From contig NZ_CANMDS010000004.1 of assembly GCF_947496725.1 (NCBI RefSeq), positions 248,001 through 312,000 of the forward strand: DNA of 64,000 nucleotides, given 5' to 3'. Position numbers and translations under genes: made by a program. Numbering within the stretch: the first letter of the stretch is position 1; each line of letters opens with the position of its first letter. Below are positions 1 through 64,000 of this stretch, piece by piece. This DNA is from an uncultured Dokdonia sp. (lineage in GTDB: Bacteria; Bacteroidota; Bacteroidia; Flavobacteriales; Flavobacteriaceae). The notes below the pieces were generated by a model. The model was not told the origin of the DNA and ran no database searches. It saw only the letters and a list, made by a program, of their open reading frames with translations.

Positions 1-134
1 CCGCAAAAGGTGGTGTGGTGATAGGAATTTCTGATCAGTTTCAAATCCCTGTAAAATACATTGGAGTAGGAGAAGGTATCGAAGATTTACAAGTCTTTAA
101 TAAAGTAGAGTTTGTAGATAGTTTCTTTAAGTAA
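1..134 (+). CDS. ftsY: FtsY, signal recognition particle receptor (C-terminal end only)
   Basis: Open from the window edge; the first whole codon is at base 3 and the stop is TAA at 132-134. The 43 visible residues include GGVVIGISDQF, then PVKYIGVGEGIEDLQVF, and end in FVDSFFK. That is the end of the SRP-family GTPase G domain, where the IGVGE segment and the closing D-F/L-x-x-F are typical of FtsY and Ffh. FtsY docks ribosome-SRP complexes at the inner membrane. Ffh would carry an M domain after this point, so FtsY is the better call. Confidence 0.88.
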   Translation, partial: AKGGVVIGISDQFQIPVKYIGVGEGIEDLQVFNKVEFVDSFFK

Positions 135-148
135 GCCATCACTTTTTT

Positions 149-481
149 ATGAAACTCGATTTTAGGTGGCTTCCAGAACTTACGTTGCGCACCTTACGAG
201 TGGTTGCTATTGGTTTTTTATTACTTAACCTGTATAGCGTGTATGGAGCATACACTGCGGTAAGGAGTGATATTGTGCCTAAATATCTAGCGCAGTACAC
301 CGCTTTTCCTCACTATATATTTATTGCCTTTTACAGTCTCATTATATTTTATATATGGAGAATCCTTAAAGGAGCGATTGCTTCACAATACTGGTGGGTA
401 CCCGTAATTGCAGTAATTATATTTGAGTCTACTAAGTTTTTTATCTACGGTTTCTTGATGTGGGTTAGTCCTTTTCAATAA
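149..481 (+). CDS. small integral membrane protein, unknown function
   Basis: 110 residues with three or four hydrophobic stretches (about 17-37, 54-71, 80-91 and 93-106) and short loops, so an inner-membrane protein. I recognise no catalytic motif. It starts 14 bases after the ftsY stop and is probably co-transcribed with it. The convergent serine hydrolase ends 9 bases beyond its stop. Confidence 0.7.
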   Translation: MKLDFRWLPELTLRTLRVVAIGFLLLNLYSVYGAYTAVRSDIVPKYLAQYTAFPHYIFIAFYSLIIFYIWRILKGAIASQYWWVPVIAVIIFESTKFFIYGFLMWVSPFQ

Positions 482-489
482 TTAAGCTA

Positions 490-1614
490 TTAGTTGATAA
501 CAGCCATTATTTTTTCCCATAAATCTGTATCAAAACCAGAAGGACCTAATAATGACTCTTCAGTTGCATCGCCTAGGCGTATTACTACTAGTCCTTCACT
601 AGGTAAAACATATACTTTTTGATCATCTTTACCTAAACCAGCAATGAGATCATCTGGAGCAGTAGGGATTAATTTTCCTGTAAATGTTGTCGTGGTGCCG
701 GGTAATCTATAGCTGTCTTGCCCATTAAGCCACCATAAATATCCGTAAGCCTCATTAATATCTTGAGAAGGCGTTGTCATTTCTGTAAAATATGAGGCAT
801 CTATTAGTTGATTTCCGTCCCAATTTCCTTCATTGAGCGTGAGTAGTCCAAAACGCGCCATACTTCGAGCTGTACTAAAGTATAATCTAAAATAGCCAAA
901 AGGCACCCAGGCACCCGTCATACCAGTTTGTGACTTAAGCTTATTGTCATAGTAGGTATTAAAATCTTCGGGTACAGCTGCTGTTACTACGTCTTGTAAT
1001 AAGGTGTAAAAAGCGTTATGATAGTACCACTCGGCACCAGCATCATTCAGGTAAAGAAGACACTCAGGGTCAGAGCAGTTGGTATCGTCTACTGTATAAT
1101 CTCCTCCGCTGGTCATCGTGAGTTGGTTACGTATTGTTACCGCTGCTTCTTGTTCTGGAGTCATAGTAGTCCATCCCGTGCCTAGATAATTGCTGGAAGC
1201 ATCATTTATAGATAAGTAGTCTTCTTGTTGAGCAATACCTACGGTGTAAGCCGTGAGCGTTTTTGCAGCGCTATTCCAGCGATGGCTTGTAGTTGCGTCT
1301 GTATCTTGATAATAATTCTCTACTACTATTTTTCCATCTTTAAGGATGATAAAAGCTTTGCTGTTATTTTCTGCTACATAATCAGTAAGATCTTGTAGGG
1401 CTGTAAGATTCCAGTTAAGAGTAGACGGGCTTGTCACTTCCCAAGTGTCACCTGCGATAGGAGGGAAGTATAGATTACTCGTCTCGCTAGTATCATCTGG
1501 CTCTTCTGCGATGGTATCGTCAGTTATAATAATCGTATCATCTGTGATGATTTCATTATCTGTAGTTGAACACGATAGACTTATAAGTAATAAGAAATAT
1601 AGATAACGCATCAT
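490..1614 (-). CDS. serine hydrolase lipoprotein, beta-lactamase / PBP class C family
   Basis: I place the start at the first ATG of a tandem pair (complement of 1612-1614), because the protein then opens with MMRYLYFLLLISLSCS, a lipoprotein signal with a Cys lipobox. The open frame extends upstream to 1701 but that part has no signal-peptide character. Mature part: an Asp/Thr/Glu-rich linker, then a beta-lactamase-fold domain with a nucleophile motif S-A-A-K (Ser115 of this form) and a second motif Y-H-N about 83 residues later. These match the SxxK and YxN motifs of class C enzymes and esterases. The third (KTG/HTG) motif is not obvious. Substrate unknown; likely periplasmic or surface-anchored. 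Confidence 0.8.
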   Translation of the reverse strand: MMRYLYFLLLISLSCSTTDNEIITDDTIIITDDTIAEEPDDTSETSNLYFPPIAGDTWEVTSPSTLNWNLTALQDLTDYVAENNSKAFIILKDGKIVVENYYQDTDATTSHRWNSAAKTLTAYTVGIAQQEDYLSINDASSNYLGTGWTTMTPEQEAAVTIRNQLTMTSGGDYTVDDTNCSDPECLLYLNDAGAEWYYHNAFYTLLQDVVTAAVPEDFNTYYDNKLKSQTGMTGAWVPFGYFRLYFSTARSMARFGLLTLNEGNWDGNQLIDASYFTEMTTPSQDINEAYGYLWWLNGQDSYRLPGTTTTFTGKLIPTAPDDLIAGLGKDDQKVYVLPSEGLVVIRLGDATEESLLGPSGFDTDLWEKIMAVIN

Positions 1615-1744
1615 TGAAGCTTTATGATAGGACTCTAAAATATAAAAAAGGATTAATGTAGCTCTCATAATTAGGGAATTGGCAGTTTTTAGAGCTATCA
1701 AAAGGTGTAAAATATCAAGGTGCTATTTACTATGTAATTTGGCT

Positions 1745-1752
1745 TATCTTTG
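1745..1752 (+). promoter_or_regulatory. -7 promoter element of rimO
   Basis: TATCTTTG matches the Bacteroidota -7 consensus TAnnTTTG exactly. Transcription would begin just after it, which excludes the upstream in-frame ATG at 1750 and supports the ATG at 1774. No clear -33 box was seen. Confidence 0.6.
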
Positions 1753-1773
1753 CACTCCCTTAAAAGGAAGGCT

Positions 1774-3126
1774 ATGCGTACAAAATCATTGAAGAAGAAT
1801 AAGATAAACGTAGTAACTCTAGGTTGCTCAAAAAACGTTTATGATAGTGAGGTCTTAATGGGCCAGCTTAAAGCAAATGAGATGGATGTTGCTCACGAAG
1901 AAGATGGTAACATCGTTGTGATTAACACCTGTGGTTTTATAGATAATGCAAAAGAGGAGTCTGTAAACACCATTCTTGAGTATGTAAAGCAAAAGGAAGA
2001 AGGCGATGTAGACAAGGTATTTGTTACAGGATGTCTTTCTGAGCGTTATAAGCCGGACCTTCAAAAGGAGATTCCAGATGTAGATCAGTATTTTGGAACA
2101 ACAGAGCTACCAGGATTACTTAAAGCACTTGGAGCAGACTATAAGCACGAGCTTATAGGTGAGCGTATTACAACTACGCCAAAAAACTACGCCTACTTAA
2201 AAATAGCCGAAGGCTGTGATCGCCCTTGTTCTTTCTGCGCAATTCCTTTAATGAGAGGTAAGCACAAGTCAAAATCTATTGAGCACCTCGTAGTAGAAGC
2301 AAAAAAGCTTGCTGCAAACGGCGTGACAGAGTTAATCCTTATCGCACAAGATCTTACGTATTACGGTCTTGATTTGTATAAAAAACGTAACCTAGCAGAG
2401 CTTCTTGAAAACCTTGTTCAAGTAGAAGGTATAGAATGGATTCGTTTGCATTATGCATTTCCTTCTGGTTTCCCGGTAGATGTACTTGATGTGATGAAGC
2501 GTGAGCCTAAGGTGTGTAATTACCTTGATATTCCGTTGCAACACATTGCAGATCCTATCTTAAAATCTATGCGACGTGGTACAACAATGGCAAAGACAAA
2601 TGCGTTGTTAGAACGCTTTCGCGAAAGCGTACCAGAGATGACCATAAGAACTACGCTTATTGTAGGATATCCTGGAGAAACCGAAGAAGATTTTCAAACG
2701 CTGAAGCAATGGGTAAAAGATCAACGTTTTGAGCGTTTAGGATGTTTTACATACTCACACGAGGAAAATACACACGCATATAATCTAGAAGATGATGTGC
2801 CAGAGGATGTGAAAATGGATCGTGCAAACCAGATTATGGAGATCCAATCACAAATCTCTTGGGAGCTCAATCAGCAGAAGATAGGGAAGGAGTTTAAAAT
2901 TGTTGTAGATCGTAAAGAAGGAAACTTCTTTATAGGTCGTACAGAATTTGACTCACCAGATGTAGATAATGAGGTGCTAGTTGATGCGACTAAGTTTTAT
3001 TTAAAAACTGGAGACTACGCAATGGTAAAAGTAACAGAGGCAGAAGATTTTGATCTCTATGCAGAGCCACTTGTAGCCCTAGAGCGACCACAAGCACTAC
3101 ACGCAAAACGTGCTACTAAAAAATAG
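1774..3126 (+). CDS. rimO: ribosomal protein S12 methylthiotransferase RimO
   Basis: Radical-SAM enzyme that adds a methylthio group to the conserved aspartate of ribosomal protein S12. 450 residues from the chosen ATG. The N-terminal UPF0004 domain has cluster cysteines C18 (in TLGCSKN), C53 and C87. The radical-SAM domain has C148-x3-C152-x2-C155 (CDRPCSFC), and the C-terminus is a TRAM-like beta domain. Its relative MiaB has a different N-terminal signature; TLGCSKN and the overall length favour RimO. A purine-rich AAAAGGAAGG lies just before the start. A perfect copy of the repeated palindrome at 2615 is read here as RFRES. Confidence 0.93.
   Translation: MRTKSLKKNKINVVTLGCSKNVYDSEVLMGQLKANEMDVAHEEDGNIVVINTCGFIDNAKEESVNTILEYVKQKEEGDVDKVFVTGCLSERYKPDLQKEIPDVDQYFGTTELPGLLKALGADYKHELIGERITTTPKNYAYLKIAEGCDRPCSFCAIPLMRGKHKSKSIEHLVVEAKKLAANGVTELILIAQDLTYYGLDLYKKRNLAELLENLVQVEGIEWIRLHYAFPSGFPVDVLDVMKREPKVCNYLDIPLQHIADPILKSMRRGTTMAKTNALLERFRESVPEMTIRTTLIVGYPGETEEDFQTLKQWVKDQRFERLGCFTYSHEENTHAYNLEDDVPEDVKMDRANQIMEIQSQISWELNQQKIGKEFKIVVDRKEGNFFIGRTEFDSPDVDNEVLVDATKFYLKTGDYAMVKVTEAEDFDLYAEPLVALERPQALHAKRATKK
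2615..2628. repeat. palindrome GCTTTCGCGAAAGC, copy 1 (inside rimO)
   Basis: Perfect 14-bp palindrome, extending to 18 bp (ACGC...GCGT, 2613-2630). Read as R-F-R-E-S in RimO, the only copy in the window that uses this frame. Confidence 0.95.
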
Positions 3127-3146
3127 GAAGTAGTAAATTAATTTAC

Positions 3147-3186
3147 AAAAAGCCTTTTGGAACAAATGTTTTGAAAGGCTTTTTTG
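3147..3186 (+). terminator. intrinsic terminator of rimO
   Basis: Arms AAAAGCCTTT and GAAAGGCTTTT separated by a short loop, followed by a T run. Confidence 0.8.
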
Positions 3187-3211
3187 TGTGTAAGAGTTTG
3201 TTTGCAAGGCT

Positions 3212-3219
3212 TACATTTG
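3212..3219 (+). promoter_or_regulatory. -7 promoter element of the propeller lipoprotein gene
   Basis: TACATTTG, an exact TAnnTTTG match, 22 bases before the start codon. Confidence 0.5.
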
Positions 3220-3241
3220 TAGCACTAAAAAAGCTTTTTTT

Positions 3242-4486
3242 ATGCGTATTATTTGTCTAGTATTTTTTGCTTTAATTCTTATTACTTCTTGTAAAGAGTC
3301 AAATCAAACAGAGATTGAACCAGTAACAGAGCAGCCAGCAATAGCAGCGTCTACTACTAATTCATCACTCACTGCGATACAACTGCCCTCTACAGGAAAA
3401 TCTCATTTACCTAGACTCAAGTCGAGTGGCGGTAAATTACATATGACTTGGGTGGAGCAAGAAGACAAGATGGCAATTTTAAAATATGCTAGTTACGATA
3501 GTGCCAAGTGGAGCCAACCTAGAACCATTACATCTGGAGATAATTGGTTTGTAAACTGGGCAGATTTTCCAGCCCTAGGAGTAAATGGTGATTATGTGCT
3601 GACTAATATCTTAGAAAAATCTGCAGAGGGCACTTATGATTATAATATAAAGCTTCAATTATCAAAAGGCGATGTGATTATTAAAGATGATTTCCTACTC
3701 AATACAGATGGCGTAGATGCAGAGCACGGTTTTGTATCTATACAAGCATATGATGGAGGTTTTTATGCTACTTGGCTTGATGGTAGAAATACAAAAAACG
3801 AAGACAAGAGTAAAAACCAAATGACGCTCCGCAATGCCTACATAGATTTAGCGGGAAATATAACTCAAGATACAGAGATAGATAGTCGCGTTTGTGACTG
3901 CTGTAATACAGCAACAGCTATTACAAATAATGGACCGGTTGCCGTGTACAGAGATCGCTCAGACACCACACCAGAGATACGAGATATGGCAATCGTGCGA
4001 TGGGTAGATGGAGCGTGGTCAAAACCTATGGTTATAGGTAATGATAATTGGGAACTTAACGGTTGCCCCGTAAACGGACCTGCAATAGCAACCAAAGAAG
4101 AAAATGTGGTGGTGAGTTGGTTTACTGCAGAGGGTGATGCTCCTAGAGTGCTCACCGCTTTTTCAAATGATAATGGAGCCTCTTTTGGAGGTGCAATCCG
4201 TATAGATAACGGAAACGCAATAGGTAGAGTAGATACAGATTTTATGAGTGATGGTAGCGCTCTCATCTCGTGGTTAGAACCAATGGTTGAAAACGTTGTA
4301 CTACAAGTAGCACGAGTATATGTAGATGGCACACACGATGCCCCAGTGACAGTAACCAATACCTCTGCCGAACGACAAAGCGGTTTCCCACAACTAGAAG
4401 TTGTAGGCGATTCGATTTTTGTCGCCTGGACAGATCTTGATGGTGACAACAGCGAGGTCAAGATGGTGAGGTTTGAGATGGACTAG
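3242..4486 (+). CDS. sialidase-like beta-propeller lipoprotein
   Basis: 414 residues beginning MRIICLVFFALILITSCKES, a lipoprotein signal with lipobox ITSC (Cys17). The body has repeating strands of the type LHMTWVEQ, FYATWLDGR, VVVSWFTAEG, ALISWLEPM and IFVAWTDLDGD, as in BNR/sialidase-fold beta propellers. A CDCC cysteine cluster lies mid-protein, followed by VYRDRSD. No full set of sialidase catalytic residues can be assigned by eye, so binding or hydrolysis of a glycan is only suggested. It shares a bidirectional terminator with the convergent M14 peptidase gene. Confidence 0.75.
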   Translation: MRIICLVFFALILITSCKESNQTEIEPVTEQPAIAASTTNSSLTAIQLPSTGKSHLPRLKSSGGKLHMTWVEQEDKMAILKYASYDSAKWSQPRTITSGDNWFVNWADFPALGVNGDYVLTNILEKSAEGTYDYNIKLQLSKGDVIIKDDFLLNTDGVDAEHGFVSIQAYDGGFYATWLDGRNTKNEDKSKNQMTLRNAYIDLAGNITQDTEIDSRVCDCCNTATAITNNGPVAVYRDRSDTTPEIRDMAIVRWVDGAWSKPMVIGNDNWELNGCPVNGPAIATKEENVVVSWFTAEGDAPRVLTAFSNDNGASFGGAIRIDNGNAIGRVDTDFMSDGSALISWLEPMVENVVLQVARVYVDGTHDAPVTVTNTSAERQSGFPQLEVVGDSIFVAWTDLDGDNSEVKMVRFEMD

Positions 4487-4525
4487 CCTAGTTTTCCCAA
4501 TAAAGCGCCCTATTCCACAACAGTG

Positions 4526-4543
4526 TCCCTCTTTCAAGAGGGA
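4526..4543. repeat. short intergenic hairpin, TCCCTCT...AGAGGGA
   Basis: 7-bp arms TCCCTCT and AGAGGGA around TTCA, inside a GTCAGGGAGATGTCC-type context. It resembles the hairpin at 46679-46696 and may belong to a dispersed intergenic family. Confidence 0.45.
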
Positions 4544-4574
4544 GTCAGGGAGATGTCCGCAAGAGTAAGTAAAC

Positions 4575-4608
4575 AAAAAAAATGCCCTGAAATAGGGCAT
4601 TTTTTTTG
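4575..4608. terminator. bidirectional intrinsic terminator
   Basis: AAAAAATGCCCT-gaaat-AGGGCATTTTTTTT between two convergent genes, with A and T runs on both sides. Confidence 0.85.
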
Positions 4609-4626
4609 TTTTAGTAAGTATTGAAT

Positions 4627-7116
4627 CTACAACCTAAACTTCCCATTATTGGTCAAGAAAATAGCATTGGTAAAGAATAGCTTTCCATTGTGCCAGAACG
4701 CTCTAAAAAGTGGGTCGTCTACCATATAGATAACGCTTCCGCGCCCCATACGTTCTTCTCCAAAAATAAGAGAGTTGCTTAGTTTTCCTTTTGCCGTTTC
4801 TCCTGCAAATCCTGCTACATTCTCTACCTCTTCAGGAATCCACGCTACATTGTAGCCACGATCCAGATATGAGTAGGAATTGCTTCCTAGCTTTAAACTG
4901 TAGTACGTGTCTGGATAGCCAAAAGCCATAGGGTGCGTCGTATCTACTTTAGTCTTAAAGATAGAACCTGTGATAAAGTTTGTAGTACTTGCATTCTCAC
5001 GATCTGCATATGGAGTTAGGTTTTCTTTCTTGTCGCTTTTTTCGGTATCGCTGCCGCCGGTATTTCTTTTTATTGAAAATCCAGATTTTCCAGCGAGGCT
5101 TCCTACAGCGTTTGCTAGTGCAATTACTTTACCGCCACCACGCACAAAGTCTTTTACCTTGTCAAGGTTACTTTCATTAAGTACGCTTCCGTACCAGCCG
5201 CTAGGCATCACGAGCACATCAAATTCATCAAGATTTACACGCCCTAGCTTATCTGCATTTATAGAAGTCACTGGGTACTGTAATGTCTGTTCAAAAAAGT
5301 ACCACGTAGCTCCATAACTCAATGATGAGGTTGCATCTCCTTTAAGTAATGCAATTTTTGGCGGATTGATAAGCTTTACTTGTGACGACCCAAAATCTGG
5401 TCCAGAGCTTGCAAATGAGGTTGTCGTAGCGGTAAGGGCTCTGTTATGCTTTCGCGAAAGCGTACTCAACACCTCATTAAAATCTTCACGTCCCAGATTA
5501 TCACTTTTTGTGATGATTAAAGAACCGCGCTCGTAAGAAACTCCATTATTTACAAAGGGTTGCTCGCTAAAACGTACTCTAATACCTTCCTTAAGAAGTC
5601 CTGCTAGAAACTGTGCATCATCAAGACTATTCCACTTCCCGATGTAGCCCGCTACATTCGTGCTTGCTGTGGTTGCATTGGTTTTAAAAGGGCTTGCGGC
5701 ATTTGCTTTTACAAGTGATGTGCTTGCCACGGCATTAAGACCGTAAGCGTGTGGTAAATTCCACGCGGTGATATCATAAGTGAGCGGTGTGCTTAGTTTT
5801 GCATCTGGCTCAAAAAGTGCCTTTACCATTTTTCCTTTTGGCTGGTCTGTACTTATCACCATTGCTGTGTCATAGCTCATACTACCTTGACCGTTTGAGG
5901 TGTAGTTAAAACCTGTTGCCTTTCCGTTTGAGGCAAAGCCATAGTTTATCTCGTGCTTGTCCATTAAGTCGGCTAGCGCTTTGAGATTATCTACATTACC
6001 AGAAAGTACGTAGCTTTTATATTTGAGATTGTTGTTATTAAAGTATGCTTTAAACTCTGAGTTGAGCTTTGCAGCATTTTTTACAGAAATCTCTACGGTA
6101 GAGAGTCCTGTGGTTTTGTGGTGTGCTACACGATCTACTAGCGTGAGTTCATAACCTCGATCTGTGTCAATACCTAAACCGGCACGACCGTGACCTGCTT
6201 GTTCATAGGTCATCCCTATTGCTCCCATAAAGGTAGGGTAGGTGTCACCGTAAGAAGGGTAGAGTAAGTCAAAACTCTCTCTTGTAAAAAACAGCCAACC
6301 TTCCTTATCAAAATAGCGTGCGTGATTTGCTCCTATTTGCGTTTGGAAATCCATCTGCCAGTCTGTGATAATCTCGTGATATGGCTCTGCTGCAGGAGCA
6401 AAATAATAAGGGTTGTTTATTCCTTGCTCGTGAAAGTCTACGTGCACGTGTGGCATCCACTTGTTATATACTTTTAATCGTTGTTGTGACTCTACTTGTG
6501 ATGCCCACGCCCAGTCGCGGTTAAGGTCAAAAAGGTAGTGATTAGGTCTTCCTCCTGGCCACGGCTCATCGTGCTCTGCAGCTACTTGTGCTGGGTCGTA
6601 AGGTGTAGACGCTACTTGGTTAAACCAGTTTGCATAGCGATCACGCCCGTCTGGATTTACACAAGGATCCATAATTATAACAGCATCTTTTAACCATTCT
6701 TTTTTTGACGTAATTAACTCATATAGAGTCACCATAGAAGCCTCTGTAGATGATGCTTCATTACCGTGCACGTTATAAGAAAGCCAGACTATTGCCTTGT
6801 CAGCCGTACCAGAGTTGCCTGTTGCAATACCCGTTTGCTCAAGGTTTGCCTTGCGTATATTTTCTAGATTGCTATGGTTTGCGCTTGTGGTAATAAGAGC
6901 ATATGTAAGAGGTCTACGCTCGTTAGTTTTACCATATTCTTGATAGGTGACTAGGTCACTATTTTCGGCTACGTGTTCAAAGTAGCGCACCACGTCTGCG
7001 TGGCGTGAGAACTGTGTTCCTATCTCATAACCCAGAAATTCTGATGGAGATTGTACTTGAGCGGTAAGTAATGTTGTGAGAAATAAGGCGACAAAAAAGC
7101 TGTAGATTCTGAGCAT
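4627..7116 (-). CDS. secreted M14-family zinc carboxypeptidase with C-terminal GATase1-like domain
   Basis: The start is the ATG complementary to 7114-7116, giving MLRIYSFFVALFLTTLLTAQ, a clear signal peptide; the open frame runs on to 7164 without a signal. 829 residues. The M14 zinc site is seen as HGNE (His117, Glu120 of this form) in LSYNVHGNEASS and as the later His in HVHVDFHE. The C-terminal third contains DVLVMPSGW and FVRGGGKVIALANA, like the class I glutamine amidotransferase-like fold appended to many Bacteroidota M14 proteins. It probably trims peptides in the periplasm or outside. A palindrome copy (5448) is read as LSRK. A second M14 protein lies at 29184-30935. Confidence 0.88.
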   Translation of the reverse strand: MLRIYSFFVALFLTTLLTAQVQSPSEFLGYEIGTQFSRHADVVRYFEHVAENSDLVTYQEYGKTNERRPLTYALITTSANHSNLENIRKANLEQTGIATGNSGTADKAIVWLSYNVHGNEASSTEASMVTLYELITSKKEWLKDAVIIMDPCVNPDGRDRYANWFNQVASTPYDPAQVAAEHDEPWPGGRPNHYLFDLNRDWAWASQVESQQRLKVYNKWMPHVHVDFHEQGINNPYYFAPAAEPYHEIITDWQMDFQTQIGANHARYFDKEGWLFFTRESFDLLYPSYGDTYPTFMGAIGMTYEQAGHGRAGLGIDTDRGYELTLVDRVAHHKTTGLSTVEISVKNAAKLNSEFKAYFNNNNLKYKSYVLSGNVDNLKALADLMDKHEINYGFASNGKATGFNYTSNGQGSMSYDTAMVISTDQPKGKMVKALFEPDAKLSTPLTYDITAWNLPHAYGLNAVASTSLVKANAASPFKTNATTASTNVAGYIGKWNSLDDAQFLAGLLKEGIRVRFSEQPFVNNGVSYERGSLIITKSDNLGREDFNEVLSTLSRKHNRALTATTTSFASSGPDFGSSQVKLINPPKIALLKGDATSSLSYGATWYFFEQTLQYPVTSINADKLGRVNLDEFDVLVMPSGWYGSVLNESNLDKVKDFVRGGGKVIALANAVGSLAGKSGFSIKRNTGGSDTEKSDKKENLTPYADRENASTTNFITGSIFKTKVDTTHPMAFGYPDTYYSLKLGSNSYSYLDRGYNVAWIPEEVENVAGFAGETAKGKLSNSLIFGEERMGRGSVIYMVDDPLFRAFWHNGKLFFTNAIFLTNNGKFRL
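5448..5461. repeat. palindrome GCTTTCGCGAAAGC, copy 2 (inside M14 peptidase gene)
   Basis: Perfect copy, read on the minus strand as T-L-S-R-K-H. Confidence 0.95.
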
Positions 7117-7211
7117 TTGGTTGGTTTTAGCAAAAGCTAAAGCTATAAAAAGAGCTCGCCGCAAATCAGCGTTTTAACGTTTTTTTGGGAAAACTCGCAA
7201 TTTATCAGAAT

Positions 7212-7219
7212 TATCTTTA
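7212..7219 (+). promoter_or_regulatory. -7 promoter element of bshC
   Basis: TATCTTTA (TAnnTTTG with the last base changed), 18 bases before the ATG. A TTTG lies about 24 bases upstream as a possible -33 box. Confidence 0.45.
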
Positions 7220-7237
7220 CTATCTAAACCATAATTT

Positions 7238-8833
7238 ATGCCAACCGACTGTCTGCCGTACCGAGAAACGGGGTATTTTTCTAATCTTATCACAAACTAT
7301 CTAGATCAAGAAGAAGCACTTAAGCCCTTTTATCACAGATTTCCTACAGCAGATAATCTTATCAAACAGGCAGAAGAGAAAGGGCAATTTTTTAGTCCGC
7401 TTTCGCGAAAGCGTTTATACGATTCCCTTACCGCGCAATATAAAAATACAAACACCTCTGCCGAGACGCAGCTCAATCTAGAGCACCTTGCCAGCGAAAA
7501 TACATTTACCATCACCACAGGGCACCAGCTCAATTTATTTACGGGGCCGCTCTATTTTTTATATAAAATTATCTCTGTGATTAATCTCTGCAAGGAGCTT
7601 AAAGAGAAAGATCCAGACCGCAATTATGTGCCTATTTACTGGATGGCGACAGAAGATCACGATTTTGACGAGATTAATTACTTCAATTTTCAAGGTAAAA
7701 AAGTGCAGTGGAATCGTGAGGACGGTGGCGCCGTAGGCGAACTCTCAACCGATGGACTGGCTGAGGTACTAGCATTATTTAAAACACAGCTAGGGACTTC
7801 AAGAAATGCGGAGTACCTCTCAAAACTTTTTAACGATGCATATCTCAATCACGATAATCTGGCAGATGCAACTCGCTATTTAGGTAACGAACTGTTTGGC
7901 GAGTACGGTCTTGTCATAGTAGATGGTAACGACTCAGGACTTAAAGAATTATTTGCTCCTTATGTACAACGAGAATTGCTAGAGGGCGTGTCGCACGCAA
8001 AGGTGACACAGCAAACCGAGCAACTCACTGCGCTAGGGTATCCAGAGCAAGTACACCCTCGTGAGATTAACTTGTTCTACATCACAAAAGGCATCCGTGA
8101 GCGTATTATCAAAGTGGATGATATGTATGTGGTAAATGATACAGAAATCCGCTTTCGCGAAAATGAGATACTCGACGAGCTTGCCAACCATCCAGAACGG
8201 TTCTCGCCTAACGCCTTGCTGAGACCACTTTTTCAAGAAGTGATTTTGCCGAATCTTTGTTACATAGGTGGAGGCGGAGAGCTGGCGTACTGGTTCCAAC
8301 TGAAAACATATTTTGAAGAAGTAGGAGTTCCATTTCCGGCATTACTACTTCGTAACTCGGCATTAATACGTACCGAAAAGCAACGTACAAAAGCCGAAAA
8401 TCTAGGCGTGTCGTTACCAAATTTATTTCTAAAACAAAACGAACTTATCAACCGAAAGGTGCGTGCCATCTCAAATATAGAGATAGACTTTTCTGCACAA
8501 CGCAGCTTCTTAAAAGAGCAGTTTAAAGCAATGCACTTACTAGCCGAAGAGACAGATGCTAGTTTTATAGGAGCCGTAAAAGCTCAAGAAGTAAAGCAAC
8601 TCAAAGGTTTAGAAAACTTAGAGAGTAGATTGCTGCGCGCACAAAAGCGTAAACTAAGTGATCACGTACAACGTCTAGTAGATTTACAAAACGAGGTATT
8701 CCCAATGCAAAGTCTGCAAGAAAGAAATACCAACTTCTCACAGTTTTATTTAGAATTTGGCGAGCAACTCATCCCTGAGTTAGTAAATGCGCTGGAGCCG
8801 CTAGGCGGCGAGTTTACGGTGGTTACTTTGTAG
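7238..8833 (+). CDS. bshC: bacillithiol biosynthesis cysteine-adding enzyme BshC
   Basis: 531 residues, the usual family length, full-length match from LPYRETGYFSNLITNYL through TTGHQLNLFTGPLYFLYK and YWMATEDHDFDEI to a helical C-terminus ending GGEFTVVTL. BshC condenses cysteine with GlcN-malate as the last step of bacillithiol synthesis. bshA and bshB are not in this window, and the flanking genes are unrelated. It contains one perfect palindrome copy (7399, read as LSRKR) and a decayed copy at 8151 (GCTTTCGCGAAAA). Confidence 0.93.
   Translation: MPTDCLPYRETGYFSNLITNYLDQEEALKPFYHRFPTADNLIKQAEEKGQFFSPLSRKRLYDSLTAQYKNTNTSAETQLNLEHLASENTFTITTGHQLNLFTGPLYFLYKIISVINLCKELKEKDPDRNYVPIYWMATEDHDFDEINYFNFQGKKVQWNREDGGAVGELSTDGLAEVLALFKTQLGTSRNAEYLSKLFNDAYLNHDNLADATRYLGNELFGEYGLVIVDGNDSGLKELFAPYVQRELLEGVSHAKVTQQTEQLTALGYPEQVHPREINLFYITKGIRERIIKVDDMYVVNDTEIRFRENEILDELANHPERFSPNALLRPLFQEVILPNLCYIGGGGELAYWFQLKTYFEEVGVPFPALLLRNSALIRTEKQRTKAENLGVSLPNLFLKQNELINRKVRAISNIEIDFSAQRSFLKEQFKAMHLLAEETDASFIGAVKAQEVKQLKGLENLESRLLRAQKRKLSDHVQRLVDLQNEVFPMQSLQERNTNFSQFYLEFGEQLIPELVNALEPLGGEFTVVTL
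7399..7412. repeat. palindrome GCTTTCGCGAAAGC, copy 3 (inside bshC)
   Basis: Perfect copy, read as P-L-S-R-K-R. Confidence 0.95.
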
Positions 8834-8840
8834 AGTATAT

Positions 8841-9392
8841 CTAATGGTTGGGCGTGTCCAAATTGTACATTATATTACCCTCATTATCCCTCTTTACAAC
8901 TAGAACCATACAACAAGCACACCCTTGCCTTCTTGTACACTCAGAATAGGGAATTGTTTTGTTTTCAAGCGCCTCATTTATAGATATATATGTTCCTGTT
9001 AGGTCTTTGCTTTTTTCACAGTCATTGCAGCCAATCATACCAAAATGATAGTGAAGACCATTTCCCCGATTTAATAAGTCAATATTAACTTTAGTGTGGT
9101 TGTATAATGCTAAAATTTCGTTAGCTTTTTTAAACTCAACTCTTCTTCGAAAATCAAGCATAGCTGAATAAATCTTTAAATTTCTTTCGTAAAAGCCTAG
9201 AACATCATTTGATTGAATTTTATTTTCATTCAGTAGGTTGTTGAAAATAAACCAAAGATAGTTGTCAATACTCTCGGTATTAGTTTTCTTCCAAGTTTCA
9301 TAGTAATCAATGATATTTTGTTCTTCCATCCCAAACTGAGAAAGAAAGTTCATATATTTTTCAATAAGCCATTCAAGATTTCTTTTATTCAT
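8841..9392 (-). CDS. unknown protein with C-terminal cysteine cluster
   Basis: 183 residues; I do not recognise the family. The first 120 residues are helical and rich in Asn, Lys, Glu and Tyr. The last 60 carry GCNDCEKS and TRRQGCACCMVLVV, giving CxxC and CxCC pairs that could bind a metal. The start is 2 bases after the trmL stop on the same strand, so it is probably translationally coupled to trmL. The stop is 7 bases from the convergent bshC stop. It looks more AT-rich than its neighbours, so it may be a recent acquisition. Confidence 0.65.
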   Translation of the reverse strand: MNKRNLEWLIEKYMNFLSQFGMEEQNIIDYYETWKKTNTESIDNYLWFIFNNLLNENKIQSNDVLGFYERNLKIYSAMLDFRRRVEFKKANEILALYNHTKVNIDLLNRGNGLHYHFGMIGCNDCEKSKDLTGTYISINEALENKTIPYSECTRRQGCACCMVLVVKRDNEGNIMYNLDTPNH

Positions 9393-9394
9393 AT

Positions 9395-9847
9395 CTATAA
9401 ATTCAACTGCCTTATCCCTTCATAAGCTACAATTCCCACGGCATTTGCGAGATTTAGGCTTCTGATGTGTTCGCTAAATAATGGGATTTTATAAAGTTGG
9501 TCGGGGTGTTTTTCGGTGATTTCTTTTGGGAGTCCTTTAGATTCTTTTCCAAAGACGAGAAATAGGTCCTCTTCAAAAGGAATGTCATAATGTGACTTTG
9601 TGCCGTGACTTGAAAGAAAGACCATTTTCGCGAAAGCGTTCTTTTTAAAAAAGTCATCTGTATTATCATAATACTGTACGTCTAGATGCTGCCAGTAATC
9701 AAGACCTGCGCGTTTAAGGCGGGTGTCGTCTATCTCAAAACCAAAGGGTTTTACAAGGTGCAACTTGCAGCCAGAACCGAGGGCAAGCCTACCTATGTTA
9801 CCTGTGTTGTTTGGAATTTCTGGATTGATGAGTACAATATTGAGCAT
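9395..9847 (-). CDS. trmL: tRNA (cytidine/uridine-34-2'-O)-methyltransferase TrmL
   Basis: SPOUT-class methyltransferase of 150 residues, the usual TrmL size. Motifs: INPEIPNNTGNIGRLALG near the start, LVFGKESKGLP in the middle, and IPLFSEHIRSLNLANAVGI, which forms the knotted AdoMet site. It methylates the wobble nucleotide of certain tRNA-Leu species. Half of the repeated palindrome (9626-9638) is read here as NAFAK. Confidence 0.92.
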   Translation of the reverse strand: MLNIVLINPEIPNNTGNIGRLALGSGCKLHLVKPFGFEIDDTRLKRAGLDYWQHLDVQYYDNTDDFFKKNAFAKMVFLSSHGTKSHYDIPFEEDLFLVFGKESKGLPKEITEKHPDQLYKIPLFSEHIRSLNLANAVGIVAYEGIRQLNL

Positions 9848-9949
9848 AATGGCTTGCTTGATGGGATGTATGGTGTATAAATGGTGTGTGAGATACTAAT
9901 GTTATCACAAAAACTAAAGCTTGTCACGGGCTATAACTCCCGTCTACAG

Positions 9950-9957
9950 TATCTTTA
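9950..9957 (+). promoter_or_regulatory. -7 promoter element of the Omp85-like gene
   Basis: TATCTTTA, ending 15 bases before the TTG start codon, so the predicted 5' untranslated region is only about 10 bases. Confidence 0.45.
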
Positions 9958-9972
9958 CCCAAAAATAGCATT

Positions 9973-11148
9973 TTGAGAGTAAACTACTTCCCCCAAAAAT
10001 TGATATATCTTATTGCCATCGTACTTTTTACGGTAGGTAATACACAGACGGCACAAGCACAGGATTTTGAAAAAATTAAAGAGTTTTTTACGTTTCATCC
10101 TAACCACAAGGCTGTTGCAAAAGATAGTACTTTATATGCATCTAAGTTTATAGCAGCACCAGTAATGAGTTACAGTCCGGAGACAAATTTTGCCTTTGGG
10201 ACGGGTGCAAAATACTTATTTAAATTTAACGGTAGTGGGGAGGAGACGCGTGTGTCTAATATGCCTATCACGCTGCAGTACACACTTAATAGTCAGTTTT
10301 TTGTTTATTCTGGATTTGAGATTTTTACTAACCAAGAGAAATGGGTGATAGAGGGTAATATCCTTTTTCAAAATTACCCAAGACTGTTTTATGGTTTTGG
10401 CACAAACTCACCAGAAAGTGCAGAGGAGGAGTATAATTATTACCAGTTGCTAGTGGAGCCTATCTTTTTAAAGCAGGCTTTCACACGTTACCTTTTTGTA
10501 GGTGCTGGTGTGCGATTTAATCACATTTACTCTGTTGATATAGAAGAGGGCGGACTTATAGATCAAACCAGACCTACGGGTTATGATGGGTCTACATCAC
10601 TAGGTGTTGAGGTTGCAGCGCTGTATGATAACAGAAATAATGTGCTTAATGCTCAAAATGGATGGTATCTCGAGACCACGAGAGGTCAATATTTTGAGGC
10701 GCTAGGAGGTACACATAACTTTGATTTGACACGTTTTGATTTAAGACATTACACAAAGCCATTTGCAGATAAAGATGATATTCTCGCATTCCAGATGGTG
10801 GGAAGATTTACTCGTGGTGACTTACCGTTTTCTGAGTTTTCTTTTCTTGGAGGTAGTGAGATTATGCGTGGTTATAGAGAAGGCCGTTATGTAGGTAGAG
10901 ATTTACTGGCAAGCCAGGTAGAGTATAGAAAGACGTTTAAGAACTCTCGTTTTGGCGCTGTACTATTTGCCGGTGGAGGTGATATCTATAATGATGTGAG
11001 CGATTTTCAGTTTAAGAATTTAAAACCTACCTATGGAGGTGGTCTTCGTTTTATGATAGATAAGGAAGAGCGTCTCAATCTTCGTTTTGATGTAGGTTTT
11101 GGTAGAGGCTCTAGTGAGTTTTACTTAGGGATTGCAGAGGCATTTTAA
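9973..11148 (+). CDS. outer-membrane beta-barrel protein, Omp85/bacterial surface antigen family
   Basis: 391 residues from a TTG start codon. No ATG is available before the signal peptide (LIYLIAIVLFTVGNTQTAQAQ), and the next in-frame Met is near residue 60. The body has alternating hydrophobic and polar strands, including LGVEVAALYDNRNN and FSFLGGSEIMRGYREGRYVGRD, the latter resembling the (V/I)RG(Y/F) motif of Omp85 barrels. It ends YLGIAEAF with the aromatic last residue typical of barrels inserted by BamA. Without POTRA domains it is not BamA itself. Confidence 0.82.
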   Translation: MRVNYFPQKLIYLIAIVLFTVGNTQTAQAQDFEKIKEFFTFHPNHKAVAKDSTLYASKFIAAPVMSYSPETNFAFGTGAKYLFKFNGSGEETRVSNMPITLQYTLNSQFFVYSGFEIFTNQEKWVIEGNILFQNYPRLFYGFGTNSPESAEEEYNYYQLLVEPIFLKQAFTRYLFVGAGVRFNHIYSVDIEEGGLIDQTRPTGYDGSTSLGVEVAALYDNRNNVLNAQNGWYLETTRGQYFEALGGTHNFDLTRFDLRHYTKPFADKDDILAFQMVGRFTRGDLPFSEFSFLGGSEIMRGYREGRYVGRDLLASQVEYRKTFKNSRFGAVLFAGGGDIYNDVSDFQFKNLKPTYGGGLRFMIDKEERLNLRFDVGFGRGSSEFYLGIAEAF

Positions 11149-11235
11149 TAGCTAGCAGCTAGTGCAATTTGCATCATTTTATTTTTAGAGATAGGAACAA
11201 AATTTCTATATTACTCTGAAAATAATCCTGATACG

Positions 11236-12558
11236 ATGCTTAAACCTGTACTCTTTTTTCTTTCCATTTTTTTAGTTTGTAGTTGTGCTCAACAACAAGA
11301 ACCAGAAGTTGCCATAAACCCAGAAACGTACTGGGGAGAAAACCCTTGGCCAGACATTAGAAAGAAGCGTATTAGTCAGCTATTACCGCAAGCGCTCAAA
11401 ACTGCAGAGGTAGATTGCTGGATGACTATTTGTAGAGAAAATAATAATGACCCCATTGCAGATCACATAGGAGGAGAAAATGCTGGTGGTACCGCCGTGT
11501 TTTTATTTTATAACGACGCAACTGGTTTTCACTCTAAGGTATTCTCACCTTCTGGAGAAGCAACTGCGCTAGATGACCTAGATATACACGAGGAGGTCGT
11601 GAGTGTAGCGCGAGGAACCTCTGCTATTGAGCAAGCGTCAGATTTTATCAAAACAAAAAATTTTAAAAGTATTGCCGTAAACACATCTTCAAAAAATGTG
11701 ATGGCAGACGGACTTACGCATACACAGTATGAAGAAATCGCTACTGCCTTAGGTGACGAAACCTCAAAACTAGTATCCTCTGAAGAGGTGGTCTATGAGT
11801 GGTTATCTATAAAGCTACCAGAAGAAGTTGCCATCTTAAAGAAAGCAGCAAAGCTCACTGCCCAGTGGCAGATTGAAGCCTACGAGCAAGTAGTGCCTGA
11901 CACATCTACAGATGCAGACATTGCAAAATATTTAAAACAAAGAATGACCGAGTATGGCGTGACAGATGGATGGGCACCTGCTCAAAACCCTAATGTAAAT
12001 TCTGGGCCAGACCGTGGGCACTCGCACGCTACGGATAAAGTAATTATGCCTGGTGATGTCATACAAATAGATTTTGGCATCAAAGTATATGACAGGTGGG
12101 TGACAGATATACAGCGATTTGCATATGTTTTAAAAGAGGGTGAGAGCGAGGCTCCAGATGAGATTATGCATTACTGGGAAAGTTCTAAAGCTGGAAATAG
12201 GGCAGCACTCGCTGCGATGCAACCTGGCGTAAAAGGAGTAGATGTAGATAGAGCCCAGCGTATACTTATGGAAAAAGCAGGGTCTGATTATGTGATGTGG
12301 AGCACGGGTCACCCCGTAGGCTATGTCGCTCACGATGTAGGACCTAATCTAGGAGGTTCTCAAGCGTCACACGTAAGACCAGCCTCTGAAAAAGTGATTA
12401 AGGAAGGGATGACGTTTGCCTTTGACGGTTTTCACTCTTGGAAACTTGCAGACGGTGGTGTAAAAACAATGTCTGTAGAGGAGATGGCCGTAGTAACAGA
12501 AAATGGAGCGGAGTATCTTATCGCTCCACAAGAAGAACTTGTTATTATCTCAAATTAA
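11236..12558 (+). CDS. M24-family metallopeptidase lipoprotein (Xaa-Pro aminopeptidase-like)
   Basis: 440 residues with lipoprotein signal MLKPVLFFLSIFLVCSCAQ (lipobox VCSC). The pita-bread fold carries the expected site residues: Asp279 (QIDFG), Asp291 (VTDIQR), His359 (GHPVG), His366 (VAHDVGP) and Glu416 (VEEMAVV). The fourth ligand, normally Glu in a TIEPG-type motif, appears as Asp397 in FAFDGF. That is unusual but still able to bind metal. It probably acts in the periplasm or on the cell surface. Confidence 0.82.
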   Translation: MLKPVLFFLSIFLVCSCAQQQEPEVAINPETYWGENPWPDIRKKRISQLLPQALKTAEVDCWMTICRENNNDPIADHIGGENAGGTAVFLFYNDATGFHSKVFSPSGEATALDDLDIHEEVVSVARGTSAIEQASDFIKTKNFKSIAVNTSSKNVMADGLTHTQYEEIATALGDETSKLVSSEEVVYEWLSIKLPEEVAILKKAAKLTAQWQIEAYEQVVPDTSTDADIAKYLKQRMTEYGVTDGWAPAQNPNVNSGPDRGHSHATDKVIMPGDVIQIDFGIKVYDRWVTDIQRFAYVLKEGESEAPDEIMHYWESSKAGNRAALAAMQPGVKGVDVDRAQRILMEKAGSDYVMWSTGHPVGYVAHDVGPNLGGSQASHVRPASEKVIKEGMTFAFDGFHSWKLADGGVKTMSVEEMAVVTENGAEYLIAPQEELVIISN

Positions 12559-12562
12559 TAAT

Positions 12563-13579
12563 TTAAGCAAAAAACCAGTAATCCTTAACCGCTTCTTTAC
12601 CCCAAGCATCGAGTAGTGCTTGTATTTCCTTCTTTCCATCTGGAGAAGAAACTACAATCATAATCTGTGCATTTTTTATAGATGGCACATCTGTAAAAGA
12701 TTGCATACGTACATCATAAATGTCTTTACCTATCTGTTTCTCATTATTAGAAACCCAGTGAAAGCTGTCATTATACGATTGTAAAATTTTAGCCATATCC
12801 TTACCGTTGCGACCGGCACCCCAGAGTACGAGTGGTCGTGTGTTATCACGATCTATCTCATAAAAGAAACGCATTTTCATATCAAAATAACGATTGTCTT
12901 TATACTCGTCCCAAGTACGTGAGATACGGTTAGAGCGATCACGCCAGTGGTGAAGTATGGCATCTATCCCTATAACTTTGAACCCGTGTTTATACATACG
13001 GAAACATAAATCATAATCTTCTGGATAAATAACAGGATCAAAAGCACCTACGGCATCAAAATCATCTTTATGAATCATCCAGCAATGTGACGGGATAACA
13101 CACTCTTTATAAATCTGCTGGTAATGTGTGCTTGTTCTTGCCACCTCATTAAGCCAGCGCTCATAGCGTAAAAAACCATCACCTACCTCGCCCTCATCTA
13201 CAAAGTGCTCTGTACCTCCAGCAATCACGTGCCCTTTTCCATACTTATGCCACTCATCTACGAGAAGCTGAATTTTATAATCTGGCATTTTATCATCAGA
13301 GTCCATCCTGTTGAGCAGGGTTCCGCGTACTTCTCTGTATCCACATTGTAATGTTGGGATGAGCTTATAGCCGTCACTGTCAAAAACACGAACGCGCTCA
13401 TCTTGCTTTGCAAATGCCGCAAGAATCTCTGGAGTCTCATCTGTACTGTGATCATTTACAGCAATAAGTTCCCAGTTTTGATACGTCTGGTTTATAATCG
13501 AGTTTATGCAATCGTGTAGATATGGAGCCGTGTCTTTTACGGCCATTATGATAGATACGAGGGGTTGATTTACAGCCAC
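12563..13579 (-). CDS. family 2 glycosyltransferase with C-terminal Rossmann-like domain
   Basis: 338 residues. The GT-A domain has VSIIMAVKDTAPYL, NDHSTDETPEI and the DxD-type motif NRMDSDD, then IYPEDYDLCFRMYKHG. After about residue 245 a second domain starts with LVLWGAGRNGKDMAKIL, a glycine-rich nucleotide-binding turn often appended to polysaccharide glycosyltransferases. It overlaps the upstream epimerase gene by 10 bases. The pair probably makes part of a surface glycan. Confidence 0.85.
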   Translation of the reverse strand: MAVNQPLVSIIMAVKDTAPYLHDCINSIINQTYQNWELIAVNDHSTDETPEILAAFAKQDERVRVFDSDGYKLIPTLQCGYREVRGTLLNRMDSDDKMPDYKIQLLVDEWHKYGKGHVIAGGTEHFVDEGEVGDGFLRYERWLNEVARTSTHYQQIYKECVIPSHCWMIHKDDFDAVGAFDPVIYPEDYDLCFRMYKHGFKVIGIDAILHHWRDRSNRISRTWDEYKDNRYFDMKMRFFYEIDRDNTRPLVLWGAGRNGKDMAKILQSYNDSFHWVSNNEKQIGKDIYDVRMQSFTDVPSIKNAQIMIVVSSPDGKKEIQALLDAWGKEAVKDYWFFA

Positions 13580-14562
13580 GATTTTGGAAGGTTTTTTGTG
13601 ATTTCTATAGGGTCAAAAGTACTACTTTCTCTCGCGCCGTGTTCAGTCACCCATTTTGCGGTTTCTTGTAATCCTAGTGCAAGTGTTGTGGCTGGTTTTG
13701 GGCTAAAGATTTCTGTAAATTTTGAGTGGTCTGCATAGGCGTGTACTACTTCCTCGCGTTGTTCAAGGTGGTTGATAGTCACTTCTTTTTTCATAGCAAG
13801 TTCTACTTCTTTAGCTAGATCATTTACCGTGTTTTCGGTATCTGCGCCTATGTTAAAGATTTGGTTGTCCGCTTTCGCGAAAGCGTAACTAGCCGCAATA
13901 TATGGTGCCACATCATCTATGTAGGTAAAAGCACGGGTTTGATTTCCGTCGCCAAAGATGGTAAGCGGTTCATCCTTTAACATCTGATTCATAAAAATAC
14001 CCACTACATTGCGATACTTATCTCCAATGTTTTGTCCAGGCCCATACACATTGTGCGGACGAAAGATAATATAGTCTAGCCCAAACATTTTATGTGCATT
14101 ATCCAGATCCATCTCTACCGCATATTTTGCAATACCATATGGGTCTTCGGGTTGTGGTTTTTGAGATTCTTTAAGTGGTAATTCTTGAGTTCCATACACA
14201 GCAATAGAGCTTGTAAAGATGAACTTCTTTATGTTGTGATTAACCGCAGCATTAATGAGGTTGATACTCCCAATGAGGTTATTCTCATAATTGAACTTAC
14301 GTATAAAATGGCTCAACCCTTCGGCGGCATATGCAGCTAGATGATAGATGTAATCTATGTGATGTTGTGCAAATATCTCATCTATAAGTGTGGTGTCTGT
14401 AATGCTTCCTTCTATAAAAATCGCACCTTGAGGTACATTGCTTGTAAAGCCGCCAGAGAGGTCGTCAAGTATGATTACTTGGTGATGTAAAGCTAGTAAA
14501 TGACGAGCAACGTGGCTTCCTATAAAGCCAGCGCCACCGGTAACTAATGAGGTTATTTGCAT
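13570..14562 (-). CDS. NAD-dependent sugar-nucleotide epimerase/dehydratase
   Basis: 330-residue extended SDR. TGGAGFIGSHVA is the NAD-binding GxxGxxG motif, FTSSIAVYG supplies the catalytic Ser/Thr region, and YGIAKYAVE is YxxxK. It resembles UDP-glucose 4-epimerase-like enzymes; the exact sugar cannot be read from sequence. The perfect palindrome at 13871 is read as AFAKA inside a helix. A non-coding copy (14604) separates it from crtZ. Confidence 0.87.
   Translation of the reverse strand: MQITSLVTGGAGFIGSHVARHLLALHHQVIILDDLSGGFTSNVPQGAIFIEGSITDTTLIDEIFAQHHIDYIYHLAAYAAEGLSHFIRKFNYENNLIGSINLINAAVNHNIKKFIFTSSIAVYGTQELPLKESQKPQPEDPYGIAKYAVEMDLDNAHKMFGLDYIIFRPHNVYGPGQNIGDKYRNVVGIFMNQMLKDEPLTIFGDGNQTRAFTYIDDVAPYIAASYAFAKADNQIFNIGADTENTVNDLAKEVELAMKKEVTINHLEQREEVVHAYADHSKFTEIFSPKPATTLALGLQETAKWVTEHGARESSTFDPIEITKNLPKSWL
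13871..13884. repeat. palindrome GCTTTCGCGAAAGC, copy 4 (inside epimerase gene)
   Basis: Perfect copy, read on the minus strand as Y-A-F-A-K-A-D. Confidence 0.95.
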
Positions 14563-14603
14563 ACTGCAAACTTAGGAAAAGGAATTGAGAGGGGCGTTGT
14601 TAC

Positions 14604-14617
14604 GCTTTCGCGAAAGC
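14604..14617. repeat. palindrome copy 5 (between crtZ and epimerase genes)
   Basis: Part of a 20-bp perfect palindrome TACGC...GCGTA at 14601-14620, in the 90-base gap downstream of crtZ. Confidence 0.95.
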
Positions 14618-14652
14618 GTAAAAAAAAACCACCTTTTACAGTGGTCTTTATA

Positions 14653-15120
14653 TTATCTCTTGCTTGCTCTCGCTTGCTTAAAATATTTTACTGGAGGAAA
14701 TAGCATCCCGAAAGATTCTCCATCATCTTTACCTAGGTGTTTGTGGTGCATTTTATGTGCTCTTCTTAATGCTTTACCGTACCATCCATTTGCATTACGA
14801 AACAATTTAAATCGCTGATGGATAAAGATGTCGTGCACGCCAAAGTAGGCAAGACCATAGGCAAAAATACCTAAGCCTATAGGTAAACCTATCCATACGC
14901 CTTCGTACTGCCACAATAGGAAACAGCCTATTGAAACTAGTGCATAAAAAATAAAGAAGAGGTCATTTTTTTCCCACCAAGAGTTGTGTTTTTTATGGTG
15001 GTGGTCTTGGTGTAAAGACCATAAAAAGCCGTGCATTACATATTTATGTGTTGCCCAGGCTAGAAATTCCATAATGACAAAAGTCATAACAAAAACGAAG
15101 ATCCAAAGTAATGTTTGCAT
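14653..15120 (-). CDS. crtZ: beta-carotene hydroxylase CrtZ
   Basis: 155 residues, mostly membrane-embedded. It has the histidine clusters of the di-iron fatty-acid/sterol hydroxylase superfamily: HKYVMH, HQDHHH, HDIFIHQ and HKMHHK. The size and motif order are those of CrtZ, which hydroxylates the rings of beta-carotene to give zeaxanthin. It is the last gene of the carotenoid operon, 17 bases after crtB. No lycopene cyclase gene is in the window, so the ring-forming step must be encoded elsewhere. Confidence 0.9.
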   Translation of the reverse strand: MQTLLWIFVFVMTFVIMEFLAWATHKYVMHGFLWSLHQDHHHKKHNSWWEKNDLFFIFYALVSIGCFLLWQYEGVWIGLPIGLGIFAYGLAYFGVHDIFIHQRFKLFRNANGWYGKALRRAHKMHHKHLGKDDGESFGMLFPPVKYFKQARASKR

Positions 15121-15137
15121 TTGTATAGGGGATTCTT

Positions 15138-15977
15138 TTAAATAAGGTTTAAACGATATTTTACATAGCTACGTGCAAGAAGACTTGCCTTTACGTAGTC
15201 TGGTACGCGCACTCTTGTGTTCCTAATTTCGGCAGAGGGAACGCGTTTAAGTTTTGTGAGTAATTTTCTATAATAACGGAAAGCGGTGTACACACCAAAC
15301 TTTGCTTCTATAGGCAGTCTGTTTATACCGGCTAGTCCTTTTGCAAAGTCTTCTTCTATCTCTTCGATAATACGCTGCTTAGAGGCTTCATCAAGATTTA
15401 CAAGATTTGTATTAGGAAAGTAGGTGCGACTTAGTCCTTCAAAATCTGCCTTGAGGTCACGTAAAAAGTTTACTTTTTGAAAGGCAGAGCCTAAGCTCAT
15501 CGCACTGTCTTTAAGACTTTCGTATTTTTCTTTATCTCCTTTCACAAAAACGGTAAGACACATAAGGCCTACTACATCTGCGCTTCCGTAAATGTATTCC
15601 TTGTACTCTGCATCTGTGAGATAATCTAGTTTTGTGAGATCTAGGCGCATACTTTTCATAAACGATGCGATATGAGCAGGGTCTATATCATATTTATGCA
15701 CGGTCTCTTGAAAGGCGTTGAGAATAGGGTTGAGGCTTATTTTATCAGTAAGCGCGTGCTCAAGATCTTCTTCAAAACGTTTGAATAGTGTAGGCTTGTC
15801 ATAGTCGTGAAAAGAATCTACAATCTCATCTGCAAATCTTACAAAACCATAAATGTTATAAATGTCCTGACGTATACAGGGTGCAAGCATTTTAGTCGCG
15901 CTTGCAAATGAGGTGCTATATGATTGAGTTACAACCTTTGCACAGCTTCTCGATACGGTGTCAAATAGAGATTTCAT
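15138..15977 (-). CDS. crtB: phytoene synthase CrtB
   Basis: 279 residues. Two Asp-rich prenyl diphosphate/Mg2+ motifs: D50-EIV-D54 and D174-LKA-D178 in NFLRDLKADFEG, followed by SRTYFP. It joins two geranylgeranyl diphosphates head-to-head to form phytoene. It overlaps the crtI stop by one base. Confidence 0.93.
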   Translation of the reverse strand: MKSLFDTVSRSCAKVVTQSYSTSFASATKMLAPCIRQDIYNIYGFVRFADEIVDSFHDYDKPTLFKRFEEDLEHALTDKISLNPILNAFQETVHKYDIDPAHIASFMKSMRLDLTKLDYLTDAEYKEYIYGSADVVGLMCLTVFVKGDKEKYESLKDSAMSLGSAFQKVNFLRDLKADFEGLSRTYFPNTNLVNLDEASKQRIIEEIEEDFAKGLAGINRLPIEAKFGVYTAFRYYRKLLTKLKRVPSAEIRNTRVRVPDYVKASLLARSYVKYRLNLI

Positions 15978-17437
15978 TATTTAATTGATTTGCTTATTAA
16001 TTGTGATACAAGCTTACCAGATATGAGGGCTGGAGGTACGCCAGGTCCTGGAACCGTTAACTGTCCAGTAAAATACAAATTTTTAACTTTCTTACTTCTT
16101 AAATTAGGTCTAAGAAAAGCTGTTTGCTTTAAAGTATTTGCCATTCCGTAGGCATTTCCTTTATAACTGTTATACTCATTTACAAAGTCATCTACACAAA
16201 AAGACTTCTTAAAGATAATATGATTTCTAAAATTTTGACCAGATAAATGCTCTAGTCTTTCCATTATAATATCAAAATATTGATCACGTAGTGCCTGCGT
16301 ATCTTCTACTCCAGGAGCTATAGGGATTAAGAAAAACCCATTTTCTTTACCTTCTGGCGCCATTGTCTCATCTGATACCGATGGGAAATTTGCATAAAAT
16401 AAAGGCTCTTCTGGCCAAGCAAGGTCGTCATAAATGGTTCTTGCGTGCTGGTCAAAATCTGTATCAAAGAACAAGTTGTGATGAGCTACATTATCAAACT
16501 TTTTATCAAAACCTACATAAAAGAGTAGTGATGACGGTGCAAATACACGGCTGTCCCAGTACTTCTCTGTGTATTGTCTATATGATGGGTCTAGCAAAGT
16601 CTCACTGTGATGATAGTCTGCTCCACTTACGACATAATCTGCAGTAATGGTTTCCCCATTTACTATAATTCCTTGTACTTTTCCTTGATCTACCAGAATT
16701 TTACTGGCACCAGCGCTTGTATGAGTTTTTACTCCTAGTGAGTGTGCCAGCTTAATCATCCCTTTGATGACCTCGTGCATACCACCTTTAGGATGCCAAG
16801 TCCCTAAGCCAAAATCTGCATAGTTCATAAAACGATAGAATGCAGGTGTATTATTAGGTTTAGCTCCGAGAAATAATACTGGAAATTCTAAAATAGAAAC
16901 CAGCTTTTCATTTTTAAAAGCCTTGCGCACGTCATCACTTATAGTCTTAAAAAACTGATTTACGCGTACCGCTGTTTCTGGAGTTACAAGTTCAAAAGGA
17001 GAAAGTCCTGGCTTGTTTACTACATCGTTAATAGCAATGTCATAGTTGACTCCAGCATTTTTTATAAACTTTTTGAGTTGAGGCGAGCTTCCTGGCTCTA
17101 TACGCTCAAACTCTGTAGCTATTTTATCTAGCGTATCACCTATGGTTACAACTTCATCTTTAAACCAAACGTAATAAGCAGGGTCCAGCTTTTCTAACTG
17201 GTAAAAGTCTGACACTTTTTTATTAAAATCTCCAAAAAACTTTTCAAAGATATCTGGCATCCAGTACCAGCTAGGGCCCATATCAAATGTAAAGCCCTCT
17301 TCTTTGAGTTGTCTGGCACGACCACCTAGGGTTTGATTTTTTTCATAAAGGTGCACCTCGTTACCAGCTTGAGCAAGATAACACGCAGCAGATAGGGATG
17401 AAAATCCAGATCCTATAATCACAATCTTTTTAGGCAT
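15977..17437 (-). CDS. crtI: phytoene desaturase CrtI
   Basis: 486-residue FAD-dependent desaturase. The N-terminal dinucleotide fold is KIVIIGSGFSSLSAACYLA followed by the acidic LYEKN. The C-terminal signature is NLYFTGQLTVPGPGVPPAL. It converts phytoene towards lycopene. It starts inside the last 8 bases of the regulator gene upstream, so the two are translationally coupled. Confidence 0.93.
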   Translation of the reverse strand: MPKKIVIIGSGFSSLSAACYLAQAGNEVHLYEKNQTLGGRARQLKEEGFTFDMGPSWYWMPDIFEKFFGDFNKKVSDFYQLEKLDPAYYVWFKDEVVTIGDTLDKIATEFERIEPGSSPQLKKFIKNAGVNYDIAINDVVNKPGLSPFELVTPETAVRVNQFFKTISDDVRKAFKNEKLVSILEFPVLFLGAKPNNTPAFYRFMNYADFGLGTWHPKGGMHEVIKGMIKLAHSLGVKTHTSAGASKILVDQGKVQGIIVNGETITADYVVSGADYHHSETLLDPSYRQYTEKYWDSRVFAPSSLLFYVGFDKKFDNVAHHNLFFDTDFDQHARTIYDDLAWPEEPLFYANFPSVSDETMAPEGKENGFFLIPIAPGVEDTQALRDQYFDIIMERLEHLSGQNFRNHIIFKKSFCVDDFVNEYNSYKGNAYGMANTLKQTAFLRPNLRSKKVKNLYFTGQLTVPGPGVPPALISGKLVSQLISKSIK

Positions 17438-18359
17438 ACGTAGCAGACTTGTTTTTTATAACATTTACAAATTCTCTTATACTCATCATTATATGCACAT
17501 TTTTAGGAAGACTAAGCTCGTCTATTTTACTAGTCATAGCTCCTAAAACATATAAATCTAATTTTTGGTTACCAAAAAGCTCATTAAACTCATTAAAATA
17601 CGCTGGTATATCTTCGGCTAGCGGTTGTACAGTAAAGTAAGTTGCAAACGAGAGGTTAGGATGATTTGAAGAGAGGTACTTTAAGTTTGATAACATTATG
17701 CTCTGCCCTAAATAAATCACCTTGTAGCCATTTGCAACAAGTTCATAATTTAAAAAGAGTAGGCCTAACTCGTGTATCTCGTTTTCTGGTAAGAAAAGTG
17801 CAAATGTTTTATCCTTGAGAGGCGGCACATTAATTTGTGTCTTCTCAATATTTATAAGAATCTTTTGCTTAATAAGGTTAAAAATAAAATGCTCGTGAGA
17901 TGGGTTTATGGTATCCGTTTGCCATAATAACCCTATCTCTTGTAGTAAAGGTATAAACGTCTCATAAAAAATGGTGACAAATGGCTTATCTTCATTAAGA
18001 GCGTTATATGTCTTGTGAAATAAGTTTTGATCAAAATTCATCATCGCAATCTTAAAAGAATTGATAGCGTGATTTTCATTTGAGGCACTCGTTTCTGTTA
18101 CAAGTTTTGCTACTAGCGCAGCAATCTCCTTTGTAGAGTGTTTTGCTATCTTAGAAATCTTGTATTTGTTCTCTGTTAGAAATACGACATTAAGTAATTT
18201 TTGTAAATCACTTAAAGCATACGTTCTAATGTTTGTAGAGGTGCGCTGTGGCTCTAGAAGACCGTATCTTTTCTCCCAGATACGTATGGTATGTGCTTTA
18301 ATACCACTTAAGCTTTCTAAGTCTTTAATGCTAAATTTTGTCTTTACGGCATTTTTCAT
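17430..18359 (-). CDS. MerR-family regulator with B12-binding domain, CarH/LitR type
   Basis: 309 residues. The N-terminal MerR winged helix is FSIKDLESLSGIKAHTIRIWEKRYGLLEPQR. The middle helical domain has W146-x9-E156-H157 (LLWQTDTINPSHEHF), the Wx9EH motif that caps adenosylcobalamin in CarH. The C-terminal Rossmann domain has E194-x-H196-x2-G199 (NEIHELG), the family's lower-ligand ExHxxG motif. In CarH/LitR proteins the B12-bound tetramer represses carotenoid genes in the dark and falls apart in light. This copy is the first gene of the crtI-crtB-crtZ operon, which implies autoregulation. The glycines late in the B12 domain (LYVLGAMTS) are less canonical. Confidence 0.87.
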   Translation of the reverse strand: MKNAVKTKFSIKDLESLSGIKAHTIRIWEKRYGLLEPQRTSTNIRTYALSDLQKLLNVVFLTENKYKISKIAKHSTKEIAALVAKLVTETSASNENHAINSFKIAMMNFDQNLFHKTYNALNEDKPFVTIFYETFIPLLQEIGLLWQTDTINPSHEHFIFNLIKQKILINIEKTQINVPPLKDKTFALFLPENEIHELGLLFLNYELVANGYKVIYLGQSIMLSNLKYLSSNHPNLSFATYFTVQPLAEDIPAYFNEFNELFGNQKLDLYVLGAMTSKIDELSLPKNVHIMMSIREFVNVIKNKSATYA

Positions 18360-18396
18360 AAAACCCTTATTTACTGTAAAAGTAGCGAATTTACTT

Positions 18397-18435
18397 ATTT
18401 TGTTTAATCAAATAGTGTTAAGTTTTAAACAAAAT
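18397..18435. promoter_or_regulatory. inverted repeat upstream of the CarH-like gene, candidate operator
   Basis: Perfect 10-bp arms ATTTTGTTTA (18397-18406) and TAAACAAAAT (18426-18435) with a 19-base spacer, 38-76 bases upstream of the regulator start. A weak -7-like TACTTTTA lies on the minus strand at 18377-18384. Operator function is inferred from position and symmetry only. Confidence 0.4.
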
Positions 18436-18538
18436 ATTAAATATACCTCTATAAGCTAGATTTTATAGCACGCAAGTCTTGTGGTTTAATAACTCACTAG
18501 TCGTGTATTTTAAGAAAAGGGACGGCGAAAATGTTTTT

Positions 18539-18573
18539 TCAAAAAAAAAGAGTTAATCATATGATTAACTCTT
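18539..18573 (-). terminator. terminator of tRNA-Leu
   Basis: Self-complementary AAGAGTTAATCAT/ATGATTAACTCTT followed, on the minus strand, by a T run. Confidence 0.75.
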
Positions 18574-18579
18574 GTATTG

Positions 18580-18662
18580 TACCCGGGATGGGACTTGAAC
18601 CCACACGCAACTAGTGCACACGGCCCTCAACCGTGCCTGTCTACCAATTTCAGCACCCGGGT
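18580..18662 (-). tRNA. tRNA-Leu (anticodon GAG)
   Basis: 83-nt class II tRNA. Acceptor ACCCGGG/CCCGGGT with discriminator A; anticodon stem CACGG/CCGTG with loop TTGAGGG; long variable arm; T arm GTGGG-TTCAAGT-CCCAT. CCA is not encoded. Confidence 0.93.
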
Positions 18663-18691
18663 AGAAAAGCGGCATTTTATCAATGCGGGTG

Positions 18692-18699
18692 CAAATATA
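18692..18699 (-). promoter_or_regulatory. -7 promoter element of tRNA-Leu
   Basis: TATATTTG on the minus strand, followed by GCACCCGC. The same arrangement precedes both tRNA-Lys genes. Confidence 0.65.
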
Positions 18700-18763
18700 A
18701 AATCTTCTTATCAAACTTGTGTGTTAATCCAGAGATATTTTGAAGAAGGATAAAACTGTTATA

Positions 18764-18794
18764 TAAAAAAACCTCTATCGCTAGATAGAGGTTT
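18764..18794 (-). terminator. terminator of tRNA-Lys copy 1
   Basis: Arms ACCTCTATC and GATAGAGGT with T run on the minus strand. Confidence 0.75.
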
Positions 18795-18806
18795 GCACGT
18801 ATAAAG

Positions 18807-18879
18807 TGACCTGGCTGGGGCTCGAACCCAGGACCCTCTCCTTAAAAGGGAGATGCTCTACCAACTGAGCTACCAGGTC
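18807..18879 (-). tRNA. tRNA-Lys (anticodon TTT), copy 1
   Basis: 73 nt. Acceptor GACCTGG/CCAGGTC with discriminator A, D-loop AGTTGGTAGA, anticodon loop CTTTTAA, T loop TTCGAGC. Sequence appears identical to copy 2. Confidence 0.95.
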
Positions 18880-18896
18880 GTCATTTTAACGGGGTG

Positions 18897-18904
18897 CAAA
18901 TATA
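18897..18904 (-). promoter_or_regulatory. -7 promoter element of tRNA-Lys copy 1
   Basis: TATATTTG followed by CACCCC on the minus strand. Confidence 0.65.
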
Positions 18905-18973
18905 AAATCTTCTTTTGAGATTTAATACTTATTATGCAATTATTTTTGAGAACGTTTTTTTTGAGGTTAGTCA

Positions 18974-19006
18974 TAAAAAAAACCTCCATCGTTAGAAGGA
19001 GGTTTA
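18974..19006 (-). terminator. terminator of tRNA-Lys copy 2
   Basis: Arms AACCTCC and GGAGGTT with a run of T on the minus strand. Confidence 0.75.
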
Positions 19007-19017
19007 CACTTACAAAG

Positions 19018-19090
19018 TGACCTGGCTGGGGCTCGAACCCAGGACCCTCTCCTTAAAAGGGAGATGCTCTACCAACTGAGCTACCAGGTC
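19018..19090 (-). tRNA. tRNA-Lys (anticodon TTT), copy 2
   Basis: 73 nt, same arms as copy 1, 211 bases away. It has its own promoter and terminator, so it is an independent unit. Confidence 0.95.
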
Positions 19091-19108
19091 ATTGCCTTAA
19101 TGCGGGTG

Positions 19109-19116
19109 CAAATATA
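19109..19116 (-). promoter_or_regulatory. -7 promoter element of tRNA-Lys copy 2
   Basis: TATATTTG followed by CACCCGC on the minus strand. Confidence 0.65.
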
Positions 19117-19183
19117 CACTTAATTAATTCTTATTTCCAAGAGTTTTAAATAAAATTTTCAATCTTTTTTTTAGATTAATATA

Positions 19184-19191
19184 TACTTTTG
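19184..19191 (+). promoter_or_regulatory. -7 promoter element of aroK
   Basis: TACTTTTG, an exact TAnnTTTG match, 19 bases before the start codon. Confidence 0.5.
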
Positions 19192-19210
19192 TTTCTCAAC
19201 AAGTTCGCTT

Positions 19211-19732
19211 ATGAAAATCTATTTAGTAGGTTATATGGGATCAGGAAAATCTACCATAGGACCACTACTTGCAGAAGTACTTTCTTATAAATTTATAGAC
19301 TTTGATACCTATATTTCTGAAAAAGAGGGGATGAGTATATCTCAAATTTTTAAAAGTAAAGGTGAAATTTACTTTAGAAAAGCAGAATCTCTTTATTTAA
19401 AACAACTTTTAGAGGAAGATTCTGATCAAATTATAGTTGCATTAGGAGGAGGTACCCCTTGTTATGGCACAAATCTCCAGGTGTTAAAGGATAGTGATGC
19501 GCAAACTGTATATCTCAATTGGCACTTTAAAACGCTTGCTCAACGTTTATGGTCTGCAAAAGAAGAGCGCCCTCTTATCGCTAATATGCAATCTTATGAA
19601 AATCTAGAAGACTATGTTAGAAAGCACCTTTTTGAAAGAGGGTTTTATTATAACCAGTCTGATATAGTTCTAAAAATAGAAGATCAAAATCCTCAAGAAG
19701 TTGTAGATAGTATAAAGAACTCCTTACTCTAA
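19211..19732 (+). CDS. aroK: shikimate kinase AroK
   Basis: 173 residues. Walker A is GYMGSGKST; the shikimate-binding Asp pair is FIDFDTYI; the glycine-rich loop is ALGGGTP; the lid arginine region is EERPLI. It phosphorylates shikimate in the chorismate pathway, which feeds the trp operon found later in this window. Its last 9 bases overlap the convergent phosphoribosyltransferase gene. Confidence 0.93.
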   Translation: MKIYLVGYMGSGKSTIGPLLAEVLSYKFIDFDTYISEKEGMSISQIFKSKGEIYFRKAESLYLKQLLEEDSDQIIVALGGGTPCYGTNLQVLKDSDAQTVYLNWHFKTLAQRLWSAKEERPLIANMQSYENLEDYVRKHLFERGFYYNQSDIVLKIEDQNPQEVVDSIKNSLL

Positions 19733-20227
19733 TACAGCAGTATCATTACCTTTTCTAAAAGTAACTTTTACAGACTCATTGAGAGAAGTACTTAATGAAA
19801 TCCCTTTAAAGTCTGCCTTAACGGGATACTTTTTATGGTTTCTATTTACAAGTACGGCGGTTTTAAACCTTTTAAGTGGTACGTTAAGGAAGTGTTTTAC
19901 ACCATAAACGAGTGTTGTTCCAGAATTAAGTACGTCATCTATAAGTATCACAGATTTATCCTTGTATTCTTCTGGTGACATACTGGTTTCTACAGTGCCT
20001 AAAGGATTTTTCTTATCCATAGTCACTTTACAAAGTGTAGTCTTTATAGGAGAAATCTCAGAAAGCACATCTGCAAGGCGTTCTGCAAATTTGTAACCAT
20101 TATTTGCAATACCAGCAAGAATGATCTCTTCTTCATTTGCATTACTCTCATAAATCTGAAACGCAATGCGTTTTATTTTATGTTGTATTGCTGTGTGATC
20201 TAAAATTTTTTCTAACTTAACTTTCAT
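19724..20227 (-). CDS. type I phosphoribosyltransferase (PyrR-like)
   Basis: 167 residues with the PRPP-binding signature VILIDDVLNSGTTL and an upstream GIANNGYKFAERL loop. It resembles the PyrR/hypoxanthine PRTase group. It may work in base salvage; RNA binding as in Gram-positive PyrR cannot be judged. The S4-domain gene upstream on the same strand is 41 bases away, so they may share a transcript. Confidence 0.8.
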   Translation of the reverse strand: MKVKLEKILDHTAIQHKIKRIAFQIYESNANEEEIILAGIANNGYKFAERLADVLSEISPIKTTLCKVTMDKKNPLGTVETSMSPEEYKDKSVILIDDVLNSGTTLVYGVKHFLNVPLKRFKTAVLVNRNHKKYPVKADFKGISLSTSLNESVKVTFRKGNDTAVLE

Positions 20228-20268
20228 AGCCGAAATTGCTTGGTGTATAAAGATATTTAATAAACTGC

Positions 20269-20664
20269 TTATTCCTCTTCTTCGCTAGTAAAAAAGGAGT
20301 CATTATTGTAAATCTCGTCTATATCTCTACGATCTTTTTTAGTAGGTCTTCCAGAACCTTTCTTGCGGTAATAATCTTTTGAGTATTTGAGTAACTCGAG
20401 TTTTTCGAGATTTTCCTTCGGTGTTTTATCTTGAACATACATCCCCACAAGTTTTGCGCCTAATCTACTCTCTGGTAAATCTAAAACTTCAAGAATATAG
20501 GTAACTTGATTTTTACGTACAGAGATAGTGTCTGTAGGGTACACATCTCGCGATGGTTTTACAGAAGCTCCATTCATTTTTACCTGCCCTTTTTTACAGG
20601 CAGCCGTGGCTATAGATCGCGTCTTAAAGTAACGCACACACCATAAATATTTGTCTACTCGCAT
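20269..20664 (-). CDS. S4-domain RNA-binding protein, HslR/Hsp15 type
   Basis: 131 residues. S4 fold at the N-terminus: MRVDKYLWCVRYFKTRSIATAACKKGQVKMNG, followed by a basic tail (SGRPTKKDRRD). Hsp15 proteins bind stalled 50S subunits carrying a nascent-chain tRNA. Size and motif order fit this family; the exact role in Bacteroidota is by analogy. Confidence 0.85.
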   Translation of the reverse strand: MRVDKYLWCVRYFKTRSIATAACKKGQVKMNGASVKPSRDVYPTDTISVRKNQVTYILEVLDLPESRLGAKLVGMYVQDKTPKENLEKLELLKYSKDYYRKKGSGRPTKKDRRDIDEIYNNDSFFTSEEEE

Positions 20665-20753
20665 ATAAAAAGGCTTAAAACAGCGTTAATAACTGTAAAG
20701 TAATGCGCAAAAATACATCAAAATTGTATCTTGCGCTCCTTAAAATAATATTG

Positions 20754-21821
20754 ATGAAATTAAGAAATTACCTTGGTTTAATACTGGTTTTACTAGTTTG
20801 TGTAGCTTGTCCTAACAATGATGACGACCTTATAGAGGTTCCTGTAAGAGACCGTGGAGAGCAGTCTGTAGAAGATGATGAGTTGCTAGTAGAGTATCTT
20901 TCTACACACTTCTATAATTATGAAGAGTTTGAAAATCCACCTGCAGATTTTGATTATAAAATAGTTTTTGACACTATAGCTGGTGATAATAGTGATAAAA
21001 CACCATTAATAAACAGACCAGAGCTTAAGAAAAAGCAGTATAATAGATTTGATACAGATAACTCACTATATATCTTACAAGTAAGAGAGGGTAGTGGAGT
21101 AGAGCCTGTAGCAACTTTTACAGACTCAACCTTACTAGCATATGAGGGATTCAATCTTTACGGAGAAACTTTTGACGCTACTGTTAACCCTATCTGGCTT
21201 AACCTTCCTACTACCATAGACGGTTTTGCAAACGGGTTAGGAACTTCTGTAAATTTATTAAGTACAGTTTCAGAAGATAATAATGTAGGTTTTGGAGGAG
21301 CTTCAGGCTTTACAGTAGAGCCAGATGGTACTACTTCTTTCAACCAAGATTATGGAGTAGGTGCTGTATTTGTACCTTCAGGTCTTGCTTATTTTAACCA
21401 GCCTCCAGCAGATATTAGCTTATACGGATCTATAGTGTTTACTTTTTCTGTTTTTGATGTGGTAATTACAGATCACGATGGTGATGGTATTATCACTATC
21501 AATGAAGATATAGATAATAACGGTTTCCTTTTTGACGAAGCAGATAATCCAGATGGAGATGCTGTACCAGCCTTTAGAGATCCAAATGATGATAATGATG
21601 GTATCCTTACCAAACTAGAAACTGTTACAGATGAAGACGGAAATTTTGTAAGTCTGCTTGATACAGACGGAGATGGTATAAATGATCACTTAGACACAGA
21701 TGATGATGGCGATGGAAGACCTACAATAGATGAAATTATTGTAAATACTCTTACGGGTGAAATCACTTACACAGATACAGATGGAGACGGTACACCAGAT
21801 TATCTAGACTCAGATAGCTAG
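20754..21821 (+). CDS. FKBP-like lipoprotein with calcium-binding Asp repeats
   Basis: Start set at the ATG at 20754, giving MKLRNYLGLILVLLVCVACPN (lipobox VACP). The longer frame from 20703 is mostly covered by a likely -7 element (TATCTTGC near 20727). 355 residues. The middle has LLAYEGFNLYGETFDAT and IDGFANGL, like a degenerate FKBP-type prolyl isomerase domain. The C-terminal 120 residues hold DxDGDGxxD motifs of the thrombospondin type 3 kind (DHDGDGI, DTDGDGIND, DTDGDGTPD). Calcium-stabilised surface lipoprotein is the likely form; isomerase activity is doubtful. Confidence 0.78.
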   Translation: MKLRNYLGLILVLLVCVACPNNDDDLIEVPVRDRGEQSVEDDELLVEYLSTHFYNYEEFENPPADFDYKIVFDTIAGDNSDKTPLINRPELKKKQYNRFDTDNSLYILQVREGSGVEPVATFTDSTLLAYEGFNLYGETFDATVNPIWLNLPTTIDGFANGLGTSVNLLSTVSEDNNVGFGGASGFTVEPDGTTSFNQDYGVGAVFVPSGLAYFNQPPADISLYGSIVFTFSVFDVVITDHDGDGIITINEDIDNNGFLFDEADNPDGDAVPAFRDPNDDNDGILTKLETVTDEDGNFVSLLDTDGDGINDHLDTDDDGDGRPTIDEIIVNTLTGEITYTDTDGDGTPDYLDSDS

Positions 21822-21834
21822 TAGACGGTATACC

Positions 21835-21848
21835 GCTTTCGCGAAAGC
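21835..21848. repeat. palindrome copy 6 (intergenic, before terminator)
   Basis: Perfect copy between the FKBP-like gene stop and the terminator 5 bases further on. Confidence 0.95.
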
Positions 21849-21852
21849 GTAA

Positions 21853-21890
21853 TAAAAACCCACATTGTACATCACAATGTGGGTTTTTTA
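21853..21890. terminator. bidirectional terminator between FKBP-like gene and xylA
   Basis: Arms AAAACCCACATTGT and ACAATGTGGGTTTT with T run; convergent genes on both sides. Confidence 0.85.
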
Positions 21891-21894
21891 GTTA

Positions 21895-23205
21895 CTATAT
21901 AAATTGATTTACAATATTTTCAAATAGTTCTTGCTTGCCACTAGTGGGAGTTATTTCTCCTTGCTCTGTGGCAATGGTATAGAGATCTTGTAGATTTAAT
22001 TTGCCTTGTTCAAAGTTGGCTCCTTGTTTTGTGTCGAAAGATGCGTACCTCTCTTGTACCATCTTTTTGTATGGAGATGATGTCAAAATTTTATCTGCCG
22101 TAAGAAGTGCTCTTGCAAAAGTGTCTGCGCCGCCTATATGCGCATAGAAAATGTCTTCCATATCTGTAGAGTTTCTTCTGATTTTTGCATCAAAGTTTAC
22201 GCCACCCCCTTGCAAACCGCCTGCCTGTAAGAAAACTAGCATAGCTTCTGTGGTTTCTTGGATGTTGTTTGGAAACTGGTCTGTGTCCCAACCGTTTTGA
22301 TAATCACCACGATTTGCGTCTATACTGCCTAGCATACCAGCCTTTGCAGAGACAGCAAGTTCGTGTTGAAAAGTGTGCTGTGCCAGGGTTGCGTGGTTTA
22401 CCTCTATATTCATTTTAAAATCTTTCTCTAGGCCATATTCCTTTAAAAATCCTATGGCTGTGGCAGCATCAAAATCGTATTGATGTTTCATAGGCTCCAT
22501 AGGTTTAGGCTCAATAAAGAAGTTGCCTTTAAAACCTTGTGACCTTGCATAATCCCGTGCCATTGAAAAAAATTGTCCCAGATGATCTAGCTCTCTACCC
22601 ATATCTGTGTTGAGGAGTGACATATATCCCTCGCGACCACCCCAGAAGACATAATTCTCACCATTTAATGCTATAGTAGCATCTAGAGCTAGCTTTACTT
22701 GACCTCCTGCTCTTGCTAGTACCTTAAAGTCTGGATTACTAGCAGCACCGTTCATATACCTCGGGTTTGAAAAGCAGTTTGCTGTGCCCCACAGGAGTTT
22801 TATGCCGGTAGAGGCTTGTTTGTCTTTTATATAATCTACAATTTGAGATAATCGTCTTTCAGACTCAGAAAAATTTGAGCCCTCTTGTACTAAGTCATAA
22901 TCGTGAAAACAATAGTAGTCAAACCCCATTTTTTCAATAAATTCAAACGCCGCGTCTGCCTTTGCATAAGCTGCCTCCATTACATCAGAAGGTTCATCCC
23001 ACTTAAAACTCTGAGTGCCTGGACCAAACGGATCTGAACCTTGCCCACAGAAAGAGTGCCAGTAGGCAATAGCAAACTTAAAGTGCTCACGCATTGTCTT
23101 TCCAGCGACTACCTGATCTGGGTTGTAATATTTAAATGCCAGAGGGTTGTCAGAAGTTTTGCCTTCATAATTAATACTATCTATTCCTTTAAAATAAGTT
23201 GCCAT
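21895..23205 (-). CDS. xylA: xylose isomerase XylA
   Basis: 436 residues, usual length for the long (class II) form. Signatures include [12 protein letters not shown]-type metal/active-site segment ([10 protein letters not shown]), [34 protein letters not shown] and [20 protein letters not shown]. Converts D-xylose to D-xylulose. It lies 3 bases after xylB in one operon. Confidence 0.96.
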
Positions 23206-23208
23206 ATG

Positions 23209-24693
23209 CTATAATGTGTTAATTGTATCTAAGAGTTTCTTTTTCCAGTTTAAATAGGCCTTTTTGTATGCTTTATTATCTTTAATGGGTCTTATGGTTT
23301 TAATGTGATCATTCCCCTTTATTGCCTTACTAAATGGTGTAAAATTATTATCGATTATTAAGGTAGCTCTCGCTGCCCCTACAGCCCCTGTTGTGTCATA
23401 TATTTCAATTTCTTGACCTATAAGTGTAGCGACAGTTGTTGCAAATATTTCTGATCTAAAAAGATTGTCATTACCTGCTCTTATTACTGTTACTTGAGTC
23501 TGGTCATTTTTAAGAATTTCCATACCGTAAACAAAAGAAAAGGCAATTCCCTCAAGTGCTGCACGATACATATGACTTTTGCCGTGTATGTTAAGGTTAA
23601 TATCTAAAAATTGAGTACCTATATTTTTATTGTCTAGCATACGTTCTGCTCCATTGCCAAAGGGTAATGCCACAAGGCCGTCTGAGCCTATAGGTGCTGT
23701 GGCGGCCTGAGTATTCATATCATTATATGAAACTTCGTTAAATGTATTTTTGAGCCATCTGTATTGTATACCACATCCATTTATATTTAATAATCTTCCT
23801 ACTGTGGCATTTTCTCGTGTGTAGTTTACGTGTGCAAATTGATTTACTTTACTTATTTCTTTAAAGTGCTTTTGGTCTGTCACTGCATAAATCACTCCAG
23901 AGGTGCCAGCAGTAGCCGCAACCTCACCTGGTTTTAAGATGTTGAGAGATAACGCATTGTTAGGTTGATCTCCAGATCTATATCTAACTGTTGCATTTGT
24001 AGTGAGGCCAGTCTCTATAGCTGCATCTTTTGTTATATTTCCTTGATTTGTAAAATTTTGAGTGATTACTGGAATTAATGAGTGGTCGAGATTATAATGA
24101 TCTAGAAGCCCTGTAGCAACGCTATTTGAAGAATAATCCCATAAAGTCCCTTCGGTAAGTCCGTTTATAGTCGTAGCATATTGCCCTGTGAGCTTATACG
24201 CAATGTAATCTCCTGGTAAGAGTAATTTATAAGCTTGTTTATAGATTTCAGGCTCATTGTTTTTTACCCAGTTTAATTTTGAGGCGGTAAAGTTGCCTGG
24301 AGAATTAAGTAGGTGAGTTGCGCACCAGTCGTGTCCTAACTTTTCATATGCTTCTTTTCCTAGGTCAACAGCTCTACTATCACACCATATAATTGCATTG
24401 CGTAGGGTTTTGCCTTTTTTATCTATAAGAACAAGACCGTGCATTTGGTAAGAGATACCTATAGCGGTGATAAGATTTTTATCCACCCCAGTATCTTTTA
24501 TGATATCTCGTGTGGCTTTGCAAATGTGTTTCCACCAAGTCTCTGGACTTTGTTCTGCCCAGTCACTATGGAGCGCAAGTATTTCCATCTCTTGAGCCGG
24601 CTCTTGGACTGTCTTTATACTTTTTCCTGTAGCGCTATCTATAAGTGCTACTTTTATAGAGGAGCTTCCTAAGTCGTATCCTATTGAGTACAA
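23209..24693 (-). CDS. xylB: xylulokinase XylB
   Basis: 494-residue FGGY-family kinase. N-terminal phosphate loop YSIGYDLGSSSIKVAL; FGGY signature region AATAGTSGVIYAV and the later LEGIAFSFVYGMEILK. Phosphorylates xylulose to xylulose-5-phosphate, a substrate of the split transketolase encoded just upstream. No xylose transporter or regulator is adjacent. Confidence 0.93.
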   Translation of the reverse strand: MYSIGYDLGSSSIKVALIDSATGKSIKTVQEPAQEMEILALHSDWAEQSPETWWKHICKATRDIIKDTGVDKNLITAIGISYQMHGLVLIDKKGKTLRNAIIWCDSRAVDLGKEAYEKLGHDWCATHLLNSPGNFTASKLNWVKNNEPEIYKQAYKLLLPGDYIAYKLTGQYATTINGLTEGTLWDYSSNSVATGLLDHYNLDHSLIPVITQNFTNQGNITKDAAIETGLTTNATVRYRSGDQPNNALSLNILKPGEVAATAGTSGVIYAVTDQKHFKEISKVNQFAHVNYTRENATVGRLLNINGCGIQYRWLKNTFNEVSYNDMNTQAATAPIGSDGLVALPFGNGAERMLDNKNIGTQFLDINLNIHGKSHMYRAALEGIAFSFVYGMEILKNDQTQVTVIRAGNDNLFRSEIFATTVATLIGQEIEIYDTTGAVGAARATLIIDNNFTPFSKAIKGNDHIKTIRPIKDNKAYKKAYLNWKKKLLDTINTL

Positions 24694-24793
24694 TGTATCT
24701 ATGTTTGATTATGCGATAGTAATGTAACGATAATTTGTCATTGCTCATAGGGTTGTAAATTAGTATTAACTATAACGTTTTCGAAAAAGAACA

Positions 24794-24821
24794 TAAAAAA
24801 ACACCCCAGATGAGGTGTTTT
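24794..24821 (-). terminator. terminator of the outer-membrane barrel gene
   Basis: Arms AAAACACC and GGTGTTTT with a T run on the minus strand. Confidence 0.75.
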
Positions 24822-24843
24822 ATAACAGTTTATGAAACGTGTT

Positions 24844-25473
24844 TTAATTCTTTTTATCAAAGGCGTATGAGAGACTTAAAATCCATTGTGAAGGCCTTGC
24901 ATCTACTTGAAAACCTACACTGTTATCTTCAACTTGTGACTCAGTGATAATCGTATTATCTGTAAAGGCACCTTCATATCTTACATCTATACCTAGCTGG
25001 CCCAGTGTTACACCTACACCTAGTTGATATCCTACAGTAAATGAATTTTCTGGATTTTCAAAATCTATATCTCCCTCTTCAAATCCATTTTCAAGGATGT
25101 ATTGAAATGACGGTCCCGCCTTGATGTTAAGTGGGCCTATAATATCAAATCCTACGAGAAGCGGAATGTCTATTTTTGAAAGTTCATAATCATACGAGTC
25201 TGACGATATTCCGTCGTTTGTGTATTCTGTATTGAGCTTTGTATATAACAGCTCTGGTTGTATAATGAGCCCAGCAAACTTTGCCTTGTAAAAAACACCA
25301 GCGTGAAAACCGGTTTTGTTTTCTTTGCTAAAAGTGCCATTTGCAAACTCAGACGTAAATTCTAAGTCACCTACAGACCCATAATTAAATCCTCCTTTAA
25401 TACCAAAGCCAGTACTCTGGCTTAATGCTGTAATACCTGATAAAAGTAGTACGGCGACAATGATTTTTCTCAT
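24844..25473 (-). CDS. outer-membrane beta-barrel protein (PorT/OMP_b-brl family)
   Basis: 209 residues with signal peptide MRKIIVAVLLLSGITALSQ, then FGIKGGFNYGSVG and repeated amphipathic strands (FHAGVFYKAKF, GLIIQPELLYTK, VGYQLGVGVTLGQLGIDVRYEG), ending LSLSYAFDKKN. This is the small barrel family common in Bacteroidota outer membranes. Function unknown. It sits between xylB and transketolase on the same strand, with terminators on both sides. Confidence 0.82.
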   Translation of the reverse strand: MRKIIVAVLLLSGITALSQSTGFGIKGGFNYGSVGDLEFTSEFANGTFSKENKTGFHAGVFYKAKFAGLIIQPELLYTKLNTEYTNDGISSDSYDYELSKIDIPLLVGFDIIGPLNIKAGPSFQYILENGFEEGDIDFENPENSFTVGYQLGVGVTLGQLGIDVRYEGAFTDNTIITESQVEDNSVGFQVDARPSQWILSLSYAFDKKN

Positions 25474-25505
25474 AATTGAAATTTTATCGATTAATGTAAA
25501 GACAA

Positions 25506-25538
25506 ATAAAAAGGCAGTATGTTACAATCATACTGCCT
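25506..25538 (-). terminator. terminator of the transketolase C-terminal subunit gene
   Basis: Arms AGGCAGTATG and CATACTGCCT, then TTTTT on the minus strand. Confidence 0.8.
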
Positions 25539-25571
25539 ATGTTATATATCAAAAACGTATGGTATACGTTA

Positions 25572-26525
25572 TTATTTTCTTGAAATCACTTTTTCTACTT
25601 TCTTAACAATCGCGTTTGCATTAAGACCATATTTCTCCATAAGTTGTGCTGGAGTTCCACTCTCGCCAAAGGTGTCTTCTGTAGCGACATACTCTTGTGG
25701 TACTGGATGCGTAAGTGATAGCTCTCTAGCAACACTCTCACCTAGACCTCCTAGAAAGTTATGCTCCTCTGCAGTCACGACACATCCAGTCTTTTTTACA
25801 GACTTAATGATTGCCTCTGCATCAAGCGGTTTTATGGTGTGTATGTTTATTACATCTGCCGTGATTCCTTTCTCGTTAAGGACTTTGCAAGCCTCTAGCG
25901 CTTCCCATACTAGGTGACCAGTTGCAACAATTGTCACATCATTACCTTCTTGTAATTGTACGGCTTTACCTATTTCAAATGTTTGATCTGCTGGAGTAAA
26001 ATTAGGTACTACCGGACGGCCAAAACGTAAATAAACCGGACCTACGTGGTCTGCAAGGGCTATTGTAGCGGCTTTGGTCTGGTTATAGTCACAGGTGTTT
26101 ATTACTGTCATACCTGGTAACATTTTCATAAGACCTATGTCTTCAAGTATTTGGTGTGTTGCACCATCTTCACCTAGGGTAAGACCCGCGTGAGATGCAC
26201 AAATCTTTACATTTTTACCAGAGTAGGCTATAGACTGTCTTATCTGGTCATAAACGCGACCTGTAGAGAAGTTTGCAAAAGTACCTGTAAAAGGTATTTT
26301 ACCTCCTATGGTAAGGCCTGCGGCGATACCCATCATATTTGCCTCTGCGATTCCTATCTGAAAGAAGCGCTCAGGATTTTCATCTATGAAGGTTTGGATT
26401 TTTAAAGATCCTATAAGGTCTGCACAAAGAGAAACCACATTTAGGTTTGTTCTACCTAGTTCTGTCATTCCTGCGCCAAAACCTGATCTTGTGTCTTTAC
26501 TGCCTGTATTTTCGTATGTTTTCAT
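25572..26525 (-). CDS. transketolase, C-terminal subunit (pyrimidine-binding and C domains)
   Basis: 317 residues covering the Pyr and C-terminal domains: FFQIGIAEANMMGIAAGL contains the catalytic Glu that contacts the thiamine ring, and ITADVINIHTIKPLD belongs to the C domain. Together with the next gene it makes one complete transketolase, here split into two chains. It exchanges two-carbon units in the pentose phosphate pathway. Start is the ATG complementary to 26523-26525. Confidence 0.9.
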   Translation of the reverse strand: MKTYENTGSKDTRSGFGAGMTELGRTNLNVVSLCADLIGSLKIQTFIDENPERFFQIGIAEANMMGIAAGLTIGGKIPFTGTFANFSTGRVYDQIRQSIAYSGKNVKICASHAGLTLGEDGATHQILEDIGLMKMLPGMTVINTCDYNQTKAATIALADHVGPVYLRFGRPVVPNFTPADQTFEIGKAVQLQEGNDVTIVATGHLVWEALEACKVLNEKGITADVINIHTIKPLDAEAIIKSVKKTGCVVTAEEHNFLGGLGESVARELSLTHPVPQEYVATEDTFGESGTPAQLMEKYGLNANAIVKKVEKVISRK

Positions 26526-26543
26526 TGTAAAAGTTTTTGGTAC

Positions 26544-26557
26544 GCTTTCGCGAAAGC
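26544..26557. repeat. palindrome copy 7 (between the two transketolase genes)
   Basis: Core of a 20-bp perfect palindrome TACGC...GCGTA (26541-26560), in the 47-base gap between the two transketolase subunits, close to the second start codon. Confidence 0.95.
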
Positions 26558-26572
26558 GTAATAAGAAAAGGT

Positions 26573-27418
26573 TTAGTAATCGCCTAGTGTTTCTGGATTT
26601 TGCTCTAGTGCACTAGCGAGTTGCTCATCATTAGGAGCTTTACCGTGCCAAGCGTGAGTGCCCATCATAAAGTCTACACCGTTACCCATAACTGTGTGTA
26701 ATAACACACAGACAGGTTTACCTTGACCAGACGCGGCTTTTGCCTTGTTCATTCCCGATACAATGGCCTTAATGTCATTTCCTTTTTCTATATCTAAAAC
26801 AATCCACCCAAAGGCTTCAAACTTTGCGCGTACACTTCCCATATTTAATACGTGATCTGTACTACCGTCTATTTGCTGGCCATTGAGGTCTACAGTTGCA
26901 ATAAGGTTGTCCACCTTTTTTGCAGAGGCATACATAATGGCTTCCCAGTTTTGTCCTTCTTGTAACTCACCATCACCCATAAGTGCATAGATGGTATGGT
27001 TATCGTTATTGAGTTTTTTTGCTTGAGCGGCACCTACGGCAACGCTTAGTCCTTGACCTAAAGATCCAGAGGCTATACGTATACCAGGTAGCCCTTCGTG
27101 TGTAGTAGGGTGACCTTGTAGACGAGAGTCTAGCAATCTAAAAGTGTTAAGTTCTTCTACCGGAAAATATCCAGAACGAGCTAGTACGCTATAAAAAACT
27201 GGAGAGATGTGACCATTAGATAAGAAGAAGAGATCTTCTCCTATACCATCCATATCAAATCCTTCTTTACGTTCCATTAGTTCTTGATAGAGAACCGAAA
27301 TAAATTCTGCACATCCTAAGGATCCTCCAGGGTGACCTGAACTTACTTTGTGTACTTGTCGTACAATGTCTCTGCGCACTTGTGTTACAAATGCTTCTAG
27401 CTTATTAATATCTGCCAT
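26573..27418 (-). CDS. transketolase, N-terminal subunit (thiamine diphosphate domain)
   Basis: 281 residues. SSGHPGGSLGCAEFISVLY near residue 22 and the thiamine diphosphate motif GDGELQEGQNWEA with following VDLNGQQIDG. Split transketolases of this size are common in Bacteroidota and archaea. The downstream xylAB genes make its substrate xylulose-5-phosphate, though the barrel gene lies between. Confidence 0.92.
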   Translation of the reverse strand: MADINKLEAFVTQVRRDIVRQVHKVSSGHPGGSLGCAEFISVLYQELMERKEGFDMDGIGEDLFFLSNGHISPVFYSVLARSGYFPVEELNTFRLLDSRLQGHPTTHEGLPGIRIASGSLGQGLSVAVGAAQAKKLNNDNHTIYALMGDGELQEGQNWEAIMYASAKKVDNLIATVDLNGQQIDGSTDHVLNMGSVRAKFEAFGWIVLDIEKGNDIKAIVSGMNKAKAASGQGKPVCVLLHTVMGNGVDFMMGTHAWHGKAPNDEQLASALEQNPETLGDY

Positions 27419-27452
27419 TTTGGGTAAATTTTATCACGTAAAAATAAGCATA

Positions 27453-27497
27453 TAAAAAAGTCCTACCATCTAGATTGCTCAAGATTGTAGGACTTCT
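27453..27497 (-). terminator. terminator of the pyrE / SRPBCC operon
   Basis: Arms AAGTCCTAC and GTAGGACTT with T run on the minus strand. Confidence 0.75.
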
Positions 27498-27530
27498 TTG
27501 ATTTTTACGAAATATTGAATTTAAACTGCT

Positions 27531-27923
27531 TTATGCAATAACATCCATATTTTCTGAAAGTGTACCTATAAATTTTGTGATAGGTCCTTTTACCATCATT
27601 GCCATCATTGCATTAAACTCACCTTGAAAAAGGAGTTGCACTTCTGTTTTTGAGGCTTCTAGTTCTTTAATATCTGCAGTGAGCTCAAAAGGAATTTTGT
27701 CACTTGCAGCTCCTAGTACTACTTTACTGTGTGGTATACCTTCTTTAAGATCTAATACAATCTCTGGCATTCCTTTAAGACCAAATAAGAAACGGGTATC
27801 GCTTATTTTTTCAAATTTGGTGTTTTCTGGCATTAATTTTTCAAAATTCTCAATGTTCATCAAGAAGTTGTACACCTCTTCTTGAGATTTATCTAAAGTT
27901 TTTACTGGGCTCTCTAAGTTCAT
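27531..27923 (-). CDS. SRPBCC (START/Bet v1-like) family protein
   Basis: 130 residues: SPVKTLDKSQEEVYNFLMNIENFEKLMP at the start and a C-terminal long helix (MMAMMVKGPITKFIGTLSENM), the layout of the SRPBCC ligand-binding fold. No ligand can be predicted. It is 23 bases after pyrE and ends at a terminator, so the two form a small operon. Confidence 0.75.
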   Translation of the reverse strand: MNLESPVKTLDKSQEEVYNFLMNIENFEKLMPENTKFEKISDTRFLFGLKGMPEIVLDLKEGIPHSKVVLGAASDKIPFELTADIKELEASKTEVQLLFQGEFNAMMAMMVKGPITKFIGTLSENMDVIA

Positions 27924-27946
27924 TTAGCTTTTTTTAATTTGTATAA

Positions 27947-28585
27947 TTATCCCCAGTTTGCTGGGTCTTTACGCCAGTTTTCTAAGGTTTCTTGCTGCGC
28001 TTCTGTTATGAAGTTTGTATCGCGAGCTTGTAATAATAGGTGCGAGTAATCACTTAATGTATTAAGTGCTACGCCAGCTTCTTCAAAATTTGTAGCAGCT
28101 GTGTCAAACCCATAAGTAAAGATGGCTAGCATCCCTTTTACATTCATATCAGAATTTTTAAGAGCTTCTACTGCCATAAGGCTACTCTTACCAGTGCTTA
28201 TAAGATCTTCTATCACGACTACATTACTGTTAGGCTCTAGGTGACCTTCTATTTGATTTTTACGTCCGTGCTTTTTTGGTTCAGGGCGTACATAAGCAAA
28301 AGGTACATTAAGATAATCTGCAACAAGCATACCAATACCTATCGCTCCCGTAGCAACGCCTACTATCGCATCTGGCTTACCGTAGATAGACTCTACTTGT
28401 TTTGCCATCTCTTGATGTATGTAGTTACGTATTGCTGGGTACGACAGTGTGATACGGTTATCGCAATAAATGGGAGATTTCCAACCAGAAGCCCACGTAA
28501 AAGGAGTTTGCGGTTGTAGTTTTATTGCATTAATTTGCAAAAGCAATTCGGCAGTTTTTTTTGCCGTTTCTTTGTCTAAAATCAT
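27947..28585 (-). CDS. pyrE: orotate phosphoribosyltransferase PyrE
   Basis: 212 residues from the ATG complementary to 28583-28585, giving MILDKETAKKTAELLLQI; upstream frame to 28738 is not coding in character. PRPP-binding motif VVVIEDLISTGKSSL; other signatures FTWASGWKSPIYCDNR and VGVATGAIGIG. Converts orotate and PRPP to OMP in pyrimidine synthesis. A -7 element at 28590-28597 ends only 5 bases before the start codon, so the mRNA is predicted to be leaderless or nearly so. Confidence 0.93.
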   Translation of the reverse strand: MILDKETAKKTAELLLQINAIKLQPQTPFTWASGWKSPIYCDNRITLSYPAIRNYIHQEMAKQVESIYGKPDAIVGVATGAIGIGMLVADYLNVPFAYVRPEPKKHGRKNQIEGHLEPNSNVVVIEDLISTGKSSLMAVEALKNSDMNVKGMLAIFTYGFDTAATNFEEAGVALNTLSDYSHLLLQARDTNFITEAQQETLENWRKDPANWG

Positions 28586-28589
28586 ATTG

Positions 28590-28597
28590 CAAATGTA
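28590..28597 (-). promoter_or_regulatory. -7 promoter element of pyrE, overlapping the NUDIX start codon
   Basis: TACATTTG on the minus strand; the complementary bases include the ATG (28593-28595) of the divergent NUDIX gene. Confidence 0.5.
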
Positions 28598-29216
28598 TAA
28601 AGTTTTTGTCAATGATATTCCTATTATTCTATCTACCGAAAAGGTAATAGGTAAACAGTATAAGACGATTCCGATTAAGACGGTTAAGATTAAAAAATTA
28701 ATCAAAAAACTGTATGATGGAGAACAGCTATACATCAATCTATATCACCCTAAAGAAGAAAAACTTCTTAAACATTTACGCAAGAAGCTTAAGCTCGTGA
28801 TAGCTGGTGGTGGTCTTGTTTATAATGACAAAAAGGAAATTCTTTTTATACACCGCAACGGCAGGTGGGACCTCCCTAAAGGAAAGATAGAAAAGAAAGA
28901 AGGCATAGAAGAATGTGCTCTGAGAGAAGTAGAGGAGGAGACCGGTGTAAAAGGACTTACTATTAATAGACCGCTTGAGATTACTTATCACGTTTTTAAA
29001 CGCAACGGTAAATTTAGACTTAAAGAGACTTTCTGGTATGAAATGCATACAAGCTCTACAGAGGCTCTTGTACCGCAAACTAAAGAGGGTATAAAAAAAG
29101 CAAAGTGGCTCAACTTTGAAAAAGCACAAAAAGCGCTTGATAAATCTTACGAAAATATCAAGCTCATCTTCCCGAGTACATATCTAGTTAAGCATCCTAA
29201 CGATAGGGTAGCGTAG
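28593..29216 (+). CDS. NUDIX hydrolase
   Basis: 207 residues from the ATG at 28593 (MYKVFVNDIPIILS). The open frame extends upstream to 28470, but only as the opposite strand of pyrE. NUDIX box G-x5-E-x7-RE-V-EE-x-G is complete in GKIEKKEGIEECALREVEEE followed by TGV. The N-terminal 60 residues form an extra Lys-rich domain. Substrate unknown. Its 3' end overlaps the convergent M14 peptidase gene by 33 bases, and its start is 7 bases from that of pyrE. Confidence 0.9.
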   Translation: MYKVFVNDIPIILSTEKVIGKQYKTIPIKTVKIKKLIKKLYDGEQLYINLYHPKEEKLLKHLRKKLKLVIAGGGLVYNDKKEILFIHRNGRWDLPKGKIEKKEGIEECALREVEEETGVKGLTINRPLEITYHVFKRNGKFRLKETFWYEMHTSSTEALVPQTKEGIKKAKWLNFEKAQKALDKSYENIKLIFPSTYLVKHPNDRVA

Positions 29217-30935
29217 GTGGGCTTTCTCATAGTTAGGTGATTTTTTATGAAGCCAGTCTAGCTGGGCATACCAGTTTTCGGCAAATTGAGGTTCTAGTGA
29301 TTTTTTGAGGTTAAATTCAATTTGTAATTGTGGGTTGCGTTTAAGGACTTCGAGTGCTTTGTCTTCCCACACATATGGTGAAAATCCTTCCTTTTGTTGC
29401 AATATGGTGTCAAAAAAGTTCCAGTTAAAGAAACTGTCTGTTGCCTCTGGCTCGAGGGTTTCTAGCAAGTAGCGTATTCCATCTTGATCTGTAGGTACGA
29501 GATAGCCACCCTTTGACACAGTTACTTCTTGGCTCGTAGTTTTTACAGCTGTGTTGTAATGTAAATAATGACCCTCGTAAGCACTCTTGCGAGTGTCATA
29601 GGTATCTATGTGATATACTTCTCCAGTAAACGTAGTATCTTTTTTAAGCTGTTCGAACTTAATGTTGTTGTCTTTGAGAATAAGAGCAATGTCCCGGTAC
29701 CCTCTAGGTATCACATATGCCTTAGGTACACGCACTTCCTTAGTTGGTTTAAAGTAATCGTAGTAGGTTACATCCTTTGTGAAAGGCTTTGTTTTATCAT
29801 ATTTGAGGCGTTCTTTTCCTGTGATTTTACTTGGTATCATTTCTCCCTCGTAGCCTAAAAATTCTAAGGTTGTGGTTTTTGTTGTGTCTAGAGCAAATTG
29901 TACGGGGTAAGTTTCCGCTTTCGCGAAAGCGTTAAAAGCCTCTGCACGTATTTTTTTAATCTGATCTCCGTTTTGAGCAGTGAGTTTTAAGACACTTTTC
30001 ATTAACTCATATGTACCTTCTACACGTGGTTTATAAGGCTTGAGCATATGTGTCTCTACCATAAGGCCTATGGTGTTCCATAGTGATGTAAAGCCTGTTG
30101 AGTAACGTGGGTAGTCCATAAACTGGCTAAAACCTTTTTCTGGAACGCTATTAAAAACGTTTACATAAGGAGTGATCTCCCAGTCTTTACTCTTTAGATC
30201 TTTTTCAAGCATAGGCTGGAAGGTGTCGTGCACGTAGTTACCTAAAGCACCGCCTAGCTTATTGTGTTGTGTAAAAAGATGGGTAAGGGTGTACTGATAG
30301 TCTGCGCCATTACTCACGTGATTATCTATAAAAACATCTGGTGATATCATATGATAGATTTCTGCAAAGGCTTTTGCGTTTTTTGTGTCACGTTTTATAA
30401 AATCGCGGTTGAGGTCGTAGTTTCTTGCATTACCTCTAAAACCATATTCTTTTGGCCCATTTTGATTTGTACGTGATGTACTGTTACGATTAAGAGCACC
30501 TCCTATATTGTATATGGCGATGGCACTTACCCAAGTATCTTCTGGTGCTTCTATCTTGCCTTGTGCGAGGTCACGCATGAGCATCATTGTTGCATCTATC
30601 CCGTCTGACTCTCCCGGGTGAATGCCATTATTTATGAGAATACGGCGCACATCTATATCATCAGTAAACTCACTATCAAAACTACGGTTAGGATTAAAGG
30701 TGACTAGCGTGAGGGGCTTACCTGCATCTGTCATTCCTACTTCGTAGGTTTTTATAGATCTGTATGCCTTGTCAAGGTCTTGATAAAATGTGATCACCTC
30801 ATCATAAGTAGGTGTTTCTGTACCACCGCTTTTTTCAAAGAGGGTTGTAAAGTCTGTATTATCTGGGTTGTCTTTGTGCTCTCCACAACTTAAACTAAGG
30901 ATAGAGATGGCGATGAGTACGATAACTTTTTTCAT
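29184..30935 (-). CDS. M14-family zinc carboxypeptidase lipoprotein
   Basis: 583 residues from the ATG complementary to 30933-30935: MKKVIVLIAISILSLSCGEH, lipobox SLSC. Zinc ligands in NNGIHPGESDGID (HxxE) and DVFIDNHVSNG; DLNRDFIKRDTKNAKAF between them. Second M14 protein in the window and shorter than the first; it lacks the amidotransferase-like end. Likely periplasmic or surface exposed. The palindrome at 29917 is read as NAFAKAE. Confidence 0.87.
   Translation of the reverse strand: MKKVIVLIAISILSLSCGEHKDNPDNTDFTTLFEKSGGTETPTYDEVITFYQDLDKAYRSIKTYEVGMTDAGKPLTLVTFNPNRSFDSEFTDDIDVRRILINNGIHPGESDGIDATMMLMRDLAQGKIEAPEDTWVSAIAIYNIGGALNRNSTSRTNQNGPKEYGFRGNARNYDLNRDFIKRDTKNAKAFAEIYHMISPDVFIDNHVSNGADYQYTLTHLFTQHNKLGGALGNYVHDTFQPMLEKDLKSKDWEITPYVNVFNSVPEKGFSQFMDYPRYSTGFTSLWNTIGLMVETHMLKPYKPRVEGTYELMKSVLKLTAQNGDQIKKIRAEAFNAFAKAETYPVQFALDTTKTTTLEFLGYEGEMIPSKITGKERLKYDKTKPFTKDVTYYDYFKPTKEVRVPKAYVIPRGYRDIALILKDNNIKFEQLKKDTTFTGEVYHIDTYDTRKSAYEGHYLHYNTAVKTTSQEVTVSKGGYLVPTDQDGIRYLLETLEPEATDSFFNWNFFDTILQQKEGFSPYVWEDKALEVLKRNPQLQIEFNLKKSLEPQFAENWYAQLDWLHKKSPNYEKAHLRYPIVRMLN
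29917..29930. repeat. palindrome copy 8 (inside second M14 gene)
   Basis: Perfect copy, read on the minus strand as N-A-F-A-K-A-E. Confidence 0.95.
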
Positions 30936-30973
30936 ATGATGGTTGGATTGTGCTGTGAAGATACAAATTGACA

Positions 30974-31012
30974 AAAAAAAGGCCCCATCTTCTTTTTAAA
31001 AATGAGGCCTAA
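30974..31012 (-). terminator. terminator of the giant adhesin gene
   Basis: Arms AGGCCTCAT and ATGGGGCCT (one G-T pair) with a run of T on the minus strand. Confidence 0.7.
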
Positions 31013-31033
31013 AGCAGGGAGATTGGTTAGTTG

Positions 31034-34000
31034 TTATTTTTTTACAACTCGTTTTACAAGTTGTGTTTGCCCTGCCGTTATGTGCATAAAATATACTCCA
31101 GCTTCATAATATCTGAGTGATATGTTTGTGTTTATACCGCTACTAGATAACTCTATACGCTCAACAATACGACCTCTTATATCTGTTATAACCATATAAT
31201 CTAGTGGAGTATTACTCAAGTTTTTGAGAGTAATGTCTCCTGGCGTGGGGTTAGGGAATAGTATGATGTCGCTTTCGCGTAAGCTTAAATCATCTACACT
31301 TAGCGGGTTGTTAGTCACTGTGATTGTAAACTCACAGGTAACCATATTTCCATCTTCGTCAAAACCTGTAAGCGTTACCGGAACCTCTTGAGGAGCATCT
31401 ATGATCGTGCCAGCAACAGGTTGTTGAGAGACGTTTGTAAAGGTGCCACCACCACAGTTATCTGTAAGTGATTCTATGTAGTTTTCTATCTCATAAAGGT
31501 CAAAGAGATCTGCCTCTACGGTAAAATCTTCTTGACAAGAGATGAGTCCAAAATCATCTGCATCTACAAGAACAGTCGCTTCACAAGTGGCAGTGTTTCC
31601 GTTTTGATCTGTAACGGTGAGTGTCACGATATTTTCTCCCACATCTGCACAACCAAACTCTGTTATGTCTAGGCTGAGTGTTACCTCTCCACCACAGTTG
31701 TCTGTACTACCATTGTCTATCATATCTGGTGTTATACTAGCTGTACCAGTATCTTCATCAAGTATAACAACAATGCTTTGACAGATTGCCGTAGGTGGAG
31801 CCTCATCTACTACAGTGACATTTACTGTACAAGTGGTTACATTACCTTTTGCATCTGTAACGGTAATATTTACAACATTTTCGCCTAGATTAGAACAATC
31901 AAAAGTGTCTACGTCAAACTCAATATCTGAAGTAGGCGTGCAGTTATCAGGAACTCCTAGAAGATCGTCATCTGGATCTGCAAAGCTTATCTCAAATCTC
32001 AATAGTTGACCAACGTCACCTTGTGTATTATCACAAACAGATAGACTCCAGTTTCCATTTATTTGCTCACCAGCAAAAGTATCTGCAAAGGTTCCTCCTT
32101 CTGGAGAATAAATTCCGTTTACAAGACCTGTTGCCATTGTGATGTCTTCTCCATCATCATCAAAGGTTGCATTTTCATAACCCTGTGCATTTCCGCCATT
32201 ACCTGCAGAGAGTACAAGTTCTGTACCTTGTGGTGATGTAAGGGTTAAGTCTAGGTCACCTACAAAAGAGTGATCCAGATCTACAATGACCGTAGCAATG
32301 CGATAGGCGTCACCTATAGTGCCCTCAAGATCTACTGCTGCTGTAGATGTGGTAGGTCCTCCGGCACAATTTGTACCTCCTGTGCCTGTCATCGGGATAC
32401 TTTCTGGCACTCCGTCACCAGTAAAAGGAATAGCCTGTACAGGTACTAGGTTACCTATTACATCTTCTGGAGTAAGAATTGCGATACCATTTTCATCTAG
32501 TGAGATGGTTGCATCCATACATTCTGGTGTGGGTGCAGTAACATCTATAACTGTCACAATCGCTTCACAAGTAGCCGTATTGCCAGCATTATCTGTAGCA
32601 GTAACTATTACCACATTTGGACCGGTGTTTGCACAGCCAAATTCTGATATATCTAATTCTAAATTATCTATAAGGCAAGTAGAAGATGTATCTGCAAGTA
32701 CATCTTCTGGTATAATGGTAACCATACCATTCTCATCAAGCTCAACAGTGATATCTTGACAAGTGATTTGCGGTATAACACTACTTGTAACCGTTACAAT
32801 AGCCTCGCAACTTGCTGTATTTCCATTCTCATCTGTAGCCGTGAGGGTAACCACGTTTTCACCAAGATTTTCACACGTAAATGAATCAATATCTATACTT
32901 AAACTTACTGGCGTACAGTTATCACTTGTGCCACCATCAATATCTTCTGGGGTTATGGTTGTCATTCCATTTTCATCTAGTGCTATCTCAATATTTTGAC
33001 AAAACATTCTAGGTGCTAGATCATCTATAATTGTGATTGTAAAAGAACAAGTATCTAGGTTACCATTACCATCTTCTACAGTAAAGGTGTTAGTAGTGGT
33101 ACCTACGGGGAATGGGTTGCCGCTTGCAAAACCAGCAGTTTGTGTAACAGTACCACCGCCAACACAGTTCTCATTTGTAAATGGTCCTTCGTAAGAAATA
33201 ATTGCCCCACAACCCGATGCCGCATCAGAAAATACAATTTCTGAAAAACCTGTATTTCCATCTCCATAATTAGATAGTACTTCCATACGGATTGTAGTTG
33301 CCGTAATAGGGGTGAATGTAAATACCTCTGGTGCGCTCGGTGCGTTTTCTTCCGCTTGCGCGAAAACTATAGGCGCTCCCTCTACATCTATATACGTACT
33401 ACCATCTATACTATAAGAAATCAAAACATCTCTTATACCTGAAGTTCCATCTGGCCCCGGACCACCACCATTTTGATTCCAGAAAGAGAATCCGCTCACG
33501 GTTGTCTCTGCTCCTAAATCAAAATCAATTGTACCAGTACTTCCTTCTCCTATCCAAGAATTTTCTGGAGTAGAAGGAGCGTGATTTGTAGTAAGGCTAG
33601 GAGAGGTGTTTAGGCCCGTTCCGTCTATTGCATTTGAAAGCGTACTGCCAAAGGCGCTATTATATGTTGTAGTAGCTCCCGTAGGTACGATAGGGTTAGA
33701 AATTTCAGATAGATTAATAACCAAATCTTCTGGACAGGTAATTTCTATAGGTTGGTTATTAACTACTGTTATCACTGCTTCACAAGTAGCAGTGAGACCT
33801 TGCTCATCTGTTACTGTTAGAATAACAGTGTTTTCACCTAGGTTATCACAAGTAAACTCAAACACATCTAGTTCATAAGTTAGTTCGCCACAAACAGCAG
33901 TACTGCCTCCATCTACTAGTACTGGGTCTACGGTAATCATTCCTTCTTCATCTAGTTCTACTATAATGTTTTGACATACAGCTGTAGGTGCTATGTTGGT

Positions 34001-37000
34001 TTCGACAGTGACAATAGTTTCACAAGTCGAGCTATTTCCATTTGCATCTGTTACGGTAAGTACTACTGTGTTTTCCCCTAGTTGCTCACAAGTAAATGAA
34101 TCAATGTCTATAGCGGTAGTAATATCACCACAGTTATCAGAACTTCCATTGTCAATATCATCTGCGGTAATAGTTGCGATACCATTTTCATCAAGCACTA
34201 TAGTTATAGGTGCGCAAACGGCTCTTGGCGCTACATCATCTATTAGTGTGATTGTAAATGAGCAAGTAACCTCATTACCATTAGTGTCAGTTGCTATAAA
34301 TGTATTTGTAGTGGTGCCTAGCGGGAACGGACTACCACTTTCAAAACCAGCTGTTTGTTCTAAAGTACCGCCACCTAGACAATCAAGATTTTCAAAAGGA
34401 CCATCGTAGTTTACAATAGCGCCACATCCATCTGTTACATCTGCAAAAGCGACCTCTGCTATTCCTGTATTACCATCGCCATAATTGCTTTGTACATCAA
34501 AGCGTATGTAGCGAGCGGCAACCTGAGTAAATGTAAATACCTCTGGACCTACAGGTTCTGAAGTAGTAACCTGAGCAAATACTGTAGGCGCTTCAGTAAG
34601 TACTGTATATGTTACGTTATCTAACGAGTATAGTATAGTAACATCTTGAATACCAGAAGTGCCATTTGCACCAGGACCTCCACCGTTTAAATTCCATAGA
34701 GAGAATCCATTTATAATGGTTTCTTGTCCAAGATCAAAATCTATACTACCGCTCGACCCAGTACCTATAAAAGCATTACTAGGTGTCGAGGCTTCGTGAT
34801 TTGCCATTAAGCTAGGAGACATCTCAAGACCAGTGCCATTAAAAGCATTTGCAAGCTCACTTCCAAATGCAGGACTAAATGATGTCGTACCATTAGAAAC
34901 TTCTACAGGCATCAATACCTCAGAAAGATTAAGAACAATATCTTCTGGACACTCAATATTAAGCGGCTGTGTATTCTCTACAGTCACAATAGCTTCACAA
35001 GTCGTAAACTCGCCACTAGGGCTCGTTGCAGTAAGTAATACTATATTTTCACCTAGTTGCTCACAAGTAAAGGCGTCTTGGTCTAGTGTAAGCTCAAAAG
35101 TGCCACAGTTTGAGAAGCTACCCCCATCTACTTGTTCTGGGGTGATGATTGCCATTCCGTCTTCATCTAGTTGTACGGTAAGGTCCATACATACAGCAGT
35201 AGGAGGACTGTCACTTATGACAGTAACAATAGCCTCACAAGTAGCGATAAGACCATTACTATCAGTAACGGTAAGTGTCACTGTATTTTCTCCTACATTA
35301 TCGCAAGTAAAAGTATCTGTATCTATTGATAATGTAATATCACCACAGTTATCTGTACTGCCTCCATCTATATCTTCTGGTGTAATGCTGGCCGTACCAT
35401 CTTCACCTATTTCTATAGTAATCGCTTGGCAAACAGCTCTTGGTGCTACATCATCTATAATGGTGATGTCAAAAGAGCACGTTTGTACGTTACCGGCACC
35501 GTCTGTAACTTCAAAAGTATTTGTGGTTGTTCCTAACGGGAACGGGCTTCCACTTGCAAAACCTTCGGTTTGTACAAGTTCACCACCTCCAGCACAAAGC
35601 GCATTTGTAAATGGTCCTTCGTAAGTGACAATTGCCCCACAACCTGACGGAGTATCGGCAAAGACTATTTCCGCGAAAGCGGTATTACCATCTCCATAAT
35701 TGCTCATCACCTCCATACGAATCACGGTAGCAGCAATTTGATCAAAAGTAAATAGCTCTGGCGCAGATGGCTCACTTGCCGTTACCTGAGCAAACGTAGT
35801 AGGAGCACCCGGGATAGCAGTAAATGTTGTGCCATCTGTAGAGTAGAGCATTGTTATCTCTTGTATGCCAGAAGTGCCATTTGCACCAGGACCACCACCA
35901 TTTTGATTCCAGAAAGAGAAGCCACTTATAAGAGTCTCTCCTCCCAGGTTAAAATCAATTGTACCAGAAGTTCCTGCGCCTATAAAAGAATTACTAGGCG
36001 TGGTAGCCTCGTGATTTGCTGTAGTACTAGTTGTGGTACTTAATCCCGTTCCATTTGTAGCATTTGCTATATCACTACCAAAGGCAGGGCTAAAGCTCGT
36101 TGTTGTACTACTTATGGTGACAGGTTCTAGTACTTCAGATAAGTTTAGAATGAGGTCTTCTGGGCACGTAATGGTTACTGGCTCGTTATTAACTACAGTT
36201 ACAATAGCCTCACACGTTGAGGTATTGCCTTGAGGATCTGTTACTGTAAGTACAACGGTGTTTTCGCCTAGATTCTCACACGTAAACTCTGTGATATCTG
36301 CTTCATAGATAAGTGGTCCACATACAAAAGTACTTCCTCCATCTAGTAAGGCAGGGTCTAGTGTGCCTACACCGGTAGCATCAAGTTCTAGTGTGATGTT
36401 TTGACAAACTGCAACAGGTATATTAGGATTTTCAATAGTCACAATTGCTTCACAAGTAGAAATTAATCCATTACTGTCTGTAACGGTTAGGGTAACTATA
36501 TTCTCTCCTACATTCTCACAGCCAAATTTATCTATGTCTATAGCAATGCTCACATCACCACAATTATCTGTACTACCTCCATCTACATCTGCCGCCTCTA
36601 TAGTTGCAGAGCCTGTTTCATCTAGTTGTATCGTGATATCTTGACACACTGCTCTTGGCGCTACATCATCTATCACCGTAATATCAAAAGAACAGCTCAG
36701 AGTGGTGCCATTTGTATCAGTCACCTCAAAGGTATTTGTGGTTGTACCTAGTGGAAAAATACTACCGCTGGCAAAACCTGCCGTCTGTACAAGCTCTCCA
36801 CCACCTAGACAATCTACATTTGTAAAAGGACCTTCATATATAATTGCTGCACCACAACCTACCGTGGTGTCTGCAAAAGCAATTTCTGCAAATCCAGTAT
36901 TGCTATCACCATAATTACTTAATACTTCAAAGCGTATAACAGTAGCTGCTATTTGTGTAAAGCTAAATGTCTCTGGAGCTACGTCTTGTGATGATAACGC

Positions 37001-40000
37001 TTGCGCGAAAACTGCCGGCGCTCCATCTACCGGAACAAAGGTTGTCCCATCTACCGAATAAGAAATACTTACATCTTGAATTCCTGAAGAGCCATTCGCA
37101 CCTGGACCACCGCCGTTAAGGTTCCAAAAAGAAAAACCAGTTATTGTTCTTTCGGTGCCGAGATCAAAGTCTATAGTTCCCGTTGTGCCAGCTCCTATAA
37201 AGGCATTGTTTGTTGTAGTTCCATCGTGAGTCGCAGTAAGACTTGGTGAGGTTGCAAGACCAACGCCGTTAATGGTGTTCTGTATACTACTACCAAAGGC
37301 TGAATTAAAACTCGTTGTCACACTAGTAGGTGTAACAGGCTCTAGCACATCAGAAAGATTGATAATCATATCTTCCGGACAGGTTAGATCAAGTGGTTCA
37401 TTATTTTCTACAGTAACGATTGCTTCACAAGTAGTGCTATTTCCAGATGCATCTGTGGCAGTGAGTATCACAGTATTTTCTCCTAAGTTGTCACAGGTAA
37501 ACGTTGTAATATCTGTACTAAGTGTAAATAATCCACAAGTGGCAAAGCTTCCACCATCTATTTGATCAGGAGTCAGGGTTGCTGTGCCATCAGCATCTAG
37601 TAGTAGAGTGATATCTTGACAAACAGCAGTAGGAGCAACGCTCCCTACAATAGTTACAATAGCTTCACAAGAAGATGATAGGCCGTTGCTATCTGTAACT
37701 GTTAAGGTAACTATATTGTCTCCTACATTATCGCAGGTAAATGTATCTGTGTCTATTGACAATGTAATGTCACCACAGTTATCTGTACTGCCTCCGTCTA
37801 TATCTTCAGGAGTAATAGCTATAGAACCCGTTTCGTCTACTTCTAAGGTTATGTTTTGGCATACAGCTCTTGGCGCAACATCGTCTATTATAGTGATATC
37901 AAAAGAGCACGTTTGTATATTTCCTGCGCCGTCTGTCACTTCAAAAGTATTTGTGGTTGTTCCTAGCGGAAATGGACTTCCACTCGCAAAACCTTCGGTT
38001 TGTACAAGTTCACCACCTCCTGTGCAGAGGGCATTTGTAAATGGTCCTTCGTAAGTGACAATTGCTCCGCAGCCTGACGAAATATCGGCAAAGACTATTT
38101 CCGCGAAAGCGGTATTACTATCTCCATAATTACTCGTCACTTCCATACGTATTACCGTAGCCGCTATCTGATCAAAAGTAAAAATCTCCGGCGCCGAAAA
38201 ATCATTATCTGTGACTTGTGAAAAAATAGATGGAGCACCTGGAATAGGGATGAAGTTTGTTCCATCTGTGCTATAAGAAAAGACTACATTTTGAACACCA
38301 GAAGAACCATTTGCACCGGGACCACCACCATTTTGATTCCAAAATGATAGTCCGCTTACAAGAGTCTCACTACCAAAGTTAAACTCTAATGTTCCAGCAG
38401 TACCGGTTCCTATAAAAGAGTTGCTCGGAGTTGTAGGCTCGTGTGTAGCTGTAGTACTTGGCGAGACGGTGAGCCCTGCGCCGTTTGTAGCATTTGAAAG
38501 TTCACTACCAAAAGCAGCCGTAAAAGTTGTAGTAGTACTTGTAATCGCTATAGGTTCTAGCGTCTCAGAAAGATTAAGAATAATATCATCTGGGCAAGTT
38601 ATGGTTACCGGTTCATTATTTACTACGGTAACTATCGCCTCACAGGTTGAGGTATTCCCTTGAGGATCTGTAATTGTAAGAACGACGGTGTTTTCGCCTA
38701 AATTTTCACAGGTAAATTCTGTAACATCTGCTTCATAAGTAAGTGGTCCACAAACAAAAGTACTTCCCCCATCTAGTAGTACAGGATCTATAATTGCTAT
38801 GCCCGTAGCGTCTAGTTCTACAGTTATGTTTTGACAGATAGCCTCTGGTATATTTAGATTTTCTACCGTTACAATTGCCTCACAAAAGGAGGTGTTTCCA
38901 TTACCATCAGTTGCAGTAAGGGTTACTATATTTTCGCCCACATTTACACAGCCAAATTTGTCTATATCTATAGAAAGTGTGACATCTGTACAGTTATCTG
39001 CCGTTCCGCCGTCTATATCTGAGGCAAGTATAGAAGCACTGCCCGTTTCATCTAGTTGTATAGTAATATCCTGACATACCACATCTGGTGCAACATCATC
39101 TGTTATCGTTACATCAAAAGAGCAAGTGATGATATTACCAGCACCATCATCTACTTCAAAAGTATTAGTAGTAGTGCCCAGTGGGAAAGCACTTCCCGAT
39201 GCAAACCCAGCAGTCTGAGTAAGTGTACTTCCAGGGAAACATTCTTGATTTGTAAACGGACCTTCATAAGTAATCACTGCACCACATCCCGAGGTGGTAT
39301 CTGAGAAAGCAATTTCTGCAAAGGCAGTATTTCCATCTCCATAATTAGATTGTACTTCTATGCGTATGGTCGACGCCATTACTGGTGTCCAAGTAAATAT
39401 TTCTGGTGCGGCAGCGGTATTTGGTATCACTTGCGCGAAAGAAGTAGGCGCCCCAGGAATAGGTGTAAAATCTGTTCCGTTTGTTGATGATGAGATAATC
39501 ACATTTTGAATACCCGAAGTTCCATCTGCCCCTGGACCTCCACCATTTTGATTCCAAAAGGCAAGTCCAGAAACGGTTGTCACAGCGCCAAGAGAAAAAT
39601 CTATTGTTCCAGTAGTTCCTTCACCTATCCACGAGTTGGTATTACTTGATGGTGCGTGCTCACTTTCTAAAGATGGGAAAGCATCAAGCCCTGTACCGTC
39701 AAAGGTGTTATTGAGACTTGAACCAAATGCCGTCGTAAAACTAGTAGAAGCCGAATTAGGAATGATAGGCGTAGCGACCTCAGATAAGTTAATGTTTATA
39801 TCTGCCGGACAAGTAATTACGAGCGGCTCATTATTTTCTACGGTAACAATTGCGGTACAGGTATCTGTATTTCCAGAAGCATCTGTTACGGTAAACGTTA
39901 CAGTATTGTCTCCGAGATTCTCACAGGTAAATTCTTGTACGTCTAGTGATAATTCTACGGCAGTACCACACGTAGATCCTGAGCCATTATCAATGTCTGC

Positions 40001-43000
40001 AGGGGTGATACTTGCGATACCATCCACAAGCTGAATAGTGATATCTTGACAAACGGCCACCGGTAGTTCATTAGAGGTAACCGTAACAATCGCCTCACAA
40101 GAAGCGCTGTTTCCATTTACATCTGTTGCTGTAAGCGTCACAGTAACTGGCGTACCTACATCTGCACAAGTAAATGTATCTTGATCAATACTCAAGGTTA
40201 CATCTCCACAATTATCTGTAGTACCATTATCAATATCTGCTGCTGTGATTACAAAGTTTCCTGTCTCATCAAGTACCACTTCGATATCCTGACATACCAC
40301 ATCTGGAGCAACATCATCTGTTATTGTCACATCAAAAGAGCAAGTGATGATATTACCAGCGCCATCATCTACTTCAAAAGTATTTGTAGTAGTACCCAGT
40401 GGGAAAGCACTTCCCGATGCAAACCCAGCGGTTTGAGTAAGAGTGCTTCCTGGGAAACATTCTTGATTTGTAAACGGATCTTCATAAGTAATCACTGCGC
40501 CACATCCTGAGGTGGTGTCTGAGAAAGCAATTTCTGCAAAGGCAGTATTTCCATCTCCATAATTAGATTGTACTTCAATGCGTATGGTTGACGCCATTAC
40601 TGGTGTCCAGTTAAATATTTCTGGTGCGGCAGCGGCATTTGGTATCACTTGCGTGAAAGAAGTAGGCGCCCCAGGAATAGGTGTAAAGTCTGTTCCGTTT
40701 GTTGATGATGAGATAATCACATTTTGAATACCCGAAGTTCCATCTGCCCCTGGACCTCCACCATTTTGATTCCAAAAGGCAAGTCCAGAAACGGTTGTCA
40801 CACCACCAAGAGAAAAATCTATAGTTCCGGTAGTTCCTTCACCTATCCACGAGTTGGTGTTACTCGATGGTGCGTGCTCACTTTCTAAAGATGGGAAAGC
40901 ATCAAGCCCTGTACCGTTAAAGGTGTTATTGAGACTTGAGCCAAATGCCGTCGTAAAACTAGTAGAAGCCGAGTTAGGAATGATAGGCGTAGCGACTTCA
41001 GATAAGTTAATGTTTATATCTGCCGGACAAGTAATTACAAGCGGCTCATTATTTTCTACGGTAACAATTGCGGTACAGGTATCTGTATTTCCAGAAGCAT
41101 CTGTCACGGTAAGCGTTACAGTGTTATCCCCCAGATTCTCACAGGTAAATTCTTGTACATCTAGCGATAATTCTACGGCAGTACCACACGTAGATCCTGA
41201 GCCATTATCAATGTCTGCTGGAGTGATACTCGCCATACCATCCACAAGTTGGATAGTGATATCTTGACAAACGGCCACCGGTAGTTCATTAGAGGTAACC
41301 GTAACAATCGCCTCACAAGAAGCGCTGTTTCCATTTACATCTGTTGCTGTAAGCGTCACAGTAACTGGCGTACCTACATCTGCACAAGTAAATGTATCTT
41401 GATCAATACTCAAGGTTACATCTCCACAATTATCTGTAGTGCCATTATCAATATCGGCTGCTGTGATGATAGCATTACCTGTTCCGTCTAGAAGAACCTC
41501 AATGTTTTGGCATAATACATCTGGTGCTACATTATCGGTAATAACAATATCAAATGAGCAGGTTTGCGTTCCGCCACTGCCATCTGTAACTTCAAAGGTA
41601 TTTGCGGTTGTTCCTACTGGGAAAGCACTTCCGCTAGGTAATCCTGCTGTTTGTGTTACTTCACCACCGCCATTACAGGCAGCATTAGAAAATGGCGTTA
41701 CATAAGCTACTAGTGCACCACAACCTGGTGTGTCATCAGAAAATGCTATTTCCGCGAAAGCGGTATTACCATCTCCATAATTTGATTGTACTTCTATGCG
41801 AATGCTAGAAGCAATGATAGGTGTAAAGTTAAAGACCTCTGGGGCCACAGGACCATCTCCAGTTACTTGTGCAAATACTGCTGGTGCTCCAGGGATAGGT
41901 GTAAAATCTGTTCCGTTTGTTGATGATGAGATAATGACATTTTGAATGCCCGAGGTTCCTGAAGCACCAGGACCTCCGTTGTTTTGATTCCAAAAAGAAA
42001 TGCCACTTATGGTCTGACTACCACCTAGATTAAAAGTGATTGTGCCAGAGGTTCCTTCACCTATCCACGAGTTTGTAACTCCAGAAGAGCTGTGGTCAGA
42101 ATTGAGATCTGGAAAAGTGGTAAGTCCATTACCATTAAAAGTATTAGTAAGGCTCGACCCAAAAGCAGTGGTAAAACTAGTACTAGCAGATGACGGTATG
42201 ATGGGTGTAGCCACTTCAGAAAGATTAAGTGTAATATCTGCTGGACAAGTGATGGTTGTAATACTGTTACTCTCTACCGTAACGATTGCTTCACAACTTG
42301 CTGTATTACCTTGATCATCTGTAACCGTAAGTGTAACGGTATTAACTCCTAAATTTTCACAGTTAAATTCTGTGATGTCTGCGCTTAGTATAGGAGCTCC
42401 ACAAGCTACAGAACTACCATTATCAATATCTGCAGCTACAATGGTTGCTACTCCTGTATCATCAAGGCTTATGGTAATATCTTGACATACTACGGTGGGT
42501 ACTACAGTATTTTCTACTGTGACAATAGCCTCACAGGTAGCACTATTACCATTGTCATCTGTTATGGTTAGAATTACGGTATTTTCTCCTATATCTGCAC
42601 ACGTAAAATCTGTTATGTCTAAGGTTGGGGTTGCCGTACCACAGTTATCTGTAGAGCCATTGTTTATTTCTTCAGGAGTGATGGTAACAGAGCCCGTTGC
42701 ATCTAGTTGTACCGTAATATCTTGACAAATAGCGATAGGAGCCACATCATCTATAATGGTAATATCAAAAGAGCAAGTTGCTGTATTTCCGTTTCCATCA
42801 TCTATAATAAAGGTGTTTGTAGTTGTACCTATGGGGAAAGGATTTCCACTAGCAAATCCTGTTGTTTGAGTAACGGTGGCTGCCACACAATTTGTAGCTA
42901 CTATAGGTGCATCATAGGTGATGACTGCTCCACAACCATCTGTAATACTAGAAAAAATGATTTCTCCCAGACCTGTGTTGCCATCTCCATAATTAGATAA

Positions 43001-44053
43001 TACCTCTATGCGTATAGTCGAGGCATCAATAGGTTCAAAAGTAAATTCTTGCACTGCAGCGTTATCACTCGCTATTACTTGTGCAAATGTTGTAGGAGCG
43101 CCTGAAATAGGTGTAAAATCTGTCCCATTTGTAGAAGCACTTATAATAACATCTTGTATACCAGATGAGCCTGAGGCACCAGGACCACCTGCATTTTGAT
43201 TCCAGATGTAGATTCCATTTATGCGCTCTGTACCGCCTAAACTATATTCTATAATACCACTAGTACCACCACCTATAAAGGAGTTTGCAGGCACTGTAGC
43301 GTCGTGAGTTGCAGTAAAACTTGGAAATTCTGATAAGCCACTACCGTTATAGGTATTGCTGAGCGAACTGTCGAAAACAGTTGTGAATGATGTAGATGCA
43401 GAGACAGGTGTAACCGTTGCAACATTCTCAGAAAGATTAAGTATGATATCTGCCGGGCAGGTAATATCAAGTGCTCCAGCTTCTACAGTTATGGTTGTGG
43501 TACACGTATCTGTATTTCCTGCAGCATCTGTTATGGTGAGCGTTACCGTATTATCACCTATGTTAGAACAGTCAAAGCTGGTTATATCAAGTGATAATAC
43601 AGCGTCTGGACAATTATCTGAAGAAGGTGTAACGGTATCATCCACATCTGCTGTGGTAATACTTGCAAGGCCATCCTCATCTAAGGTAATTGTAAATGGA
43701 GCAATACAGTTTGCCACTGGAGCTTCATTATCTGTTACTGTAACTGTGAAGGTACAAGTCGCCACCCCGTCTGGATCTCCAGTAGCCTCAAAGGTTACTG
43801 TAGTATCTCCCACAGGAAAGAAGTCTCCAGATGCTGGACCTTCTATTTGTGTAACCGTAAAGGTTGCCGTTCCATCCGGATCGTTTGGTGTAGGCGTGGC
43901 AAATGTGACATTTGCACCGCATAGTCCGGCATCATTTATTTGTGTAATAGGTGCAACAGGACAGTCTGTAAAAGTCGGTGCGGTTTGCGCAATGGCAGTC
44001 GAAAAGATACCACATACCAAGAGTATGCGTATCGCAGTAGTAATTTGTTTCAT
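31034..44053 (-). CDS. giant secreted repeat protein (HYR-like and discoidin-like modules, P-domain, T9SS sorting domain)
   Basis: 4339 residues. Signal peptide (MKQITTAIRILLVCGIFSTA, cleaved near IAQ), then an HYR-like domain (TVTFEATGDPDGVATCTFTVTVTD). Nine modules of about 406 residues follow. Each has two HYR/Ig-like units (FTCENLGENTVTLTVTD pattern with AVCQDITVQLD starts), an ITCPADI-LNLSE linker, and a discoidin-like unit ending IRIEVLSNYGDGNT-x-EIxFSD. The NYGD signature falls about every 1215 bases from 42987 down to 33264. Residues about 3868-4023 are a proprotein-convertase P-domain (VDLDHSFVGDLDLTL). The last 79 residues (LFPNPTPGDITL to QLVKRVVKK) are a type A T9SS sorting domain. 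Expected on the cell surface as an adhesin or glycan-binding protein; no catalytic domain is seen. Many Cys suggest disulphides. Confidence 0.9.
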   Translation of the reverse strand: MKQITTAIRILLVCGIFSTAIAQTAPTFTDCPVAPITQINDAGLCGANVTFATPTPNDPDGTATFTVTQIEGPASGDFFPVGDTTVTFEATGDPDGVATCTFTVTVTDNEAPVANCIAPFTITLDEDGLASITTADVDDTVTPSSDNCPDAVLSLDITSFDCSNIGDNTVTLTITDAAGNTDTCTTTITVEAGALDITCPADIILNLSENVATVTPVSASTSFTTVFDSSLSNTYNGSGLSEFPSFTATHDATVPANSFIGGGTSGIIEYSLGGTERINGIYIWNQNAGGPGASGSSGIQDVIISASTNGTDFTPISGAPTTFAQVIASDNAAVQEFTFEPIDASTIRIEVLSNYGDGNTGLGEIIFSSITDGCGAVITYDAPIVATNCVAATVTQTTGFASGNPFPIGTTTNTFIIDDGNGNTATCSFDITIIDDVAPIAICQDITVQLDATGSVTITPEEINNGSTDNCGTATPTLDITDFTCADIGENTVILTITDDNGNSATCEAIVTVENTVVPTVVCQDITISLDDTGVATIVAADIDNGSSVACGAPILSADITEFNCENLGVNTVTLTVTDDQGNTASCEAIVTVESNSITTITCPADITLNLSEVATPIIPSSASTSFTTAFGSSLTNTFNGNGLTTFPDLNSDHSSSGVTNSWIGEGTSGTITFNLGGSQTISGISFWNQNNGGPGASGTSGIQNVIISSSTNGTDFTPIPGAPAVFAQVTGDGPVAPEVFNFTPIIASSIRIEVQSNYGDGNTAFAEIAFSDDTPGCGALVAYVTPFSNAACNGGGEVTQTAGLPSGSAFPVGTTANTFEVTDGSGGTQTCSFDIVITDNVAPDVLCQNIEVLLDGTGNAIITAADIDNGTTDNCGDVTLSIDQDTFTCADVGTPVTVTLTATDVNGNSASCEAIVTVTSNELPVAVCQDITIQLVDGMASITPADIDNGSGSTCGTAVELSLDVQEFTCENLGDNTVTLTVTDASGNTDTCTAIVTVENNEPLVITCPADININLSEVATPIIPNSASTSFTTAFGSSLNNTFNGTGLDAFPSLESEHAPSSNTNSWIGEGTTGTIDFSLGGVTTVSGLAFWNQNGGGPGADGTSGIQNVIISSSTNGTDFTPIPGAPTSFTQVIPNAAAAPEIFNWTPVMASTIRIEVQSNYGDGNTAFAEIAFSDTTSGCGAVITYEDPFTNQECFPGSTLTQTAGFASGSAFPLGTTTNTFEVDDGAGNIITCSFDVTITDDVAPDVVCQDIEVVLDETGNFVITAADIDNGTTDNCGDVTLSIDQDTFTCADVGTPVTVTLTATDVNGNSASCEAIVTVTSNELPVAVCQDITIQLVDGIASITPADIDNGSGSTCGTAVELSLDVQEFTCENLGDNTVTFTVTDASGNTDTCTAIVTVENNEPLVITCPADININLSEVATPIIPNSASTSFTTAFGSSLNNTFDGTGLDAFPSLESEHAPSSNTNSWIGEGTTGTIDFSLGAVTTVSGLAFWNQNGGGPGADGTSGIQNVIISSSTNGTDFTPIPGAPTSFAQVIPNTAAAPEIFTWTPVMASTIRIEVQSNYGDGNTAFAEIAFSDTTSGCGAVITYEGPFTNQECFPGSTLTQTAGFASGSAFPLGTTTNTFEVDDGAGNIITCSFDVTITDDVAPDVVCQDITIQLDETGSASILASDIDGGTADNCTDVTLSIDIDKFGCVNVGENIVTLTATDGNGNTSFCEAIVTVENLNIPEAICQNITVELDATGIAIIDPVLLDGGSTFVCGPLTYEADVTEFTCENLGENTVVLTITDPQGNTSTCEAIVTVVNNEPVTITCPDDIILNLSETLEPIAITSTTTTFTAAFGSELSNATNGAGLTVSPSTTATHEPTTPSNSFIGTGTAGTLEFNFGSETLVSGLSFWNQNGGGPGANGSSGVQNVVFSYSTDGTNFIPIPGAPSIFSQVTDNDFSAPEIFTFDQIAATVIRMEVTSNYGDSNTAFAEIVFADISSGCGAIVTYEGPFTNALCTGGGELVQTEGFASGSPFPLGTTTNTFEVTDGAGNIQTCSFDITIIDDVAPRAVCQNITLEVDETGSIAITPEDIDGGSTDNCGDITLSIDTDTFTCDNVGDNIVTLTVTDSNGLSSSCEAIVTIVGSVAPTAVCQDITLLLDADGTATLTPDQIDGGSFATCGLFTLSTDITTFTCDNLGENTVILTATDASGNSTTCEAIVTVENNEPLDLTCPEDMIINLSDVLEPVTPTSVTTSFNSAFGSSIQNTINGVGLATSPSLTATHDGTTTNNAFIGAGTTGTIDFDLGTERTITGFSFWNLNGGGPGANGSSGIQDVSISYSVDGTTFVPVDGAPAVFAQALSSQDVAPETFSFTQIAATVIRFEVLSNYGDSNTGFAEIAFADTTVGCGAAIIYEGPFTNVDCLGGGELVQTAGFASGSIFPLGTTTNTFEVTDTNGTTLSCSFDITVIDDVAPRAVCQDITIQLDETGSATIEAADVDGGSTDNCGDVSIAIDIDKFGCENVGENIVTLTVTDSNGLISTCEAIVTIENPNIPVAVCQNITLELDATGVGTLDPALLDGGSTFVCGPLIYEADITEFTCENLGENTVVLTVTDPQGNTSTCEAIVTVVNNEPVTITCPEDLILNLSEVLEPVTISSTTTSFSPAFGSDIANATNGTGLSTTTSTTANHEATTPSNSFIGAGTSGTIDFNLGGETLISGFSFWNQNGGGPGANGTSGIQEITMLYSTDGTTFTAIPGAPTTFAQVTASEPSAPELFTFDQIAATVIRMEVMSNYGDGNTAFAEIVFADTPSGCGAIVTYEGPFTNALCAGGGELVQTEGFASGSPFPLGTTTNTFEVTDGAGNVQTCSFDITIIDDVAPRAVCQAITIEIGEDGTASITPEDIDGGSTDNCGDITLSIDTDTFTCDNVGENTVTLTVTDSNGLIATCEAIVTVISDSPPTAVCMDLTVQLDEDGMAIITPEQVDGGSFSNCGTFELTLDQDAFTCEQLGENIVLLTATSPSGEFTTCEAIVTVENTQPLNIECPEDIVLNLSEVLMPVEVSNGTTSFSPAFGSELANAFNGTGLEMSPSLMANHEASTPSNAFIGTGSSGSIDFDLGQETIINGFSLWNLNGGGPGANGTSGIQDVTILYSLDNVTYTVLTEAPTVFAQVTTSEPVGPEVFTFTQVAARYIRFDVQSNYGDGNTGIAEVAFADVTDGCGAIVNYDGPFENLDCLGGGTLEQTAGFESGSPFPLGTTTNTFIATDTNGNEVTCSFTITLIDDVAPRAVCAPITIVLDENGIATITADDIDNGSSDNCGDITTAIDIDSFTCEQLGENTVVLTVTDANGNSSTCETIVTVETNIAPTAVCQNIIVELDEEGMITVDPVLVDGGSTAVCGELTYELDVFEFTCDNLGENTVILTVTDEQGLTATCEAVITVVNNQPIEITCPEDLVINLSEISNPIVPTGATTTYNSAFGSTLSNAIDGTGLNTSPSLTTNHAPSTPENSWIGEGSTGTIDFDLGAETTVSGFSFWNQNGGGPGPDGTSGIRDVLISYSIDGSTYIDVEGAPIVFAQAEENAPSAPEVFTFTPITATTIRMEVLSNYGDGNTGFSEIVFSDAASGCGAIISYEGPFTNENCVGGGTVTQTAGFASGNPFPVGTTTNTFTVEDGNGNLDTCSFTITIIDDLAPRMFCQNIEIALDENGMTTITPEDIDGGTSDNCTPVSLSIDIDSFTCENLGENVVTLTATDENGNTASCEAIVTVTSSVIPQITCQDITVELDENGMVTIIPEDVLADTSSTCLIDNLELDISEFGCANTGPNVVIVTATDNAGNTATCEAIVTVIDVTAPTPECMDATISLDENGIAILTPEDVIGNLVPVQAIPFTGDGVPESIPMTGTGGTNCAGGPTTSTAAVDLEGTIGDAYRIATVIVDLDHSFVGDLDLTLTSPQGTELVLSAGNGGNAQGYENATFDDDGEDITMATGLVNGIYSPEGGTFADTFAGEQINGNWSLSVCDNTQGDVGQLLRFEISFADPDDDLLGVPDNCTPTSDIEFDVDTFDCSNLGENVVNITVTDAKGNVTTCTVNVTVVDEAPPTAICQSIVVILDEDTGTASITPDMIDNGSTDNCGGEVTLSLDITEFGCADVGENIVTLTVTDQNGNTATCEATVLVDADDFGLISCQEDFTVEADLFDLYEIENYIESLTDNCGGGTFTNVSQQPVAGTIIDAPQEVPVTLTGFDEDGNMVTCEFTITVTNNPLSVDDLSLRESDIILFPNPTPGDITLKNLSNTPLDYMVITDIRGRIVERIELSSSGINTNISLRYYEAGVYFMHITAGQTQLVKRVVKK
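35668..35682. repeat. near-palindrome TTTCCGCGAAAGCGG in an adhesin module
   Basis: Imperfect relative of the palindrome, encoding TAFAE on the minus strand. The same site in other modules lacks CGCGAAAG but keeps nearly the same protein. Confidence 0.6.
38098..38112. repeat. near-palindrome TTTCCGCGAAAGCGG, second module site
   Basis: Same position in another module of the giant protein. Confidence 0.6.
39073..41508. repeat. two almost identical 1218-bp tandem modules in the giant gene
   Basis: Unit 39073-40290 is repeated at 40291-41508; anchor sequences (GACATACCACATCTGG, GACAAACGGCCACCGG) recur exactly 1218 bases apart, equal to 406 codons. Only scattered single-base differences were seen by eye, unlike the other modules, which are clearly diverged. 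Confidence 0.85.
41749..41763. repeat. near-palindrome TTTCCGCGAAAGCGG, third module site
   Basis: Third module carrying this variant at the TAFAE codons. Confidence 0.6.
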
Positions 44054-44450
44054 ATTAATCCCCCAATTAATGAAGACTAAATGTATACACTATAAGTGGT
44101 TTGTATAAAGTGAGTTAGGTCAGAAATTTCCGTCAGAAATCGCGCAATAGGCTAGGGGTAAATGCCCTGTTTAGCTCAAATCAAATACTATTTATATATA
44201 CGCTTTCGCGAAAGCGTAATTCTTCTCACATCGCGCATTAAGTACGTCTATAAGGCATATTTGAGTAGATGTCTCACATCACTTTCTGTAAGACATTAAA
44301 AACTTGCTGTTATAGCTTATTGCCCCTTTGGTAAATACGTATTACACAATTTGATGCAATAATCGCTATACACTTTACCGAAATGAGATGCGTGGACACT
44401 GTTTTGATAAACAAATAATTAGCCACTTTTTACGTGATGTAATCTAGCTT
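44054..44450. other. 397-base non-coding stretch upstream of the giant gene
   Basis: No plausible gene. It holds a possible -7 element TACATTTA on the minus strand (44078-44085), a short direct repeat GTCAGAAAT near 44119 and 44134, and palindrome copy 9. The UDG-like gene ends at its far side without an obvious terminator. Confidence 0.6.
44202..44215. repeat. palindrome copy 9 (upstream of giant gene)
   Basis: Core of a 20-bp perfect palindrome TACGC...GCGTA (44199-44218), about 150 bases upstream of the giant gene start. Confidence 0.95.
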
Positions 44451-45113
44451 TTAGAAAAAAGGAGTGTATTGTAATACTCTAAAATCTATGGTGTTAAAAT
44501 CAGGATTTTCTGCCTTTAGTTTTTTATAAAGTTCCAGGCTTCCCACGGCTCTATTTGCCGCTCCAGAGGGTGCTGTGAGTGATACCATTTTAATAGTACG
44601 ACCTTCCCAGTCAAAGTTGTGTACTCTAGGTACTACATCGCTTACAACCTTAAGGCGCACCTGTTTTTCTTTACAAGCTTTCCTAAAGAAATACTCAGGG
44701 CCATTTTTACTGTTTCCACCGGTAAATAATAGGGTGTCTACTTGTGTATGTTTAGAGAGATAACCGAAGATATCGCGCAGTGTGATGTTACTCATCCCTA
44801 TGTCTGAGGCATCTATTTTTTGTCTCTCTGAAGAGGCTACAATGTCACAAACACCTATGTTTCTTGATTTTAGAAATGCCTTGCGCTGGTTTATGGCTTC
44901 TGCCGTAGTCTCAAATGTGAGGTTTAAGTCAAAAATTTTATTAAGTATGGGCCACAATTGCCCGTCTATGCTACCGTAACTAAAATCTACATCACCCACT
45001 TTTAAGTCACCCGTTGTAAAGCGTGGTGGCGGTAATGTACCCACAATAAGCTTGGTTGCTTTCTCTAGATTAAATGGCGGGTAGGGATGTGTGTGCTTAA
45101 AAGGTCTTGACAT
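44451..45113 (-). CDS. uracil-DNA glycosylase superfamily-like protein
   Basis: 220 residues. IVGTLPPPRF...DFSYGS...GQLWPIL resembles motif 1 of the UDG superfamily (the GxxPP and F-Y-G-S segments), and MVSLTAPSGAANRA resembles the late SPS/HPSP substrate loop. DNA base excision is therefore possible, but the catalytic residue is not assignable by eye. It is divergent from the bTHX gene 41 bases away. Confidence 0.62.
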   Translation of the reverse strand: MSRPFKHTHPYPPFNLEKATKLIVGTLPPPRFTTGDLKVGDVDFSYGSIDGQLWPILNKIFDLNLTFETTAEAINQRKAFLKSRNIGVCDIVASSERQKIDASDIGMSNITLRDIFGYLSKHTQVDTLLFTGGNSKNGPEYFFRKACKEKQVRLKVVSDVVPRVHNFDWEGRTIKMVSLTAPSGAANRAVGSLELYKKLKAENPDFNTIDFRVLQYTPFF

Positions 45114-45154
45114 ATGCTTGTAAAGTTCGTAAATTGAAAGGAAACAATAGCATT

Positions 45155-45274
45155 ATGGGACGCGGAGATAAAAAATCAAGACGAGGTAAGATAAGTAGAG
45201 GCACCTTTGGCGCACGCCGCCGAAAGAAAGGACGTAAAAAAGCTAAAGAAGCTGCAAAGATGGAGAAGGTTTAA
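45155..45274 (+). CDS. 30S ribosomal protein bTHX
   Basis: 39 residues starting MGRGDKKSRRGKISRGTFG, followed by ARRRKKGRKKAKEAAKMEKV. This is the small basic THX protein that sits in the head of the 30S subunit in Thermus and is found in many Bacteroidota. A GAAAGGAAA stretch lies 12 bases upstream. Its last 4 bases overlap the end of the convergent TIMP-like gene. Short enough to be missed by length-filtered gene calling. Confidence 0.92.
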   Translation: MGRGDKKSRRGKISRGTFGARRRKKGRKKAKEAAKMEKV

Positions 45275-45753
45275 CCTTTTGCTCTTAGTCTTTTTAAAAT
45301 ACGTAGTTGTTTTTTGTCTACCTTTTTTCTGAGGATATTACCAGAACAGAGACCGGTTGTATGCGCATTTTTATCATCTACCAGCTGTGGAAATCTATCA
45401 TTAAAATGCGAACTAGCTCTTGTATACACTAAGTAAGTCAAACCTTCACTAAATACATAGCCACAACTACTCCCAGAAGCTTCAGAAAGTATCTCAATCG
45501 TGCTTTTAGAAAAAGAGCCCTTGTACTGTTTGATGATTTCAAAGGTATAACGCACGGGATCTCCGCTACTGCGCTTGCGTGCTTTATTAAGTACTTCCTT
45601 CTTGATAAGATTACCACTAAAAACGACATCGGCGCGTTTGTACTTTTCTGTAATTTCTTCTTTTTTTGAAATTCTTGGGTCTTTTGCACAGGTGCAAGCA
45701 ATTGCTTGTACACTGGAGAGAATAAACAGCGCTATAATTAGTGATCTTAGCAT
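45271..45753 (-). CDS. secreted TIMP/NTR-like cysteine protein
   Basis: 160 residues with signal peptide MLRSLIIALFILSSVQAIA. The mature protein begins with CTC, then KYKRADVVFSGNLIK and later SSCGYVFSEGLTYLVYT and TGLCSGN. The Cys pattern and the ADVVFSG strand match bacterial tissue-inhibitor-of-metalloprotease-like (netrin-fold) proteins. Partner unknown. It follows yaaA by 3 bases. Confidence 0.7.
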   Translation of the reverse strand: MLRSLIIALFILSSVQAIACTCAKDPRISKKEEITEKYKRADVVFSGNLIKKEVLNKARKRSSGDPVRYTFEIIKQYKGSFSKSTIEILSEASGSSCGYVFSEGLTYLVYTRASSHFNDRFPQLVDDKNAHTTGLCSGNILRKKVDKKQLRILKRLRAKG

Positions 45754-45756
45754 CGA

Positions 45757-46521
45757 TTACCTTGTAAATACAAATTCGTTTTTATCTTCATTAGACTCTT
45801 CTGCGCTGTAAGCGTAGCCGTCGTAATCAAAACCTTTGAGACCGTCTATTGTGTTTACATCCTTATCTATAATATAACGCACCATCGAGCCACGGGCTTT
45901 TTTTGCAAAGAATGAAATAATCTTGAGTTTCCCGTTTTTAAAATCTTTAAAGATAGGTGTGATTACGGGTACTTTGAGCTGCTTAGGTTTTATAGACTTA
46001 AAGTACTCTTGACTCGCAAGGTTTACAAAAAGCTCATCATCTTCAAGTTCTTTATTAAGCACTTCGGTAAGGGTGTCTCCCCAAAACTCGTATAAATTTT
46101 TATTACTGTAGTACTCTAGTTTTGTACCCATCTCAAGGCGGTATGCCTGCATTAAATCTAGCGGTCGTAAGATCCCGTACATCCCACTTAAAATACGTAA
46201 GGTGTCTTGAAGTTTGTCAAGCTTTTCTGTGGGTAGGGTATAGGCATCGAGCCCTGTGTATACATCACCATCAAAGGTGTACACCGCTGGTCTCGCATTC
46301 TTTTTTGTAAATGGAGTTGTAAAATCTTGGTATCGCTGGTAGTTTAAGTCTGCAAGCTTCTCACTGATGTGCATCAGATCTTGAATCTCTTTTTTTGTCG
46401 TATTAGAAAGCTTGCTGTTAAGCTTTTCTGCTTGCTCTAAAAACTGCGGCTGTGTAGCACGCGTAGTAGGTAGCTTATCTTCAAAATTAAGTGACTTTGC
46501 TGGTGATACAACGATTTTCAT
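45757..46521 (-). CDS. yaaA: peroxide stress protein YaaA (DUF328/UPF0246)
   Basis: 254 residues, full family length. Starts [18 protein letters not shown] and has [11 protein letters not shown]-like and [22 protein letters not shown] segments diagnostic for YaaA, ending with [11 protein letters not shown]. In E. coli YaaA lowers free iron and protects DNA during peroxide stress. It heads a two-gene unit with the TIMP-like gene. Confidence 0.92.
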
Positions 46522-46678
46522 AGGTGTTTTTCTTTTGTATCAAAGTTAGCAATTATGTCTTATAATTAAGTGCTTGGCTATTGTTTTTGGTTATGGTGGG
46601 ATTGATAGTTTAATGTGGTGTTTGATTTATAAAGATGTAAGATTTAATAATACCAAATGTTCAACATCCCTCTAAATC

Positions 46679-46696
46679 TCCCTTCAAAGGGAGACT
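46679..46696. repeat. hairpin TCTCCCT...AGGGAGA inside an inverted-end element
   Basis: 7-bp arms around TCAA; related in sequence to 4526-4543. Confidence 0.5.
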
Positions 46697-46785
46697 TCTA
46701 GCTCCTTTTCTTTGACGGAAGGTTGAGGTAGGTGTTGAATGGCATTTAAGTAATAATTTAAAAACTTACGTAAACATCACAAAAC

Positions 46786-46816
46786 AAAAAAGCAACCCCA
46801 AAAGGAGTTGCTGCTT
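46786..46816 (-). terminator. terminator of the RluA-family synthase gene
   Basis: Arms GCAACTCC and GGGGTTGC with a T run on the minus strand. Confidence 0.75.
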
Positions 46817-46830
46817 ATTGTTATGAGTAA

Positions 46831-46844
46831 GCTTTCGCGAAAGC
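46831..46844. repeat. palindrome copy 10 (intergenic, beside terminator)
   Basis: Perfect copy between the pseudouridine synthase stop and its terminator. Confidence 0.95.
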
Positions 46845-46854
46845 GAAAAAAACC

Positions 46855-47898
46855 TTACTGCTCTTTGCTGTGTACGGCATAGGCGCGCCACTTTTCTATA
46901 CAGCCCGCCATATCTTCTGGTACGGGAGTTTCAAAACGTTTGTACTCGCCTGTGGTGGGGTGTACAAAACCTAGTGTTTTTGCGTGTAGTGCCTGGCGTG
47001 GTAATATTTTAAAACAGTTTTCTACAAACTGCTTGTACTTTGTAAATGAGGTTCCTTTTAAAATAGCATTACCACCGTAACGCTCATCATTAAAAAGGGT
47101 GTGACCTATGTACTTCATATGCACACGTATCTGGTGTGTGCGTCCCGTCTCAAGCTTACAAGCCACCTGAGTTACATATCCTAGGCGCTCTAGTACTTTG
47201 TAGTGTGTAACGGCTGGTTTTCCTTGCGCCTCCTCATCATCTTTAAAAACGGTGTTCTGAAGGCGGTTTTTAGGGTGACGACCTATGTTACCTTCTATCG
47301 TACCCTCATCATCTACCACGTTACCCCATACGATGGCCACATACTCACGCTCTGTCGTTTTATTAAAAAACTGCTTTGAGAGGTGGGTCATCGCGTGCTC
47401 CGTCTTTGCTACCACTAGAAGACCACTGGTGTCTTTATCTATACGGTGTACAAGTCCTGGGCGCTCGCTAGAGTTATTAGGTAGATTATCTATGTGGTGT
47501 ATAAGTGCATTAATCAAGGTGCCAGAGTAGTTACCGTGACCTGGGTGCACGACCATACCGGCAGGCTTGTTTACCACGAGAAGATCATCATCTTCATAAA
47601 TAATATCTAGTGGGATATCTTCTGGAGTGAGTAAAAACTCGTGTGGCGGGTGCTCAAACATTGCGCGTACCACATCTCCTGCTTTTACCTTGTAATTTTG
47701 TTTTACAACTTTGTTGTTTACTTGTATGCTACCGTTTTTGGCAGCCTTTTGTATTTTATTACGTGTAGCATTTTCTACAAAGTTCATTAAGAACTTATCT
47801 ACGCGTAGCGGTTCTTGACCTTTACTGGCAGTAAAGCTATAATGCTCATATAGCTCATCGTCTTGAGGTTCTGGACCTATGGGTTGTTCTTCGTTCAT
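46855..47898 (-). CDS. rluD: RluA-family 23S rRNA pseudouridine synthase (RluD-like)
   Basis: 347 residues. N-terminal S4 domain (LRVDKFLMNFVENATRNKIQKA), then LLVVNKPAGMVVHPG and the catalytic motif HRIDKDTSGLLVVAK with the active-site Asp, then LETGRTHQIRVH. RluD modifies helix 69 of 23S rRNA; assignment to RluD rather than RluA/RluC rests on the S4 domain and length. It begins 3 bases after the PASTA gene stop. Confidence 0.88.
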   Translation of the reverse strand: MNEEQPIGPEPQDDELYEHYSFTASKGQEPLRVDKFLMNFVENATRNKIQKAAKNGSIQVNNKVVKQNYKVKAGDVVRAMFEHPPHEFLLTPEDIPLDIIYEDDDLLVVNKPAGMVVHPGHGNYSGTLINALIHHIDNLPNNSSERPGLVHRIDKDTSGLLVVAKTEHAMTHLSKQFFNKTTEREYVAIVWGNVVDDEGTIEGNIGRHPKNRLQNTVFKDDEEAQGKPAVTHYKVLERLGYVTQVACKLETGRTHQIRVHMKYIGHTLFNDERYGGNAILKGTSFTKYKQFVENCFKILPRQALHAKTLGFVHPTTGEYKRFETPVPEDMAGCIEKWRAYAVHSKEQ

Positions 47899-47901
47899 TG
47901 T

Positions 47902-48495
47902 TTAATTATCGTCAGATGCGTTATTGGAAATAGCATCTCGGTAATCCCCTTTACCATTACCTAGTACGAGGTCTATCACAGATGTTTTTTCTAAGCGATC
48001 TCCTGCTTTTACTTTTTTTCCTTTGTGTCTCAAGTCTCTCACCTCGTCTTCACCTATCCAGTCTACGTAGGTGATTTTTCCTATTTTAAAACCTAGGGCT
48101 TTAAGAGTAGGCTCTGCCTGGCGGCGTGTTTTTCCCACAATAGGAGGGATGGTCATTTTTTGATAACCAGAAGGGTTAAGCACTAGGTATATCTGTCTGT
48201 TTTCTTTTACAAATTTTCCAGCGTTAGGCTCTTGATCTATGACAGAGTACTTAGGGTAATCTGGGTTAAAATTTGCACTGTCTATGATAAAGTAGCGCAG
48301 CTCTGCATTTTCTAGTTCTTGACTCACGAGGTCTAGTGTCATCCCTTTTACATTAGGCACTGCGATGCGCTCATCGTGATTTGTGGTACTACCTAACCAC
48401 CATCTGGTGATAAAAATTAAGGCAATTACAATAATGATGGCAAGGGCGATTTGTTTTACAAATGCTTTGCTTACTAGAAATTTTACAAAACTCAT
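47902..48495 (-). CDS. membrane-anchored PASTA-domain protein
   Basis: 197 residues from the ATG complementary to 48493-48495 (MSFVKFLVSKAFVKQ); the longer frame to 48621 crosses a -7 element. One transmembrane segment (ALAIIIVIALIFITRWWLG), then PASTA repeats beginning IAVPNVKGMTLDLVSQELENA, SVIDQEPNAGKFVKEN and IPPIVGKTRRQAEPTL. PASTA domains bind peptidoglycan-like ligands, which fits the divergent neighbour ddl. No kinase or transpeptidase domain is attached. Confidence 0.85.
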   Translation of the reverse strand: MSFVKFLVSKAFVKQIALAIIIVIALIFITRWWLGSTTNHDERIAVPNVKGMTLDLVSQELENAELRYFIIDSANFNPDYPKYSVIDQEPNAGKFVKENRQIYLVLNPSGYQKMTIPPIVGKTRRQAEPTLKALGFKIGKITYVDWIGEDEVRDLRHKGKKVKAGDRLEKTSVIDLVLGNGKGDYRDAISNNASDDN

Positions 48496-48517
48496 AAATG
48501 GGATGTGGTTAGAGGTG

Positions 48518-48525
48518 CAAATATA
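48518..48525 (-). promoter_or_regulatory. -7 promoter element of the PASTA gene
   Basis: TATATTTG followed by CACC on the minus strand, 22 bases before the chosen start. Confidence 0.55.
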
Positions 48526-48625
48526 TAAAATTGACAGCCTATTTGGCGTAGGTATGATTATACCTATTTTTACAATGTACGTTAATGAGACAGATTTAGT
48601 TGTCTCCTTTAAAATTTTCACGAAA

Positions 48626-49621
48626 GTGCAGAAAAAAAATATCGCCGTTTTAATGGGTGGCTACAGTAGCGAGTATGAAATATCGCTTAATAGTGGTGCC
48701 ACCGTAGTTGCTTCTTTAGATAAAGAAAAATACCAAGTATATGCCGTGCACATCCTTACCGAGGGATGGTTTTGTGTGATAGATGGTGAGCGATTTACGA
48801 TAGATAAAGGTGACTTTAGCTTTAAGGACGCTTCCGCGAAAAAGGTAACCTTTGACGCCTGTTACAATACCATACACGGAACGCCAGGCGAGGACGGAAA
48901 ACTACAAGCCTACTTAGAGTTGCTAGGAATCCCACAGACAAGTTGTGATTTTTATGAGAGTGCAATGACGTTTAATAAGCGTGACACACTAAGCGTATTG
49001 AGTTCATATGGCGTGCCAATGGCGCAATCTGTATATGTAAATAAGGGCGATGAGATTGATATGTCTTTTAAAAACCTGCTTGCTATAAAAGTGGGCTACC
49101 CTTGTTTTGTAAAGCCTAACCGCGCAGGTTCTAGTTATGGAGTGAGTAAGGTGTACAAAGAAGGTGATCTTATTGCGGCGCTAGATAATGCCTTTAAGGA
49201 AGATAATCAGGTTTTGATTGAGTCATTTTTGAGCGGGACAGAAGTATCTGTAGGAGTGTATGATTTTGGCAATGGGGCAGAGGTGCTTCCAGTTTGTGAG
49301 ATTGTACCAGATGGAGACTTCTTTAGTCTAGAAGCAAAGTACTCTGGAAAATCACAAGAGATTGTACCAGCAAGACTAGATGAGCGTGAGACGGCAGATG
49401 TGCAGGGACTTACAAAGGGTATTTATGACTTGCTGGGTCTTAAGGGAATTTGCCGCATAGATTTTATTTTTCACGAAGGGAAACCACATTTTGTTGAGGT
49501 AAATACTAATCCTGGTCTCTCAAAAGAAAGTATCATCCCAAGAGAGTTTAAAGCAGCAGGATTATCACTTGCAGAAGTGTTTGGGAAAGCTATAGAAGTG
49601 GCGATTAGAAATAACAGTTAA
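48626..49621 (+). CDS. ddl: D-alanine--D-alanine ligase Ddl
   Basis: 331 residues from a GTG codon at 48626, giving MQKKNIAVLMGGYSSEYEIS; the frame is open upstream to 48383, but that part is antisense to the PASTA gene. ATP-grasp enzyme: GGYSSEYEISL binds the first D-Ala, FVKPNRAGSSYGVSKV and FVEVNTNPGLSKESI are the ATP/Mg segments. Makes the D-Ala-D-Ala end of peptidoglycan precursors. A degenerate palindrome at 48831 (GCTTCCGCGAAAAA) is read as DASAKK. Confidence 0.92.
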   Translation: MQKKNIAVLMGGYSSEYEISLNSGATVVASLDKEKYQVYAVHILTEGWFCVIDGERFTIDKGDFSFKDASAKKVTFDACYNTIHGTPGEDGKLQAYLELLGIPQTSCDFYESAMTFNKRDTLSVLSSYGVPMAQSVYVNKGDEIDMSFKNLLAIKVGYPCFVKPNRAGSSYGVSKVYKEGDLIAALDNAFKEDNQVLIESFLSGTEVSVGVYDFGNGAEVLPVCEIVPDGDFFSLEAKYSGKSQEIVPARLDERETADVQGLTKGIYDLLGLKGICRIDFIFHEGKPHFVEVNTNPGLSKESIIPREFKAAGLSLAEVFGKAIEVAIRNNS

Positions 49622-49645
49622 ATTTACAGAGGTAGTATCTTTGAG

Positions 49646-49671
49646 ATTCTCGCTTTTGCGGGAATGACATT
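49646..49671. repeat. REP-like hairpin between ddl and coaD
   Basis: GATTCTCGCTTTTGCGGGAATGACA-type repeat, arms ATTCTCGC and GCGGGAAT (one mismatch). A related piece lies at 51256-51278. Confidence 0.5.
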
Positions 49672-49683
49672 AAGATTAAGATT

Positions 49684-50181
49684 ATGAAAAGAAAGGCAGT
49701 ATTTCCAGGGAGTTTTGATCCCATTACACTTGGGCATTACGATATAATAGAACGAGGTCTTACGCTCTTTGACGAGATAATACTTGCCATAGGTGTCAAC
49801 TCAGATAAAAAATATATGTTTTCTCTAGAGCAGCGCAAGCAGTTTCTAGAAGATACATTTAAAGATGAGCCACGCATTAAAGTAATGACCTATAAAGGTC
49901 TCACTATAGACTTTTGTAAAGAGCAAGAAAGCGAGTTCATTTTAAGAGGACTGCGTAATCCTGGAGATTTTGAGTTTGAAAAGGCAATCGCCCATACTAA
50001 CAGAAAATTATCTGGTATCGAGACCGTATTCTTACTTACGAGTTCTGGTAAGAGCTATATATCTTCTTCCATAGTACGTGATGTAATACGTAACGGTGGT
50101 GACTGTTCTGGTCTAGTACCAGATGTGGTTGAGCCTTGCGCCATTAAAATCTGGAAAGAGATACAAGCAAAAGCAAAATAA
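49684..50181 (+). CDS. coaD: phosphopantetheine adenylyltransferase CoaD
   Basis: 165 residues. PGSFDPITLGHYDII is the nucleotidyltransferase (T/S)FDPxxxGH motif; LRGLRNPGDFEFE and SSSIVRDVIRNGGD complete the site. Penultimate step of coenzyme A synthesis. Start ATG at 49684 is 62 bases after ddl. Confidence 0.95.
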   Translation: MKRKAVFPGSFDPITLGHYDIIERGLTLFDEIILAIGVNSDKKYMFSLEQRKQFLEDTFKDEPRIKVMTYKGLTIDFCKEQESEFILRGLRNPGDFEFEKAIAHTNRKLSGIETVFLLTSSGKSYISSSIVRDVIRNGGDCSGLVPDVVEPCAIKIWKEIQAKAK

Positions 50182-50201
50182 AGCTCAAAACCTTTATCCA
50201 T

Positions 50202-50229
50202 AAAAAAAGCCGCCCACTGGGCGGCTTTT
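50202..50229. terminator. bidirectional terminator downstream of coaD
   Basis: Arms AAAGCCGCCCA and TGGGCGGCTTT with A and T runs on the two sides. Confidence 0.85.
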
Positions 50230-50258
50230 ACCATTTATATATATAGTCTAAAACCTAA

Positions 50259-50399
50259 TTACTTCTTATTCTGCTGTTCTTTGATGGTCTTTTTATCGAT
50301 ATCAAAATCGTTTGTAGTTTGATTTATATTTCCCGTTGGATTGGTCGGGTTAGTTTGCTCTACTTTTCTTTCAAATTTACGTTCCATAATCTTTTTCAT
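50259..50399 (-). CDS. possible small protein of 46 residues
   Basis: Minus-strand frame starting MKKIMERKFERKVEQTN and ending in KEQQNKK, hydrophilic and Asn/Thr/Lys-rich, with no signal or membrane segment. An alternative start is the fifth residue (MERKFER). It is followed by the shared terminator, which fits a real transcript, but I recognise no family. Confidence 0.4.
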   Translation of the reverse strand: MKKIMERKFERKVEQTNPTNPTGNINQTTNDFDIDKKTIKEQQNKK

Positions 50400-50477
50400 T
50401 TTTAAGTTGATATAAAGATAAAAATCACGGTTGTTAATTCGTCTTAAAGGCTTGTTAGTCTTAGGTTAAAGTGTTGA

Positions 50478-51239
50478 TTATCTTATGGTTTCTACAAAGC
50501 TAGCCACACTGTTTGCTCCATTCTTAGTAATATGCTTTATAAAAGCACTTCCTATAATGGCACCTTTTTGATGGGTAGTGGCTGCCTTAAAAGTTTCCTC
50601 ATTACTTATCCCAAAACCTACAATCTGCGGATTGTTAAGATTCATAGCTGCAATACGTTTAAAGTAATCTTCTGTACTGTTACCAAAACCGCTCTTAGCG
50701 CCCGTCGTACTCGCACTACTCACCATATAGATAAATCCATCACTCGCGGCATCTATCTGTTGTATACGCGCGTCACTAGTTTGTGGTGTGATAAGGAAGA
50801 CATTAATAAGTCCGTACTTTTCAAAAATCTCTTTATACTCCGCTTCATATTCGGCAAGTGGTAAGTCTGGCATAATAATACCATCTATCCCTATTTCTTG
50901 ACAACGCTTACAGAATTTCTCAACCCCATATTGTAACATCGGGTTAAAGTAACCCATCACAATAAGCGGGATATGTATGGTCTCACGAATACCGTCTAAC
51001 TGGCTAAACAACTTTTCGGTAGTCATCCCATTATGAAGTGCGGCAGTACTTGACTCTTGAATAGTAGGCCCATCTGCCAGCGGATCTGAAAATGGTAATC
51101 CTATCTCTAACATATCTACACCGCTTTCTTGAAGCTGTGTTAAGATAGAAACAGTATCATCTATGGCTGGATATCCAGCAGTGAAGTATAAGCTTAGTAG
51201 CTTTTTATCTTCTTGTAATTTTTCTTTTATTCTATTCAT
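50478..51239 (-). CDS. trpA: tryptophan synthase alpha subunit TrpA
   Basis: 253 residues. Catalytic Glu45 (MLEIGLPFSDP) and Asp56 (PLADGPT) are present, with YFTAGYP and GFIYMVSSASTTGAK. Cleaves indole-3-glycerol phosphate to indole. Last gene of the trp operon, 77 bases after trpB; the gap carries a palindrome and part of a REP-like sequence. Confidence 0.95.
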   Translation of the reverse strand: MNRIKEKLQEDKKLLSLYFTAGYPAIDDTVSILTQLQESGVDMLEIGLPFSDPLADGPTIQESSTAALHNGMTTEKLFSQLDGIRETIHIPLIVMGYFNPMLQYGVEKFCKRCQEIGIDGIIMPDLPLAEYEAEYKEIFEKYGLINVFLITPQTSDARIQQIDAASDGFIYMVSSASTTGAKSGFGNSTEDYFKRIAAMNLNNPQIVGFGISNEETFKAATTHQKGAIIGSAFIKHITKNGANSVASFVETIR

Positions 51240-51255
51240 CTGAATAAATATTTTG

Positions 51256-51278
51256 TCATTCCTGCCTAAGCGGGAATT
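51256..51278. repeat. REP-like fragment in trpB-trpA gap
   Basis: GTCATTCCTGCCTAAGCGGGAAT, related to the hairpin at 49646-49671; arms ATTCCTGC and GCGGGAAT. Confidence 0.45.
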
Positions 51279-51296
51279 AATATTGATGTTTATTTC

Positions 51297-51310
51297 GCTT
51301 TCGCGAAAGC
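51297..51310. repeat. palindrome copy 11 (trpB-trpA gap)
   Basis: Perfect copy 6 bases past the trpB stop. Confidence 0.95.
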
Positions 51311-51316
51311 GTAGTT

Positions 51317-52516
51317 CTATAAATTAAAATATTCTATAAACGTATTCAAATCCTTATCACCACGTCCCGAAAGATTGATCACTACGATATCGTCTTTTTT
51401 GAATTTTCTAGTTTCAAAAATGGCAAGTGCGTGACTTGTCTCAATCGCAGGGATAATACCTTCTAGTTTACTCAGTTCTAGTCCAGCCGTCATCGCATCT
51501 GCATCTGTGACAGAGATAAACTCCCCACGCCCAGAGCGGAAGAGGTTTGCGTGCATAGGCCCTACACCTGGGTAATCAAGACCAGCAGAGATAGAATAAG
51601 GCTCTGTAATCTGCCCATCGTCTGTTTGCATTAACAAGGTCTTACTCCCGTGTATAATACCCTCGCGTCCTAGTGCAGAAGTTGCAGCACTCTCACCAGT
51701 ATCCACTCCTTTACCAGCAGCTTCTACCGCAATGATGCCCACTTCTGGTTCATCGAGATAATGGTAATATAATCCAGCGGCGTTACTACCACCACCCACA
51801 CAAGCTACTACATAATCTGGATTTTCTTTTCCTTCTTTTTCTAGCAACTGCTTCTTAGTCTCCTCAGATATCACCGACTGAAAACGAGCCACCATATCTG
51901 GATAAGGGTGTGGTCCCACCACAGAACCTATGATGTAATGTGTGTCTACTGGGTTATTAATCCAATCACGTATCGCTTCGTTAGTCGCATCTTTTAAGGT
52001 TCTACTTCCAGACATTGCTGGTCGTACGGTTGCTCCTAGCATTTTCATACGAGCCACGTTAGGCGCTTGGCGCTCTATATCTACAGCACCCATATATACG
52101 ATACATTCTAGTCCCATAAGTGCACAAACGGTCGCTGTTGCAACACCGTGCTGTCCCGCGCCAGTCTCTGCGATAATGCGGTTCTTACCTAGTCGCTTGG
52201 CCATAAGAATCTGGCCTATGGTATTATTTACTTTATGAGCTCCGGTATGACAGAGATCTTCCCTTTTGAGATATACCTTTGTGCCATACTTCTCGCTAAA
52301 GCGTTTTGCATAATAAAGCGGTGTAGGACGACCTACGTAATCTTTTAAGAGTTGTTTAAACTCTTCTTGAAAAGAAGGCTCCTGCATAATTTGCACATAC
52401 TGAGAGCGCAGTTCTTCTACGTTAGGATAGAGCATCTCTGGAATAAATGCTCCGCCAAAATCTCCGTAGTACCCTCTCTCGTCTGCCTGGTAACTGGTGT
52501 TATTTTCTAGTATCAT
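51317..52516 (-). CDS. trpB: tryptophan synthase beta subunit TrpB
   Basis: 399 residues. PLP lysine K95 in [19 protein letters not shown] phosphate-binding loop; GLDYPGVGP. Joins indole and serine to give tryptophan. Its start overlaps the trpF stop by 4 bases. Confidence 0.96.
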
Positions 52517-53142
52517 AGCTGCAATACTTTTTTAAATTCGGTTAAATTTTCAATATCTTTTAATCCTGGTTTATCCTCAAACTTGCTATTTACGTCTAGT
52601 GCGATAATAGGTAAATCTGTTGCCAGTATTTCTTTTACTTTTTCTACTTCTTCTAGTCCTATGCCGCCACTTAAAATGATAGGCGTTTGGGATGTGTAAT
52701 TTTTTAAAACACTCCAGTCAAAGGTGTAGCCGTTGCCTCCTTTTTCTTTTCCCTTTGTGTCAAAAAGGAAAGCATCTACAAGGCCCTCGTAAGGTGTGAG
52801 CTGCTCAAAGTCAAAACTGTCTTTGATTCCAAAAACTTTCCAAATCTTGAGGTCACGACTGCGCTCGACCAGACAACCTTGAAGCTCTTTTATGTATTCA
52901 GGGGATTCGCTCCCGTGTAACTGGATTACGTTGAGGTTGTGCTGTGTTATTTTCGCTTTCGCGAAAGCAATATCAGCATCTACAAAAACCCCTACGCGGT
53001 CGATTCCCTCAGGTAATTCTGGAATCTCTAGGTTGCCAAAATCTCGTTTGCTCTTCTCATAAAATATAAAGCCAAGATAGTCTGGCTGCAACGCAGCGAC
53101 CTCTTGTGTGTTATATTTCATACCGCATATTTTGATTTTCAT
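52513..53142 (-). CDS. trpF: phosphoribosylanthranilate isomerase TrpF
   Basis: 209 residues. [35 protein letters not shown] and [10 protein letters not shown] are the TIM-barrel isomerase signatures; [16 protein letters not shown] closes the site. Two unusual segments: residues 59-64 (AFAKAK) come from palindrome copy 12, and residues 90-98 (CLVERSRDL) from another near-palindrome at 52849-52874, lengthening the helix region. Confidence 0.92.
52849..52874. repeat. near-palindromic segment within trpF
   Basis: GGTCACGACTGCGCTCGACC: GGTC-x-CGA arm against TCGACC arm around CTGCGC. It is in frame and reads [20 protein letters not shown]-type sequences are common dispersed repeats in other bacterial genomes. 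Confidence 0.6.
52955..52968. repeat. palindrome copy 12 (inside trpF)
   Basis: Perfect copy, read on the minus strand as I-A-F-A-K-A-K. Confidence 0.95.
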
Positions 53143-53181
53143 AATAGGTGATAATTGAGATTATTTATATTAAACGATCTT

Positions 53182-53580
53182 TTAAGAATTGTTTTGGTGA
53201 GGATCTAAATCTTTAATCTTAGGGATTGCTAGAAACTCTTTCCAGTCTTCTTCACGTACCTGATCCTTACTAAGACTTACTTTATTTGTTTGCGAAACAA
53301 GTACAAAATCTCCAGCCACGTGTTTAATCTCTATAAGTTGATCAATAGAGATTCTTTTTTTCTTTAATTCTCCAACGATTAAAACACCATTGGTAATCTT
53401 TGCATATCCTTGATGTTGATATATTATAAATATTATAATATGCACGACACCAAGCACGAGGTACGAGTACTTAGTGAAATTGTTTTCATTTTCAATAAAG
53501 GATATAATACCAAGTACACTCCATACAATGGCCATTACTCCATAAATAATAAGTTGTTTCTTTTTATATCTTAACTTCAT
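53182..53580 (-). CDS. small membrane protein inside the trp operon, unknown
   Basis: 132 residues. Two membrane helices (LIIYGVMAIVWSVLGIISFI and YSYLVLGVVHIIIFIIY) and a soluble end with strands (ITNGVLIVGELKKKRISIDQLIEI), reminiscent of PH-like YdbT-type membrane proteins. No tryptophan-related function is known to me. It overlaps the trpC stop by 4 bases and precedes trpF by 39 bases. Confidence 0.7.
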   Translation of the reverse strand: MKLRYKKKQLIIYGVMAIVWSVLGIISFIENENNFTKYSYLVLGVVHIIIFIIYQHQGYAKITNGVLIVGELKKKRISIDQLIEIKHVAGDFVLVSQTNKVSLSKDQVREEDWKEFLAIPKIKDLDPHQNNS

Positions 53581-54353
53581 AATTGCTTTATAAAAGTAGC
53601 GGCACTTTCACCTGGGTTATCTGTTTTCATAAAATTTTCACCTATAAGGAAACCTTGAAAACCGTGTGGCTTTAATTCCTTGATCGCCTCTACAGAACTG
53701 ATACCACTTTCTGACACTTTTACAAACTCATCTGGAATTTGCTTGATGAGTTCTTTGCTGGTCTCTAGGCTTACTTCAAAGGTTTTTAGGTTTCGGTTGT
53801 TTATGCCTAGCATATCTACAGATTTCATAATTGACTTCTGTAATTCTTCTTCATTATGAGATTCACAAAGCACATCGAGACCAAGACCTTTTGCAAAGGT
53901 TGAAAACTGCTCTATTTGCTTTCGCGAAAGCGTAGCTGCAATAAGTAATATAGCATCTGCACCGTAGGCTTTGGCTTCAAGAATCTGGTATTCATCTACT
54001 ATAAACTCCTTACGCAATAGCGGAAACTGTGCTGCTGCTCTGGCAAGTAATAAGTCGTCTAGCGAGCCACCAAAATATTTTCCATCTGTAAGTACAGACA
54101 TCCCGCTCACGCCTGCCTGCTCATAACCGCTTGCGACATCTTGCACGCTCAGGCTGTTGTTTATAACAGACTTACTAGGAGATCTTCTTTTATGCTCTGC
54201 GATAATCCCGGAGCCTGCGCTTACTGCTTTTGCAAGTGATACGGTAGCTCTCTCAAAAAGAACAGATTGCTCTAGCTGGCTCACAGGGATGAGACTTTTT
54301 CTTAAAGCTACTTCCTTGATTTTATCTGCTGTAATTTTATCTAGTATGGTCAT
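53577..54353 (-). CDS. trpC: indole-3-glycerol phosphate synthase TrpC
   Basis: 258 residues. IIAEHKRRSPSKSVIN holds the catalytic Lys; VLTDGKYFGGSLDDL, LLRKEFIVDEYQILEA, LGINNRNLKTFEV and VSESGISS follow in the family order. Closes the indole ring. The palindrome at 53918 is read as TLSRKQ. One base separates its start from the trpD stop. Confidence 0.95.
   Translation of the reverse strand: MTILDKITADKIKEVALRKSLIPVSQLEQSVLFERATVSLAKAVSAGSGIIAEHKRRSPSKSVINNSLSVQDVASGYEQAGVSGMSVLTDGKYFGGSLDDLLLARAAAQFPLLRKEFIVDEYQILEAKAYGADAILLIAATLSRKQIEQFSTFAKGLGLDVLCESHNEEELQKSIMKSVDMLGINNRNLKTFEVSLETSKELIKQIPDEFVKVSESGISSVEAIKELKPHGFQGFLIGENFMKTDNPGESAATFIKQL
53918..53931. repeat. palindrome copy 13 (inside trpC)
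   Basis: Perfect copy, read on the minus strand as T-L-S-R-K-Q. Confidence 0.95.
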
Positions 54354-54354
54354 C

Positions 54355-55347
54355 TTAGTTGCTTAGGGCTTGAAGTTGTTTGAGTTTTTGTGCGGCTTTA
54401 CCAGAGAGTAAGCTCTCTTTTGCTTGTTCAAAACCTTGTAAAGGTGTTAGCCCTTTTACAGTTGCAATAGCCATCCCAGCGTTTGCACACACCACATTGT
54501 TTTGCGCCTGGGTACCTTTACCAGAAATTACATTTGTAAATATTTGCGCCGAAGACTCAACAGAGTCACCTCCATAAATATCTTTTTGAGCGTGTGCATT
54601 TACACCAAAATCTCTAGGTGTGAGCATAAGCTCTGTTTCATTTGTAATAGCCTTTGTAGCTCCTGTAAGTGAAATCTCATCATAACCGTCTAAGGCGTGC
54701 AGTATGGTAAAGTTTTTATCTCCTTTTTGATATAAATATCCATACATTCTTGCGAGTTCTAGGTTAAAAACGCCCACTAGCTGGTTGCTCGGGAATGCAG
54801 GATTAACCATAGGGCCTAGCATATTAAAAAAGGTTTTTACACCTAGCTCTCGACGTATAGGGCCTACGTTTTTCATAGCAGGGTGGAAGAGTGGTGCGTG
54901 TAGTACACACATCCCTACCTCATCCATAGAGCGCTTCAAGAAATCCTTATCGTTACTAAATTTTATGCCTAGATACTCCATCACATTGCTACTCCCACTT
55001 ACAGAGCTCACCCCATAATTACCGTGCTTAGTCACGTGCACACCAGCACCTGCTGTTACAAAGCTAGAGAGTGTTGAGATATTAAAAGTGTCTTTACCAT
55101 CACCACCTGTACCACAAAGATCTATGGCATTATACTCAGAAAAATCTACGGCAAGGCAAAGATCTAGCAAGGCATCTCTAAAACCTTCTAGCTCCTCTAC
55201 CGTAATGCTACGCATCATATAAACGGTAAGGAAAGAAGCAATCTGACTCTGGTTGTATTTACCCTCAGAGATGTTTACGAGAACCTCACGGCTTTCGGCT
55301 TTTGTGAGTTGGTCGTGGTTAATTAATCTATTAAGTATGGCTTTCAT
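54355..55347 (-). CDS. trpD: anthranilate phosphoribosyltransferase TrpD
   Basis: 330 residues. DLCGTGGDGKDTFNIST is the PRPP-binding loop; KHGNYGVSSVSGSSNVMEYLG and FHPAMKNVGPIRRELGVKT are diagnostic. Transfers phosphoribose to anthranilate. Its ATG shares one base with the preceding lipoprotein stop. Confidence 0.95.
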   Translation of the reverse strand: MKAILNRLINHDQLTKAESREVLVNISEGKYNQSQIASFLTVYMMRSITVEELEGFRDALLDLCLAVDFSEYNAIDLCGTGGDGKDTFNISTLSSFVTAGAGVHVTKHGNYGVSSVSGSSNVMEYLGIKFSNDKDFLKRSMDEVGMCVLHAPLFHPAMKNVGPIRRELGVKTFFNMLGPMVNPAFPSNQLVGVFNLELARMYGYLYQKGDKNFTILHALDGYDEISLTGATKAITNETELMLTPRDFGVNAHAQKDIYGGDSVESSAQIFTNVISGKGTQAQNNVVCANAGMAIATVKGLTPLQGFEQAKESLLSGKAAQKLKQLQALSN

Positions 55348-55868
55348 TATTTAGGCGTGTTGATGTGAACAATAATAGGGTCTGCTTTATCTTTCTTTAT
55401 GTTTTGCAATCCTATTGTTGCTAGTTCTTGATCTGTTGCTAGTCTTGAACTAGCTTGGTTAAGTGCTACGTAATTGTAAACTCCCTTTGGTGTGCTTGCT
55501 ATCCAGCCTTTTGTAAGTGGTGACTTTCTTACAGAAGCAGTCTCGCTTGTAAAGCGTTGCAAGAAACCTAATGCGCTTTTACGCATATCTTCTTTACTGG
55601 TTCCCGTAGGGAAAATAATATAGGTACCGTTAGAAAAAAGTACCCAGTTAGGTCGCTTAGGACTTACACCAAGTTTTGTATTAAAAATCAGGTTTTTATA
55701 GATGTCTACATTCTCATCTTCTACCACTTCTTTAAGCGGCTCAGGTTGGGCTTCTATTACGACTACGGGTGTCGCAGATTTTGTAGTTTCTTTAGGTGTT
55801 GATTTTGTGCTCTCACAACCACCTATTAATAGAAAACAACTTGCTAGTAGAAATAATGTAAATCTCAT
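55347..55868 (-). CDS. lipoprotein of unknown function within the trp operon
   Basis: 173 residues. Signal MRFTLFLLASCFLLIGGCES, lipobox IGGC. Then a Thr/Lys/Pro linker and a domain with PNWVLFSNGTYIIFPTGTSKEDMRKSAL and GVYNYVALNQASSRLA. I do not recognise the fold. It sits between trpG (11 bases) and trpD (one-base overlap), so it is fully co-translated with the trp genes although the product is exported. Confidence 0.75.
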   Translation of the reverse strand: MRFTLFLLASCFLLIGGCESTKSTPKETTKSATPVVVIEAQPEPLKEVVEDENVDIYKNLIFNTKLGVSPKRPNWVLFSNGTYIIFPTGTSKEDMRKSALGFLQRFTSETASVRKSPLTKGWIASTPKGVYNYVALNQASSRLATDQELATIGLQNIKKDKADPIIVHINTPK

Positions 55869-55879
55869 CGTATATAGTA

Positions 55880-56449
55880 TTAACTAATTACCCAATTTTT
55901 AATCATTGTTTTTCCTTCTGGAGTAAGTACAGATTCTGGGTGAAACTGTACACCGCGTATATCAAGTTCTCTGTGACGCAGTGCCATTATCTGGCCATTT
56001 TCATCTACCGCAGTAACTTCTAATGCTGGTGGAAAATCTTCTGTAGCTACCACCCACGAGTGGTAACGTCCTACGGCTATTTCTTCACCGAGGTCTTTAA
56101 AAAGTACTGTGTCTGGCTGCGTGATACTCACTTGTGTCGCGACACCGTGAAAAACCTTATCTAGATTAATAAGCGTGCCTCCGTACACTTCACCTATGGC
56201 TTGTTGCCCAAGGCAAACGCCAAGTATAGGTTTTCTTCCTCCATAAGTTTTTATTACTTGCTTGAGCAGTCCAGCTTCTTCTGGAATGCCAGGGCCTGGA
56301 GAAAGTAATATTTTATCATACTGCTCGCACTCTTCAAGAGCAAACTGGTCATTACGTTTTACGGTAACGATGCAATCTAATTCTTCTAGGTAGTGCACAA
56401 GGTTGTACACAAAGGAATCATAGTTGTCTATTACTAATATCTTTTTCAT
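55880..56449 (-). CDS. trpG: anthranilate synthase glutamine amidotransferase subunit TrpG
   Basis: 189 residues. Class I amidotransferase: DNYDSFVYNL, LLSPGPGIPEEAG, nucleophile Cys79 in LGVCLGQQAIGE, and late His-Glu in VQFHPES. Supplies ammonia to TrpE. Three bases after trpE. Confidence 0.95.
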   Translation of the reverse strand: MKKILVIDNYDSFVYNLVHYLEELDCIVTVKRNDQFALEECEQYDKILLSPGPGIPEEAGLLKQVIKTYGGRKPILGVCLGQQAIGEVYGGTLINLDKVFHGVATQVSITQPDTVLFKDLGEEIAVGRYHSWVVATEDFPPALEVTAVDENGQIMALRHRELDIRGVQFHPESVLTPEGKTMIKNWVIS

Positions 56450-56452
56450 TGT

Positions 56453-57850
56453 CTAAATATCTTCTGCGATGTCAAGTGCTTTATTAAGCGCTCCTAATTT
56501 GTTGTAAACTTCTTGTAATTCTTTAGCGGGATCACTGCCAGATACCACTCCAGCACCTGCTTGCCAGTGTAGGGTGTGATTTTTACTTAAGAAAGAACGT
56601 ATGATAATAGCGTGATTAAAATTACCGTAAAAATCCATAAAACCTATCGCTCCACCGTAGAAGGTGCGATTGCGGTTTTCATACTTCTCAAGTAGCTGCA
56701 TTGCCATATGCTTAGGCGCACCACTGAGTGTTCCTGCTGGAAAGGTGTCTGCTACCACTTGTAAGGTATTGCTACCCTCGTGCATTTGTCCCGTTACTTT
56801 ACTCACAAGGTGTATCACGTGTGAGAAAAACTGCACCTCACGATAGGTGTCTACCTTTACATCGTGACCATTGCGTGATAAGTCATTACGAGCAAGATCA
56901 ACGAGCATCACGTGTTCTGAGTTTTCTTTTTCGTCTTTGGCTAGTTCTTTTGCAAGTATGGCGTCTTGCTCATCATTACCGGTACGTTTAAAAGTACCTG
57001 CAATAGGGTGAATCTCTGCGAGACCGTCTTGCACAATAATCTGAGCTTCTGGTGATGAGCCAAAGATTTTATAATCTCCGTAGTCAAAGTAGAATAAATA
57101 TGGCGACGGGTTTACACTGCGTAAAGCCCTGTATACATTAAACTCATCTCCGGTAAATTGCTGCGAGAAGCGTTTACTAGGCACAATCTGAAAAACATCA
57201 CCACGCTGGCAGTGCTTTTTACAAGTTTCTACGAGTGCTTTATAATCTGCATCTGTGATGTTGCTGGTGAGTTCGTTCTTTCGGTTGAAGTTAAACTCTG
57301 CAAAGTTTTTTGATTTTAAAAGCTGCTCAATCTCATCGATATTATTGTCTCCCGTCGTGTTGTGGCAAAATATATGTGCCTCATTATTAAAATGATTAAT
57401 AGCGATAATATTTTGGTAAACGGCATAGTAAATATCCGGTATGTGGAGATCTCCTTCTTTTTTTGCGATTTCTATATCTTCAAAGTACTGCACAGAATCA
57501 TACGATAGGTAACCAAACAAGCCATTGTTTATGAATTTGTGTGCTGTCTTTGTAGATGAGAACGCTTTCGCGAAAGCGTCTAAAACCCCTACAACATTAG
57601 TCTCTGCTGTAATTGTAATTTCCTCCTTCTTGCCATCGGGAAATTGCTGTGTGATTATACCATCGCCCACGCTTATAGAAGCAATAGGGTTGCAGCATAT
57701 GTAAGAGAAGCTATTATCATTTGCGTGATAGTCACTACTCTCGAGCAGTAAACTATTAGGAAAACGATCGCGCAACCTTAAGTATACCGATACAGGAGTG
57801 ATGGTATCTGCTAGGAGTCTTTTTGAAAATGTAGTTAATTGATATTTCAT
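56453..57850 (-). CDS. trpE: anthranilate synthase component I TrpE
   Basis: 465 residues. LLLESSD (residues 34-40) carries the LLES tryptophan-feedback motif; the catalytic half has FQIVPSKRFSQQF, IAGTFKRTGNDEQD, HVMLVDLARNDLSR and FPAGTLSGAPKHMAM. First structural gene of the operon, behind the leader-peptide attenuator. The palindrome at 57564 is read as DAFAKAF. Confidence 0.95.
   Translation of the reverse strand: MKYQLTTFSKRLLADTITPVSVYLRLRDRFPNSLLLESSDYHANDNSFSYICCNPIASISVGDGIITQQFPDGKKEEITITAETNVVGVLDAFAKAFSSTKTAHKFINNGLFGYLSYDSVQYFEDIEIAKKEGDLHIPDIYYAVYQNIIAINHFNNEAHIFCHNTTGDNNIDEIEQLLKSKNFAEFNFNRKNELTSNITDADYKALVETCKKHCQRGDVFQIVPSKRFSQQFTGDEFNVYRALRSVNPSPYLFYFDYGDYKIFGSSPEAQIIVQDGLAEIHPIAGTFKRTGNDEQDAILAKELAKDEKENSEHVMLVDLARNDLSRNGHDVKVDTYREVQFFSHVIHLVSKVTGQMHEGSNTLQVVADTFPAGTLSGAPKHMAMQLLEKYENRNRTFYGGAIGFMDFYGNFNHAIIIRSFLSKNHTLHWQAGAGVVSGSDPAKELQEVYNKLGALNKALDIAEDI
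57564..57577. repeat. palindrome copy 14 (inside trpE)
   Basis: Perfect copy, read on the minus strand as D-A-F-A-K-A-F. Confidence 0.95.
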
Positions 57851-57882
57851 TTGTTACATATTGTTTTCTCAAAATTGAGAAC

Positions 57883-57911
57883 AAAAAAAAAGCCTGTCGT
57901 AAAGACAGGCT
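57883..57911 (-). terminator. trp attenuator terminator
   Basis: Minus-strand stem AGCCTGTC/GACAGGCT with loop TTTAC, followed by at least 8 T. It lies between the leader peptide and trpE, so read-through is required for operon expression. Its loop and 3' arm contain TTACGACA, complementary to TGTCGTAA at 57939-57946. Confidence 0.9.
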
Positions 57912-57922
57912 GTATATGAATG

Positions 57923-57980
57923 GTACATAGGTGCGTGCTTACGACAACGATTGTTGTGTAATCCACCACCAAGTATGTAC
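57923..57980 (-). promoter_or_regulatory. trp leader alternative RNA structures
   Basis: Three pairings can be read on the minus strand. (1) GTACATA-CTT-GGTG (57980-57967), covering leader codons just before and into the Trp run, pairs with CACCTATGTAC (57933-57923). (2) A small hairpin ACAAC-AATC-GTTGT (57957-57944). (3) Antiterminator TGTCGTAA (57946-57939, last Ser codon through the stop) with TTACGACA (57902-57895) in the terminator. A ribosome stalled on the Trp codons would leave (3) free; one that reaches the stop would cover it. Confidence 0.75.
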
Positions 57981-57995
57981 TGTATTGTTTTTCAT
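57939..57995 (-). CDS. trpL: trp operon leader peptide
   Basis: 18 codons plus TAA: MKNNTVHTWWWITQQSLS. Three consecutive TGG codons at 57971-57963. It begins a few bases after the predicted transcription start and ends 28 bases before the terminator stem. The role is to sense charged tRNA-Trp through ribosome position, as in the classical enterobacterial trpL. Too short for length-filtered gene prediction. Confidence 0.9.
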   Translation of the reverse strand: MKNNTVHTWWWITQQSLS

Positions 57996-58003
57996 TTGTG
58001 ATG

Positions 58004-58011
58004 TAAAGATA
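58004..58011 (-). promoter_or_regulatory. -7 promoter element of the trp operon
   Basis: TATCTTTA on the minus strand, 8 bases upstream of the leader ATG, implying a very short untranslated lead. Confidence 0.55.
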
Positions 58012-58027
58012 GGGAGCGATTTTATAA

Positions 58028-58069
58028 TAAAAAAGCCCAATGGATAAAAAATATACACTGAGCTTTTTA
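58028..58069 (-). terminator. terminator of the marR-yceI operon
   Basis: Long stem AAAAAGCTCAGTG against CATTGGGCTTTTT (two G-U pairs) with T run on the minus strand. Confidence 0.8.
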
Positions 58070-58091
58070 CGGGGGAATAATTAGGAAATTA

Positions 58092-58664
58092 TTAGAGAGT
58101 CAAGCTCACTGCAAGCTCAAAATTATCTGAAATAGCATTGTCTTTTAAGTTGTCAAAAAACGATGCAGAGCCATAACGTACACCATATTTTGTACGATCT
58201 ACATTAAAAACGGTAGTGGCTACGCCATTCTCTATAGTCATATTAACCTTTGTAGGTAGTGTAGTTCCTTTTATAGTAAGGTCACCCACTACGCTGTAAC
58301 CATTACCACTTTTTGCTACTTCTGTGATAACAAATGTAGCTTCGCTATGGTTTGTAGTATCAAAAAAGTCTGCAGAGTTTAAGTGTCCTTCTAGTTTTTC
58401 TTTTCCTTCGCCAGCTTTTAAGTCTGTTACCGCAATGGTAGTCATATCTACTACAAAGTTACCACCTACTAGCTGGTCACCATCCATTTCAAGTGTTCCA
58501 GACTTTAGGTTAATAGTACCTGTGTGTTGTCCTAGTACCTTTTTACCAGTCCAAGTAATGGTGCTTTCTTTTACGTTTACTGTTTTTTCTACCGGTTCTG
58601 TGTTTGCAATGGCTCCAGTGGTTACGATAAGAGCTAAGAATGCTGTTGTGATTTTCTTTTTCAT
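58092..58664 (-). CDS. YceI-family periplasmic protein
   Basis: 190 residues. Signal peptide MKKKITTAFLALIVTTGAIA; then the lipocalin-like YceI domain: STITWTGKKVLGQHTGTINLKSG, VDMTTIAVTDLKAGEGKEKLEGHL, SADFFDTTNHSEATFVIT and VDRTKYGVRYGS. These proteins bind isoprenoid lipids. It follows the MarR-type regulator by 4 bases and is presumably its target. Confidence 0.92.
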   Translation of the reverse strand: MKKKITTAFLALIVTTGAIANTEPVEKTVNVKESTITWTGKKVLGQHTGTINLKSGTLEMDGDQLVGGNFVVDMTTIAVTDLKAGEGKEKLEGHLNSADFFDTTNHSEATFVITEVAKSGNGYSVVGDLTIKGTTLPTKVNMTIENGVATTVFNVDRTKYGVRYGSASFFDNLKDNAISDNFELAVSLTL

Positions 58665-58668
58665 TTTT

Positions 58669-59130
58669 CTAATTTTTAGTTTCTGTTCTTAGTTTATTGA
58701 GCAAGTTATTGAGCTGCTCTATCTCATTATTGTCTAGTTGAGTAGTTATTTTATTTTCGGCTTGAGTCACTACTTTGTCTAACTCATTAAGTAATGACAA
58801 GCCAGCCTCTGTAATTGTAATTTCAATTTTACGACGGTTTGAGGGGCACGTACTGCGATTTACAAGCTCTTTTTTTAGTAGCTTATCTACGAGGCGTGTT
58901 GTGTTACTAGCTTTTGTAACCATACGGTCATTGAGCGTAGATAGGTTTGCAGGTTTTCCTTTTTGCCCACGTAATATGCGTAATACATTAAACTGCTGTA
59001 ATGATATATCATAAGGCTTTAATGCCATTAATAAGATATCATTAGACCATTGTGCTGTATAGGCTAGGTTTATAATAAGCCTTTGAGAAGGCTTGAGACT
59101 TGTGGTTTTTATGTGTTCTTCTATTGTCAT
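58669..59130 (-). CDS. MarR-family transcriptional regulator
   Basis: 153 residues from the ATG complementary to 59128-59130 (MTIEEHIKTTSLKPSQRL); the longer frame to 59169 lies across the promoter. Winged helix LNDRMVTKASNTTRLVDKLLKKELV and wing STCPSNRRKIEITITEAG, typical of MarR. A perfect 16-bp palindrome over its own promoter suggests autorepression. Confidence 0.9.
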   Translation of the reverse strand: MTIEEHIKTTSLKPSQRLIINLAYTAQWSNDILLMALKPYDISLQQFNVLRILRGQKGKPANLSTLNDRMVTKASNTTRLVDKLLKKELVNRSTCPSNRRKIEITITEAGLSLLNELDKVVTQAENKITTQLDNNEIEQLNNLLNKLRTETKN

Positions 59131-59136
59131 TACAAT

Positions 59137-59152
59137 ATTTGTATATACAAAT
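59137..59152. promoter_or_regulatory. candidate MarR operator
   Basis: ATTTGTATATACAAAT, a perfect 16-bp palindrome 6 bases upstream of the marR start. It overlaps the -7 element TACATTTG (minus strand, 59148-59155), so a bound dimer would block transcription. Confidence 0.65.
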
Positions 59153-59285
59153 GTATTATTATTTTGCAATAGAATATCTATGTTTAGATATTTTTAACGT
59201 TAAATAGCCTTGGGTGTTTTTCCATTATCTTAACAATCGATTACTAAAGTCTGTTAATAGGTGTTTAAAAAATTGATTATCAGTA

Positions 59286-59293
59286 TAATTTTG
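59286..59293 (+). promoter_or_regulatory. -7 promoter element of the thioredoxin pair
   Basis: TAATTTTG, ending 4 bases before the ATG at 59298, so a nearly leaderless mRNA is predicted. Confidence 0.5.
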
Positions 59294-59297
59294 TACA

Positions 59298-59801
59298 ATG
59301 CGATTTTTATTATTCATATTGGTTCTCAGTACTATCTCTTGTAAAAAAGAAATAGAAAATAAAGCATATAATTATGTAGAAGGGGCAGATATAAAGATGT
59401 TTGATTATAATGAACTTGATAGTTATATAAAAAATCATCCATCTGAAACACTTGTGGTAAATTTTTGGGCAACCTGGTGTGCTCCTTGTATTAAGGAGTT
59501 ACCAGCTTTTGAAAAACTAGGAGATACTTATGCAGATCAAGATGTAAAAATTCTTTTAGTGAGTCTTGACTTCCCAGAACAGATGGATCATCTCAAAGCA
59601 TTTGTAGCAAAAAAAGAATTGCAATCTGAGGTTGTGTTTCTAGACGATGGAGATGCAAACAGGTGGATACCTAAAGTAGATAAGAATTGGAGTGGAGCCT
59701 TACCGGCAACACTTATTATAGGTGATAAAAGAAAACGCTTTTATGAACAATCATTTACATATGGCTTGTTAGAAAGTGAATTGAAATATATATTAAATTA
59801 A
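59298..59801 (+). CDS. TlpA-type thioredoxin-fold lipoprotein
   Basis: 167 residues. Lipoprotein signal MRFLLFILVLSTISCKK (Cys15). Redox site W-C61-A-P-C64 in VVNFWATWCAPCIKELPAF, cis-Pro near GALPATLIIG. Periplasmic disulphide reductase of the TlpA/ResA kind. One base from the next gene, which has a second thioredoxin-like fold. Confidence 0.9.
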   Translation: MRFLLFILVLSTISCKKEIENKAYNYVEGADIKMFDYNELDSYIKNHPSETLVVNFWATWCAPCIKELPAFEKLGDTYADQDVKILLVSLDFPEQMDHLKAFVAKKELQSEVVFLDDGDANRWIPKVDKNWSGALPATLIIGDKRKRFYEQSFTYGLLESELKYILN

Positions 59802-59802
59802 A

Positions 59803-60426
59803 ATGAAGACTTTTAAAATTTTAACGCTACTTGCCTTAGTTGTAGTTGTTTCTGCATTTGCAGCAAATGCCGTTGTAAAAAGTGCAAAGAGTGGTTACAG
59901 TGTAGGTGATGATGCAACAGATTTTTATCTACGTAATGTAGATAACAGTATGGTATCGCTTAAGGATTATGAAAATGCTAAAGGGTTTATAATAATCTTT
60001 ACGTGCAATACTTGTCCATTCTCTATAGCAAACGAAGACAGAATCATTGCATTAGATAAAAAGTACAAGTCACTAGGCTACCCTGTAATAGCTATAAATC
60101 CTAATGACCCACACATTAAACCTGGAGATAGTTTTAAGTCTATGCAACAACGAGCCAGAGAAAAAGGATTTACATTTCCTTATTTACTTGACGATGGGCA
60201 AGAGGTATATCCAAAATATGGAGCTACAAAAACCCCTCACGTGTATGTGACTCAAAAAAAGCAAGGGAAAAATATAGTAAAATACATAGGAGCTATAGAT
60301 AATAATACACGTGATGCGGGAGCAGTTACAGAACGATATGTAGAAGATGCTGTAGATGCCTTACTCGCCGGAAAAAGTGTACAAGTAACCGAAACAAAGG
60401 CTATAGGATGTTCTATAAAATCATAG
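59803..60426 (+). CDS. secreted redoxin (AhpC/TSA-like, CxxC)
   Basis: 207 residues. N-terminal signal FKILTLLALVVVVSAFAANA; VGDDATDFYLRNVD start of a peroxiredoxin-like fold; redox site C-N-T-C in IIFTCNTCPFSIANEDR; ATKTPHVYV carries the cis-Pro. Partner of the TlpA-type lipoprotein in a two-gene operon. Substrate not known. Confidence 0.87.
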   Translation: MKTFKILTLLALVVVVSAFAANAVVKSAKSGYSVGDDATDFYLRNVDNSMVSLKDYENAKGFIIIFTCNTCPFSIANEDRIIALDKKYKSLGYPVIAINPNDPHIKPGDSFKSMQQRAREKGFTFPYLLDDGQEVYPKYGATKTPHVYVTQKKQGKNIVKYIGAIDNNTRDAGAVTERYVEDAVDALLAGKSVQVTETKAIGCSIKS

Positions 60427-60448
60427 TTTAAAATAACTAGATACTACA

Positions 60449-60478
60449 TAAAAAGGTGAGCAATAGCTCACCTTTTTA
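60449..60478 (+). terminator. terminator of the thioredoxin pair
   Basis: Arms AAAAAGGTGAGC and GCTCACCTTTTT. Confidence 0.85.
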
Positions 60479-60539
60479 TGTTTTACGTAGCGTATTTAAA
60501 ATATGTAATATGCCTTAAGCCATATTCAGTTTAATAAAG

Positions 60540-60547
60540 TAAATTTG
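60540..60547 (+). promoter_or_regulatory. -7 promoter element of the rhodanese pair
   Basis: TAAATTTG, an exact TAnnTTTG match, 45 bases before the start codon. Confidence 0.45.
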
Positions 60548-60592
60548 AAATATAACAAGGGTACACTACCGTACTTATAATAAAGAAGAATT

Positions 60593-60898
60593 ATGAAAGA
60601 TCTTACAATCCCAGAATGGGAAGAAAAAATCGCTCAAGATAAAGACGCCGTAATACTAGACGTGCGTACAGAAGAAGAAACAGAAAATGGTATCATAGAA
60701 GGAGCAAAGGTTATAGATATATACCAAGGCCAAGGCTTTATTGATGAGGTAGAAAAACTAGATAAAGATAAAAACTACTACGTTTATTGTCGCTCTGGAG
60801 CACGTAGTGCTCAAGCGTGTGCACTTATGGGACAGCTAGGTTTTGAGACTACATATAACTTGCTAGGAGGCTATATGGCCTGGAGCGAAAATAACTAG
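60593..60898 (+). CDS. single-domain rhodanese-like protein (cytoplasmic)
   Basis: 101 residues. AVILDVRTEEETENGIIEGA and the active-site loop YVYCRSGARSAQ with Cys66. No signal peptide. Likely sulfurtransferase. Three bases before a second, exported rhodanese. Confidence 0.9.
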   Translation: MKDLTIPEWEEKIAQDKDAVILDVRTEEETENGIIEGAKVIDIYQGQGFIDEVEKLDKDKNYYVYCRSGARSAQACALMGQLGFETTYNLLGGYMAWSENN

Positions 60899-60901
60899 AG
60901 T

Positions 60902-61345
60902 ATGAGAAAGAAAGTAACTCACATTTGTAGTGTTATTGCAATTATGATGATGGCTTTATCTTGTAACCAAGCGACCTCACAGCAAGCATCGCCAGAAGCT
61001 TCAGTTAGTGAAGTGCAAGAGCAAAAGATAGTCATCAATCGCATTTCTTCAGATGAGCTTGAGACAGCGATGAGTGCTCAAGAAATCCAACTGGTAGATG
61101 TACGTACCGACCGCGAGTGGGAGAGTGGCCATATTAAGGGGGCAAAGCATTTTGAGATGAACAATGCAAACTGGCAGTCACAGCTAGAGACTCTAGATAA
61201 AGATGAGCCCGTATATGTATATTGTGCAAAAGGTGGTCGTAGTGCCAGATGTGCAAAACAACTAGAAGAGGCTGGTTTTACTACCATTTATGATCTTAAA
61301 GGTGGTCTCACCAGCTGGAAGGCTAGTGGCAAGACCGTAGAGTAA
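60902..61345 (+). CDS. rhodanese-like lipoprotein
   Basis: 147 residues. Signal with lipobox MALSC (Cys21), a Gln/Ser linker, then QLVDVRTDREWESGHIKGAKHF and the active loop YVYCAKGGRSARC. The pairing of a cytoplasmic and an exported rhodanese suggests handling of sulfane sulfur on both sides of the membrane; this is inference. Confidence 0.9.
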   Translation: MRKKVTHICSVIAIMMMALSCNQATSQQASPEASVSEVQEQKIVINRISSDELETAMSAQEIQLVDVRTDREWESGHIKGAKHFEMNNANWQSQLETLDKDEPVYVYCAKGGRSARCAKQLEEAGFTTIYDLKGGLTSWKASGKTVE

Positions 61346-61365
61346 CACATACTCATAAAAAGTAT

Positions 61366-61396
61366 AAACCCCATCTTAGTAGGATGGGGTTTTTTT
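61366..61396 (+). terminator. terminator of the rhodanese pair
   Basis: Arms AACCCCATC and GATGGGGTT, then a T run; palindrome copy 15 follows 3 bases later. Confidence 0.85.
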
Positions 61397-61398
61397 AC

Positions 61399-61412
61399 GC
61401 TTTCGCGAAAGC
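61399..61412. repeat. palindrome copy 15 (between convergent genes)
   Basis: Perfect copy between the rhodanese terminator and the di-heme peroxidase stop. Confidence 0.95.
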
Positions 61413-61427
61413 GGAATCTATATCAAT

Positions 61428-63248
61428 CTAATACACTTCATCAACATTAGTAGCTGTAAGTGTTTTAATAAAAGCCACCAGATCCTGAAGTTCTTGCTCT
61501 GATAGATTAAGATTATCAAAGGGAAGCGTTTGATGCTCAAGGTCAAACCCTAGGCCACCACCGCCACCTTTATTATAAAAATCCATAACCTCTTCTAGCG
61601 TGCTATATACACCGTTGTGCATATAGGGTCCAGTTACTGCAGCGTTACGTACCGTAGGAGTTTTAAACATCCCCTTGTGGAGCTCTTCTTTAAAACGCCA
61701 GTAGTAACCTAAGTCATCATCTAGCATTTTATTTTGTGCGGTTTCTGGTACGCCTATTACTTCGCGCTCTGTCTCTGCATAAAATGGTGGTACTGTACCA
61801 TTAGTAAGTGGCATAAAGTGACAAGTTGCACAAAGGGCTTTCCCCATAAACAAGTTCATACCTCGTTGCTCACTTGATGTAAATGAACGCTCATCGCCAC
61901 GCATATTTTTATCAAATTTTGAGTCAAAACTATTGAGTGTACTTACATATGACGAGATGGCTTTTATCACATCAATATTTCTTTTTGAAACACCTCCATA
62001 TGCCTCGTCAAAGAGTGTGATATACGTACTGTCTTCTAGTACCTCTTTTGAAAACTCGTGCACGTTTGAGTTAAACTCATCCTTGTTTGTAAAAACAGAA
62101 GATACTTGATCTATTAATGTAGGTGAGCGACCGTCTGCAAAGAAGTTTTGCTGGAAAACGGTATTTATGAGGGTAGGTGTGTTGCGCTGTAAATTTTTAC
62201 CTGCGTTAGAGAGGTTTACTACCATTCCATCTGTGTATGCTTTTTCTGGAATGTGACACGTAGCACAAGCCATTGTACCATTTGCAGAGAGCTTATCATC
62301 AAAAAACAATTTTTTACCTAAGGCGATTTGAGCCTCTGTAGGATTCTTATTTACGTTAGGAGTAAAGAATTCCGTATTAAAACTGTTATTTTCAAAAAAG
62401 GTAGGCGCATCAAAGTTAAAAGGTGTATTTGTTGTCCCTTCCCATAGGTCGCTAGTTTTTCTTATAGCTACCCAAGTTTTTGTAATAGGAGAGAGGTGAG
62501 TGCTCACAAAGGTATAACGGTCAAAGCTATTATAATCTGTATTAGAGCTCATAAAAGCTATTGCTTTGTCGACCTGATTTATAAATGTCTGGTCTAGTGT
62601 GGTGTCCTTCTCTTTTATGATAGGTTGTATCGTTACTTTATAAGTGTCTACAAGGTTTTGTAATGAAGCAGCACCTTCTGTAATGCCTAGTTGGCTTACA
62701 GGTGTGTCAAAACCAGATATAGAAAAACTAAGTACACGTAACAGTTGCTGGTGTGTAGCTATAAAATAGCGTTGTGGTGTAAGAGCTCGTTTTTCAATAT
62801 TCTTTTTTAGAGTAGCGAGTAGGCCTGTGGTAATCTTTAGTTCTTTTTTGTATTGTGGAGTTGGTGTTCCTCCTTCATAGATAGATTCTTCTATCTTTTG
62901 TAGACCTACAGGATTCATTGTGCGGTCATTGTCCTCTTTATAAATAGGTAAGGCCGGTCCATTTGCACGATGACCTACTTCTGGGTTGAGGTAAGAGGCG
63001 TAGGGTTCTGCTTTTTTAAACGCAAGTCTAGTGTTGTTAAAAATCTTTTTGGCATCTGGATGTGATGCCGTAATCTCATTTAGAGAGTCAAGACCTGCGA
63101 GGGCATTATTTAGTTCTTGTAAGTAAATAGCTCTTGCAGCTTCCCAGTCTGGGGCTATATTTTTTTTATATGAAGTGTCTTGCTCTTGCTTGCAAGAAAG
63201 GGTTAAGTGTATCGCTAGTAGGCAAATTAATAAACGTAAGTAATTCAT
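61428..63248 (-). CDS. di-heme cytochrome c peroxidase-family lipoprotein with N-terminal helical domain
   Basis: 606 residues from the ATG complementary to 63246-63248: MNYLRLLICLLAIHLTLSCKQ, lipobox TLSC. The first 280 residues are helical and resemble imelysin-like partners (EVGHRANGPALPIYKEDNDR). The second half has two heme sites: CATCHIPEKAYTDG and CATCHFMPLTNG, with FFDDKLSANGTMA, RNTPTLINTVFQQNFFADGR and MHNGVYSTLEEVMDFYNKGG, as in MauG/CcpA-type enzymes. Probably periplasmic. Confidence 0.9.
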   Translation of the reverse strand: MNYLRLLICLLAIHLTLSCKQEQDTSYKKNIAPDWEAARAIYLQELNNALAGLDSLNEITASHPDAKKIFNNTRLAFKKAEPYASYLNPEVGHRANGPALPIYKEDNDRTMNPVGLQKIEESIYEGGTPTPQYKKELKITTGLLATLKKNIEKRALTPQRYFIATHQQLLRVLSFSISGFDTPVSQLGITEGAASLQNLVDTYKVTIQPIIKEKDTTLDQTFINQVDKAIAFMSSNTDYNSFDRYTFVSTHLSPITKTWVAIRKTSDLWEGTTNTPFNFDAPTFFENNSFNTEFFTPNVNKNPTEAQIALGKKLFFDDKLSANGTMACATCHIPEKAYTDGMVVNLSNAGKNLQRNTPTLINTVFQQNFFADGRSPTLIDQVSSVFTNKDEFNSNVHEFSKEVLEDSTYITLFDEAYGGVSKRNIDVIKAISSYVSTLNSFDSKFDKNMRGDERSFTSSEQRGMNLFMGKALCATCHFMPLTNGTVPPFYAETEREVIGVPETAQNKMLDDDLGYYWRFKEELHKGMFKTPTVRNAAVTGPYMHNGVYSTLEEVMDFYNKGGGGGLGFDLEHQTLPFDNLNLSEQELQDLVAFIKTLTATNVDEVY

Positions 63249-63265
63249 AACAATGTAATTATAAT

Positions 63266-63300
63266 TAAAGCGCAATCACCTTAAAGGGATTGCGCTTTTA
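63266..63300 (-). terminator. terminator of the PhoX-like gene
   Basis: Arms AAAGCGCAATC and GATTGCGCTTT with T run on the minus strand. Confidence 0.8.
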
Positions 63301-63330
63301 GTATTTCCGAATGGCTAATCCGGGAGGATA

Positions 63331-64000
63331 TTATCTAGGTAAACCTTTAAGTAATACTACTTGAGATGCTTGGTTATCTTCATATGTAGAGTTGATATGT
63401 CCATCAAGTCCAGCAAAGTCACTGTTTCTCCAGTAGTGTGGCTGTATGTTTAATATAAAAGTGTTAGGCACTCCTACTTTATCTGATATATCTATAAGTG
63501 CTCCAAACTCTCCACTAAGTCCTGTGCTATTATCATCTGCAAGGTCTTGACGTACTACAAGCTCAAGTACTTGCTGTATGTTTACACCATTTAAGTCAGA
63601 CTGGTAGATGTATGCTGCGTGACCTCTAGAAAAAGAGTTAGGATCTTCTTGTACATATACAAAGTTCTCAGTTACAGTGATATTATCTGGGCTTTGTAAA
63701 GCTGCCAGGTTACCATCTTGATTATTTGTATCTGTATTACCACTTATGATTTGAGTAAGTTTACCTTCTAGTGGGTTTGTTTCATCTAGGTTTAACTTGT
63801 ATACCGTTCCCCAGTCATTGTAAGTACCTTGACCTGGACCACGACCTGTAACTGCAAAGTATACGTTTCTACCATTTGCATCAGATCCTTTTTGGTAATC
63901 TACATCTTCTACTCTCATAAACTGAGAAGCAAATACGTCGTTACACGCGCTTTCCATTTCATTTTTAGTAAGAGCAGCACCGTTTGGTATCTCAACAAAC
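63331..64000 (-). CDS. PhoX-like (DUF839) beta-propeller protein, partial
   Basis: The frame stays open past the Met at 63957 to the window edge (FVEIPNGAALTKNE precedes it), so the N-terminus is outside. The visible part has FMRVEDVDYQKG, VYFAVTGRGPGQGTYNDWGTVYKL, LQSPDNITVT and FVYVQEDPNS, the repeated blades of the DUF839/PhoX family. PhoX enzymes are calcium/iron phosphatases, but many relatives are not; function unassigned. Confidence 0.7.
   Translation of the reverse strand, partial: FVEIPNGAALTKNEMESACNDVFASQFMRVEDVDYQKGSDANGRNVYFAVTGRGPGQGTYNDWGTVYKLNLDETNPLEGKLTQIISGNTDTNNQDGNLAALQSPDNITVTENFVYVQEDPNSFSRGHAAYIYQSDLNGVNIQQVLELVVRQDLADDNSTGLSGEFGALIDISDKVGVPNTFILNIQPHYWRNSDFAGLDGHINSTYEDNQASQVVLLKGLPR

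What the first reader, a model, noticed from the sequence alone, without database searches (positions are those of the whole stretch)
2613..61412. Highly iterated 14-bp palindrome GCTTTCGCGAAAGC
Fifteen perfect copies: 2615, 5448, 7399, 13871, 14604, 21835, 26544, 29917, 44202, 46831, 51297, 52955, 53918, 57564, 61399 (start bases). Chance expectation in 64 kb of uniform DNA is about 0.0002. Three copies extend to a 20-bp perfect palindrome (TACGC...GCGTA). Seven are intergenic, eight are inside unrelated genes, and several decayed copies exist (8151, 9626, 31271, 48831). Density is about one per 4 kb. This resembles the behaviour of cyanobacterial HIP1 or of a widespread protein-binding or uptake site rather than a transposon. 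It contains TCGCGA, so a methyltransferase target is possible.
Basis: partly seen in the sequence, partly recalled or inferred. Interest (0 to 1): 0.82.

Follow-up and report, generated by a model that had tools for sequence, protein, structure and literature searches.

The report
Evenly spaced genome-wide DNA palindrome
A marine bacterium and its relatives carry one exact 14-letter DNA palindrome hundreds of times, evenly spaced and kept by selection even inside genes, which points to an unidentified protein that reads it all along the chromosome.

Summary
All 15 copies are in the window; the genome has 905. All 17 other species searched in the genus (label Dokdonia, inferred) have 369-903. 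Two further genera of the family have 408-664; the other 391 family genomes have 0-19.

Copies are strikingly even in the 400 kb sampled, again in a non-sister genus. At 84% identity every alignable copy is intact; fourfold-degenerate positions inside copies are unchanged (0/22 against 40%). The bshC copies arose by substitution, not insertion. One-mismatch forms are rare. Inward-running strands are G/T-rich for about 25 bp without left-right pairing. Phage contigs carry it inside portal, terminase and protease genes. Related metal-efflux islands carry it in other genera.

Searched and not found: Pfam C5 or N6/N4 methyltransferases in the genome, a shared Noc-like ParB paralogue, an AddB signature (weak test). 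Best reading: a dimer-read, orientation-free DNA-maintenance signal. Main rivals: an uptake sequence, or specifically a bidirectional Chi. The reader protein was not found.

The parts
2615..2628 (.). exact 14-mer, inside radical SAM/UPF0004/TRAM gene (MiaB/RimO type, 1750-3126 +)
   Evidence: Pfam; intact in G007, G016, G005, G008, G011
5448..5461 (.). exact 14-mer, inside M14 peptidase gene (4627-7164 -)
   Evidence: intact in G007, G016, G005, G008, not in G011
7399..7412 (.). exact 14-mer, inside bshC (7238-8833 +); no indel inside the site against 25 loci of other genera
13871..13884 (.). exact 14-mer, inside epimerase gene (13570-14562 -); not in G011
14604..14617 (.). exact 14-mer, intergenic; part of a 20-bp palindrome
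21835..21848 (.). exact 14-mer, intergenic
26544..26557 (.). exact 14-mer, intergenic; part of a 20-bp palindrome
29917..29930 (.). exact 14-mer, inside ORF 29184-30974 - (no Pfam match)
44202..44215 (.). exact 14-mer, intergenic; part of a 20-bp palindrome; alignable only in G016, where it is intact
46831..46844 (.). exact 14-mer, intergenic; the one alignable copy not intact in a close relative (G016)
51297..51310 (.). exact 14-mer, intergenic; intact in G007 and G005, not alignable in the others
52955..52968 (.). exact 14-mer, inside ORF 52513-53142 -
53918..53931 (.). exact 14-mer, inside ORF 53577-54353 -
57564..57577 (.). exact 14-mer, inside chorismate-binding/anthranilate synthase I gene (56453-57850 -)
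61399..61412 (.). exact 14-mer, intergenic between convergent ORFs; alignable only in G016, where it is intact
8151..8164 (.). near copy, 2 mismatches in one outer arm
9624..9637 (.). near copy, 2 mismatches in one outer arm
31271..31284 (.). near copy, 1 mismatch, in the giant ORF

Best explanation
The 14-mer is the obligatory core of a dyad-symmetric DNA site (about 64 bp with its flanks), read inside the cell by a sequence-specific, probably dimeric protein not yet identified. The protein works on long-lived DNA in the cell: chromosome, phages and mobile islands. It needs a site every 3-5 kb. The palindrome makes each site work in both directions; selection keeps gaps short while redundant neighbours are not kept. 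The most likely job is DNA maintenance: an evenly spaced loading, anchoring or stop point for a protein acting in DNA-end processing and recombination or in chromosome organisation. Shown: numbers, spacing in two 400-kb samples, DNA-level constraint, flank composition, lineage restriction, presence in phage genes and in islands of other genera; origin by substitution for two copies. Inferred: the dimeric reader, its identity, the hosts of the phages, and the maintenance role.
For: 905 copies, reversed pattern 0. Even spacing: variance/mean of counts per 20 kb 0.14, below all 2000 random placements. Gaps under 1 kb: 6 against 31 expected; in a non-sister genus variance/mean 0.20 and 0 such gaps against 17. 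Twenty 20-kb samples round a complete chromosome hold 3-9 copies each. 51 of 52 alignable copies intact in four species. 0/22 fourfold-degenerate positions changed inside copies against 12-41% elsewhere; the conserved block ends at the 14-mer. In-frame substitutions in bshC. Keto/amino flank asymmetry equal in coding and intergenic copies. No symmetric pairing in flanks. Copies inside phage portal, terminase and head-protease genes.
Against: No reader protein was found. ParB-family proteins: one per genome in 14 of 15 motif-rich genomes and likewise in most motif-poor ones. No AddB signature. The flanks are not conserved base by base. Density is lower in the large genomes of the genus (5.5 Mb with 903 copies, 4.3 Mb with 570), which a fixed-spacing need does not predict. 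G230 (100 kb, 13 copies) is not distinguishable from random spacing. Even spacing and possible dialects also fit uptake sequences. Phage records were picked because they carry the motif, and several look like versions of one phage.
Confidence: 0.5

Rival explanations
1. It is a DNA uptake sequence. A surface receptor prefers DNA carrying the palindrome, and copies accumulate by biased uptake plus recombination (molecular drive), with no function inside the cell.
For: Relatively even spacing of genomic uptake sequences is described as an expected result of drive (PMC7811141, passages; even spacing also cited in PMC1939737, passages). Intergenic excess: 64 of 120 copies although about 16% of bases are intergenic. 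No evident ori/ter pattern. Another iterated oligomer, TTTCCGAAG, in other genera could be a dialect. Natural competence is reported in two Riemerella species, which that paper places in Flavobacteriaceae (PMC7965970, abstract start).
Against: One-mismatch forms are almost absent: 4 against 120 perfect in own sample, 12 against 88 in G281; a pasteurellacean uptake sequence has 947 against 438 (PMC1939737, passages). Known uptake sequences are described as not palindromes (same passages). Phage records carry the site at about half the host density (records chosen for carrying it). Flavobacterium johnsoniae was not competent under the conditions of PMC7965970.
Confidence: 0.27
2. Specific version of the best reading: a palindromic, bidirectional Chi-like signal. 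A helicase-nuclease processing a DNA end recognises it from either side and hands the 3' strand to RecA.
For: Strands running 5'->3' into the site are G/T-rich and C-poor for about 25 nt on both sides; that is the strand a Chi-stopped enzyme would leave for RecA, which prefers G/T-rich DNA (recalled). Even spacing near known Chi density (recalled). Phages carry it. Two PDDEXK_1 proteins of AddB-like and AddA-like length in the genome (named by length and domain, no AddAB-specific model run).
Against: An AddB-like gene was found in all 23 genomes searched, with and without the motif. The AddB tree does not group the motif genera (no support values examined) and no AddB column is specific to them (2000 random groups of the same size also gave none, so the test is weak). 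Known Chi sites are 5-8 nt and not palindromic (recalled).
Confidence: 0.2
3. HIP1-like: the palindrome contains the target of an orphan DNA methyltransferase that creates or uses it.
For: HIP palindromes in cyanobacteria go with methyltransferases for inner sequences (PMC4390886, abstract and part of section 3.4). The motif contains TCGCGA.
Against: No PF00145 match in the own genome and nine of the 17 other genus members, two of these nine incomplete. No PF01555 match in the own genome; over cut-off in only 2 of 15 motif-rich genomes. One-off forms are far rarer than for the HIP1 decamer (5648 perfect, 1830 one-off in PMC1939737).
Confidence: 0.06
4. A dispersed repeat, terminator or RNA hairpin (REP-like element).
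For: Palindromic and enriched between genes; per kb highest between convergent genes (12 copies in 6.2 kb, against 16 in 11.7 kb divergent and 36 in 38.1 kb tandem).
Against: 56 of 120 copies are coding and 16 lie between divergent genes. Origin by substitution in bshC. Flanks are T-rich before and A-rich after, the reverse of a terminator; no compensatory pairing.
Confidence: 0.02

Closest known systems
HIP1 (GCGATCGC) and alternate HIPs of cyanobacteria
   Same: Highly iterated palindrome in genes and intergenic DNA, lineage-restricted
   Different: 14-bp core with compositional flanks, one per 3.3-4.5 kb in the samples rather than about 1 kb, no PF00145 or PF01555 methyltransferase in the genome, almost no one-off forms
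DNA uptake sequences (USS of Pasteurellaceae, DUS of Neisseriaceae)
   Same: Evenly spaced, in coding and intergenic DNA, hundreds of copies, possible dialects between lineages
   Different: Perfect palindrome, few one-mismatch forms, present in phage genes; uptake not tested
Chi recombination signals of RecBCD/AddAB (properties recalled)
   Same: Kilobase-scale density, G/T-rich strand, in genes, present in phages
   Different: Palindromic, about twice as long, no link to AddB found
Noc- and ParB-binding palindromes NBS and parS (properties recalled)
   Same: 14-16 bp palindrome with TTTC...GAAA arms
   Different: Hundreds rather than tens of copies, no terminus exclusion seen in samples, no extra ParB-family protein shared by the motif genera

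Membership tests
HIP1-type methylation palindrome | highly iterated palindrome across the genome | tested here: met
   905 copies
HIP1-type methylation palindrome | methyltransferase for the inner sequence in the same genome | tested here: not met
   for the two families searched: PF00145 0 in own genome, PF01555 0 in own genome; other MTase families not searched
HIP1-type methylation palindrome | base modification at the motif | not testable with these tools
   no long-read signal data
DNA uptake sequence | preferential uptake of DNA with the motif | not testable with these tools
   needs an uptake assay
DNA uptake sequence | over-represented, fairly evenly spaced, both genic and intergenic | tested here: met
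DNA uptake sequence | graded excess of one-mismatch forms (molecular drive) | tested here: not met
   own 120 perfect and 4 one-off, G281 88 and 12, G230 13 and 2; compare PMC1939737
Chi signal | stimulates recombination by attenuating a helicase-nuclease | not testable with these tools
   needs biochemistry
Chi signal | reader subunit co-varies with the motif | tested here: inconclusive
   no motif-specific AddB column in 20 sequences, but random groups also give none; AddB tree does not group motif genera
Noc/ParB site | extra ParB-family protein in motif genomes | tested here: not met
   one PF02195 protein in 14 of 15 motif-rich genomes, two in G010; one in 16 and two in 5 of the 21 motif-poor genomes
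REP/BIME or mobile element | copies arise by insertion | tested here: not met
   no indel inside either of two bshC sites, 25 loci of other genera compared; other copies not examined this way

The most novel reading that the evidence does not exclude
A bidirectional, palindromic 'self-DNA' signal in Bacteroidota: a Chi-like or chromosome-anchoring site, read by an unknown protein, that phages and mobile islands must also carry to be treated as self in these hosts.
Probability: 0.22. Interest if true: 0.92.

Novelty: new variant of a known kind. Interest (0 to 1): 0.8.

Why it matters
The purpose of highly iterated genomic palindromes such as HIP1 is still open (PMC4390886 argues it without settling it). 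Here is a sharper case: one exact 14-mer, no methyltransferase of two common families, measurable even spacing, purifying selection on silent positions, and a clear contrast between genera. If the site is Chi-like or a chromosome anchor it may be the first such signal described in Bacteroidota; the one search on that point returned two papers, seen only as a listing, neither with this in title or abstract start.

Tried and rejected
Methyltransferase link: no PF00145 or PF01555 match in the own genome. Noc-like ParB paralogue: none shared by the motif genera; in the ParB sequences that one search printed in frame, the helix-turn-helix segment resembles that of motif-poor genera (read by eye). 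The recalled parS consensus was not seen within 3 mismatches in the 3.3-kb parB loci, motif-poor genera included, so I drew nothing from it. AddB as reader: no signature, weak test. Ori/ter pattern: none evident in 20 samples. Insertion origin: rejected for two bshC copies. RNA or cruciform: not supported, no flank pairing.

Dialect search: GCTTCCGCGGAAGC, seen twice in a Mesonia algae locus, reaches at most 13 copies in 397 family genomes, so it is at most a faint variant. TTTCCGAAG is strong in some other genera but is not palindromic, its flanks lack the asymmetry, and its spacing is within the random range, so I do not claim it is the same system. One search printed long runs of N because I forgot to mask them; the output was cut and I used its last lines only.

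'Dokdonia' rests on one MAG record whose rounded size and count (5.5 Mb, 740) equal those of genus member G006.

Literature: no held paper contains the 14-mer. Ten contain TTTCGCGAAA; by title and abstract start none concerns this. Dokdonia with palindrom gave five papers, seen as a listing.
Full report
OBSERVATION. The 15 copies of GCTTTCGCGAAAGC are at the stated places; 100 shuffles give none. The window lies in a 3.29-Mb genome in 121 contigs that holds 905 copies; the same pattern read backwards has none. BshC, a 4339-aa ORF and GC of 0.355-0.426 in 4-kb steps pointed to Flavobacteriaceae. The genus is probably Dokdonia: a MAG named uncultured Dokdonia has the same rounded size and motif count as genus member G006.

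DISTRIBUTION. Every one of the 17 other species searched in the genus has 369-903 copies; the two lowest counts (369, 385) are in genomes 78% and 85% complete. Of 18 other genera of the family, one genome each, one has 578, one has 6 and 16 have 0; 23 genomes from other families of the order have 0. Density falls with genome size in the genus: about 0.27 per kb at 3.3 Mb (905, 899) against 0.16 at 5.5 Mb (903) and 0.13 at 4.3 Mb (570). In a family-wide draw of 397 genomes only g1 (905, 857), g11 (578, 664, 609) and g210 (408) are high; of the remaining 391, 74 have 1-19 copies and 317 have none. Among 38 named genomes other than the Dokdonia MAG, the counts are 0-4. In 394 other genomes of the phylum the 16-mer CGCTTTCGCGAAAGCG occurs once or twice in 10 and not in the rest; own genome 711. 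A ParB tree puts g210 beside g1 and g11 elsewhere, while an AddB-like tree puts g210 away from g1 too (no support values examined), so the three motif-rich genera are not shown to be one clade.

SPACING. In 400 kb of contig C1 (12% of the genome) there are 120 copies, mean gap 3285 bp, coefficient of variation 0.50. Variance/mean per 20 kb is 0.14, lower than any of 2000 random placements. Gaps under 1 kb number 6 against 31 expected. In 400 kb of G281 (g11) 88 copies give coefficient of variation 0.45, variance/mean 0.20 and no gap under 1 kb against 17 expected. In 100 kb of G230 (g210) there are only 13 copies, not distinguishable from random. Twenty 20-kb samples round the single-contig chromosome of G016 hold 3-9 copies each, 129 in all, variance/mean 0.30, without an evident ori/ter trend.

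ANATOMY. In 264 sites from the own genome and G016, counted on both sides (528), the base after the 14-mer is G in 89%, and a weaker consensus continues outward (T, A, A/C ...). G is depleted on the outward strand to about 25 bp and little remains beyond about 30. Positions 4-13 outward are 72% A+C but 49% A+G, so the axis is keto/amino, not purine/pyrimidine; in own C1 positions 4-25 are 65% A+C in coding and in intergenic copies alike. Left and right flanks do not co-vary. All 132 TTCGCGAA in 400 kb are TTTCGCGAAA and 120 are the full 14-mer. One-mismatch forms number 4 and two-mismatch forms 13, against 0.06 and 0.6 for permuted palindromes. In G281 the same core, following G (92%) and G-depletion recur with somewhat different flank letters.

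CONSTRAINT AND ORIGIN. Against four species 51 of 52 alignable window copies are intact (G007 13/13, G016 13/14, G005 13/13, G008 12/12; 2, 1, 2 and 3 copies could not be aligned). In the more distant G011 2 of 4 alignable copies are intact and 11 could not be aligned. Species-only copies in the four close species lie in segments that do not align; one of twelve in G011 lies in an aligned segment. Fourfold-degenerate positions inside copies: 0 of 22 changed in each of G007, G016, G005 and G008; elsewhere 22.5, 11.9, 40.4 and 40.8%. Copies were chosen as perfect in the window, so the test can miss gains. Against G005 and G008 identity is 1.00 within 7 bp of the centre and 0.84 at 8-15 bp, close to background. 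In bshC the window and the Dokdonia MAG have sites at different codons; 25 loci of other genera align there with no gap inside either site, and some residues in the sites differ from most of those loci. So these two sites were made by substitution, and positions can turn over. In 400 kb, 56 copies are coding (34 in the frame reading A-F-A-K-A) and 64 intergenic (36 tandem, 16 divergent, 12 convergent) though 84% of bases are coding by my gene caller.

PHAGES AND ISLANDS. The 16-mer occurs in 41 stretches of viral contigs. Thirteen records, chosen because they carry the motif and partly versions of the same phage, hold 45 copies in 306 kb, about half the host density; their hosts are not known. 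Of 17 proteins compared with PHROGs, hallmark matches were portal, large terminase, head protease, major head protein and tail sheath (L250), tape measure and integrase (L165), head protease (L182), integrase and primase (L243), a weak virion protein (L183); four had no match. Sites lie inside the portal and terminase ORFs of L250 and the protease ORF of L182. In other genera, 12 of 20 fetched stretches around sporadic copies share related blocks (66-97% nucleotide identity between genomes of different genera), which I read as mobile; the other 8 share little or nothing. Proteins tested from the shared blocks are RND efflux, outer-membrane efflux, CusB-type fusion, P-type ATPase and Fur-family proteins; two from other stretches are a histidine kinase and a DsbD-type protein. 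At five homologous sites across up to eight elements I count 19 intact and 7 with 1-2 mismatches, the rest more different. I read the 7 as decay outside motif-rich hosts; unfinished gain is not excluded.

WHAT READS IT. Tested: C5 MTase PF00145, absent in own genome and nine others of the 18 genus members; N6/N4 MTase PF01555, over cut-off only in G027 and G230 of 15 motif-rich genomes; ParB-family PF02195, one per genome in 14 of 15 motif-rich genomes; AddB-like PDDEXK proteins, in all 23 genomes searched, without a motif-specific column in 20 sequences, a weak test since random groups give none either. Not tested: other MTase families and all other DNA-binding families. A proteome-wide comparison was not possible within the limits.

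MECHANISM. A sharp, silent-site-conserved palindrome without flank pairing fits a dimer reading double-stranded DNA. Even spacing with few near neighbours fits a job for which one site per few kilobases is enough; the lower density of the large genomes speaks against a strict rule. Copies in phage genes favour a role inside the cell over uptake, though that sample is biased. The keto/amino flanks suggest that strands are opened at the site, which is why a bidirectional Chi-like role is kept at 0.2. An uptake sequence is kept at 0.27 because even spacing and possible dialects fit it; the near lack of one-mismatch forms, against 947 to 438 for a pasteurellacean uptake sequence in PMC1939737 (passages), speaks against gradual molecular drive.

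LITERATURE. PMC4390886: outline, abstract and part 1 of section 3.4, and a term search without hits. PMC1939737 and PMC7811141: passages. PMC7965970: abstract start and passages. Chi, RecA, Noc and parS facts are recalled.

PF00145 is absent in nine, not eight, other genus members; the AddB test is marked weak; the disagreement of the AddB tree, the lower density of large genomes, the eight stretches outside the shared islands and the convergent-gene excess were added.

Noticed in passing
G116:C2:1-100000 (L439-L443); L074, L102, L110, L123, L099: A different iterated oligomer, TTTCCGAAG: 21 in 100 kb of G116 (0.7 expected), 11 in 21.6 kb of Psychroserpens damuponensis, both orientations, absent from 400 kb of the own genome. 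Possibly another lineage's signal of this kind.
   Followed up: partly
L089 (Mesonia algae), G312 and G093 (g73): Faint variant palindrome GCTTCCGCGGAAGC in a similar context; up to 13 copies per genome.
   Followed up: partly
L271-L274, L276, L278-L282, L284, L288: Related heavy-metal efflux islands shared by several genera of the family, with motif copies at homologous places, including a pair exactly 933 bp apart.
   Followed up: partly
window 4515-4585: Intergenic segment whose 40-65-bp pieces recur many times in other species of the genus; looks like an unrelated repeat family.
   Followed up: no
window 31034-44053: Giant 4339-aa ORF with no exact copy of the motif; the largest gap between copies in the window (14.3 kb) spans it.
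   Followed up: no
L429-L433 (Mesonia algae): Abundant other repeat with GTCATTTCGA and CTCAGTATGAC words.
   Followed up: no
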